From Tribonema minus (lineage: Eukaryota; Sar; Xanthophyceae; Tribonematales; Tribonemataceae): a stretch of DNA of 64,000 nucleotides. A program made the position numbers and the translations under genes. Location of the stretch: NCBI GenBank assembly GCA_017506865.1, contig JAFCMP010000301.1, forward strand, positions 496,001-560,000. The letters run 5' to 3'. This document shows positions 1-64,000 of this stretch, in pieces. The notes under the pieces were generated by a model. The model saw only the letters and a list, made by a program, of their open reading frames with translations, was not told where the DNA came from and ran no database searches. Numbering within the stretch: the first letter of the stretch is position 1; the number at the start of each line of letters is the position of its first letter.

Positions 1-83
1 CACGGCACTGTTCTGCAATGTGCAGCGGAGCAAAGGCTAACGCCATGAAAATTGACCACTGAACTGCGCACTAATAAGCTCAC

Positions 84-1170
84 CACTGCTTGCTGTAGGT
101 GGACACCGCATCCTCCAAGTACGCCACGGCGGTGCGCACGCTGCGGTTGAACCTCCACCGCCCCTGCTGCTTCGGCTTCGACGTGCTGGCGGGGTCCCAG
201 TAGCGGCGCGAGTAGTAGTTGACGTCCACGATGATGCTGAAGAAGCACACCATCAACAAAATGTGGATGCGCGTGTCAAACGGGATGATGTCGTTGAACA
301 TGAGCGCCTCCAGAATAAAGTACGGCCCCGCGAACACGTAGAAGGCGGCGAGCGCGCGCCCGATCTCGTTGCCCATGCCGATGTTGTCCTGCGCCTCCGC
401 CAGCCTCTTGATGAGCCACATGTAGGGGGGGGTAATGGAGAGCAGAACCCCCACCCAGAACGCCCAGGGGTAGTGTCCGATGCAGTACCCCTCCGATGAG
501 GCGTGCTTGGTGCTCTGCAGGATGCCGGCCATGGCCGCCAGGCCGCTGACTGAGCCGATGATCACTGCTGCTTGGGCTCTGCCGTCGAGTATGAGGCCGA
601 ACTTGTCGCGCCACTCCTTGGACATCATGACGAGCACCCGCATTCCCCTGCACACACAGTTGTAAGCAGAGCAAAAGAGTCAGCCCTGTTGTCGACCAGC
701 CTGAAATGCTGTGTACCGCAGCAGCCTGTGACTCGGCATTACTGCAACAAAAGCAAGCGCGCAGTGGCCATCTTGTTGAGCAAGAAAGTCAGCGCTGCTG
801 TCGACAAGCCTGACATGTCCAGCTGCTACCGCAGCAGCCTGTAGCACAGCGTCGTTGCAGCAGGAGTAAAAGCGTAGGGGCTGGCTTACCTGAGGACTAT
901 GCCCATGATGATGCCGTTCGCCGAGAGGTACACCGCCCAAACCATGAGCCAACACGGCATGTGCTTTCCCTCCATGCGCATCATCTCCTGCACGCCCATG
1001 ACATCTGCCATCGCCAGCATCGAAAGGCACTCAACCATGGCTAGTGCGGGGGACCGCGCCCTGACCATCATGTCACGTCGTCGGCTCCACATGCTCGCCA
1101 TCCCTACTAGCGCGACAGCGTTGGCGATGCATGCTGCCGCAATCGCTAATGCCGTGTCGGTGCGCACCAT
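84..1170 (-). CDS. Seven-helix receptor-like membrane protein, 3' end outside window
   Basis: Two exons are seen, 890-1170 and 84-647, joined in phase across a GTAAGC donor (889-888) and a TGTGTGCAG acceptor. The ATG at 1170-1168 sits in a strong GCCATGG context. About 281 residues are encoded. Seven hydrophobic segments can be counted: roughly residues 5-28, 43-64, 71-100, 117-138, 148-170, 183-206 and 213-232. The Arg-Ser-Pro after helix 1 and the RGMRVLVMM stretch after helix 3 recall the seven-helix half of algal, plant and oomycete receptor/RGS fusion proteins; this is from memory of the family, not a search. If read straight on, the frame stops at 80-82, but a good donor (TG/GTGAGC, 83-82) just before that stop suggests that the gene continues off the left edge, where an RGS domain would lie. 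The intron carries a direct repeat of about 85 bp (679-763 and 789-874). Confidence 0.7.
679..874. repeat. Imperfect direct repeat within intron of the 7TM gene
   Basis: Two copies, 679-763 and 789-874, start with GTCAGC(C/G)CTG and share CCGCAGCAGCCTGT and the final AAAGCG. They fill most of the 240-bp intron, so the intron is largely one duplicated block. Confidence 0.7.
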
Positions 1171-4100
1171 GGCCGTGTGCCTGCAAGTGGTCGCTCGGTG
1201 CCGCAGAGATATCACAAGGTGTCGCAAGGTCTTCTACGGCATTGACCGCACTTGTTCACGTTGCGCGTGGAGTTCGATACCATGGACACCGTCGCTCTTT
1301 TGTTGGTGATCGTTCCAAAAAGTGTAACGTCTTCGGGCCGGCCCCAGATCTGCCTGCCAGCCTGTGTGGGCACGGCAGTGATGCTGACAGCACAATAAAT
1401 CACCGACGAGCTGCAAGCGTATAGTCACTACGGGCTGTACTGCACATCCAGCTTTCCTTGCCTGAAATTATCCGGCTGTGTCGACCAAGCTGGACGCACA
1501 GCCGAAGTTGACGGAAAGTGAGATTCAACACAGCCCATATATACCCTCGTGGTGCTAATCCTCTTGCTCTAGGGCCTGCTTTACCCTGCTTTTGAGCTCG
1601 TTCAGAAAGCCCAGATGGGGGATGACAAGCTTACTACCATCTGCGTATCATGTGAAAACTCCCAGGTGCCTCGGTGCGCATTGACGCTCACTGACACTTC
1701 TTAACGACATGCCCATATTGCAACTCCATCTGTCCATCCGCTTGGACTCTGCTTTGTGTCTTATGACAACACACAAGGAGTGCACTCTGTGGAGCACTGC
1801 CGAGAGAGCTCAACGTATGCGCGCCAGCGCTATGCTTCTCAGAGCTAGAAGACTGGCTGCGCCGCATGCAGACATCATGATGATCCTGCTTGCATCTCCG
1901 TAGTGACGGCCTCCAGCAGTTTCCATCCCCGGGCGAGCGCCGTGATGCTGCCAAACAACCCGTTTAATCGATTGCCACAGTATTATAGTACTGTTGATTG
2001 CACCATGGTGCAGCAGATGGCTCGGAGCGGCTGTAGGTGACAGCTGAGCGCTCAGGCGTGCTGGCCGAAAAGCATACGAGTAGCATCACGCTGTGCTGCT
2101 ACACAGTGTCTTTGCAACGTGAATATATTTGGATTGCTTCAGGAGCAGCAGCAGATATTGGCATTGGAGTTGTTTTCCAGCAGTGGTGAGAATTGACGGC
2201 AGTGGTATCCTTGCATCAGCCAGCATCTGTTAGCCTATCACGAATGCCGCAGGTGCTTGCAACTGCTTGCAGTAGGGCATCGATTGCCAATGGCTGCCTA
2301 TCGTAGCATGTGTGTGGTTACAGCTGGGGAGATGATACGCAGCTGCTGCCAATCATCTGCGGTTCCACTGTGCTCCCGCAAGCCATTGTGATTGTGCATT
2401 GCTGACAATGCATGTCATGACCTCTACTATGGGAGCTGCACGGCGGAATAGACCTCAATTCTGCGAAGACCTGGCAAAAACCTTACAATAAGCGCATATA
2501 TGTGTATGTTTTGAAACTCCCAACACAAGCCGTCCAACAACACAACTGTGCAGCGTTTCTCAGCAGCAGAGTGCTCAGTTTGAGGGAGTGTTTATTCTCT
2601 GCTACATTAAAAAAAAAGAGGGAGAGTTGACCCGATCAAAGGAGCTGCACATCAGAGACAGGCAGGACCGGCAGGGCAGGACGGCGTACAGAACAAGCGG
2701 CGCTGGCAAGAAGGCGCCCTACTTCGTTCTCAGAGGTACGGGTAAGCGTTTTAATTCAGGTTTAAATTCGCACGGGAGTTCAAGTTTGTGTGCTTGCATT
2801 GCTACCCATGCAGCCGCGCTCTACGCATGGACGCTCTCTCGATATCAGGCAAACATGACATCACTGCTCGTAGCCGGCCGTCGTCAACGGTGCAGCTGTT
2901 TTACACTGTCCCAACGAGAATGCACCGAACCGAATTTCAATACACGCTGCCAATGACGCAAGTTGCTACTGCAGAGCAGCACATGCGTTGTGCTCGAACC
3001 GCTGCTTTGAATTACTGCGATCGTTGCGCCTGCGTGACCTGAGAGGCAGTGTACCGTTGTTCTTTGTCACTGCAAAATGGCGGCAGTATGGTGTCGTCTC
3101 TGCTCGCAGTGCATCAGGGGCAGATCAAGAGAGCAGTCTCATCATGCATGCACTGGTAGAGAGGCAGGCTGTATACACCAGGGACCACAATAATTACGCA
3201 AGGCTTGGACAACAGTTTTCATAAGCGGAGAACGACACGCTGAGCAGTACAGTAGTACCTGTGGCTGTGCAACGCCTGACTCGGCTTCACCTGCAGAACT
3301 CTGTGACTCATTCAAGCGATTGACTCAAGACACACTTCATATACGCCATCGCATTTGTCATCGACTGAGCCCACAGGCGGAGCAATGCACCTGGGTCCGG
3401 CGCGCCAACTGGGCGCCTATATTCCTGAGTATGGTTCAGATGACCCTACACCGACAACATCCCCAAGACCCGCAGCCACTGGAGATCTCACACAGGTTAA
3501 ATTTAAAACTTGAAGCAGATCAATGACATCGCTGTGTTACAATTGCACTCATTGGCCTCTGAACTTGTACTACACACGATGGTGAAGCGGCGCACCAACT
3601 TCTTGAAGTTGCCATTTGCATGAGCCATCGTGATTTGAAGGTGTGACGTTGATATCCTTTACGTGGAACAGGATAGCTGTAGCAAGACGACGGAGCTGAT
3701 GATGTCGCTTTCAAGCCTGACATATTGTTCGTACACCACATCTTGCTGAACGCTTTCTTGAAAACGAAACGCAATGCAATAAGAACCCATCGTGCACGTA
3801 CCACATGCTTAGAAACCAAGCTTTGAAGCTACTACATAGTATACCGCCGGCTGCCATTATGACTGCCGCCAATTGTACAGTACAGGAATGACGAGGGAAT
3901 GATCGCCCACATCGTCACTGTTCCCGCCAATCATTGCAGCGGTGGTGCTCTATTGACTACAAGCAATCTACAGTAGCACCACAAAGAACACTTGCGCAAA
4001 GGCTGCTGCCAGTTGTGCTATGCTTTCAATGCCTCCAAATGCACCAAGCGCATGCTGCTCATGCTTGCCACGTATCTCATCTGCTGAATGTTCACTGCAG

Positions 4101-5359
4101 AATGTCCGTTCAGGTGTCACGGTCACCTGTTCTCCCACAAAACCTGACTGCCGTCTAACTGCCCTTGTTGCTGCCGCACACAGACCAGACTGGGCGTGGC
4201 GTCCGATGCAGAAGTTCAACAACTTGAAGTTGGCACGAAGTTCTGGGGAAGCAGCGGCAACAGCAGGTACCAGCAGCAGCAGGTAAGACTTGATGATACT
4301 GGCACATTTGCCACTTCTTAGCAGCTCTGTGGCATCATTATGATGCCATTATGTGGCATCATTCTCATAATGCTCGCGGTGTTGTTCCCCCCACTACCGT
4401 GGGCCGTTGGCAGCTGGTTACCCCCCATGATACCACTGGGTGGCTCAGAGATCGTTCTTAATGTACAACAAATGGTTCACAAGTGACACCGCTGATAACG
4501 TTGATTATCCGGGCTTCAATGACTGTTGACGTTGCAGTGCCACAGTGATTGGCATCTTCCTCTGGAAAACCGCATGGGTGCTACTGTACGCTCTGGCATC
4601 ACTTGCAATCAGGAAGATGCTGTCTGATGCTGACATTGTCAGTGCAGGCAAGCACCGAACAGGAAGTATGCTGCTCCACCGGCAAAGCCTGGGATACTGC
4701 CACTGCTCATACACTGTGGCTTGGAATATGCAAACTTTGAATGGATATGCAACGCATGGCAGTTACATGCTTAGAGATTTATTGGCACTCCTGCTGGCAT
4801 GTCCTGTAGGGGGAGGCTGTCCTGCCAGGTGATCCCAACTTTCAAACCTTTCACCACAGAAGGCACGCCAGTCAACTTGCCCAACTATTTTTCTGCACCC
4901 TTGCTACAGTGGAACAGGTTGGCAGTGCTATTGCTGCAAGATGGTAACACACAGCATTCAACCGACAACACCTTGATTGCGGTTCCAGGGTCGTGCTGTA
5001 GACGTCAAACTGGTGCTGTTTGTTTTGCGTTCAGGTACGTGCTGGCCTTACATCATACGGTATAGAAGTACCAGACACACGTAACCAGAGCCACGTTACG
5101 ATTGTACACATGAGCAGCACACCCCGTATTAACAGAGCCATGCTTGATTTGGTACCGTGTAGACTAGCCCGTCCCTGCTGCGAGTTAGGGAAAACCGCTT
5201 GATACGTCAAGCATAACACTTTTGTGCGTTGTCATCGTAATTCCTTCAGATGATCACTGATGTGGTTTGGATCGGCCAATCATCCTTGCATACACCGCCT
5301 CTTCGTTGCACTCATGTCACTTTCATCATGCCCTGCGCACTGTCGCCCTTCATGTGCAG
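1171..5359. other. Long stretch without a supported gene
   Basis: No reading frame here shows a recognisable domain or a consistent set of splice borders. A Met-initiated stretch at 4207-4285 ends in a good donor (AGCAG/GTAAGAC), and an open stretch at 4829-5034 is bordered by CCAG and CAG/GTACGT. Either could be an upstream exon of the plus-strand gene at 5360, but they do not join it in phase, so I leave them unassigned. The 5' region of the receptor-like gene must also lie at the left end of this stretch. Confidence 0.4.
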
Positions 5360-7224
5360 GACGCAGAAGTGCTGGCAGAGTACCTGCATCCCTGCATCAA
5401 GCCTAGGCTGTTGAGCTCTCAATTATACAATGTGAAGGTGCTTGTGCGCCCTGGAAGCGTCAAGTGGAGAACCAGAGCCAACATCACGGTACTGCCGCCA
5501 GATGGCGACATTGGTACCATGGTCATTGGAGCCAATGGCAGCACATACGCCATCTGCTCTGCTGTGCTTAGTGGAAATGTGGGGCGGGGGTTACACATGC
5601 TGCTGGGACTGGATGTACAGCTGCAGTTTGGCGCGTGCGTGTGTGAGCACTGCCACCTGCACCCTGGTGCCATCTTCGGAAGGGGGGATTTTGGCGAGCC
5701 GTGGCAGGAAGTGCCAGAGTCTGTGTATGACCCGACCACGAAGGTGGGCTTCTTCGTCTGAGGCATTGCCTGCTTCAGTTGATTGATTCTTTTGCGTGGT
5801 ACATACTACCTTGTACTTTTTATTAATTCTCGCTCAGGGCGCGAAAAAGCCCAGATGATTGGCATCTAGCTGTAAGGAATCTACATGTCGTATGACAGTC
5901 TGAAAGTGTCGCAACGACAACCACTCAAACGCCGCCGCCGCCAAATGGCATCTCGGGGTCCTCCCTCGTACTTCGAAGTATGCAGGCAATGAAGTCTGAA
6001 AAGTGGGGACTTGGGCCAAATACTCAGGCTGCTTCAGCAGACTTGAAGTGATTCGGTCGGCAGGCTTAGAGTTTAAGCCTGAAACCTCAAATCACCGAAG
6101 CAAAACCAGAGTACCCATGTTATAGGTACCAGCTAAGTCCAGTCACACACCAGGTCTACTTCAATAATTATAATCATTCCACGTGCTGACTCAAGAGGAC
6201 TTGGCGATTTGCAGGTGCAGTCTTACTCATAAGGAAGAGGGGGTCTTCTGTATATCTTTATTGGCCAGTTTGGCTCAGTTGTACTTGTACCCACTTTAGG
6301 GCAAGTGTATGGACACTCTGTTGAGCATTTGCATCATATGGGTCACCATTGTGCAACTGGCAAACCCAAAAGGTTACACAAAAAAGAACCCCTGAGTTGA
6401 AGTTTCTGACTTGATGTTGCACTTGCTGTGCTTACTTGCAGATGGTGCTGGTGGACGTAAAGCACTTCGGCGAGTACGCGCTTGCTGTCGACATCAGCAG
6501 CTCCAGCCAGCACGACAACATGAATGATAACGTGCGTGGGGGGTTGTGGGGTGCCTACGTCCATGACGTGTCCCGGCTCCCTCAACCTGCGCCGCGTAGC
6601 ACGGCCTCCTACAAGCACGGCAGCACCACCGTACCGATTCCTGGACCGTCAGAACCGTGCAAAAAGTATGTCGTAAATGCTTACACAGACAGACTGCTCC
6701 GGTTCGTGGCAGAGGGCGTTGGGGCAGGACCAGCTGTCATCAACGAAGACCACATTGACGCTGCACTGGAGCCAGAAATGGGTGGCGCTGTAGAGAATCA
6801 CGCAAAAGTAGGCACTATGCAGCACTCACACAGCACATTTATTGAGCACCGACGCGTTGGAGCTGTGGCAGACGAGTGGGATATGGCACCGCTGGAGAGG
6901 CGACAGTCAGTTGTAGAACAGCGCGCGGTAAGGTTTCCATGGCCTAAGCAGAAGCAGACTGTGCCAGGGCACCAGGCATATCCGGCCATCACCAGTCAAG
7001 GCGACGGGGGCACGGCCGCTGTGTGCGTGCTGGACTATGACCATTCGCAACAGGGTTGGAACGTACTGTTCCAAGGGGAGGTGAAGCCGAATCAGTGCGT
7101 GTTGGCGCATCAGCCCAAGCAGCCGCATAGCGCGCTTCCGCCCGCAGAGCTTCCACAGTGGCTGCAGCAGCTCGGGTATTATCTGCCTTGCAATGCGGCA
7201 CACGTTGCTGCTCCTGGCAGCTGA
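5360..7224 (+). CDS. Unrecognised protein, at least two exons, 5' end incomplete
   Basis: Exon 5360-5743 follows CATGTGCAG and ends at AAG/GTGGGC. Exon 6442-7224 follows a pyrimidine-poor but clear CTTACTTGCAG and ends in TGA. Both borders are in phase 0, giving 388 residues. I do not recognise the family. The first exon contains a compact, hydrophobic domain with a glycine-rich stretch (VIGANGSTYAICS) and a Cys/His cluster (CVCEHCHLHPG). The second starts with an acidic domain and becomes Pro/Gln-rich. There is no obvious signal peptide or membrane segment. The true start must lie upstream, since the 5' exon border is an acceptor. An alternative acceptor eight bases downstream (GACGCAG, used in phase 1) would accept a possible tiny exon around 4992-5034. 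Composition differs little from the flanks, so I am only moderately sure that both exons belong to one gene. Confidence 0.5.
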
Positions 7225-8710
7225 GCAGTGGTCAGCCTGAAATGCAGCAGCCCCTGTCGTCTGTGCAAGTGTCACAGTGACTGCTGTCTGCCCGCGTTGC
7301 ACCAGGTGTCACTCCACAAAGGTGCATGCCTTGCTCCCTGGGACCTTCTGAAGGACAGAGACAGACTTTGGTTATCCAAGTTCAGCGCTTGATAAATGCA
7401 ACAAGCATGAATGGTGCTTCAGATCCATTTCTCCCATTTTTTTGCTTGCGGCACGTTTGTATGCCCAGCCATTGCTACTATCCGCTGATAGCTGCAAACA
7501 TTGAAGGTCGCAACTCAGCCAGCAATTGCTAGCACACAGTTCTACATGTAGCCGATGCCAGACTTGTTGAGCGCCAGCGATCGATGCAACTTGAACCATA
7601 TGGCCAGCAACTGTCGGGCTTTTGGCATCCATACATGTACAAAACAACTTAAAGACTTCAACTTGAAATATATATGGCCCGAACTTCCATCATGAAGCCG
7701 GCCAGTCAGTGCAGCATGGACTACAGTAAGCCTTTCTGCCACTTAAACCATGTGCACCACTAGCTACATCTAGCGTCCCTCGAGGCAGTTGTCGTAGCCA
7801 GTGAGCATGAACATCCTGGTCCAGCACGCATGCAAGCATCTCCTGCGTGGCTATTGGCCGGACTTTATGTGATACTTGAAGTATCAACGCTGTCATGTAC
7901 AGACTTCACAAACGAGCATGAAGTGCATTGGAGAGTGACGCTGGGTCTGGTGAGCTAAAACATACCTGTGCCGAAACGTCACCTGATGCAAGCTGGACTG
8001 CAGTACTGCTGAACATGGAAGTGCTCATGAAATTGTCTCTAAAGCTTGACACCCATGCGTATGATGGCTTGCTCTGGAAGCCCTCGAATGTATGGCAAAT
8101 CAAAACAGCCGATGCATGCCTTTCTACCAGCACTCTGACAGGTGACTGCGGTGGGCAGGTGTTGCAGCGCGCAACAGCAAGCAGTAGTGCAGCTGGTGCA
8201 GTGCGCAACAGAATACTAGCAGGCGGCCCGATGCAGACATGTGGCGCAAGCAGCAAGTGGAGAGAGAATCCTAGGGACCTTGCAGCCTCGCTGACAGTGA
8301 CTATGTGCCTGTAAAAGTGACTAAAATTAATGTCAGCGACAATGCGCCCTCGCATCAGAACCAGCTACAGCAGCACTTTTCAAGCTATTGGAAAAAACCG
8401 CGGGTGCGCAGAGAGAGAGGAGAGCAGCCATGCCCCTGCCCGCAGATCGCCCGCAGGCGCCTCGAGCTGGGAGAAGAAGAAGTGATATTATCGCTGACAC
8501 AAAACAAGGGCCAGCGGGAACCTTCCTTTCCGTAGGGGCACCAGAACCTTCAAGAACTTGCTAGAACGTACTGGATAAACCCTTAGAACTGGACCATGCC
8601 CTACCCCTAGGGTATGCACTAAGTATTGGACCATCTCATATTCCAACATAGCTCATAGATGAAACTACAGTGCTCAATCTGCCCCTGCCATGACTGCAAT
8701 TGCTACGGCC
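7225..8710. other. No supported gene
   Basis: Open frames on both strands overlap each other (for example at 7906-8355) without recognisable content or splice-consistent borders. The stretch holds the 3' flank of the plus-strand unknown gene and the 3' flank of the minus-strand ankyrin gene, which converge here. Confidence 0.4.
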
Positions 8711-9778
8711 TCACCGTTCTGGGCAGCCGTTGGCGCGTGCCCACTGCACCACATGCATGTGCCGATTCTCTTCAGCGAGAGTTCTCGCCCAATGGTTCCA
8801 GAGGCACCCGTTGCTACGAGCCCACTGCAGTATGGCGAGGTACCCGTGCTCACCAGCTTCGCGGCAAGCGTCCTCGTCCCATGGACACCCGTTGGTGCGC
8901 GCCCACTGCAGTACCTCAAGATGTCCGCCCGCCGCAGCGGCGCTGCATGTATGCCTGTCCCACGAGCAGCCATTGGCCCGCAGCCACTGCAGCGCCCCCA
9001 GGTGCCCTCCCGCTGCGGCAGCGGTGCACGTCCACTCGTTCTACGGGCACCCATTGGCGCGTGCCAACTGCAGCACCGCGAGCTGCCCGTTGGCGGCAGC
9101 GTTACTGCAGACGCCGCCGTCCCACGGGCAGCCGTTCGCGCGCGCCCACTGCAGCACTGCGAGATGCCCGCCAAAAGCGGCTGCGGTGCACGCCCCTTGA
9201 TCCCAAGGGCAGCCCTGCGCACGCGCCCACTGCAACATCACAAGATGTCCTCCCGCTGCGGCTTCCGTGCAGATTTCCTTGTCCCAAGCGCAGCCGTTGG
9301 CGTGCGCCCACTGCAGCACCTCCAGGTGCCCGTAGCGCGCAGCCATGCGGCATAGGTTGTTGTCGACCTCCCGGGGGCATCCGTTCTGCCGCAGCCACTG
9401 CAGCATGGGCAGGTGGCCACCTGTGGCTGCCAGGGACATGTGCTCTGCCAACAACGGCAGGGCACGCAGGCTGTGTGCATGACGCAGCCCTGCAACATCA
9501 CCGCGCCGTATGCAGGCTTTCTGAGCCATCTTCGGCAGCAGGCCATTCTGCAATGCCCAATCGATGAGGCTAGTGCTGACAACAGCGTCGTCCGCCATGG
9601 TCGGCCAGCGGTGTTGGATTGGCTCGTGGACCTTCTCGGCCGCAGTGCGGAACGCAACGGAAGTGCTTCTCACCATGAGCGTGGGTGGCAGGAAGGCCAT
9701 AGTGTACTCAGCGAGTACGGTATCGAAAATGAGGTGCTCTGCCGCCGCCTTCCGCCTTGTGGCCCTGGCTTGTGGCAT
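8711..9778 (-). pseudogene. Ankyrin-repeat protein with F-box-like start, interrupted by an in-frame TAG
   Basis: The frame runs from 9778 to a TGA at 8713-8711, broken once by TAG at 9043-9041. The first 245 residues start with a hydrophobic, F-box-like segment and continue as ankyrin-type repeats of about 29-33 residues with the core LQWARANGCPWD. After the TAG the same frame continues for 109 residues with four more repeats (LQWLRANGCSW, LQWARTNGCPW, LQWARSNGCLW, VQWARANGCP). The TAG falls exactly at the Trp that follows GCP in the other repeats, so a single TGG-to-TAG change explains it. No frameshift is present, and the repeats downstream show no other decay. It may be a young pseudogene, a truncated but functional allele, a stop that is read through, or a sequencing error. 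Such repeats are abundant, fast-expanding and of unknown partner in brown and yellow-green algae. Confidence 0.85.
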
Positions 9779-10239
9779 TGTTTTGCTGCTTGATGGGGGC
9801 CGATAGCTGGAGCTGAGGCTCTGCTCAACAGGTTGCTAACTGTTGTGAGACGTGCAGGGGGCTGGTGCTGTGTCTCTGTGTGCACACGTGTGGCAATTCA
9901 ACTGAAAGCTCAACCTCAAACTTGAATGTTGAAGTTGTGCATCGACAAGGGTGCACAGGTGCATCAACTTGATATGGTCCCTGACCCTGGGTCAGCAGCA
10001 GATGGGTTTGGGGGGAGGAGGAGCAGGCTGAGACAGATGAAGGCCTGAGGGTGTGCGGCAATGGCATTGCCGTGTTGTGGGATTCAGGAAGCTGGTAGAA
10101 ATTGATTCAAACACAGTGCAACTGTGACCTACACACGCTCAGTGTCATTTGCAGAGGCAGTGCAGCTGGCTCTCTATATAAACAACAAGCTTGCTTGTAT
10201 GCGCCCAGGTGTTGTCGATGCAGTGCATATCGGTACCTG
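9779..10239. other. No gene seen; upstream flank of ankyrin gene
   Basis: Contains the probable promoter region of the minus-strand ankyrin gene. No open frame of interest and no repeat were recognised. Confidence 0.35.
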
Positions 10240-10519
10240 TACGACACTGTTGATACAACGCGGTACTGTCGACACACCTGCAGCATCTGACATCATGGGC
10301 AGTCATGAATGGCACGAGCAGCACCGAGAGACGCACATGGGCAGCTTGTCAAGTCACATAATGCCTTGATGATTATGATTATACGACACTGTTGATACAA
10401 CGCGGCACTGTCGACACACCTGCAGCATCTGACATCATGGGCAGTCATGAATGGCACGAACAGCACCGAGAGACACACATGGGCAGCTTGTCAAGGCACA
10501 ATGCCTTGATGATTATGAA
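10240..10519. repeat. Tandem duplication, 142-bp unit, two copies
   Basis: The unit begins TACGACACTGTTGATACAAC at 10240 and again at 10382. It ends with CCTTGATGATTATGA in both. The copies differ at only a handful of positions, so the duplication is recent. It lies between the two ankyrin genes and codes for nothing I can recognise. Confidence 0.9.
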
Positions 10520-10671
10520 CATAGTAGGCATGACCGACCAAGTGTGCCTCTGCATCAGCATCCAGTTCAATGTCTGCAATTGTCAACTGTATGACCTGTG
10601 ATGCCAGGCGCTACAAGACTGGCTCTGCTCATGCGCATGCCCTGGCTGCACACGCCGTAACGGTTGCAACT

Positions 10672-10875
10672 TCACCACGCCGGACAGCCGTTGACGCGCG
10701 CCCACTGCAACACATGCACGTGACGTTCCGCAGTCCTGCACACCACCTTGCCCCAGGGGCATCCGTTATTGCGCGCCCACTGCAGTAATTCTAGGTATCC
10801 GCGCTCTGCAGCTACATGGCATAACTCATCGTGCCATGGGCAGCCGACAGCCCGCAGCCACTGAGGCTCCTGCAG
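10672..10875 (-). pseudogene. Ankyrin-repeat gene 3' remnant
   Basis: A 67-residue open stretch ends in TGA at 10674-10672 and contains three repeat cores: LQEPQWLRAVGCPW, LLQWARNNGCPW and VLQWARVNGCP. The last repeat and the abrupt stop after GCPAW match the end of the neighbouring ankyrin gene (GCPER then stop), so the two are adjacent same-strand paralogues. Upstream of 10875 the frame meets stops at once, and no other frame continues the repeats, so the 5' part is lost or decayed. Confidence 0.75.
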
Positions 10876-11798
10876 TATGGATCAAAACGACATTGTGGAT
10901 GGGACCGTTCACCGCCAGCTGTGGTGCCATCACTTCTGCATCAGAACAAGTAACGACCATGTCAAGTGTTGAGCCTGGGGGCTGGACATCTGCTCCCGCT
11001 GCATCATTCATATGATACTGCCATGGGCCGCGCTGCACAATGCAGCGTCAGCCTGATATTCATTTGTGATTGCATGTACGTTTGACATGGTCACGGCACT
11101 CAAGCTGGCGAATCGGCTTTTAGTGAAGTCACTGTTGCACGAAGCGGAGTATCTCGAGGACTCATTGTCGTAGACAACAGCGCCAAACAAGTGGAGGAGT
11201 TTGCCTGCGCCCCAGACCCAGGCAATCTTGCTTAGCTCACGCAGAGATCTAGGCAGTACAGCAGGTTTATTGCGTGTGTGCGGCCGCCAGCTATCAACCC
11301 CCCCCCCCTCTTACACACATGCACAAAAAGGCGACATCAGGTGATGATATCTTCATCACAAGTTCAAGTCGTGTTCACGCCTTCTTTGCACTCAACAGCA
11401 TGGCTTGACAACCATGTCCCTGGCGCGACTCATAGAACGCATGGATCTGCCCTTGTTGACCGCACTGATTGTCCATTTGATTTGCGCACCATAGGAATAT
11501 TACGTCAACACTCTGCTGACTGGCACAAGAGCACTGCTTTCTGGCGTAAACTGCAACTACACTTCACTGCATGCAACGCCCTGTGCTCTTGCACCACAGA
11601 CAACAGCATTACATATTGCACACGCTGTCATTACTGCACGTTTACTGCAAACATGTTTGCTGCCTGCAACCTGCAGGCAATGTCAGCTCTGTGTGTTGTT
11701 TTTTAAACGAGATATCCCATGGCCAGTCAGAAAAAGAAGTGCAAGAGCTCAAGTTTATCAAGAAATAGCTTAACCTGAAGTGCTCCTTAAATTTACGG
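10876..11798. other. No supported gene
   Basis: Apart from a poly-C run near 11299-11309, nothing stands out. The right end is the 3' flank of the ankyrin/RING gene. Confidence 0.4.
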
Positions 11799-14700
11799 TC
11801 ATGAGAAAATACCCATCTTTTCTGCAATGTCCTGCCTGCAGAGCGGGCAAGAGCTCAGCTCTGGTCTGTCCGCGCACGATCTGCACAGGCACAGGTGCTT
11901 GCATGGCAGCAGCAGCACACAGCGATCCACCTCCTGCAGCAGCAATCAACACAGACATTGACAGCATTGGGCTCAGCTGCGTGCACTATGTGCGCTTTAA
12001 ATTCTTCATAACAACCTGGGCTCAGGATCAGTACTTTTGAGTGCAACAAATCAAGTAGTGGTGTTAATGCTTTAAGCGTGGCACAGTCAGGTGTGCATGT
12101 GCAGCAGCAACAAGGTGACCAATTTGTACGCAAGGGTGACAGTTGGCTGTGTCAGGTCATATTTCTGTGTACCAAATTGTGGCGCACATGCACTCATCTT
12201 GTACGAAGTACGAAGCACGCAGGAAGAGTGATGATCTCACGACTCATCGAATGCACATGCAAATGGGGCCTAGGCCTTCAAGTTCCTTCAAATTGGACAT
12301 ACATGCGTCTGATTCGTTTGAACCAACTGTGTGATTTTCAGTTCCGGCGGTGTGCCTTTGGGCAGAGGCACCGGGGCTAGCGTGGCACCGGCAGCAGCGG
12401 CAGCAGGAAAACCCTGTATCATCGCACATGAGCATGCTTGCAAAGCCCAGTTGATGGCAACGACACCGCCAACAATCAGAGATCAGAATGTCGGATTGTG
12501 GTACTCGACAACAGATGGGCGCCACCGATTTTTGTTGGTATATATTTCTACAGTGGGCACTTCAAGAACGCCTTGTGTTGCTCTGGACGAGCGGAATCCC
12601 TCAAGAAGTGCCATGTTTACCTGGCATATGACGCAGAGGCGCCGCTCTCCTATATAACATCGGTACCTCTTGAAGGTGTCATACTTATAGTATGTACTTG
12701 AAGAACTGTAATATAGGTCCTTCAAGAATCCCATGCTTTGCAGCAGATGACGTAGGTCATGCTAGATACCTCAGCAAGTATTACATTTACCTGGAAGTGC
12801 CATACTTTGCGGCATATATAACAGGTACTTCTTGGAATTCTTTATGTACTTGCTCTTGAGGGGCAAAACCCCCCACAAACTATTGTGTTGGTATGTTTTC
12901 GCGCCCCAAGTAAGAATTAATTGATTAAACGTACTATGTTTACCTGGCATATGACGCAGAGGCGCTGCTCCCCCTTGGTGAGCTGCTCAGAGATGAGCTC
13001 CTCTCGTCTGGCTGCCACATGGGCAAGCACCTCGCGTGCTTCGGACTCTGCCACTTGAAGTTGTTGTAGACTCATTTTCTGCCAGTGGATGCACAAGGGC
13101 AGCGGGTAGGTAGGGCTAGGGTGAGTCCGCCAAGTTTTGGTTAGGGTAAGAGCTAGGTTTAGGGTAAGGGTTAGGGGTAGAGTTAGCTATCACAGTCAAC
13201 TAGCCTGATCAGCTTGTGTGCTTCTGAAGCCAATGGGAAGCACAGTGAGTGCATAGTCCACATATTTTCACCGCGATGACTTCTAAACAACATTGCCAAA
13301 TGGCCCCGGAATGGCTTTCATGTATTGCCATACCGGGTCTGAGACAACGATGCCGTGCTTGTCCTGGTGTCATTTGCTGCGCTGGCCACAATCACCAGCG
13401 CTTTACAGACGAAGGAAAGATGGGTTGGTACATCACATCATGAGCCCATACGCATTGGAGAGTTCACATCCAAGTGTGATGTTCAGCTCAAAATGGCGAG
13501 CATAAACTTTATCCCCGCATGACTTCAGCAGGGCAGGCAACAGCCAGCTTAGATGTGGAGGCCAGGTGATGAGCGTCCTGAAGTGCAAGTCTTGAAGATG
13601 AGGGAGTTGGCACAAACGGCCTGTGCATGCTTGAGAAACAATCAGCAGCAATTTGCAGTGCCGGGCAGCACTACAGGCTTAGAGTGTGGCAATGCTTGAT
13701 GCCCATGGGCTACATCAGTGCTTAGAGCAGTCAACCTTCTACTCATGTTTGGATGAGTGACTTGTCAATGACAACGGTTGTGCGTAAGTAAGTGGTCAAT
13801 GACAATATCTCTTCGTATCATGAGTGTAATCCAATCGCGCTAATGATCCAGCCCACATAATGAACGCAGTGCGCGCTTGCGATTAATATGACCAGCATCA
13901 GTGCCCAGAGCAGCCAAGAGTTGAAGTGAATATGATTGGGTCAAACCTTGGCCGATGCTGTGTGCGAAACAATGACTTTTTACCTGAATGCCCTCACACG
14001 TTGCCTTGGCTCGCCAGCTGTCCCGTTCTGCTCTAAGTGCTGCACCTTCCTCACGGAGTGCCGCCACCAACTGCAACATTGAAGTTGTAAGAAGACATGC
14101 TGTTGAGTCAGTCGAGATAGCGTATTACTGCAGTGTATCGTTTCCTTGTTGCCAGATTCGCCCTCTTAGTAGGCTGCTACTGTGTGCGCAGCATTGGTGT
14201 ACCAGATTCGCTTTCTTAGTAGGCTGCTACTGTGTGCGCAGCATTGGTGTACCCACCAGATGCTGCCACACACACAAATGAAACCTTAAGGGTAGCTGCT
14301 ACGAGTGTTGCTGTCAAACCTCAACAATGCGCTGTCCTCACAGCGTACTTGAACTTTGAGACCTCTTCCCCCCCCCCCCCCCCTTGTGCTTCAAGTATGA
14401 CTCACTTTTGAGGGCACTCCAGGCGTGCTGATGTGGGTGTTCCTTCTGGCTGCTGTCACCACCTCGAGAATCATGACACGGTCACCTCAGCTTGGCCTTG
14501 AGTATCGGTTGAAGACACCGACACAACCCTCTGCAAACACATGCACGCCTCTTCTTTCTTCATGACTTCACTCCACAGGCGTGTGCTCTGGCCACATATC
14601 GAGAGGCCTAAACATACATACCTCCCCGGTCTCTGGCCACGTGCTACAAGGTGCAGACATACACACCTCTTCGGTCTTCATGAGCTCGCTGCACAGGCGT

Positions 14701-17700
14701 GCCCTCTGGCCACGTCTTTTGAGTTCTACATACAAACAAACGTACCTATTTATCTTTCTCCTTCATGAGCTCATACCTCTTCTGTCTTCATGAGCTCGCT
14801 CCACAGGCGCGCGCTGTAGCTACGTATTTCCACAGGCGCGCACTCTGGCCATGTATTCAAAGATCTACATAGTTCTATATATGCCTCTTCCAGCTCTGAC
14901 CATGTTTTTAGAGGTCTATGATGTGTATACATACATACCTCTTCGGTCTTCATGAGCTCGCTCCACAGGCGCGCACTCTGGCCGCGCACTGCCTCCGTCT
15001 TGACCTCAGCTCGTGCCCGTTCGTCTTGCTCCTCCAGCCACAGCCGCCGCATAGTCTCCACCTGCATTTGACCAACAAAATGGGAGCAGATTCTTCAGTG
15101 AGTTCAGGACGCTGTCACCCTGCTAACCCGTAGTCCTTGTCATGGTCCTGATGGCCGGCCAATGTACTGAGCAGTGTTGTCTGCAAAGAAGATGCTGCTG
15201 CTTCAGGCATGCCGTAGCTAGCCCTGGTTCAAAGATCTATAGCAGGAGCGCGCGCTGAGTACTGCTCGTTAATGAGCAGTGCTTCTGTATCTTTTGGGCA
15301 TGCGCCGCTTCACTTGCGGCGCTTTACAAACACTGCAGACCTCCTTGGTGAAGTTTGCATTCATTGGCGGCAATGCCCCCATTGTTGCGGGGCAAGTGTT
15401 GCTGGCACCTAATTATACTACTTCAAAGTGCAAAGAGGTTGCAAAGATTTCTACATGATTGTGCATTTCCATTTGTACAAAACCTATTCTTCAGTTTGGC
15501 CAAAACCATGATGCTGGGATGCGGCGGATCACCAACAAAATACTGCACTAGCCCTAGCCATGCAGCATCACCCAAAGGCAAGACCACTTGATGCGGAACA
15601 CAAGGAGCATTGCACACTGCGCCTGCAGGGCTTACAGCTCACACTTCAAGTAAGCAATGCAAGGAACCAACCGGTCTCCAAGTCTTGCCCTGAAAGCAAC
15701 CCCCCCATGTAGCAGACTGCAAGCCTCCATGGGTGGCGGCTGACCCCAGTTGAGCACTGCTGGTTGTATGGCACATGTGTCCGCCACCTTGCTTGCCCTG
15801 ACATCGACCAGGTTGTTCTCACTTTGGTGATCACATGCGCACTTGCAAAGCCATTTGTTTATTCCACAGACCTGACCCTTACGCAAATTGGCTGTGAAAG
15901 GGTTGATTTGGCCCTACCCTGATATCCTGCCCTAAGTGATTACCTGCTGAGCCAGTGACACTCGGTCCAGCAGACCTGCAGTGTCTGGCTGCTGCGGCAC
16001 TGACGGCGGCGGGCAGTGGTTGAGCGCTGCTGCTGTGTGCTGAGCACTGCTGCTGCTGCTGCTGCTGCTGCTGCCGTGGTGGAGCACTGTTGATGCGTGC
16101 TGATGAGCGCTGCTACTGCTGCTGTGGTTGAACACTGCTGCTGCATGGTGATGAACGTTGCTGCTGCTGCTGCTGATTAAGGAACAACGAAAATCACAGC
16201 ATACAGGTCAGTGACAAGGGCGATCGATGTGGCTACGTACACACTAGGATGGCTTAGCAGCTTGAAGCACGAATTTCTCTACAAGGGGCTGGGAGTACAG
16301 TGCACCACTTCTGTAACGCTCATCCTAACCCTCTGCCAGTCACGCGCAAGTACAAAGGCTACAGCGCGCTTGCCACACAATGCTTGATGAAGATTGTTCA
16401 CTGCATTCAGTTGACAAATCAACCTCCTGCTGTAGGCTATTCAACATCATGATGTCCCGCCCTTGTGAACGAACACCTCTGCGAGCAGATAATCCTGGTT
16501 AAGGTGCTTGCCACTTGCTCACCCTGAGCAGTTACCTAACTGTGACAACTTCAACAATGTGATCAATATCAGTAGAACGTTTGAGCCATGTCTCACCTGG
16601 CTACAGGCCCGGCGTTTGAGCGTGGATGTAGTAACCGACACCGCCGCATGCCTCTATCCTCAGCATCGGAATAGCTCGCAACAGGAGCCGCCGCCTGGTG
16701 TGGATGTTCAGCGTATACGTTGGGGCTGGACGCCCTCAGAGATGGATGATGTGAAGTTGTACTTGAAGTTGCGGCGAGGCTGACGTGCCGTGTGGAGTGG
16801 TCTATCAGCGGCAGAAAACGGGCCTGCGAAGCCCCTGATGTTGCAGTTGCTGGTAAAGTGGTGGCGCCGGCTTGCTGTTGAGAGCTGGTGGGCCGTTGCA
16901 GTTGGCGATCTTGACGTTGAAGTTGCTCCGCGGCGGCGGCGCGCCGGTATGCAGCCTCCGCTGCAGCGGCACGATATACCATTTTTCAGCACAGCGGGGA
17001 GTCACCAACTTCAACTTTCATTTGCATGCTCCGAGCGCCGCGTGCATGGTTTTGAAGTTCGAGCCCTGTATGGATTGCTGCCGCTGCCAGCCCTCGTTAC
17101 TGGTACTTCGGCCAGCTGCTTTTGTGAAGCTGCCCCGCTGAGTACTTGCTGAAAGGCTAGCGTAGAAAACCCGCCTGCTCCATCCTTCTTTGCTTAGGGT
17201 TAGGGTTAGGGTTAGGGTTGGGTAAGGCGGCCTCAGCATCTGCCAGCCCTCATTACTGAAAGGTCGACTTTCTGGTTTTGTGAAGCTGCAGGGCACTGCA
17301 GTCTCGACCTTGCTGCACATGGTCTAGTCACTGTCCGACGTGATGCTGCTGCACGCCCTTCATGCGGTTGAACTGACAGCTAGGGCGAAAGTTGGATTTT
17401 GCGATATGGAAGCTGAGCACTGGGGCATGGATGTAGGTAGGTCATACTGCACCTAGCCTTGCAGTACAGTCAGGGTTCAAGTCAGGGTCAGGGTCTTGCT
17501 GTGCAAGGTCCAGGCACTGTATTTTTTGACATTATGCTGCAGCCAGCCCGTCGTGCAGCTGTAAGCTAGCGTGAATGTTGAACTTTCCAGCTGAGCACTG
17601 TCTTATCAGAGCCATTCTCATGTGTCTGAGGCCGTGCATTACACAACTAGGTTAGGCTTGGGTCACATCCCACTCTTTGGGGTGACATATGGAGTGACGG

Positions 17701-20700
17701 TGAACTGGCGCAAGTGACAGTGTTGGCTCCTGCATCGAGTTGTACTTACGACGCGGTGTTTCGTTGGAAGCAAGGCTGAGAGGCAAATTGTGGTCACAGC
17801 AACTGTTGCAAGCTAGTGTCGAGTCAACCATCACAAGCCCGGCACGCTCGAGGCTTTGGCCTACGATATCGGTTCGGCTTGCAAACAGTGTCCGAGGCCA
17901 GGGACCGCAACTAGGGTTAGGGCTAGGAACTAGGGCTAGGGTTACGGCCAATCATCACCTGCGCGCCGCAAGCTGCGCCTCGCTCGCACACGCCCCCCTC
18001 TGCTCAACCCAACGTGCCCCGCAAAAACGTCACTGGCGGTGGACCATTCCCGAGAACTCTTCCTGGAACCTTCCCTGGAATCGTTCCGCCAGCGCAGTCC
18101 GAGTGCGGCCATGAGCACCGAGTCGGTTGCGCCACCATCAAACCCTGAGCCTAGGGCATAGTCATCAATCGCTGGAGCTGCCTCTCCGTAACACAAGGGG
18201 ATCTCCCCCTCACTGTTACTGCCGCCGCCGGCGCCGCTGCCGCCGCCGCCGCTGCCGCCGCCGCCGTCGCTGGATGTGCTTGACTGTGGCGACTGTGGAT
18301 CCTGATACGCCGCTGCTAACGCTGCAATGCGTCTACCAGTGCCGCCATCGCCGCCGCCGCTGCTGCCACCGTGGTCGCTGCTGCTGCTGGTGCTGCTGCT
18401 GCGGCTGCTACGCCCGCTGCTGCTGCCGCCGTTGGGTGAGATGTTGCCCCCAGTTAGCTCAGCCTGAGTGCCGCTGTGTCTAACTTCACCACGACCCCTA
18501 TCAGAGATGCCGGTAGTGTTCGCGCTAAGACCGAAGGCAAAAGGGCGCGCCGTGATGGCGCCAGGTGTCACTCCCGTCAAGGTGCCAGGTGGCAGGTCTG
18601 CAGGTGTGCCACCTGTCATGCCTCGTATGCTGCCAGGTGGCGCTCTGTGAGCACTGCTAGGTGGCGCCCTGTGAGCACTGCCAGGTGGCGCTCGGTGAGC
18701 ACTGCCAAGTGGCGCTCGGTGAGCACTGCCAGGTGGCGCTCTGCCACCACTGCTGCTGGCAGCGCGCACGGAGGCAGTGCTCAATGCAGCAGCGCTCAGC
18801 TGGTGACCTGAGACGGCGCCAGGTGGCACGCTGTGGTGCAAGCTGGTTGCCACATCGCTCAGTCTGTGAGCCAGCGCTGCGTGCCCGGCCGCCAGAGCCA
18901 GATCCACGGCGGTGAGACCCGCGTTGTTCTTCAGTGCAAGGTCAGCGCCTGCACAGAAGGTTGCCGAGAAGTGGTTTAGTGCGTGTCAGGGATTGCAGAA
19001 CGTGCGCAGGTAGGTTCGCTGATTTGGGGTTGCAATTTGGTACTGGACTTTTTGAGTACAGCGCTTCAAAAGGGTACATAACACAGGTCTGCTCTGTTTG
19101 TGTGGAAGCAGCACAATCCCCAAAGCCCCACGGATGCAATGTCTGTTTTGTTGTAAGCACTGCTTTTGTACTGCGTACTGAGGTTACAATCCGGATTGCA
19201 GTGCCGCACAACACCCTTGACGTGGAAGGCACAAGGCTGTCAAATGTATAATCGAGCAGTATACTTGTCAGTGAATACTCTTAGGTATAAATTAAGGTTG
19301 ACAACAACAGTCTGGACGCGCAGCTTCTTTAACCCTAACCCTAACCCTAATAGATGACATTCAAAGCATCGGGCATACCTCGTTGTAGCAGCTCCAGTGC
19401 CAGCTCCTCCATGCCAACCTCGCAGCACAGGTGCAGAGCGGTGTTCCCGGAGCCGGAGCAGCGGGCTGAGATTACAGCACCTTAGGGCCAAGGCAAGGGG
19501 TAGAGCAAGGACCAGGGTTAGATTGAGCTATGAATGCAGACTCCTAATAATCGACAACCCTTGGTTGAAACAATGACTTTGTCGGAAGTAGTCAGTGTGG
19601 CCATCATCTTTAACTTAAAGTTGAAGTCTTACCTTTGTTCAGTAAGCACGCTGCTGCCTGGTGCCCATATATGAATGCCGCTAGCAGGCACTTCTTTTGC
19701 TCTCATGAACTGCAACTTAGAAACAACATCAACAACTTAATAATGAGTTTGTTGTAAGAAGTTATGACCATCACCCAGAGTCTAGTGGAATTTTTACCTT
19801 TGTCGAGGAGCAAAAACGCTGCAGCCTGGTGCCCGTATCTGCATGCTGCCAGCAAACACGTGTCCTGCTCCGGTGAGCTCCAGTTCACATCTGCACCCAG
19901 CTCTAGCAAGCTCCTGCACTCGTCCACCTGACAGGGCAAGGTACAGTATCGGAGTTGTGGCAATCAGTATGTGCAACACGTGTGAACTGCGTCATGCTAC
20001 GTATACATCTCCAGTCATGCCAGACAAGCACGTTTATTGTTCATCTCATGGAGGTTGAGCCCAGCCCCAGGTCATTGTGAGGCATTTCACATAGCTCCAT
20101 CATGCTTATGGGTATCACACATCTTTGCAAAGCACCCCTTAAAGAATGGCAATAACCAGATTCGCAGCAGGCCTCAGTAGTCCCAGCGAGAACTGAAAGG
20201 CAAGCACCGAATGGCAGACTGTGACTCCTGTTGAGCACTCAGTGAATGCTTCGCTACATTGGACAAATTGTGCAGCATGACAATGTTCCTCATGGAGTAC
20301 GTGCATGAACACAGCAGCGCAGTTTGTGCAGCACAACTATGTTCATCAGCGATTATGTGCACGAAAAATAACAACACATTTACTCTACGCCGAGGAGTAG
20401 CTGAGATGCCTGTACTATTCGGTGGCCAACAGAAGTTTCTCGCGCTTGCCTTCGCTTCGTGATGAACGGCACCACGAACTACTTTTTATTGACATCTGAG
20501 GAATGTATATGCTGCAACTGCTGCGTGCACCTTGTTTTACGCCCCCCACTTGTTGAAGCAAGGAATTTGAATGTGTGTGCCTTCGTCAACATGTGAACAG
20601 AACTGCAGAACTATGCAGGCGCGTAGCGGCTCACTGCTCTGACGACGACATATGCTCGGCAGTTTATGTAATTGCTGGAATCTCTTAGTGTTTACACAGC

Positions 20701-20870
20701 TTGGTGTTCAGGTGTCGAAGCAGGTGCTCCCGCACAAGACGTACAGAGCATGATCATGCGTGCATCGATTATAGCTCCCTTACCCTGCCGCCTTTGGCCG
20801 CAGCCAGCAGGAAGGACTCTTTCAGCCTATGCAGCTGAGAAAGTACACCATCCCGGCCGCTGTGCTCCAT
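11799..20870 (-). CDS. Ankyrin / coiled-coil / C-terminal RING-finger protein, probable E3 ubiquitin ligase
   Basis: Ten exons, all with GT/AG borders and matching phases: 20784-20870, 19798-19927, 19379-19465, 17959-18948, 16597-16960, 15944-16172, 14939-15061, 13984-14070, 12944-13078, 11799-11933; 788 residues. Residues 1-130 hold three to four ankyrin repeats (LLAAAKGGR, LLELGADVN, GNTALHLCCEVG, NNAGLTAVDLALAAGH). Residues 130-630 are low-complexity, rich in Ser, Gly, Ala and Gln, with five tandem octapeptides APPGSAHR. Residues 630-735 are charged heptad-like coiled coil (REEGAALRAERDSWRAK). A C3HC4 RING ends the protein: probable zinc ligands are C740, C743, C755, H757, C761, C764, C773 and C776, split between the last two exons. 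Other ankyrin-RING proteins bind a substrate through the ankyrin part and ubiquitin-conjugating enzyme through the RING; the substrate here is unknown. The coding sequence is 26% of the span. The low-complexity exons are the least certain. Confidence 0.87.
12610..12645. repeat. Copy of RING exon edge inside the last intron
   Basis: The sequence CATGTTTACCTGGCATATGA and the following CGCAGAGGCGC repeat the donor edge of the exon ending at 12944, including the codons for LCVICQ. The copy has a usable donor but no matching acceptor. Confidence 0.8.
14152..14252. repeat. Tandem 50-bp duplication in intron
   Basis: CCAGATTCG begins both copies (14152 and 14202), followed by a near-identical stretch ending GCATTGGTGTACC. 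Two copies only. Confidence 0.85.
14541..14860. repeat. Four extra copies of a coiled-coil exon's 3' edge
   Basis: The donor edge of the exon ending at 14939 (encoding RLWSELMKTEE then GTATGT) recurs downstream in the intron near 14545-14600, 14668-14705, 14770-14815 and, in part, 14830-14860. The copies are diverged but keep the exon frame around the Glu-Glu/donor. Confidence 0.8.
17194..17219. repeat. Interstitial telomere-like run (TTAGGG)n
   Basis: Four perfect TTAGGG units in an intron of the ankyrin/RING gene. A more degenerate run lies at 17907-17945 in the same intron, and another at 13137-13190. Confidence 0.9.
18632..18745 (-). repeat. In-frame 24-bp minisatellite coding for APPGSAHR
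   Basis: Five units of about GTGAGCACTGCCAGGTGGCG plus four bases, lying in the largest exon of the ankyrin/RING gene, encode five near-identical octapeptides. Unit length is a multiple of three, so changes in copy number keep the frame. Confidence 0.85.
19330..19350. repeat. Interstitial telomere-like run (CCCTAA)n
   Basis: Three units of CCCTAA in the intron immediately downstream (on the gene's strand) of the exon 19379-19465. Confidence 0.9.
19629..19700 (-). repeat. Decayed copy of an ankyrin exon
   Basis: The stretch encodes EQKKCLLAAFIYGHQAAAC and ends in a GTAAGA donor. The genuine exon at 19798-19927 encodes EQDTCLLAACRYGHQAAAF before its own donor. A stop precedes the copy in frame and no good acceptor is present, so it is a relic of exon-edge duplication. 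Confidence 0.8.
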
Positions 20871-21880
20871 GCTTTCGCCTTCAGCCAGCCACTGCTAAGC
20901 AACACCACGATGTTGAAACTGTTGGCATTGTGACCCCACGGCGACTGGTTGACGTTTCCCGTTTCAGCATCTTCATCGGGGGGTGGGGGTGGGTGGTAGG
21001 GGTGGTGGCGGCGCCACATGGCGGCGACTGGTTGATGTTTCCCGTTTCTGCAATTTGAGTATCAAATTTCAGCAGCAGCAGCAGCCAGCCAGCCAGCCAG
21101 CCTACGCCTGCCTGCCTGTCGTGAGCGATGCTTCTGTGTTGCTACAGCACAGCCACTTGTGGCCAAAGTCAACGTTATGTGGATCCGTCACTATGAGCAT
21201 GGCGTTTTTTTCCCCCTGGCGCTCACAACTTGTGCCTGAGATGATTTGCATGTGCCATACAGACAAGTCAAATCGAGATGCCAGAGATGCCTTGTTACAA
21301 GTTGTAGACTATTCGTGCGCTTCAGACCATGCTGTCCCGCAGCGAAGCCACAAGGCTGATGACAAAAAGAGTGTAGTTGATGCATGCCACCTAGACGGAC
21401 GCTCATGCACGCAAATGACTCCTCCATGCAAGCAAGACTAAGGAGAGCACACACACCAGGGTTCAATGCAGCCAAGACAGCTGAACTGAAAGCAGCAGGC
21501 GCAGAACAACTCAAGAAATTGGCAATGCACCAAACAACAAATCATTTGTATGAAGCTAGTCCTCGCCCCGAAGGCTGCGTAGCACAACTCGCTCTACCCT
21601 GCACCCCCCCCCCTGTCCCTACTTGAGAAAGGGTCGATGCACGCCGCCCCCCCTGCAGTTTGTGTGTGTCGCCGCGCTGAAGGACGACGACTCGAATCCA
21701 CCGCCCCTCAACGAGCGGCGCAGTTTGGACCCCTCCCCCATCAGACGCGCAAACGCCCCCAGGGGGTACCAGGCTTAGACCACGCCAGTACGCTTTCTCA
21801 GGTGACAGCAAGTGCGGCTGAGGGGGGGCTTCACCCCATTCCGGCGCGCTTTTCTACGCTGTGGTACTGCTGAGGGGGGC
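20871..21880. other. Spacer between ankyrin/RING and IMP dehydrogenase genes
   Basis: Holds the promoter side of the ankyrin/RING gene and the 3' flank of IMP dehydrogenase. It contains a G-rich stretch (20979-21010), two copies of GGCGACTGGTTGA(C/T)GTTTCC about 82 bp apart, and short copies of the IMP dehydrogenase 3' end near 21770-21870. A short plus-strand stretch at 21462-21522 encodes FNAAKTAELKAAGAEQLKKL, resembling algal pentapeptide-like repeats, but is too short to call a gene. Confidence 0.5.
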
Positions 21881-32084
<10,204 letters not shown>

Positions 32085-32395
32085 GGCTGGATTCGCCTGG
32101 TGTGTAAGAGCAATGCGTGCGCTGCGTTGAACCTGCGCTGAGCTCCGTCGCTGCAAGCTGCTCTGCTGTTGTTGTACGAAAGCTTTCAGTACCGCTCGTG
32201 CTGCACGGTGTGTGTGACAGGCGGTAACAGTGTGCCTTCAAACTCCTTGAATCACTGGCATTTCACGATCCATTTGAGATGTGAACTGCAAACACTTGAA
32301 GTTGCTATTTTTGAAAACCGGAGCTCATATATGCAACGTTGTTAACTCAAGCTCTCCGTGTGCAACGACGCGTCCGCCCACGAACATCATTCGTC
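32085..32395. promoter_or_regulatory. Shared divergent promoter region
   Basis: The IMP dehydrogenase ATG (32084, minus) and the Siva-like ATG (32396, plus) are separated by 311 bp, head to head. No TATA box is obvious. Both genes must find their promoters in this short stretch, unless 5' introns exist. Confidence 0.5.
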
Positions 32396-33206
32396 ATGTT
32401 TACCGCCGTCGCCAACAACAGCCTGAAGCGCAGGCAGCTGGAGTGGCCAGATGATGAGTCAATCAACTGCATCGGCAGGAACATCGGCACGGAGTCGGCG
32501 AAGCTGCCAGCGGATGGGACGCCCACTGGCAAGCGCCCCAAGATCTTTGCGGAGCCCACTCCCCCCAGCGCAAGCGCCGCCTTCGCTTGTGACGCCGCTT
32601 GCACGCCGCCATTTAAACCCCTCTACCTACCTCCAAGCAACCATCAGGCCGCGCTGGAGCACCAACAAACGTGGCGAGAGCAGCAGCAGGAAGGGAGAGA
32701 GCCGCAGCAGCAGGAGCCTCAGCAGCAAGAGCGAGGCCAGCATCCGCCTGCTGCAGCAGCTCCTTCCTTCTGGCAGCAGCACTTCGTGCGCAGCGGCCAC
32801 AAGGCGGCGTACCAACTGCCACCTGCGCCAGCAGCGGCGCATCCCGTACCAGCGCTTGCCAGTCGCAAAGCGCAACCCACCCTGGACACGATGTTCGGAC
32901 GGCCAGCAGCCACTGCGCACTCCGCAGCGGCAGCACCAGCCGCCATCGCTGCGCCAGCGGCAGCGGCGCCGCCGCCGCCGCCGCAGCAGTGCCATGCCTG
33001 CCTGACCCCCAGCGCAGCTGATGCCGCCGCGGGCATCGGTGCCGCCCGCGCTGGTCACCTCTGTGCTTTCTGTGAGCGGGCAACGTGCGGGAGGTGCATG
33101 AGGGGGTGCGATGCGTGCGGCGCGCACCTGTGCCTGCTGTGCATACTGGCGGACTACTCGCAGTGCTGGGACAGGCTTGTGTGCCCCGCGTGCATGGACG
33201 TTGCCG
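32396..33206 (+). CDS. Siva-like Cys-rich zinc-binding protein
   Basis: An open frame of 270 residues from ATG 32396 to a GCCG/GTGAGT donor. Residues 1-70 hold KRRQLEWPDDES and a basic GKRPKIF. Residues 90-195 are low-complexity (Gln, Glu, Pro, Ala) with QPTLDTMFG, which resembles a PCNA-interaction (PIP) box but lacks the second aromatic residue. Residues 199-268 hold about a dozen Cys in pairs (CHAC, CAFCERATCGRCMRGCDACG, CLLC, then DYS and CPAC). The order CxxC, CxxC, CxxC, CxxC, DYS, CxxC fits the C-terminal domain of the Siva family, known from animals as a CD27-binding apoptosis factor. That match is from memory of the pattern. If the donor is used, only a short tail is missing: a possible last exon at 33914 would add four residues. 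If not, the frame stops at 33364. A zinc role is likely; an apoptosis role is not shown. Confidence 0.6.
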
Positions 33207-33290
33207 GTGAGTTTTACATACATATGGTATCTGTTGCAGCATGTCCACGTGCTTGTCGTGTCCACCCCGGTCGCGATCGAGTGTCACATG

Positions 33291-33352
33291 TGATAGTGTG
33301 CATACTCGCGGACAAGCTTGTGTGCTCCGCGTGCGTGGACGTTGCTGGTGAG
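33291..33352 (+). repeat. Copy of the Siva-like exon's 3' edge
   Basis: Codons for CILAD, LVCSACVDVAG and the GTGAGTT donor repeat the genuine edge at 33140-33214; about 13 residues are missing inside. Spacing is about 140 bp. Confidence 0.85.
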
Positions 33353-33364
33353 TTCATTTCATAA

Positions 33365-36300
33365 GCACGCACACAATACTCACTCACAAAGCGCTCATTT
33401 CGCATCGAGACAATCCCTGCCTTCTCGTTGAGCTTTCAAATGTATGGAATGGAGTACGATACGGTCAGTGCTCGACAATGTCAGTAGTCATATCACGCAG
33501 TGCCTACAGTGGTGGCATCTCATTTGCGAAACTGAATCCGCCTTTACTACACAACCTTCAAGAGCTTGCATGCTGCTGCGATTGATAAAAAAATCAGGGA
33601 AGTTGCATCAATTGGACCTCATTCAGGATATGTGTCAACGTGCAAGGAAAGTAGACTCAAACTGTGCACATATCAGCAGGCGCGCATGCGCACTCAAATT
33701 CAAGTCCAAGTGGTCCTGGGCTGCTGTCATGTACTCCAGCATGGCATCACGACTGCAGTTGGGCTGACGGCACCAGAGGGAGTCTTTCAGTGAAAGCCGC
33801 TCGGTCCCCTCTTCTTCTACTGTATCAGAATTGTTGCAACGAGGGTGTCCTCACTTGGTCATCAGTGAGCCACCATGGGCTGCATGTGGTGCCATGCCTG
33901 CGTTGTTTACAGGTGCTACCTGGTGATCTTGTTGCCCTTTTGAAGTGTATCTGTAGGCAACAACAACAAGCAACAGCAATGCCAAGGCACTCGTGCAGTA
34001 ATGTGTTGAGCTGTGCTGCTGGCATGTGCGCTTTGCGCCACCTGTCAGGAGCCGACCGCTGGTGGTGGCGCCGAATGCACACGAAGCATGAATACATACG
34101 TACATGCACACTATCTCAGCTGCGCTGGCGTTAGCTGCGGGTGCTGCATGCATTAATTAGGTCTTGTGGGGATGTCATTCTTGCCGAACACGGCAAGGCA
34201 TCTGACACCCACGTCATTCTCCTCCCCTCTGCAGGCCATTCGCCCACAACGCATGCTTTGCAAGACTTGTGCCTTTCCTGTGTTGCAGTGTCCATCCTAC
34301 ATCCAATGACACCCTGTATTTCTCAAGTACCAATGGAATCATCCTCAAGGCCTTACACTGCTGTATGCATGGCCTGTTTGACACATGTGATTTGGCAGCC
34401 GCAGGCGGTGGCAGTTTCGGCACTGGCACAACAGTCGGATGGACGGACATGGATTGCAGCTGGTGAAAACAGGAAGGGCACGCGGCTGTCAAACAGTTGA
34501 CAGGTGACCAGGGAGGGAGACCGCAGCATGTGGGCTGTTGCAGCAGCGCCCAAACAGGAGTGTGCGGAGGAAGCAGCGGGTGGGAGCGTGCTGCCTCCTG
34601 CTAATATTGAGCAGCGGCACTATAGTCGCAGCTGCTACACAGTGTTGCTGCGGCAGTGTCGGCAGCAGAACGGCGGCAGCGTCAACAGCCACTGTGCTGC
34701 TGCACCACCGTCATGCTGTGGTGCTGTTGCGGCAGTGTCAGCAGCAGAATGGCTGCGGCGTCAGCAGGCGCTGCTGCACCGACGACAGCGCTCCGAACAG
34801 CCCGAGTCAACAGACAGCGCCAGCCACCGTTTGCAACGACAGCCGGCGGTGCACAAGCATCAGCAGTGCTCAGGGCAGATGCTGACCACTGTGTTCTCAC
34901 CCGGCAGCAGCGCTCAAGCCGCAGCAGCATTGCTCAACTGGCTGCAGCAGCAGCGGCTTTGGGGCGGGGGCAGCAGCACCAGGAGCATGCTAACTGATTC
35001 GTCGCACGTAGAAGCGGTTTCAGAGCGCCTTGCAGCACACGTGCCGGGTAGGTGTCACAGCATGAGACTCAACTCCATCGTTGCAGCACTGCCGTACCTG
35101 ATGTAACAGGAGGGTCAGGAGAGCCAGCGCAAATCTAGCCGGCTTTGCAGCGCATTACAGCACACTTGCTGCGTAGGCGTCACATCATGAGGCACATCCC
35201 GCCGTGGCAGCACTGCCGTTATAGGTTCAACAGCTGCAACAGCTTGCAGCCTCAGCGCATGCACATTGCACAGCGCCGCTGCCACATCAACTACGCTTGA
35301 GTTCAGCCAGATTGCGGCAACCAGACGCTGCAGCAGCAGTTTCGCTGGCAGCAGCTACGCCGGTGACGAGCGAAAAGCAGCGGCGCTCAGTAAGGTGTGT
35401 CACTTCAAGTTCAACTTTCCAGCACCACTCAGCACAAGCACAGCAATACCCCCTTGGCAGGACTGTCGTGTGTTGCAAGGTCATCAGCAGTGCCCAGTTC
35501 GTGTGAGTCCCGCACCATGCAGCGGCCCCATGTTCATGACAGCTCTGATGCAACCGCCGAGGCGTAGCGAGGGTCCTTTCTGTGCCAGCGCATCCCGCAC
35601 AGGCGGCCATTCCATCCGAGCACCATCACCTGTGCAGCAGCAAGTTTAGTGGCGGAGCAGTGGTGATGGCACATCTGCAGATTGCCCTAGAGTTAGGGTT
35701 AGGGTCAGGGCAGCGTCTGCAGCACACACAATGCGGTCAGGAAGTTTGCGACACACAACCTCAACTGTGCAGACTTATTCCACAAGTTTACATATTGTTG
35801 AGCATCTGATTTATGTTCTGAGTTCCTCAATCACGTCCCGTGAGAACGGGGCCACAGCTCTTGGCCTGCGCGAAATGATTGGCCACGTCTTGTGGCCTTC
35901 CTGAATTACAACTGCATCGTCTTACCCATTATCATCTTTGGTGTGCCTCTTTTGGTCATCTGAAACGTCCTGCAACATGCATTAGTTGAAGTACATCATT
36001 CACTTCTGCACGTTGCAATTGCCTAACAGTTTTCTTGTGTCTCGTTCCATTTGTCATCTTGTCATTGCGCTTGCGCTTATGTACAGTACCACCTGCTGCA
36101 GCAGTTGTACCACCTTGGGCTCGGGTATGCTGAGCACCCGCCTACCACACCACTCATTCAGCAATGGCATATCAACACATACTTCTGAAAATGTATGATA
36201 GTTGAGAGTGTATGTGCCTTTGATCTGTACATGGCGTTGTCCTTGCAATCACGCCAGTTTCTGAAACGCCGCATGTGTAGCTGCGCATATGCACGTGCGC

Positions 36301-37292
36301 ACCATTCACTGAAACGTCACATGGCCCAGGTGGGAGGTAGATTGGTATGTATGCATATGCTCATCATGTTTGTGCGCTTGACTCACATCAGTTGTGACCA
36401 GAGTAGTGAATGCGCGGAATGTCCATGGCCTGTACATGCAAGCAAGCTCCTACTGAACTGCACTGTAAACTGCCAGGTGCAGAAAGATTGGCGAAGGGCA
36501 CACTGCCATCGCTGTGGTGTGGAACATGGGCATTGCAATGCTAAGAGATTGTCCGCACAGGCGCGGTCACAACACAGGTGTGACACAGCTGCATACAAAG
36601 CAGGTGCCAGTCAGTATTTGATGCTGACTGTGCTGTGTGCGAGCCTTGAGCTGGCAGCAACGCGATACTGGTTGCAATGGCGCTGAATTGCATTGCTGAC
36701 ATCACATGTGAACCGCGCTGATTGATCAAAGTCCTACTAGCAAGAGTTGCAACTTCAACAGCGCACACAGCGTCAGACATAAACTTGAGGGCCCAGAATC
36801 ACAATGTGTTGGGAGAGAGCGCCATGCCAATCGGCTGCGTGGATCACAACACCAATCCATCAGTTGAACATGCGCAGTGGGCCGAGAGGAGAGCACCCTC
36901 TGTCACTTCATAATGTGAGCAGTATTCGTGGTTGTGGCATACTTCGACGCATGTAAACAGTAAGCAACAACAGCAAATAGCCAACATGGCAAGTCAACTT
37001 GACAACCATTTATACCACCAGAGAGAACCGATGTGTCCATTGTGGAAATTTGGCAACGGGGGGCGAAACAAGCACAGCCCTGACCAGCGACAGCCCTACC
37101 AACAACTTGCACGAGCAAACACAACATTAAGTACCACAGACGACGATAACAAGACCCCCCCCCTCTCCCCCCCTCCCCCCCCCCCCCCCCCCCAACGCAC
37201 TCTCAGGGCCGTTGCGCCCGAGTCGCAGGCCAAGTAACCGGTGGACCAGCGCAATCATAGGTGAAGTTGAAGATGAAGTTGGGTGCGGCGCG
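33365..37292. other. 3.9 kb without a supported gene
   Basis: The plus-strand Siva-like gene and minus-strand epsin-like gene converge here. 34560-35000 is rich in CAG/GCAGC words, which keep several frames open by composition alone. A telomere-like run lies at 35691-35712, and a poly-C/poly-Y block at 37156-37192. I see no domain, no RNA gene and no splice-consistent exon chain. Confidence 0.4.
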
Positions 37293-38053
37293 TCACAACA
37301 GGCTCGCTCCTTGCCCACCCCACTGCCGCCGCTGCTGCTGCTGCTGCTGCTGCTGCTGTGGGTATGCGCCACCGTTCATACCCATACCCATACCCATAGC
37401 CATGCCTGCCTGCGGCGGCGGTGGCAAACCCTGCGAAAACCCATTGCCGTAGCCCCCGGCACTCATGCTGCCGCGCTGCACAGTGTTCGAGCCGCCGCCG
37501 CCGCCGCCAGCCATTGCTTGCATGGCTCCGCCCGCCATTGGCAAGCTGCTGCCGTTGCCTGACATGCCAGCCCCCGCCCCTATACCCATACCCTGCATGC
37601 CCCCGCTATACATACCCCCGCTAATAGGCAGCATCGCTCCGCCAGAGGGCTGTCCCCCCCCCATCATCGCCCCCCCTCCCCCAACAGACGATTGCTGCGA
37701 GTGCGGCTGCTGCTGAGCACTGTGCGTCGCACCGCTGCTGCCGCCAAACGCGCTAGCGCCACCCATAGTCCCGCCGTTCGCCGCCGGCCGCTGCTGCTGC
37801 AGCTGCATGAGCTGCTGCTGGTGCTGCGCCAACTGCTGCTGCTGCTGCTGCAGCAGCAGGAGCTGTTGCTGCTGCGTTTGAGCGCTGCTTTGCATGAGCC
37901 CCCCGCCGCCACCCATCGGCATGCCCCCCGCCCCTCCCAACTGCGCTGTTCCAAAGCTCCCTGATCGCATCGTCTGCTGCTGCAAGTGCTGCTGCTGCTG
38001 CTGCTGCTGCATGATGTTGGGTTGCATGCCAGGGATGCCCAGCAGATTGCTAC

Positions 38054-38084
<31 letters not shown>

Positions 38085-41000
38085 TGGCTGCATGGGCCCA
38101 CCCTGTAGCGAACACAACAGACAGCAGGAAGCTCAGCACATCAGCATGCATGTAACTTTAATGCGCAAAACTGCGCCTCAATACTGCGCATCAAGTGGCA
38201 GCTCATCCGTCTAGCAGACCCAATGGCGTCAAAAAGGGGTTTGAGTCACGCATGAATTAGCACACCGGGACAAACAGGACCTGTCGGCTGCATGGGCCCA
38301 CCCTGTAGCAGACATGACAGACAACGGGAAACCCTGCAAATCAGCATGCATGTAATTTTGATGCCATGCGAGCAACACTACCTACACCTCAAGTGACAAC
38401 TCATTCGGCCATAAGACCCCATGGCGTCGGAAAGGGGTTTGAGGCAGGTATTGCTTGGCACACCAAGACCGAGAGATCCTGATACTACAATGTTGCAAAT
38501 GATTGTCGGGTTTACAACCTAGCGCTCACATATGCTTGCAAACTGAACGGCTGCTGCTGCCGAGTGCATGCCTTGGGACAAGCGCATCATCACCTTCTTC
38601 TGTGATGCCACTGGCATCTTGGGGGCCAGCTTCAAGGTTTGCGCAGACACGACCCAATGACGGAAGACAAAATCGCAGCATACCTGCGTACCCCCTGCAA
38701 GACGCTTTGAGCTCCAATTTGAAGTTAGTTCCTAAACTCACTTGACATTGGTCAGCACTACACCTTCATATGCCTGTTGCCGCAGCATAATGCGCTTGTT
38801 AGCGTACCTGCACACACCCCTGGGCTCCTCCAGCTGCAGCGCCACACTTGAGTCAAGTTCCAAAACTAACTTGAAGTTGGTCAGCATTCCACCTCCAAAA
38901 TCATGTTGCTGCATGATGCGCTTGTAACGGGTACAGAGCATACCTGCACCCCCCTGCTGCCCTATGAGCCGCTTGAGCTCCTCCAGTTGCAGCTCCAATT
39001 CGAAATCGAGTTCCAAGTCTCCTTGACGTTGGTGAGTACTATGTACACCTTCTGCACATATTCTTGTTGCCGCAGCATGATGCGCTTGTGATGGGTGCAG
39101 ACCATACCTGCATACCCCCCTGATGCTGATGTATGATCCACTTGAGCTCCTCCAACCGCAGCTCCCATTCGCAGCGAGTTCCAAGACATACTTGACATTG
39201 GTCAGTACCACACCTCTTGCAAACGTTTCTGCTGCTGCAGCATGCTACGCTTGTTAGCATACCTGCATACCCCCCTGCTGCTGCTGCATGAGCCGCTTAA
39301 GGTCCTCTAGCTGCCGCCTCTGTGCCTCCAGCTGCCGCTCCAGCTCCGTCTGCTTGCTGAGCGTCATCAGGTCCTGGGTTTCCGCCAGCGCTGTCGCTGC
39401 GCCGAAAGTTGCATTGTCAGAAAAGGTGGGGTGAATCATTTGCGGATATGCCAGCGCTGCTGAGCACACGTGACGCATCAGTACATATGTAGGTGTATGT
39501 ACACCTCCTTACTGAGCTTCTGCTTGCTGAGCGTCATCAGATCCTGGGTGTCGGCCAGCGCTTTTGCTGCGCCAGCATTCGCAATGTCAGCGAGGGGGGG
39601 GGGGGGGTAAAAGATGGGCCAGAACATATGTGAGCCTATGAACAAGCCCCCCCCGATGTGACAGCGCTGAGCACAGGTGACGCATCTACACATTGTACAA
39701 CATGGGTTTGAGAAGAAGAGCATTTCAACAGTTCCCCGAAAGTCCTGGGCACTTTCGCTGCCACGAGGTTTGTAACACAGAGAAAGAGGCACATATGTGA
39801 CTGATATGCCTTGGCATCAGCCACTTTGTAGCGACAGAGGCAAGTGGCGTCAACGCGTGCCTACGTCCGCTTAAGTGCCGAGCACTGATGTGCCAAGCGC
39901 TGAGCACTGATGTGACTGCGCTGAGCACTGGTGTGACAGCGCTGAGCACTGATGTGACAGCGCTGAGCACTGATGCAAAAGCATTGAGCGCTGATGTGAC
40001 AGCGTTGAGCACTGATGTGACAGCGCTGAGCACTGATGCAAAAGCGTTGAGCTGATATTACAGTGCTGTGCACTGATGAGACAGTGCGCACAGCACTTTA
40101 TGTGGCATCAGCACCTGCCAGTAGGTATGAATCGTCCATTGGCAGGTCTAGGCCCGATCCTGCACAAAATGCTGCCGCGTGCGCTTGCAGGTCCTCGTCT
40201 GAAGCGTGCGCCAGTAAACTTTCAGTGCTACTTTAATACAAAGTTGAAGTTTACAGGGCGCTCACCAATCGTGTCGTCTGTTGGCAAATGCAGGACAAGA
40301 GATCCTGCGCAAAGTAATTTCGCATAAGCTTGCAGGTCCCCATCTGAAGCGTGCGTGAAGGTAAACTTCAAGCATCACTTCAATGACTTCAAGTACTACT
40401 TCAATGAAATGTTGTATGCAGTGCGCTCACCGGTCGTGTCGTCGTTGGCGAATGCAGGTCAAGAAATCCTGCGCAAAGTACTGTCGCATAATTTTTTCAA
40501 TTCCATAGACGCTTTTACAGTGAGTGTCCTCACCAGAGGTGTCGTCTGTAGGCAAATCCAGGTCCAAGAGGTCCTGTGCAAAGTACTGGCGTGTGCGCTG
40601 CGAGTCTGAAGCGCGTGCAAGTAAACTTCAAGTTCTACTTCAACCACTTCATGTACTACTTCAATGAGAAGTTGAAGTTTGCAGTGCACTCAGAGTGTCG
40701 CCTGTTGGCAAGTCCAGATCCAAGAGGTCCTGCACAAAGTAGTGTTGCGTAAATTTTCTGACTACATAGCCACTATTGAAATGATATTTTCATTATTCGT
40801 TTCCGTAATAAACGTGCTCACCAGAGGTGTCATCGGTTGGCAGATCAAGGTCCAAGAGGTCCTGCGCAAAGTACTGTCGCGTGCGCTGCGAGTCCTCCAC
40901 GCGGTTGTGGTTGCGCCTGTCGGCTGTGTTGTCAAAGTAGCGCGCCGGCCGACCATTGTACATTCCCGGAACGGAACTGCAACAGGTGGAGAGGGGGGCA

Positions 41001-44000
41001 GGGTGAGCATCATGAATGAGTCGCTGGCAGTTTACCTTTCAAAAAAATAAATAAGGAAGTCGCACAAACCAGTTTCACAGCCGCTTGAAGTTGAAGCGCC
41101 GGCCGCCCCTCGTACATACCCGGAACGGAACTGGCAAAGGGGGACAGGGGGACGGGGGCAGGGTGTACGGCGTGAGAGCGAAATACGTGGAGCACAGGGC
41201 AGAGTTGCGCATCGTACATACCCGGGACGGAACTGGCAACAGGTCGAGAGGGTGGGGGGGGGAAGGGGGGGGGGATGGCGTGAGGGCGCAAGACGTGGCA
41301 TGCAGGGCAGGGCTGAGATGGTACATGCCTGGAACGGAACTGGACATAGGTAGAGAGGGGGAGGGGGGCAGGCGGCACATGGCGTGAGTGCGCTTTTGAC
41401 GTCGTGTAACCCTCATGCCAATCCTGACCTACCAGGCTGCACTACCCTGCAAATGAGGATCATAAATGCGTCGTTGGTGGGCTCATGGGGAAAAAGTGAG
41501 AAAACCCATTCCACACGTACAACTTAGACCCACTGGCCAACTTCGCTTCTTCAAGCTCGACCTGTGCCTGCAAACATTGTGACACCGTCCGGCAACTTCA
41601 GCTGCAACTTCAGCTTCAACTTGATGGTTCAAATCCGCCCCTCACCTCACCTCAAGGGTTCCGAGGACGAGAAATACGTCTGCACCACGCGAAATGTGCA
41701 ACGCATCCTCTGGCCTTGTAGATTGCAATGCGACTTCAAGTTTAATGCACCAGTCACTTGAAGTTGAGCTTGCCTCCCGAGTCGTCCATCTGCACGGCGC
41801 CGATCGCATCCCTCAAACCGCAAGCTGACTTCTGACTTCCAATGCCGCTTCAAGATGGCAGCACCACTTCAAGCCCTTCTTGGATCCCGAGCTTTATCCG
41901 CGCCATGCAAGCGCGTCTAAGTCATTACTCGCCGCTAGGATCAAACCAGCCTCCACCAAGTTCAACTTCAACTTGCAGCACTCACTTCAAAGTCGAACCT
42001 GGCCCAAGAGCATCCGTCTGCACCACCCCAAAGGCGTCACGAATCCATAGTGCAAGTTCAACTTCAACTTTGACAGCACTCACTTCAAGTCGAACTTAGC
42101 CCCCAGCGCGTCCGTCTGCACGACCCCAAAGGTATCGCTGGTTCTCCGCGCCGCTGCCAGCGGATCCAGCGTCTGCTGCGGCGCCGCATAGTCGTCTGTT
42201 GCGCCCAGAGGCAGCAACGCTCCCGTGTCGCGTGCCTCCGCCCGCTGCCGCCGTATCCTGTCCGTGTCTGTTACGGCACATGTAACAGTTGTTGGTGAAG
42301 GGTATGCTGTCAGTGTCTGTTACGCCGCATGTAACAGTTGTTGGGGAAGGGTATCCTCAGGTGTCTGTTGCGCCGCATGTTACAGATGTTGGCGAGGGGA
42401 TGAGTGAGGCATTTGTTTGTGTGCATTGCCCGTGCTTGTTACGCCGTGCGTACCTGTTGTCAGGAGGGCGTAGGTGAGGCATTGGTTTGCGTACATGTTC
42501 GTATGTATAAGTATGTGTTGGAGCCAAGAACAGGAGCAGGCTACAATTTATACTATGTCCTGACTGTGCATGTACATGTCCGTATGTGTTGGAGCCAAGA
42601 ACAGGAGTAGGCTACAACTTATAGTATGCCCTGACTGAGTCTGTTACGCCGCGTGTAACAGTTGTCGAAGAGGGGGTAGACGAGGCATTGGTTTGTGTAC
42701 ATGCCCGTGCATGGTTGTGTCAAGAACAGGACCAGGCTACAATTTATTTATTGAGTACATGAAGTAATGCTGCACATTACATTGTCTTAACAGTACATAA
42801 AGCCCATGCATGGTGGCGATGCTGTGCGCAACAGTCATCTGTGAAAAGAGGCGTGAGTAGGTGTGTGTACCTGAAGGGCACCTTAGAATCCTCCACAACA
42901 CGCAGCATGTTGACAGATCACAACACATCGGTGCTGGTGTGATGACAGGCGTCGACCGTTTCCACATGTAGGACGCAAGTATACCTGCAGCCCAGAACTG
43001 GTGCAGGTGTGGAAGTAAGCCCCAGCTACCGTTTCCACATGGACAATGAAAGATTATGCACACAACTTGCAGAGGAAACTAACTTCAAGTTCCATACAAT
43101 GTGACTTTTGGCCCCGTTCACAACAGCAGTAGCAACTCCTCAGCGGCAGCAGTGAGCCACTACGGAGAGTAAACTAACTTCAAGTTTCACAACCGGATTC
43201 TTGTTCATGACTTTCAACAGCATCACAATTGAAATTTGGTCCATACCTTTCAGCAGCACGAGCACCTCCTTGGCAGCCTCTCTAACAGGTGCTCCATAGT
43301 CCACTCCTCCCCCCGCCAGTGCGCCAGTTCGGCTGTGAACAGCGCTGTTGTAGCGGGTCAGTTCGTCCAACTGCCAGACAAAATACAATCAATCAACAAT
43401 AAAGCAGCACAATGAATCAATACCACACAATTGATTGTGGCGGGTCAGTTAAACCAGGTGCAACATAAAATGCTGCAGCAGCGGCGACTACGATTTTTGG
43501 TGGCAGACATTCAATTTGACGGTCAACCACACCTTATGTCACCTAGAGCTCTACGATCTTTTGATTCGTTTTCAAAACACACATTCAATCAACACGAAGC
43601 AGCACATTTAGTCAATACCACACATGTCGTCAATACTACGCAAACAAAAAGCACAGCGCAACACAAACTTGTAGCAGGTTAGTTCGTCCAGCCGCAGGAC
43701 AAAACACAACACATACAATCAACATGAAGCAGCACAATCACTCAATACAGTACCACGCAATCAATCAGCATGGCACACAACGCAATGAGTCAGCATGTAC
43801 CAGTCAGCGCATTGCTGCACAATCAATCGATCATCTAACACATCACCTGTCATTGCGCAACCCATGCATGGTCCACAGTGCTCCACACCAACCCTACATG
43901 ACTGTTTGAACAGTTACAAAATATGCATATATTGTAAAGCCAACGTTATACAGTAGTCATTGCCTGTCGTAGCGCGTCCCATCCGTGACCGACACAGCGC

Positions 44001-47000
44001 TCAGCACCAAAAGTGGAGTTTTATCATTTATCAAGAATTGTGATTACGGAGTTGCGCCGCGATATCCACGTGTCGTATTCGTGTCATTACACCAAAATTA
44101 CTTGGAAAGCAATGAGCACCTGTCGTTGTGCGTCCCATGCACCTGCACGGCTGTCTTCCGTTATGAGGGAATCATTGAATACTTCGGAAGCATATTATAG
44201 TTTTTGGTAGATAGCACTTGCGGCCAACCACTCCTTGTCACTTAGAGCTCTACGACCTTTTGATTCATTTCCATGTATGATGCCAAAAATACAATAAAGT
44301 ACCTGTCGTTGCGCGTCCCATGCGTGGTCCACGCAGCGCTCCGCGCCATACGTGACTTGTCCTTGATTAATGTGATTGCAGAGCTACGCCGCGAAATCCA
44401 GGCTTGAACGCGTGGATGATTCATGTCATTACACCAACTACACCTTCTTTGAGGCAATTATTACCTGTCGTTGTGCATCCCATGCGTGGTCTACGCAGCG
44501 CTCAGCGCCATAGGTGACGCAGTGGTTGACCAGCCGCACGGCCTTGAGGATTGTGCGCCACGTGTTGTTCTTTGGGTCCATAGAAGCCCTGATGACAACG
44601 ACCATGTACATTAAATTACATGCAATGTCATACATATGTATGTGTGTGCATACGTGCACAAGTGTCAGAAGTACATCAATGAAGTCGTGGGCAATTGAGC
44701 GCGCAAAGAGGAATTGTGCGCCACGTGTTGTTCTTCGGGTCATGGCCGCTTTGATGGCAATGACCATTTATGTACATACAATTACAATGTCAGACATACA
44801 TATGTGCATTACATACGTGTTGTTACTAGGGCCATGGCCGCCCCGATGACAGCGACCATGTGTGTACATACAATTACAATGTCAGACATATGCAGGTGTG
44901 CATATATGCACAAGTGTCAGCAGAACAAAGCCTTGCACATGAAGTCATAGCAATGGAGCTTGCGGACCAATTGCAGTTGTGAGGCCACCTCAGTACTTTG
45001 TTGTGGTTTCCGGGACTAATTGCACGTAGGCGAGGCAGCGTACTGTAAACGGCAAAGAGTGCGTGCACTCCTCAAAAGTTGGAGACAAAGCAGCTGATGG
45101 TTGAGATGGGTGGCACACGGAATATGTCAAGTGGCAGACAGAGAAATCTAAAGCTAGAAGTGCTTCAGTGATTAGAGTAAAGGCGTACACACGCATACAC
45201 GCATTGCACAGTCAAACAGCAGTTGGTCATCATATCATGGGCCCTAACCTCACTCTAACTCTAACCCTAATCCTGACCCCCACCCTCACCCTAGTCCTAA
45301 CCCCAGCCCAGCCGATCATACATTGCTATTTGCAACACTTCATGTCCTTGTTCATTGGAATCAGGCCTCCATGTAGACTGCACGGGTGGCACTCCACAGG
45401 AGACGGTATGACCACAGTTCCCTCACAAATCCTGTTGGAGGTTGTGCAAACTGCCAGAGGATGAGCGCATAAAACCACATCAAGTGCTGCACACATCAGC
45501 AGACTCGCGACCTAACCCTAATCCTAACTCTAACCCTAACACTCACCGCAATTAGGTTAGGGTTAGGGTTAGGCAGCAGCACATTCATCGCTGCTGACTC
45601 CATTTGCCGCCACTCCTTTATTACACTCCACAAGAAGCATGAAAAATAAAAGCATGCATACATTGGGCCCTGTGAAGTACATTACATTCACGCAAGCAAA
45701 GGCGAGGCCTGCAACGCAAAAAAAAAAAAATGTCATCAAACACGAAGGCTGTCAATCCTTCATACTACTTCAAAGTGCATACACGAGGCTCCTGCAAGAG
45801 TTTGTACGGTGTGAATGTGTACTAGCGTGAGCATGGGTAGACCGCAGCGCACTCATAATCATTGAATGTGTATGCCGCTAACCCTTGCAGTGCATACATG
45901 AGGCACCTTCAAGTGTCTTTATAGGGTGAATGTATATATACATGTACTCACATGAGCATGGCGTAGACCACAGCGCACTCATAGTCATTGCACACGCCAT
46001 GCTGCTGCCGATTTTTCGTCAAATTTATGAAATACATATCACTCGAGAAGCGCATACATGAGGCACCGTCATGTGTTTGCACAGGACAAATTAATGTACT
46101 TCGAAGTATGCACTCACGTGAGCATGGCGTAGACCACAGCGCACTCATAGTCGTTGAATGTGTACGCCGCCAGTCCGTGCAGCTCCCGTGACGTGGCCCA
46201 GTCCACATTCTCATCAAACAGGAACGCGCCCAACTGTTGCAGTAAATAACAAGTCAACACAAGAGGCAGATGTTGAAGTGATGAATCAAGTTAGGGCACA
46301 CTCACTCCTGTCCACACGTCTTAAGATGAACAAGAGAACACGTTCTCGTCAAACAGAAACTCGCCCAACTGTTGCAGTAAACAACAAAGTCAACACAAGG
46401 TAGATGTTGAAGTGTGATCACAGAACGTGCCCAACTGCTGCAGTAAACATCAACAAAAGGCAGATGTCAAAGTGATGATCAACATCCGGTATACTCAGTC
46501 TGTCCACACTCTTGTAAGATGGAAATGAAAAACTCTGCGCCTATGTGCTGTGGCCAACATCAGTAAGAACTGTTGAGGCAATGCTCACATGGCTGTTGCA
46601 GCGAATGCCAGCACAGCGGTGACCCTGATCATACTGTGAGTGAAAAACACACATTGTTCCAGTACAGATGTCGCTGGCAGCTCATGCCAGCAAAAGGGGG
46701 TATGGACCATTATGTGAACGAATGAGTCGATTGTTACAGTCCAAACGTTGCAGCACGATTTTCTCGTCTAAAGGCAGTGCGGGACAAGTTCAACACACCA
46801 TGGCAGACATGATCAATGTTATATACATGACCAGGTGCCTAGCATCTGAATGCACACATTGCTGTGACTTGAAGTACGACTTGAACCGCGTCAAGAATGA
46901 GGCGCACCTGCCGAGTGTGTGTGTGCACGAACACAACGCTATAAATTATAGCGTTGTTGGTGTCCAATCGCCATGCTGCTGACAAAAGCACGGTGATTCT

Positions 47001-47755
47001 TAGGCTTTGCGAACAGCATGCAGCTGCTGTCGATGCTCTACATAGCATGCTGCATGCCTGCGTTGCCACTTGCACTGATGTATACAGTACATGAAGGTGT
47101 ACATGCACCCTGCGCCATGGTGCATTTTTCACCACGTTGATTGCTTCAGCGCTGCTCTATGCCCTGCTGGGCTTGTCAGAGTACACAATGGAAACTCAGC
47201 TCTCGAGTGCCCGTGCACTGTGTTGAAGTACCAAGAGGCAAGCTTGGTACTGCTGCCTGCTGCTGCTCGTACGAGCATCTGCTGACTGTCGCGTACATCA
47301 GAAAGGCTGAAAGAGCGCAGCTGATTGAATCATTAGACTTGCAGGCCGCTGCGAGAATTAGTGTAGGGCATGTTTTGTCACAACCCCCTTGATACGTTGT
47401 ACATCCGGTCATTCACGCAGTAGCTACGGTCGCAGCAGAAGCTGAGTGCAGCCTCTGAAGTAGGCGATGCACCAGCACAGCTACTGCTCACCTGCATTCA
47501 TTGTCCACGGGACAGCACTATTCGCTACAGAGGACAACATGCGAAGCATGTCAAGGTCATTCCGGCTTCACAAGTGAAAGGCCTTTGCCGTCTGCTGCAC
47601 TGCACCACCATGATGAGAGGGGTGAAATTTGTGAAATGCGTCACATGCGTCTGCTAGCCCGCTGATTCTTTGCCGCTATTGCTGACCTTGCGCTCCGTCT
47701 CTGTGCCCAGCAGCTTGAAGGCGAACTTGTTCACGGTGGCCTGCACTGCCTCCAT
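37293..47755 (-). CDS. Epsin-like ENTH-domain protein with Gln-rich tail
   Basis: ENTH proteins bind phosphoinositides and clathrin or its adaptors in vesicle formation. Eight exons, all phases matching: 47687-47755, 46118-46233, 44465-44588, 43247-43370, 42084-42267, 40822-40976, 39263-39396, 37293-38102; 571 residues. The ENTH fold covers about residues 1-160: start helix NKFAFKLLGTETERK, then DWATSRELHGLAAYTF, the signature WRTILKAVRLVNHCVTYGAE, and VREAAKEVLVLLK joined to DTDRIRRQRAEAR. Next come an acidic/polar stretch with FAQDLLDLDLPTDDTS, a coiled-coil stretch (ELERQLEAQRRQLEDLKRLM), and a 269-residue last exon rich in Gln, Gly and Met with poly-Gln runs. LLDLDL could be a clathrin-box-like motif (LLxLx). 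No NPF or DPW motif is seen, unlike in animal epsins. An AP180-like protein is the alternative. The exon 1 donor is the weaker GTCAGC. Confidence 0.83.
38280..38480. repeat. Copy of last-exon acceptor edge and intron
   Basis: About 190 bp repeat 38090-38275. They begin GGCTGCATGGGCCCACCCTG (the acceptor edge of the last epsin exon) and continue into intron to GGGGTTTGAG. The spacing is about 190 bp. Confidence 0.8.
38670..39180 (-). repeat. Four copies of exon 7 3' edge of the epsin-like gene
   Basis: The donor edge (codons for LEDLKRLMQQQQGGMQ, then GTATGC at 39262) recurs with its donor near 39105-39170, 38937-39000, 38800-38860 and 38678-38720, increasingly decayed with distance. The period is about 120-165 bp. 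They encode variants such as LEELKRLIGQQGG. Confidence 0.85.
39500..39600 (-). repeat. Copy of exon 7 5' edge of the epsin-like gene
   Basis: Encodes ALADTQDLMTLSKQK behind GGCGCAG, like ALAETQDLMTLSKQT in the genuine exon at 39396. It ends in an alternative donor (GAG/GTGTAC). Either could in principle be spliced. Confidence 0.85.
39880..40085. repeat. Minisatellite, unit about 21 bp
   Basis: About nine units of TGACAGCGCTGAGCACTGA(TG), some with GCAAAAGC in place of GTGACAGC. In an intron of the epsin-like gene. The word TGAGCACTG is shared with the coding minisatellite at 18632-18745. Confidence 0.9.
40120..40748 (-). repeat. Five copies of exon 6 3' edge of the epsin-like gene
   Basis: The genuine donor edge (40819-40880, encoding FAQDLLDLDLPTDDTS) recurs at 40687-40748, 40530-40592, 40428-40487, 40263-40323 and 40120-40180. 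Each copy is joined to ACTTCAAGT-rich intron. Most copies keep TCCTGCGCAAAGTA, and several keep the donor. Confidence 0.9.
41100..41350. repeat. Three copies of exon 6 5' edge of the epsin-like gene
   Basis: TACATACCCGGAACGGAACTG, the acceptor edge of the exon at 40976, recurs near 41112, 41215 and 41323 (period about 105 bp), each followed by a G-rich tract. Confidence 0.85.
41640..42060. repeat. Copies of exon 5 3' edge of the epsin-like gene
   Basis: The donor edge with TCCGTCTGCACGACCCCAAA recurs near 41985-42040, 41765-41820 and 41650-41700, each beside ACTTCAA words. The copies are strongly diverged. Confidence 0.7.
42290..42680. repeat. Copies of exon 5 5' edge of the epsin-like gene
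   Basis: TCTGTTACG(C/G)C(G/A)CATGTAACAG, the acceptor edge at 42267, recurs near 42320, 42370, 42437 and 42637. Two longer intronic blocks with GTGTTGGAGCCAAGAACAGGA (42514, 42588) are also duplicated. Confidence 0.8.
43470..43573 (+). mobile_element. SINE-like repeat, 5'-truncated copy
   Basis: The GCAGCAGCGGCGACTACG core and AGAGCTCTACGATCTTTTG end match the family. In the intron between the exons starting at 43370 and ending at 44465 of the epsin-like gene. Confidence 0.7.
43845..44360 (-). repeat. Four copies of exon 3 3' edge of the epsin-like gene
   Basis: The donor edge (CCTGTCGTTG(C/T)GC(A/G)TCCCATGC, coding for DAQRQ then GTAA) recurs near 44300, 44120, 43965 and 43845, at about 120-180 bp spacing. 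A SINE-like element is inserted between two of the units. Confidence 0.85.
44192..44276 (+). mobile_element. SINE-like repeat, short 5'-truncated copy
   Basis: Only the last 85 bp of the family, from TTTTTGGTAGATAGCACTTG to TTTTGATTCATTTCCAT. Confidence 0.65.
44690..44865 (-). repeat. Two copies of exon 3 5' edge of the epsin-like gene
   Basis: GCGCCACGTGTTGTTCTT(C/T)GGGTC, the acceptor edge at 44588, recurs near 44718. A shorter version lies near 44815. Spacing is about 125 bp. Confidence 0.8.
45239..45312. repeat. Degenerate telomere-like run
   Basis: Repeated CCTAAC, CTCTAAC and CCCTAAT variants over about 70 bp in the intron between exons 2 and 3 of the epsin-like gene. Confidence 0.75.
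45511..45573. repeat. Inverted telomere-like repeat
   Basis: CCTAACCCTAATCCTAAC on the left arm and TTAGGTTAGGGTTAGGGTTA on the right arm face each other across a short spacer. The two arms could pair as a hairpin. Confidence 0.85.
45815..46000 (-). repeat. Two copies of exon 2 3' edge of the epsin-like gene
   Basis: The donor edge (GTGAGCATGG(C/G)GTAGACC, coding for VVYAML) recurs near 45955 and 45828; the genuine edge is at 46118. Confidence 0.85.
46335..46450 (-). repeat. Two copies of exon 2 5' edge of the epsin-like gene
   Basis: GCCCAACTG(T/C)TGCAGTAAA, the acceptor edge at 46233, recurs near 46364 and 46429. Confidence 0.85.
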
Positions 47756-48834
47756 GGTACGCCCCAAACGCTCCCCGTCCACACTAACGCTGCGCTGTTG
47801 AGTCCCTCAGGCACCTGTCCGCTTTGCGCTGACACAGGTGTGTGTGTGTGTGTGTCTCGCAACAGCTCTACCGTTTTGCACTGCAGGAAAGCCATGACGT
47901 GACCAGGAATCGATCCTGTGCCAGACAGGCGCCGTTAATAAGCATGTTCAGGTTGGCACCTTTAATAAGCATGTTCAGGTTGGCACTGTGCTGGTGAATG
48001 CAATGGTGATCTTGCAAAAAAGTATAGTTGGCCCCACAGCCCACATGGCGCTCACCATTCCCCCTGTGGTGCTGAGAATTATGCAAAGAGAGCAACGCTG
48101 TCCAATACGGCACGCCAGGCAGGAGCATCGCGTCTTCCTTTGCTTGCTGGCAAGGTCGGAGGAACTGTTTGGCTTGACACTTGACTGCGATCTTGATTTC
48201 AATGATTTGAGTCATCTTTTATTAATTCAATGTCCATGACCTCAGCATATGCCAAGCTTCAGTGGCTTCTCAGGCTCAGTGGCTTCCTGTGCACTGCTAC
48301 ATAGCAGCTGCTGCTGATATGCGTCGATTGCACAAGAATGTAGGCAGTTGTGCACAATGACATGAAAGAGGCTCATTGACAAGCTTTCAACCAGAAGCTG
48401 AAGACACAGCAGAGCACAGCTGCCTGCTGTTATGGAGGGTTGCAAAAGGAAGATCAACGTAGTGCAGCTGGTGCGCATGCTTTTTGGGTAACATCAACTT
48501 GGAACAGCCCAAAGTCAACATCGCGATCAAACAACTGCGACTGAAGGTTCTCACTATATGCACATCTCACAGGCAGTCTCACAGGTAGTCTTAAGTCCAA
48601 AGCTCTGCAGGAATTTCAGGCAGGGTACATACCCCGCTTATCAGAGCATTGCAAGGCTAGTCCCATTGAACACAGCGTGCGCAATTGCTCAACGGGCGAC
48701 CGCCACAAAGCATTGCACGCTCAGCATAAGCGCATCACTGTCAGGCTATGGCCCTACAGCCTTGCCAGCATCGGACCCAACTGGATGAGTGCAATGCGCA
48801 ACCCTGTGTCAGCTTGATAGCAGGCAAACCTTTG
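47756..48834. other. Upstream flank of the epsin-like gene, no gene seen
   Basis: Contains a (GT)n run at 47840-47855 and a duplicated AATAAGCATGTTCAGGTTGG (47937 and 47962). Otherwise nothing stands out. Confidence 0.4.
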
Positions 48835-50064
48835 TCAGCATCGGGCGCGCAGCATGCTTACCACGTTCAGAGTTTTACCTTGTACTGCTATAGTGCCATT
48901 GCACCGTGACCAGTCAAGTGCTGCATGCACTGCAGCTGTGCCCAAGTGTTCGTTGAAATAGTTGGCCATCATCAAGCTACAATGCCCACAAGAGCAGCTC
49001 CGGTGCACGCTGAACCGTTCAGTTGTTTGCACAGAATTGCAGAATTGCAGCGCCCGTGACATCATTTTGTCCCACGACAGATGCATTGCAACGGGCCAGC
49101 GAGCTTCGGCTGCAGCATACACCACACCATTGCACCAAATGCCGCGGAGGGCCACAGGCCGCCTAATGCTTCAGCTCATCCTGTAACATCTAGCTCCAGG
49201 AGACGCCCTGCATGCGCCTGTAAGGCTGAGTCTTGACGCGGTTCAAGTCACCTTGCTATTGTGGCCGTTTGACCCAGCCTTGTGTGTCTTTTGAAAGAGG
49301 GACAACTGTGCCCAGCTGCGTTTGGGCCCAGGTCAACACCCCTCCCATTTGCATGCCTGGAAGCGTTTGCGTCACTGGCCCAAAAGCGACATGCCTTCAA
49401 GTCAGCCACAGATGTCCACAACTGTAACTGCAGTCACAGTAGAAAGGAAAGATGCTGCGGCCACACACAATAACTTGCATCGGTGAATGGCCAAACATGC
49501 ATCACAGCTGGGGCACAGAGCAGCACTGCTTTCATGACATCACCACAAGTGCCACTTCCACCACGGTCCAGATAAAAGTCGTTTACAACCATGTCGTTGG
49601 TGGTTGCATGTCTGAGATGAGCACCCTCTGGCTGGCACATCATATTTTATGGACCAAATGCCAGCCCCTGGCAAACTCGCGTTGGCAGCAGGTGAGCGAC
49701 GTATCGCTCACATGGGACGCGTCGGTGGGAGGGCAGAGAAGCAACACACAGCAATTCGGCAACGAACAGTGCTGATCACCTGCTTGCGTCTCCACTTTGC
49801 CGGTCACCAGTTTCGCATATGACGATGGTGTCTCGCTGTTGCCAGCGTGGCCGTTCCAGCTGCTCCAGTCTCCTGAGCCACTCTCATTGCGAGCCGCTCT
49901 CCAACGCTTGCCGGCTGTTGCAATCAACTGCTTGCAATACGAATTGTCGCCACGAGCGGTGAATCTGATAACATGGCTGCCGCAGTGATTCAGGCACCAG
50001 AACGTCATGTGGGGCCAGCTTTTGTCCCACCAGGCAGAGCGCGTCAGCTCTCCCTCGAATCGTC
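48835..50064 (-). other. Possible exons of an unrecognised minus-strand gene
   Basis: Three open stretches look protein-like but cannot be joined with certainty. 49787-50064 includes SAWWDKSWPHMTFWC and NESGSGDWSSWNGHAGN and ends at GCAG/GTGATC. 49480-49640 encodes MVVNDFYLDRGGSGTCGDV. 48835-49155 encodes GIWCNGVVYAAAEARWP. I recognise no family. The plus strand is also open over parts of this region, so this may be chance. Confidence 0.2.
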
Positions 50065-50311
50065 ACCATCCATTCCGTGACCCCCAGCAAACAGCCGCTC
50101 ATCACATTTGAGCAAAAACTCGGATCGTGCGCTCGCTCTAATCTCTAAGACAACGCAGCGACGAGGCCACGCGGTGCTATCTATCATTCTCAGCAGGCTG
50201 CAGAGCTCCTGTGTCCGTAGCAGCCTGCAGTTATCCACAGTCGCTGCGCTGAAACCGAGCGGCAACAAGCGAGCAACAGCAACTAAGGCGCGAGGCGTGA
50301 GGTGAAAGATC

Positions 50312-53300
50312 ATGGACAATGCTGACAAAGCTGAGAGCGGCGGCTGCTGTGGAGGATTGGGGCATTCTGCCAAGGCCATTCCGAAGAAAACACTCATTAT
50401 AGCAGGCGTAGTGACAGCAGTAGTGATAGCCGCGATTGTGGGAGCAGTGGTCGGCACTCAGGCTGCGAAGAACAGCTCCGGAAGCAGCGACAGCAGCGAT
50501 GTGCAGCCGATAGCGGGCTGTGGCGCGGCGACGGCGTACTCGTCTGACGCTGCTCAGACAGAAGGGGTATCCTACTGGTTCAGCGACTCGACCTGCTGCA
50601 GCAAGTGCCCCGTCGCCTCTGTCGGGACCTATGACTGCGGAGGCGGCCTTTTGAAGTATGTCACACAGTGCGCCTCAGGCTCGGCGCCCTACACGAGCTA
50701 CTACTCTCCTGCAGGCCTGACCAGCAAGGATGCGCCAGCATGCTCAGCCACCGACCCTTCGTCCACCACGGCCACCAAGTGCTCAGCACAGGAACCACAA
50801 GCTGCAGCTACAGCCGCAGGCGGATTCTTCACCGAAGTTCCCAAAGCTGCAGCGCCTGTGCCGGCACCGACCCCAGCACCGTCGTCTGGAAAGATCGTTC
50901 CCTCTTTTGGAGTGCCCAGGAAGCTGCTGTGGAGTGACGAATTTGACGGAACTGCACTCAACACAGGTACGTTGTTTGAGTGTTCACCGTGCCCTCCTGC
51001 GATGTTACGAACGTGATGCATGTCCAAAGCTTGACTGGTTCAGCTCAAAGCCTTCTATGTGCCATTTCTTGGGCACTATTGCAGAAACCGCATTTTGCTC
51101 TAGTCAAGATCGACAACAGCGCGTCCCTGCAATAGCCATATGGATGTGCTGCTGAGCAGAATGAACGCCACTTTCATGTTTTGCACACCTCTTGGATCAG
51201 CCTTTTGGCAGCTCTTGCCAACAAGCACAAAGAAAACCATTTTTTTGGGAATTTTATCACATCACCGCGAAGCCATTCAACCATGCTTAAGAGGAATGGG
51301 TTCACGCAGAGGCAGCACCAGCATTCTAAGATTGGGTTTGGGCTAAATTGGAATTTGTCTTGTTTATGTACCGTCAGGTGGCGCTACTTCTGACTACCTC
51401 TGCAGCAACTCATAAGCACGCTCCTCTTAGCTCTGTCTGCATCTTGAAACATCGCACATGCACACACATTTCCCAATACACATTACCCACTCGCATCCTG
51501 GATCGTGTCTTCGTTGCGTGTTCGCTGCGTACCATTAACATAGTACCCACTCGCATTTCGAATCGTACCTTCGCTGCGTGTTCGCTGCGCAGACATCTGG
51601 ACCCCCTATGTTGGCAACGGCTGCGAGCAGAAGGCAACGGATGGCACACTGGCACCGAACTGCGGATTTGGCAATGGAGAGCTGCAGTCATATGAGGTAT
51701 GTGAGCTACGATGTATGTGGGACATTGCCAGGCGAAGGGGGGGCTTTTTTTTGCTTAGTTGAAGTTGAAGTTGACAGCTGCGAAGTGTGATTTTATTGTG
51801 TTTGGGCTACCAGCTGGAGCTGGCCTACCGAACACGTGAGACCTTTCCATACTGAACACCCATGCCCTCGAACGCTACAAAGCTCGCACACAGAAGTCTT
51901 TTGACCTGTGGATATGATGGCACTGTTTGACTCGTGGCCAATGACTGCAACAGCGGCAACCACGGTTATTGGTGGACGGCACTTGCGGCTAACCATCCTT
52001 TGTCACGTAGAGCTCTACGATCTTTTGATTCGTTTCCATTGTACATATGTTTTACTCACAAGGGCAAAGCACATGCTCTCAAGTAAAGTTTTGGTGAAAA
52101 TGACCAGCTGTACACGCGCTTTGCTTTTTGAGCCAGATGGAGCATTACCCTGGCAAACTGCGCTTTTGACAAATACGGGCTCTACATGTAACTGCTGTAA
52201 CACTGTGGCGCCAGTCAGAGGACCCTATTCGCTACCAGCAGCAGCGCAGTGGCGGCAGATGTGAGGCATTGTTTTTTTGCCTATGCAAACAGCAGCATCG
52301 TCATTTTCTGCCCTGCCCACCCATATGGGAGAAAAACTCGCATGTCACATGCAGCTTGCGCGCTGTGATCCACTAATAAGGGCGTATTGGCAGGTGTGAC
52401 TGCGGTCCTGTGAGATGCAGGAACATGCTCTGCAGCAGTGCACAAGCTCTTGTGTGTCTTGCAATTTGACACTAAACTTCAGAGCACAGTATACGTGCCT
52501 TGTTGCAAGTACAACTACGAGCACGTTTGCATGGAGTTGAAGTTTATCTGTTTCAGGCATGGCAAGGTCAAGCTTACATCATATGTCTCTGCTCTGACTC
52601 GTCAGGCTGATGCATGGATGCGCCGGCATTTGCCTTGCAAATGCAATGCTCTACCAACTGAGCTATTGAAGTTGATCTATTCCGGGCATGGCAAGGACCA
52701 GCTTCCATCATTTGTTTCTGCTCTTGTCTCCTCAGGCTGCAAATGTGTACGTGCAGGGCGGGAGCCTGTACCTCAATGCAGAGCTGCTGGCAAAGCCCTT
52801 GGCCAACACGGCGCAGATAGCATCAGGCAAAGTCACATCCAACGCGCCCTACACGTGAGTTTGCACACCTCCAACTACGACATTTGAGTCGTGGTGTACA
52901 CGTGAGTTTGCATACTTCTCAGTATGACATTTGAGCGGTGGGAGTCATGCAGGCGTTGCTTTCAAGTCACGCAGGCTTTGCTTATGCAGTGGTGCAAAAT
53001 GCACAGATAGGTCTGACCAAAATGGCGCATGTAGCATCAGGCAGAGTGACATCAGATGCCCCTTACACATGAGTACACTCGGTACACCATGTGCTTCTGA
53101 GCCACCTGTGAATTTCATGGGCACTTCAAAGTTGAAGTCCTTTTGTCAGGTATCATATTCAGGCAAAAATGCATAGCTTCGGAATGGTTTGCGGTTGGCT
53201 TGGACCAGTATGCACTCATTTGTATGGAGTGGTTTGTACACATACGGGGACCTCACAGCTTGTTTGTCTGGTTTGCAAATAGCCCATTGTGCGCGTGCGT

Positions 53301-56300
53301 GTGACCGCAGCGCAAAGTTTGGGCGCACTGAGGCCCGCACCGTGACATTGACCTCTATCTGACCAAGCTTGCTGCATATGGAGTGCTACCTATCATACAT
53401 AGGACCAGTAAGCACATTCGTCCGAATCTCACACGTTCCACAACACACTCGCGTGTCACCGCAGTGCAAAGTTTGGTCGTGTGGAGGCCCTGATTAAGCT
53501 GCCATTTGGCATTGGCCTCTGGCCAGCTTCTTCCTGCTGCTTATGGTGTGCTCCATATCATACATACCAAAAACAAGCACATGCACTTCACTGATCCCAT
53601 CGTGCGCTCACATGTCACCGCAGTGCGAAGTTTGGACGTGTGGAGGCCCTCATCACCTTGCCATTTGGCATTGGCCTCTGGCCCAGCTTCTTCCTGCTGC
53701 CAGTCAATGAGACCTATGGTCCATGGCCTGCCAGCGGCGAAATAGACATCCTCGGTGAGTACAGCGTCTGTACAGAGTGGTGCACTCTGAGTACAGCTTG
53801 AGTCCAAATAGACATCATTCGTGTTTGTACAGACAGGTACCCACCAAGTACATTCTCAGTTAGTACAGTGTCCGTATAGATGGGTACACACGAAGTACAG
53901 CCAGAGTGCACATTGACGTGTGGCGAGTGGCCTGCCAGTGGCGAATGCGAGACATTCTCAATGAGTACAGAGTGCAGCAGGATGTGAGTGCGCAACTGGT
54001 ACATGATGATTGCACACGGAGTTCAATGACGTGCCCGCACAGGCCTGCCAGGTACAAGATTGGCATGACATCGACCACACAGTTCAGTTCAGTGAGGCTG
54101 GAGTGCGAAACTGGCATCACATGCACACTTGAGTGCGCAGTGTGCACAGGGCCTGCGCATGTTCTTGAAACCATTACGCCCAACGCCACATGAAGGTTGT
54201 TGCATTCAGAGCATGAATCTGTGGCAGTTTCCAGCTACTACTGCTTACCAACCAGTGCCAGCCTGTGAACGGTAGACATGAACTTGAAAGTGAACTGCAG
54301 CAGTTTGCTGCAGCATGTCGAAGTATATGTGAGCTGCTACCCAGTTTTCAGTGGCTTGCATCTCACGCTACAACATATTGGTCAAGATGTCACGTATGCA
54401 CGTTCTCACATGATTATGTATTTCTGTTCTGCTGCACCGCTGCAGAGACGTACAACATCCAGCCGTCCCCGGTGGCCACGCCAGTGCTCAGCAGCCTGCA
54501 CTACGGCACACCTGTGTACCTCAACGGGCCCAAGGGTCAGGTAAGCACTGTCTTTAACGCACACTCAATTGTGTCATTACTTGGCCACCGCAGTGCTCAG
54601 CAGAAGGGCCCAATGGCGCGCTCCACTTGAGATGCGCATCGAACATTACTTGGTGTACCTCAACAGGCCCAAGGCATCGCACATTACTTGGTGTACCTCA
54701 ACAGGCCCAAGGGCCAGGTATGCCCTGCCTGTAACGTACACTTGCTTTGCGTCTTTGCCATTGCTATGTACATCCATGCATACCTACCGTGTGGCCACCC
54801 CAGTGCTCAGCAGCCTGCGTTGAAGGGCTCAAGGGTGCGCTCCGCTTGAAGTGCGCATCTGAAGTGTACCCTAGCATACCAGCCCTTTACATACATACCC
54901 TCATTGACATGATGTTTGTTGCCTGAGTCACTAAGTTCAATGCGCAGGGCAGGTCACAGTGCTGGTCTGTTTGGGGATTGACCTCTCCTGTAACTGCCCC
55001 TCTGCACCACCATTATTGCAGAATGGTTGCGTGCTGATGGATGGGAGGAGCCTAGGGGGCGAGCCGCACGTGTTTGCGCTGGAGTGGAGCCCTGAAAGGT
55101 GCTAATAAGCATATGAGATCACACACATGATAATAAACTAGACGATCTGTAGTCAAAACCGAGACTGCTTCTGTCAATGAGTGCATGGTCAGCTGAAAGG
55201 TGCTAATAAGCAATTGAGATCAATCACACAAGAATAAACTAGACGTGCTGTAGCCAAAACTGAAACTGCTCCTGTCACTGAAAGCGTGGCTGGCTTTCAT
55301 GGTGGCTTCTGTCTGTGAATGCAGTGTGTTGGGCTTATTACAACTGTGCCTCGATGATGTTGTGGCGTGACATGTGATGAGCTTATGCCTAAAGCTAGTT
55401 AGTAGCTCAACATCAATAGCATCCTGCTTAGCTCTGTGAACCCTGCACGCCCCTGAAATGCGACACCTGTATAGCACTACTAACTGTCACTTCAGGCGAC
55501 CTCTAACTGAAATGCGACGCCTGTATAGCACTACTAATTGTCACTTCAGGCAACCTCTAACTGTGACTGCTTTGACGGGCCTCTTGAACGATCCTACAAA
55601 ATGTGAGGAATTGAGCAAGCGCACAAGCCTGTGCTGCAGTTGGGCCATCCGTCTCTAACATTGATGACTCATATGTGCCGCGTGTGTCAGGCTCAACATG
55701 TTAGGACGCCAACAGACAAGCAAACAGTGGCTGTCCATGTGAAGTGGCGCCATTCAAACATTATATTTCAGCCCTCGCTACAGTGCACTTCATATCTGGA
55801 AGCTGAGGCCATACCTCAACACTTGCACAATATCTGACAGCCACATGCCTCTTACAAGCATGTAGATGTAGGTACCAGTGAGACACCGTCAGTTGCGGTA
55901 GGTAGCATAAGTCATGTCGGCAATTTTTGGTGTCCTAGTGTGATCCAATCTTTACCCCCCCCGCCCCCCCTTTCTTGTCCTGCAGCTTGAAGGTCTGGAC
56001 AAGTAGACAGCTACTGTACGTATTCTGCATGACGCAGTGCGTATGCAGAATGGCTTCAACCAATTTTCACCCTATCTGGAGCTTCAACTCCGTTTTATAC
56101 CCCCCCCTTTGCAGCCTGAAATCTACATATGTGGACAACTACCTATTCTGCGAGATGACGCAGTGTTGAATATATAATGTTTTCAACTAATTTTCACCCT
56201 ATCTGAAGCTCAAACTCCCACTTGACGACGCTCCTCTCGTGCCCCCCCCCCCTGCAGCCTGAAATTCTACGTGGACAACTACCTGTTCTGCGAGATGACG

Positions 56301-59300
56301 CAGTGGTGGACGGAGGACAGTGCCAAGGTCAATGCGGACCCTTCAGCGCCCTTTGACCAGCCGTTCTACATCACGCTGGCGCTGGCGGTGGGGGGGCAGG
56401 TGCCGCAGGTCGCCTCGCTGGCGCAGCTACCTCCGGACACCCTGCCGGCTCAGGTTAGCACTTCTATTGAACTACTTAATTGTTGAAGTTTGTAGGTGCC
56501 ACTTGTCGCCTCGCTGCCGCAGCTTCCCACAGACACCCTGACTGCTCAGGTTAGCACGGTTCATCCCATTAAACTTCAATGTTGAAGTGTGTGTAGTGGG
56601 GCAGGTCACCATGCTGGTGCTGCTGCCCAGCGACACTACGCCAGCTCAGGACAGCACCTTACATGGATGTTTTCAATGCTACATCATCGGTGCTCATGAA
56701 AGCAGTCAAGTGCTGAGGCGCAGGCAATATGGGTCAACTTCATGTAATTCTGAAGTATGCAATGACCACCACCAGCTTCTGAAATGCGCTTTGAAGTGCC
56801 CACCGATTATCCCCCCGTTTGCGGTCCGGCATGGCGTTCAGCAACAACAAATAAGCGTTTCATTATGCCTTCCGCCGTGTTCCATGGTGACGTTCCACAA
56901 CAACAATAACTGCTCACAAGCCCTCTCATTCCGCTCTACGTTTCACAGTTGAAGATCGACTACGTCCGCGTGTTCGCTGCCACTGCCGCTTACACCGCCC
57001 CCCCCCCCATCCCCAGCATCCCTCATGACGCCCAACAACGACACCAGCCGCTCACAAGCCCTCCCCTCATTCCGATCCACGTGCCACAGTACAAGATGAC
57101 AATGACACAAGCAGCTCACAAACCCTCCCCTCATTCCGCTCCCACGTTTCACAGCTCAAAATTGACTATGTCCGCGTCTTCGCGGCCACCGCCGCTGAGA
57201 TGGCCTGGGTCAACCCCTTCCCGGGGCCCGTTGTACCCGCCGGCCAAACGGACGGCTGGTTTTATGCCCCAGAGCCTGCCAGCGGCGCTTATCACATCGA
57301 CCTGCAGACAGACACGCAGTCGCCCTTTGTGTTCACCCCCGCGCTTGTGCGCATCGAGAACGTGAGTGACGTGCCATCTTCAACTTTAACTTCACTCGAC
57401 TTTCACTGTTTCAAGGAAAATATGCAGTCGCCCTTTGTGTTCACCCCCGCGCTCGTGCGCATTGAAAATGTGAGTGACGTGCCATCTTAAACTTTAACTT
57501 CACTCCACTTGCACTGATTGCAGGAAAAATATGCAGTCACCCTTCGTGCCAACCCCTGCGCTCGTGCGCATTGAGAATGGGAGTGACGTGCCACCTTCAC
57601 CTTGGCTGCCTAAATACTGTTGCAGAAGGCAAGCAGTTGCCCTTTACCCCCTCGCACACACCCCAGGCTCGTGCGCATTGAGAATGGAAGTTGAGTTGCC
57701 ACCATCGACAGCCATCTGCTTGCGGCAACGTGAAGTACAGCAGTTCGTGTAAATACTACCTGACGTACTTGCAGCAGGTTGATAAGCTTGTTCGGCAGCC
57801 GGCAGCAGTGTGCATGCTTTTTGAGGCAGAGGTGGTGGCCAGCGCCACTTGCCACATTTTGACATTTGCGCTTGTGCACCTTTTCGATGGTTTGGCTTGG
57901 TACTGCAGTATCACTTACACAAATGGCAGTGCGCTTTTGCGATCTGCCAGCATGCAACCACACATCGGCAACACCAAAGTCTACCACTGCGCATCTTGAG
58001 ACGATGAAACTGTGTGTTGAGGTAGTACCGCTTCAACAGCCGAGAGAGGCGTAGATGTGCCAACTGCATCCCTCACTTGTGTCAGCACAGTGCGTTGAGC
58101 AAGCACATCAGCACTTTCAGGACGCCGATTTTGTCCTTGCGCGCCTGCAGCCGTTTGTGTCTTGCAGGATATTTCAAGCCATTCTTGACACCGTGGTGCA
58201 CAACGAGTCAAAACGCCTCATTATCAGGCTTATGCACAATTCTGAAAGGTGCACATGGCCTCTATAGGACCAGGGTTGGTTGTACTTTACACTCATTCCT
58301 CGGCTTTGTTTGATCACTGTGTGCGATGCAGGAGTACTTCGACTTTGGCGGAGAGGGTGTGGGCTACCACGAGCTTACGCCATTGACCAACGAGGGAACG
58401 TGCGCTCTCAGGCCTTATGATGGGGTAAGCCTTGTGATAGCAATACCTAGTTACTTCGCGTATCTTTGAGGCCCGTATATAATCATCAGGAATGTAGTTT
58501 TGAGGTACTAGTGACCATGCGCAATTGACCAACGAGGGAACGTGCGCTCTCAGGCCATACAATGGGGTAAGCCTTCTGCAAGCAGTACATAGATGTGTCA
58601 CGTATTTGACTTTGAAGCACGTGCGTAATCATCAGGATTGTACACAATTTCGCGATACTACAGCTGACAGGTATGCTGTTGGTGATTACTTGTTATTGAT
58701 ACAACTAGTGATCATATGCAATTGAGAAGCTAGTGAACGTGCGCTCTTAGGCCTCACGATGTGTAAGCCTTGTGCAAGCAATCATAAATCTGTGGCAGGG
58801 CGACTGGGACATCATGGCGCGTTGTGTTAGGAGAACGTTCCAGTGTGCTGTCATCCACTGAAGTGCAAGTGTGTCGAAACAATGCTGGAATTGACGCATA
58901 GGTGGAAGATGGTTGCGGTGTTGCGCGTTTTGGTTCTGGCGCAATCAAGTGCGGCAATGCATTTTATTGTCGCTCTACCAGTGTTCACATCGTACAGGTT
59001 CATCAGGCTCGAGCGTGCACCCGTGTGCTGCCTGTCGTGTTCAGGCACTATGTAGTATGTTCACCACGTTCATTCACCGTGTTCGTTCAGTGCTAGCAGC
59101 ACAGTTCACCAGACACTCTCACTGCAACAAGACATATGGTCTCACCTCTCTCTCCCTTGCACTGCCCTCGCTATTTCTGTCAGGTTGACGTGCATGAGGA
59201 GAACATATACATACCCCCGCTCGCATTCAAGTTTGGCGACTCTGGTGGTGAGTCAACCTCAACTTCACACGACATGCAGAATGGAGGGATGGCACCCACG

Positions 59301-61120
59301 TGCCATTCCTTGCTGTGCATGCATGAACGACTTGAAGTTATTTGGTAGGTGATGCGCATGCCTGCCACACAGCTGCTGTGTGTCGTTTCATCGTTGCGAC
59401 TACATGGCTACTCTATACACTCATTGATGGTAGCTGCTTGCCAATACAATGGTGGGGCACCGAATGCTTCTCCGCTGAGCATTCAGAAAACATGCGCCAA
59501 GGTGCTGGCAGGCCCCTTTCTGCAACTTGTCATTTAGTTGCGAATTCCAACAGTGTTGCTCCGTGACTTTCACGTAGCATTTCTCATGAGCTTTGTAGCG
59601 AACACTAGCTGTTTTGAGCTACTGTATGTACTGGTCAATACCAGGCATCCTGCGTGTGCCTGCTGCATAGCCTCTGCCTGTGCAGCTTACGCCATCACAG
59701 TCCAGTGACCCTCCTCCTTGAAATTGTTGTTCGTTGAACTTTGACCACGCCGCAGTGCCCTTGTGTACATGATAAACCTTCCATTCCTAGCTCATGGCAG
59801 ACTTTACCTGCATCAAACCTTTGCCATGTTGTCTGAAAAATTGCATTCTTTGCATGGCTCGATCACCTGCACCACCCCCCCAGCCTGCTTTGCCACTGAC
59901 GTTCATGTATTGGCATCTGCGTGTCGCACTGCCAGGCGCCTATGTCCACTTCGTGTTCTGAAATCGCTTTCTTCGCTTTGCGCAATACCCTGCATCACCC
60001 ACCAGCCCTGCTGTGCCACTGACATGCACATCCTGCAACGCTATCTGCGTGTTGCGCTCTCAGGCGCCTATGTCCGCTACATGGCCACAGAGTGGACGGC
60101 CTACTCCATCACCGTTCCCAAGCTCTACCCCTTTCTCTTTGTTGAAGTTCGGCACTCCACGCTGACCCCCAACGCTCAGTTCAAGCTCATTGCCGACTCC
60201 TTCAACTGCGTCAACCCGGAAGCGGATGGTGGAATCACCTTATTAGAGACGCAGGTCGTTCTGTCGCATCTGGCGGTGCAGCCTCCGTCGCCTGCGCTGG
60301 GGCTGGAGGACGTGAGCCCGTGCTGGCAGCAGCAGTTCTTCCAGGCGGTGAGTACATGAACTCCGGTGTACTTGGTAGAATGTACTTGTTGCAGACGAGA
60401 ATGTGACTGGTCTCGTTTGTGTACATTCATGTGCGTTTGTGAGCAGCACCTGGTGCACTCAGTGGCACTGTGTCACTGGGACATCACATGTGATGTGTCC
60501 CATCGCGCTACGAGCGTGCGTTCGGCGGAGCTGTTGGTTTATGAGCTGTTTGCTTATGTGTTGCATCTTTTCTCTGACTGCAGAGGCTGGCCTGCTTTGA
60601 GTGGCCTGAGCACGGGCACCACAGGGCATGGTCTCTGAGGCATGTGCTCTGAGTTTGTACTCAACCGTATCTCCTAGCTGGCCTTGCAAAGGGCTGAGCC
60701 TGAGGTGCCCGATGCTGTGATCCAAACACTAGGGCCAACAAATGTCCTTGTCACTGGCAGCACTTAAATTGCAGGGCATAGCTATCACATGGTAGCGTGT
60801 CATTCATGCTCTGACTCTACGGGCCCACCTGTTGTGTTTCTTTGCAGCAACAGGATGCACACAATGACTGCTGGCATTGCCCTCTTTCATGGTTCTGTGG
60901 GAACGCCCTTTAGAGCGAGTTGCTTACTCCTGTGCTCACTCCTGCCCACCTCTGCTACTGCCTCTGTTGTCTTACCCTTTTTTCGCAGGCTGCGCCGCTG
61001 CCAGTGGGCGCTCACACTCTGGTGTTCTGCTCCCTCACGGACAACCTCAACGTCTCTTACATGAACTTCACGCCGTACCCGCCCACCGAGAACCCAGTTG
61101 AAGGCCCCGGCTGCGACTAG
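50312..61120 (+). CDS. Membrane-anchored GH16 beta-glucanase with CBM6-like module
   Basis: Twelve exons, all in phase: 50312-50966, 51593-51696, 52736-52854, 53624-53754, 54446-54540, 55022-55098, 56258-56453, 57155-57361, 58332-58424, 59184-59247, 60064-60347, 60989-61120; 718 residues. After a 26-residue cytosolic start, a helix at about 27-49 (IIAGVVTAVVIAAIVGAVVG) makes a type II anchor. A Cys-rich segment (65-140) and a Pro/Ala linker follow. The GH16 domain covers about 205-475: LLWSDEFDG, NGELQSYE, GRVEALITLPFGIGLWPSFF, catalytic GEIDILE (E332 nucleophile, D334, E337 acid/base), and KIDYVRVF at the end. Residues 525-718 resemble CBM6 (FGGEGVGYHEL, then VDV, then TEWTAYSITVP). GH16 enzymes of this type cleave or remodel beta-1,3- or mixed-linkage glucans; a wall or chrysolaminarin role is inferred. 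The codon for E337 is split by an intron. Substrate specificity cannot be read from sequence. Confidence 0.93.
51480..51590. repeat. Duplication upstream of GH16 exon 2
   Basis: ACCCACTCGCAT and TTCG(C/T)TGCGTGTTCGCTGCG occur twice about 60 bp apart, the second copy ending in the genuine acceptor. Confidence 0.8.
51801..52040 (+). mobile_element. SINE-like repeat, full-length 240-bp copy
   Basis: Same ends and same length as the copy at 27281-27520. In GH16 intron 2, in sense orientation. It begins TTTGGGCTACCAGCTGGAGC and ends TTGATTCGTTTCCATT. Confidence 0.85.
52555..52740 (+). repeat. Duplicated acceptor edge of GH16 exon 3
   Basis: GGCATGGCAAGG, then TCATATGTCTCTGCTCT and CTCAGGCTG, occurs at 52558-52613 and again at 52686-52739, the latter being genuine. 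A copy of the exon's donor edge (GCATCAGGCAAAGTCACATC) lies at 53034-53075. Confidence 0.85.
53290..53560 (+). repeat. Two copies of GH16 exon 4 5' part
   Basis: The copy at 53455-53555 repeats about 95 bp of the exon (codons for AKFGRVEALI and LPFGIGLW) but lacks one C in the CTCTGGCCC run, which shifts the frame. A shorter copy lies at 53290-53345. Copies of the donor edge follow the exon near 53805 and 53940. Confidence 0.9.
54580..54835 (+). repeat. Copies of GH16 exon 5 parts
   Basis: GTGTACCTCAACAGGCCCAAGG occurs at 54652 and 54690, echoing the exon's donor edge. GTGCTCAGCAG with the preceding GCCACCGCA or GCCACCCCA occurs at 54592 and 54802, echoing its middle. Confidence 0.85.
55092..55270 (+). 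repeat. Duplicated donor edge of GH16 exon 6
   Basis: TGAAAGGTGCTAATAAGCA at 55093 recurs at 55194 with the following 80 bp of intron. The spacing is 101 bp. Confidence 0.9.
55960..56260 (+). repeat. Triple tandem acceptor edge of GH16 exon 7
   Basis: Poly-C, GCAG, then CCTGAA-like exon start occurs with acceptors at 55985, 56114 and 56257. Each is followed by codons resembling YVDNYLFCEMTQ and by intron ending CCAACTAATTTTCACC-like words. Only the third is open. Confidence 0.9.
56480..56655 (+). repeat. Two copies of GH16 exon 7 3' edge
   Basis: The donor edge (codons for VASLAQLPPDTLPAQ, then GTTAGCA) recurs at 56495-56560 with its own GTTAGCA and, more diverged, at 56600-56650. Confidence 0.9.
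56940..57112 (+). repeat. Copies of GH16 exon 8 5' edge
   Basis: An acceptor at 56949 is followed by codons for LKIDYVRVFAATAA, identical in protein to the genuine exon start at 57155. The frame then runs into Pro-rich sequence. A third, weaker copy has its acceptor at 57089. Confidence 0.9.
57420..57700 (+). repeat. Three copies of GH16 exon 8 3' edge
   Basis: Codons for QSPFVFTPALVRIEN with GTGAGTGAC recur with donors near 57470, 57579 and 57686 (genuine 57361). The period of 107-109 bp is very regular. The last two copies have lost the GT. Confidence 0.95.
58520..58775 (+). repeat. Two copies of GH16 exon 9 3' edge
   Basis: TTGACCAACGAGGGAACGTG and the rest of the donor edge recur at 58526-58570. 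A more decayed copy with GTGCGCTCTTAGGCC lies at 58738-58765. Confidence 0.9.
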
Positions 61121-63152
61121 GGTTATCGCGGGAGGGCGCCAGCGCTAGAGTTTGCAGAGGGGTCGGGTCAGTGCTCAAACTGAAACCATCGTCGCAGCGT
61201 CACCTGTTGAAGATGAACGCTTCTGGCGCAGGCGTTGATGACCGCGCGCCAATTACCTGCACCGCGCAGGGCTCCGGCTTTTGGCTTCCCAAACACGCAC
61301 GCACCGATTATATTTGATATTTTCAAGGGCTGATCTCTACTTCTTCTGGAACCATGGTTTCCCTGTGGTTTTGGGAGGATTTTCCCCTCAGATACCCCTC
61401 CCTCCCCCTACTTCAAGTTGAAGCTCTGCTACAGCTCTGAGGCCAGAGTGTGCAGGGGCTTGGATCAGTTTTGTGTCAGTCGTCGCGTGCATACCGCGGA
61501 TGCGACGACGGCGGCGTTACAGTGGCAGTGTTGTGAGTCCTTCTAGTGCCGGTTGTGACGGGTGTGGTGGGGTGAAGCATGTGTACAAACGAGCGAACGG
61601 GCTGCGCTGCGATGCTACCAGGTCATGTGTCGCAGCATTCCGCTGCAGCAACGACACTGGGTGCTCAGCAGCAATGCTCAGCACTCTGACCAGCTGCGTT
61701 GGCAGCACGGCCAGAAAAAAGCAGCAGCGCTCAACGCTGGCGCGGGAGCGTCACTCTCTTGCGCTGCGAGTGCGGCAAGTAGACAAGTAGCCCAGTTCGA
61801 CGCACGGCTTTCGCTTGCTGGCGCACATTTCACGTGCGCGCGCACGGAAATCTCAAACCTCCATGACCTCTTTGGAGGGCCTGGTCTCTTGCGTACACAT
61901 CCCCGGTCAAGCAGCCCCAGCCCCCCTTCTGTGTTGAGCGTTTGCCTGGGTTTCCAGTTCAGACAGCAATATTATCAGTGGCTTTGCATGTCAAAACATC
62001 TGTGGCTGATCGAGTCAGCTTGTGTTGCAGTTTTGTTTTGCTGCCTTTCTTTGCACTGTGGACTGAAAACGTGTGCATGCTGTGTTGGTCAAATGCACAT
62101 TGTGCGTTGGCATGCATGCATGAGCTTCGTTGTGGCATTTGCTGTGTTTGCAAAAAGTAACTGAGGGCTTAGGGAGCCCTTGTTTCAGTTGAGCTCATCA
62201 AATTATATAAGGAATCAGGGTTCGCACTCTCTCAACACTCAGCTGACGAGGCTGCTGCACAATGTTGGACACAGCTGCTGCACATTGTTAACACCAGCCA
62301 TCCTTAGAAAAAGGTCAGAAGCACACGTGTGAACTCAGCAAGTGACTGCCTGTCGCAACTGATAGCATACTGTTTCACCCTGACAGAGGTGCACGCGCGA
62401 CATCAGCATTGAGGCCTGATTGAGCTGCAGCCATCTCTTCATGAGAGGCAAGTCATCTTGATGCAATTTTGTTATGAGAGCTTGAGGTTTCAGAAGTGTG
62501 CCACACATTCAACAGATGAGGTATGCTTACAGTTTTATGTGGACATCGTTATCCTTGCAATCATGATTTATGCTGCACATCATTGTACGCAGGCAGTTGC
62601 ATTGGTACCATCTCTAAGTGTACATGCAGAACTGTGCGCAACACTACCTCTGGCAAGCATATGCGAACAGGCTCGGAAGTTCACATCACAAAGGCTGCTT
62701 GCCTGGCATGTGACAATTGCGGGCTTGCACGTATTACAGCATTTCTGAGAATTTGTTGCAGTACATTTACGAAGAAGAATGATTTCAACAGGCCTGCAGC
62801 AGTACTGACCTTCCTGTACTGTGGCCCGCACGAGATCTGTACTGCAGGCGTGAGAAAATCAGTGCGCTTACTCGGTGTAATGGCATCTGTGCATATACAA
62901 GATATCTGTCACATGCTCCAAAACGACATATGTATGATAGCAGGCACGCGCAGGATTGCCTAGCAGCGGACATATAGATGACCAAATTGGACATGTGTGG
63001 GGCGTGTCTCAGAATGTGGCGAGTCACGGGATTTTCACGTTCTTGTTCCAGAGAGGCTCGCATAGCCTTGCCGCCGCCACCACGGTCTATATCCTTATAG
63101 CGGCGATGTTGATGATCTCTGCCTTGGGCTGACCATCGGCAGCACGCTAGAC
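61121..63152. other. No supported gene
   Basis: Holds the 3' flank of the GH16 gene and the downstream part of the minus-strand gene at the right edge. A 200-codon plus-strand frame at 61562-62164 shows no domain and shifting composition, so I do not call it. Further exons of the right-edge gene may lie here (for example around 63000-63110), but they could not be joined safely. Confidence 0.4.
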
Positions 63153-63433
63153 CTGGTGACACCTGATGGCAGCGGCCCTGCAAAGTAGGGCAAGGCGAAG
63201 ACACACACCGATGTCAGCAGCCAACGCTGGCGACACAGGGCCCCTACCAGCACTAGCCAGAGCACGCCTGACGACATCAGCACAGCGAGCCTCATATCTA
63301 CTGGGGGCCAAGAGCTGCTTCAGATCAGAGCCTTGAGTGAGCCGAATTGCTTACTCCGCCGAAGTGCTTACTCTCGCGCGACTGCACGCCAACCAGCAGG
63401 CGGCAGGATGGCACTTGGCAGGTCCGTGCCCGT
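63153..63433 (-). CDS. Two joined exons of an unrecognised gene (partial)
   Basis: Exon 63372-63433 follows TTATTTTTCAG and ends GA/GTAAGC. Exon 63153-63300 follows GGCCCCCAG and ends CAG/GTCTAG. Joined in phase 2 they read continuously and look like real protein: LPSAILPPAGWRAVARD, RYEARCADVVRRALASAG, ALAADIGVCLRLALLCRAA. The stretch is Ala/Arg-rich and helical; I recognise no family. An alternative donor ten bases earlier (ATCAG/GTGTCA) exists. The donor edge of the first exon is duplicated (GAGTAAGCACTTCGG, GAGTAAGCAATTCGG). Both gene ends are missing. Confidence 0.5.
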
Positions 63434-64000
63434 CTGAAAAATAAGATCAGCATAAATATATTGCATCTTGCTTCAAGGGTGCCTGCACTTTGGAGGTGAT
63501 CCTCCGAAGTGGCACCTCAGCGCTGTGCATTCATGTTGAAGTTTCATGTCGCACTGGTCCATCACTGCCAGTTTGAAATGCGTACTATGCATCTTCGAGG
63601 TATGGTATGGTGATCCACGTTGACCTTCTCGAGCGCCTTGACGATCAGTCACATCACAACATTGTTGCACCTTTTCAGCATCGGGCAACTGGACACTGCT
63701 CGGTGATCAGTGCAACAGCGCCGCTGCAGGGGCATGGAGGTGCTGCGTGCAATCCATCTACTTGGTGAGGGGCAAGCCATCCTTCTCAATGTCATACATA
63801 TATCATGCACACAGCAGTACAATCAGTATGAAATAGCGTCAAGTCCTTCACCCAGGAATGCAATCGCAGTGATGCTTGATACAATCTGCATGCACACACA
63901 CTTCGCATCGCTGCAGCTGCATATGCATATGCTAGCTAGCACCATGACATGCAAACCACCACGCATATGCAGCAGCGCATCATGACTCAGCAATGCCATG
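63434..64000. other. Right edge, nothing recognised
   Basis: Upstream of the partial minus-strand gene. No exon with clear borders was found. Confidence 0.35.

Follow-up and report, generated by a model that had tools for sequence, protein, structure and literature searches.

Decaying ladders of exon-edge copies are widespread, yet not universal, in introns

Introduction

Intron gain by tandem duplication has been described, including a duplication across an intron-exon boundary in the potato RdRp gene (PMC4974935). Small tandem duplications can also arise when breaks with complementary overhangs are repaired by end-joining, and such events have been proposed to contribute to human and plant insertions (PMC8355091). 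In core-Reinhardtinia algae, introns are longer than in genomes of similar size, and the driver of this length is stated to be unknown (PMC8226300). Haematococcus lacustris, for its part, has a genome with 47.3% repeats, mostly short and in tandem, together with the telomere motif AACCCT (PMC7617258). How introns lengthen without transposons is an open question. Among the open-access search hits listed, judged by titles and abstract starts, we found no description of genome-wide ladders of exon-edge copies as a mode of intron growth.

Here we analysed a window of 64,000 nucleotides (C301:496001-560000) from an assembly of 158 Mb in 554 contigs, together with genes sampled elsewhere in the same assembly. 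From its codon bias, splice sites and repeats, the organism is probably a green alga, while a published Haematococcus primer (PMC3411633) found no match in the assembly when up to 1 mismatch was allowed. The original prediction for this window, made from its letters, was that introns are built from serial copies of their own exon edges. We found that such edge-copy ladders are real and widespread, yet not universal, so that the prediction is partly confirmed: about a quarter of the sampled exon borders bear a ladder of decaying copies in the adjoining intron.

Results

By comparing the window with itself, we found 128 direct repeat pairs that are local (<4 kb) and at least 25 bp long (135 with other settings) and 17 distant direct pairs, while inverted local pairs were scarce (1, 3 or 5, depending on the counting). 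All ten third-order Markov resamples of the window gave 0 direct and 0 inverted local pairs. A scan of the window with Rfam returned no match. No array below 50 bp appeared in the BLAST self-comparison, probably owing to a limit of the program near the main diagonal, so we rechecked the unit sizes with a BLAST-free spectrum of k-mer offsets over the window and 42 merged loci. The spectrum peaked at offsets of about 88-195 bp (13-28 times background), was 6-8 times background at 28-87 bp, was also raised below 28 bp (11-17 times) and had fallen to background by about 850 bp. Per array, the smallest offset had a median of 127 bp (quartiles 99-162, n = 172 arrays). Loci differed widely in their repeat share, which ranged from 0 to 52%. 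One to five copies were found per exon edge in the window, which together with the offset peak agrees with the predicted one to five units of about 90-200 bp; outside the window, we counted up to at least eight matches at one edge.

Because circular exon calls had to be avoided, we chose exons outside the window that are defined by Pfam homology to chaperonins, kinesins and GTP-binding translation factors. The sample comprised 110 exons in 42 merged loci (206 kb), with profile matches taken inside these loci only. We then searched the flanks of each exon with 60-nt probes, using as threshold the 99.9th percentile of 2608 probe-versus-foreign-flank scores. First, the 5' edge recurred in the gene's upstream flank for 19 of 107 exons and the 3' edge in the downstream flank for 27 of 110, whereas the wrong sides were empty (5' edge downstream 0/110, 3' edge upstream 0/107), exactly the sidedness that had been predicted. 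Since some probes end at the limit of a domain and not at the exon edge, these shares are probably low estimates. Second, probes from exon interiors matched in 3 of 74 cases upstream and 2 of 75 downstream. Third, reverse-complemented edge probes gave no match and reverse-complemented interior probes a single one. Six nested partial matches, left out of the 110 exons, were themselves partial copies: 5'-edge pieces lying upstream in C51 (two) and C135, and 3'-edge pieces lying downstream in C5, C511 and C246. Among the GTP-binding factors, three matches (C24:1557612, C166:125757 and C364:656) shared the same E-value and in-frame stops, and are possibly a repeated pseudogene or haplotype copies.

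Exons in the window were called by a simple gene finder trained on the homology-defined exons, so that both the window exon list and the intergenic class used below depend on a rough annotation. With the threshold taken from the foreign-flank scores of the homology-defined exons, 41 predicted exons of at least 60 bp gave 12 cases of a 5' edge upstream and 15 of a 3' edge downstream, with 1 and 0 on the respective wrong sides. With the window's own stricter 99.9% null (45.7), the counts were 8 and 13, and again 1 and 0. One of the 15 3'-edge cases (9041-9397) is a coding ankyrin-like repeat and not a splice edge. An open frame of tandem repeats with a unit of about 81 bp, which we take from its motif to be ankyrin-like, runs over 8674-9835 (-), with a related stretch at 10681-10875. 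Predicted exons without copies include 80-647, 890-1020, 5597-5743, 6442-6531 and 18808-18948. The copies located site by site are given in Table 1. The genuine exon of the IMP dehydrogenase ladder aligns with solved IMPDH chains, all 71 of its residues being covered, and the Siva-like zinc-binding domain (PF05458, E = 7.6e-08) lies in frame 32315-33364 (+).

Table 1. Exon-edge copies and their source exons in the window (identities are to the source exon)
Feature	Position	Strand	Details
IMP dehydrogenase exon, genuine exon of the ladder	26377..26589	-	PF00478, 1.9e-23 for the enclosing frame
3'-edge copy of IMPDH exon 26377-26589, downstream in gene	26134..26213	-	79% over 80 bases
5'-edge copy of IMPDH exon 26377-26589, upstream in gene	26696..26778	-	89% over 81 bases
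Predicted exon with copies on both sides	28060..28206	-	3' edge 27911-27994 (88%), donor copy retains GTGAGC; 5' edge 28445-28488 (91%)
3'-edge copy of predicted exon 29215-29289	29058..29087	-	97% over 30 bases; GTGAGT kept
3'-edge copy of predicted exon 23010-23130	22831..22874	-	93% over 44 bases; GTGAGC kept
Three 3'-edge copies of predicted exon 14939-15067	14549..14831	-	14777-14831 84%; 14667-14714 92%; 14549-14593 82%
Copy of 33169-33213, end of Siva-like frame	33310..33354	+	91% over 45 bases; offset 141
Two 3'-edge copies of predicted exon 39263-39396	38944..39162	-	39108-39162 80%; 38944-38993 88%
5'-edge copy of predicted exon 39263-39396	39519..39562	-	93%
Five 3'-edge copies of predicted exon 40822-40976	40132..40750	-	80-89% each
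5'-edge copy of predicted exon 40822-40976	41088..41130	-	86% over 42 bases
3'-edge copy of predicted exon 42084-42257	41986..42034	-	88% over 48 bases; GTGAGT kept
Two 3'-edge copies of predicted exon 46118-46233	45827..45990	-	45953-45990 97%; 45827-45890 88%
5'-edge copy of predicted exon 53624-53754	53465..53540	+	91% over 76 bases; GCAG before
5'-edge copy of predicted exon 56258-56453	56115..56168	+	96%; GCAG before
3'-edge copy of predicted exon 56258-56453	56494..56549	+	82%; GTTAGC kept
Two 3'-edge copies of predicted exon 57155-57361	57424..57577	+	93%; 79%
Two 3'-edge copies of predicted exon 58332-58424	58501..58761	+	58501-58566 83%; 58710-58761 77%

Other repeats of the window are of different kinds. 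About ten tandem units of 21 bp, below the typical ladder unit, lie at 39880-40084. In the IMPDH region, a repeat of about 90-130 bp recurs kilobases apart (22434-22525, 24216-24331, 27393-27520 and 30720-30849) at 80-91% identity; unlike the local ladders, it is perhaps another dispersed element. Seven interstitial TTAGGG/CCCTAA runs of at least two units were present, for example at 17194-17217, 19330-19347 and 45555-45572. Telomere-like hexamers were considered as a signature of break repair and rejected, as the window contains 30 of them compared to 9, 32 and 43 for three control hexamers of the same composition, hence without enrichment.

By looking between contiguous profile matches, we obtained 55 intron candidates, 54 of which resolved to a GT-AG pair. 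Two were dropped for a low splice score, leaving 52 mapped introns (34.8 kb) with the consensus AG|GTGAGT at the donor and GCAG|G at the acceptor. Local direct repeats make up 27% of this sequence. Among 98 repeat pairs, 35 include the donor edge and 21 the acceptor edge (56 in total, 57%), and 42 are intron-only; in each of the 98, the real exons remain intact to within 8 bp. None of the 98 pairs spans both splice sites, which would be the mark of a new intron, and most copies enlarge existing introns. Of the arrays, 24 reach an edge and 12 stay clear of edges, and copies are present at 24 of the 104 edges. Introns with edge copies (n = 19) were longer than those without (n = 33), with medians of 679 and 515 bp (Mann-Whitney p = 0.012). 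That 33 of the 52 introns have no edge copies, and that some sampled genes have almost none, does not bear out the claim that every multi-exon gene is built in this way. As a genome-wide mode, the phenomenon holds to the extent that many contigs and each of the three sampled gene families show it, but it does not extend to every multi-exon gene.

To describe the decay, we used 27 ladders with at least two copies from the mapped introns, the Cpn60-type gene on C516 and the window exons. The nearest copy was closer in sequence to the exon than the farthest one in 23 ladders and the opposite was seen in 4 (sign test p = 3e-4), as expected from the predicted decay with distance. The divergence of copies from their exon reaches about 25%. 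For 39 edge copies, identity within the exon part was 87% at donors and 90% at acceptors, and within the intron part it was 82% and 79%, respectively. Among aligned decoys, the GT was kept in 13 of 18 and the AG in 14 of 17, for a chance expectation of 13.7 each at that identity (two random sites). A frameshifting indel was found in 20 of 47 copies, and the differences between exon and copy comprised 142 non-synonymous and 134 synonymous changes, with stops made by 4 differences. By codon position, the differences amounted to 73/948, 68/954 and 139/950 for positions 1, 2 and 3. Since positions 1 and 2 are about half as different and 20 of 47 copies are frameshifted, we read the excess at third positions as silent drift of the exon itself, although it could alternatively reflect coding constraint on the copies. 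Judged from these comparisons, the copies, decoy splice sites included, appear to have decayed in a near-neutral manner. Several copies in the C516 gene were called as exons by our gene finder, in line with the predicted decoy splice sites and partial pseudo-exons.

The Cpn60-type genes of C511 (L072) and C516 (L074) correspond to each other exon for exon, yet the C516 gene has about double the length. The final 120 bp of one of its exons are found in four downstream copies plus a shorter fifth, spaced by about 162 bp or slightly more, and the first 43-115 bp of another exon are found four times upstream. In addition, yet another exon has four 3'-edge matches downstream, a further one has two, and a last one has three 5'-edge matches upstream. 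In C511, the repeat pairs number two, and one of these reaches a predicted exon end. Against the C516 exon, the copies of the five-copy ladder show 83-96% identity, against the C511 exon 72-82%, so this ladder grew after the paralogues had split. Alignment of the two genes thus shows intron growth specific to one paralogue, with compact introns in C511 and exon-edge ladders in C516. Furthermore, one C516 intron (L074 8203-8847, CAG|GTGAGA...CACAG|GTGGCG) is absent from the Cpn60-type genes of C511 and C544, and the coding match in C544 runs uninterrupted through its site. A gain in C516 would be a simpler reading than two losses. This intron is largely filled with copies of the tail of the preceding exon, then copies of the head of the following exon, and this order (tail first, head last) shows growth and is silent on how the intron was born.

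Another claim at stake is that edges are preferred, since copies no commoner at edges than elsewhere had been named as an outcome that would speak against the prediction. We simulated uniformly placed tandem duplications, keeping exons frozen and allowing for mutation, small indels and deletions. Each run comprised 52 introns, two rates were used with 8 runs apiece, and repeats were detected in the same way as in the real introns. The simulated share of edge pairs was 39-61% or 40-54% for the two rates (45-64% in a first version of the simulation), and the observed 57% exceeds the range of one rate. Simulated edge arrays numbered 13-27 and intron-only arrays 10-29; the observed 24 and 12 are near the upper and the lower end of these ranges, respectively. 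As uniform duplication yields a similar edge share, edge targeting is not required inside introns. Against intergenic DNA, the outcome differs. The uniform model predicts a mean intergenic coverage of 18% or 26%, compared to 4.4% observed in 55 kb, that is 4-6 times too many repeats for a sample that is small, near genes and roughly annotated. The 12 intergenic arrays correspond to 0.217 per kb, and intron-only arrays are present at 0.345 per kb with a coverage of 5.6%, whereas edge arrays cover 21% of the mapped-intron sequence. Since intron-only arrays are not much denser than intergenic ones, the genic excess lies mostly at edges. With other settings, repeats cover 27% (window) and 20% (loci) of predicted introns and 5.5% and 6.6% of predicted intergenic DNA. 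At face value, and measured against intergenic DNA, edge arrays are thus about 4-5 times in excess of a uniform genome-wide process. By count, 56 of 98 pairs lie at edges and 42 are intron-only; a uniform model accounts for this share inside introns and fails when intergenic DNA is included. The intergenic deficit may reflect either a biased process or constraint or turnover outside genes.

Discussion

The sidedness of the copies, their decay with distance and the compact versus expanded paralogues bear out the predicted repeated local tandem duplication across borders; like these, the unit size, the near-neutral character of the decay and the growth in one paralogue are results of the comparisons above. 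We consider it likely that introns grow longer through small, recurrent tandem duplications with units of about 90-190 bp, which are tolerated as splicing keeps the original site. When a duplication unit lies across an exon's 3' end, the second copy would become intronic and the first, original donor would be used, leaving the mRNA unchanged. Across a 5' end, it is the first copy that would become intronic, with the last, original acceptor being used; in both cases splicing presumably uses the original sites. Duplications wholly within exons would alter the protein and are presumably purged. Later duplications that include the genuine edge would push older copies outward, so that ladders decay with distance, the copies drifting as neutral sequence and the exon remaining constrained. 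The underlying lesion is most likely the fill-in and end-joining of staggered breaks or paired nicks. End-joining would leave head-to-tail units with little or no microhomology at the junction; three young arrays in the window (14152-14253, 54636-54712 and 55453-55563), too small a number to carry weight, exceed two exact units by only 1-3 bases, and older junctions are blurred. Homology between copies probably aids expansion at later stages and would account for a regular period like that of 162 bp. Weighing against the duplication reading are the low intergenic coverage, the edge-pair share above the range of one simulated rate, the third-position excess should it mean coding constraint, and the uneven spread of ladders both between and within genes.

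The most serious competitor is a bias of the duplication process towards gene bodies or exon-intron borders, caused for instance by transcription-linked nicks or R-loops; borders would then be preferred sources and not merely preferred survivors. The difference in coverage between predicted introns and intergenic DNA speaks for it, as does the ratio of edge arrays per edge to intergenic arrays per kb, which is about 1.06 in the data and about 0.25 and 0.22 in the simulations. We nevertheless regard it as unlikely: measured against intron-only arrays, edge arrays fall within or near the simulated range, the intergenic comparison suffers from the limits of its sample, and constraint on promoters and UTRs could also lower intergenic coverage. 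A wider version, in which gene-body-biased tandem duplication tied to transcription or splicing drives outward intron growth, lays down time-ordered ladders and is a cause of the unusually long introns of chlorophycean algae, seems doubtful to us.

The copies might instead be functional, as alternative partial exons or regulatory decoy splice sites under selection. Retained GT and AG dinucleotides and the more frequent differences at third codon positions could be taken in this sense, but the retention equals the chance expectation, frameshifts, stops and non-synonymous changes occur among the copies, and similarity falls with distance, which makes selection on them very improbable. We give even less credit to two further possibilities. 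Dispersed mobile introns (introner elements) or transposons do occur in the region. An element of about 243 bp at 51797-52040, inside a gene on the + strand, could be SINE-like or introner-like. At least 41 genomic places carry it, in both orientations, and identity is 94-99% at 39 of these, with scores obtained for 39 out of 2542 first-look candidates. The ladders, however, are local, as the excess of local over distant pairs indicates, and carry the coding sequence of their own host gene. As for assembly error, tandem arrays are generally prone to it, and mis-joined or uncollapsed reads would give false copies; collapse or mis-joining had been named in advance as a possible undoing of the prediction. 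It is an improbable source of copies that are up to about 25% diverged, graded with distance, one-sided and spread over many contigs. Recurrent small duplication tolerated by splicing thus remains our preferred reading.

Introns of this kind carry a layered record, with the constrained exon as reference and each farther copy tending to be older, so that the rate, the unit size and the age of intron growth could be measured within one genome. Their decoy splice sites and partial exons mislead gene prediction, and could also be raw material for new splice variants.

Among known systems, the ladders are close to the potato RdRp case, in which a tandem duplication likewise crosses an intron-exon boundary and splicing omits part or all of the extra copy. 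That case, as summarized in PMC4974935, is a single event that makes a new intron, whereas here the events are serial, affect existing introns in many genes and leave time-ordered ladders. Of the features of Rogers-type intron gain, duplications that include an exon or a boundary are frequent here (56 of 98 pairs), no pair provides donor and acceptor from two copies (0 of 98), and absence from relatives is seen for one intron, that of C516 missing from C511 and C544, for which loss in both is possible. In the summary of work on Drosophila novel intron positions (PMC2891723), coding sequence containing a proto-splice site also undergoes regional tandem duplication, after which one copy is intronized; that study is about new intron positions and ours about intron length. 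Duplications made by end-joining, as outlined in PMC8355091, are short and head-to-tail like ours; the pathway would be a candidate one here, and our units of about 90-190 bp exceed the length of the overhangs given there, which is 43-50 bp. The introner elements of Micromonas (PMC3488318, in outline) are likewise repeats that alter the content of introns, in that case in a green alga. They form dispersed families that nearly fill introns, while the copies here are local and derive from each intron's own exons; near-identical copies dispersed in the introns of many genes, the hallmark of introners, are not what the ladders consist of. The long introns of core-Reinhardtinia, for which the summary in PMC8226300 gives no duplication mechanism, are likened to ours by length only, and the repeat content reported in summary for Haematococcus lacustris (PMC7617258) resembles that of the genome studied here.
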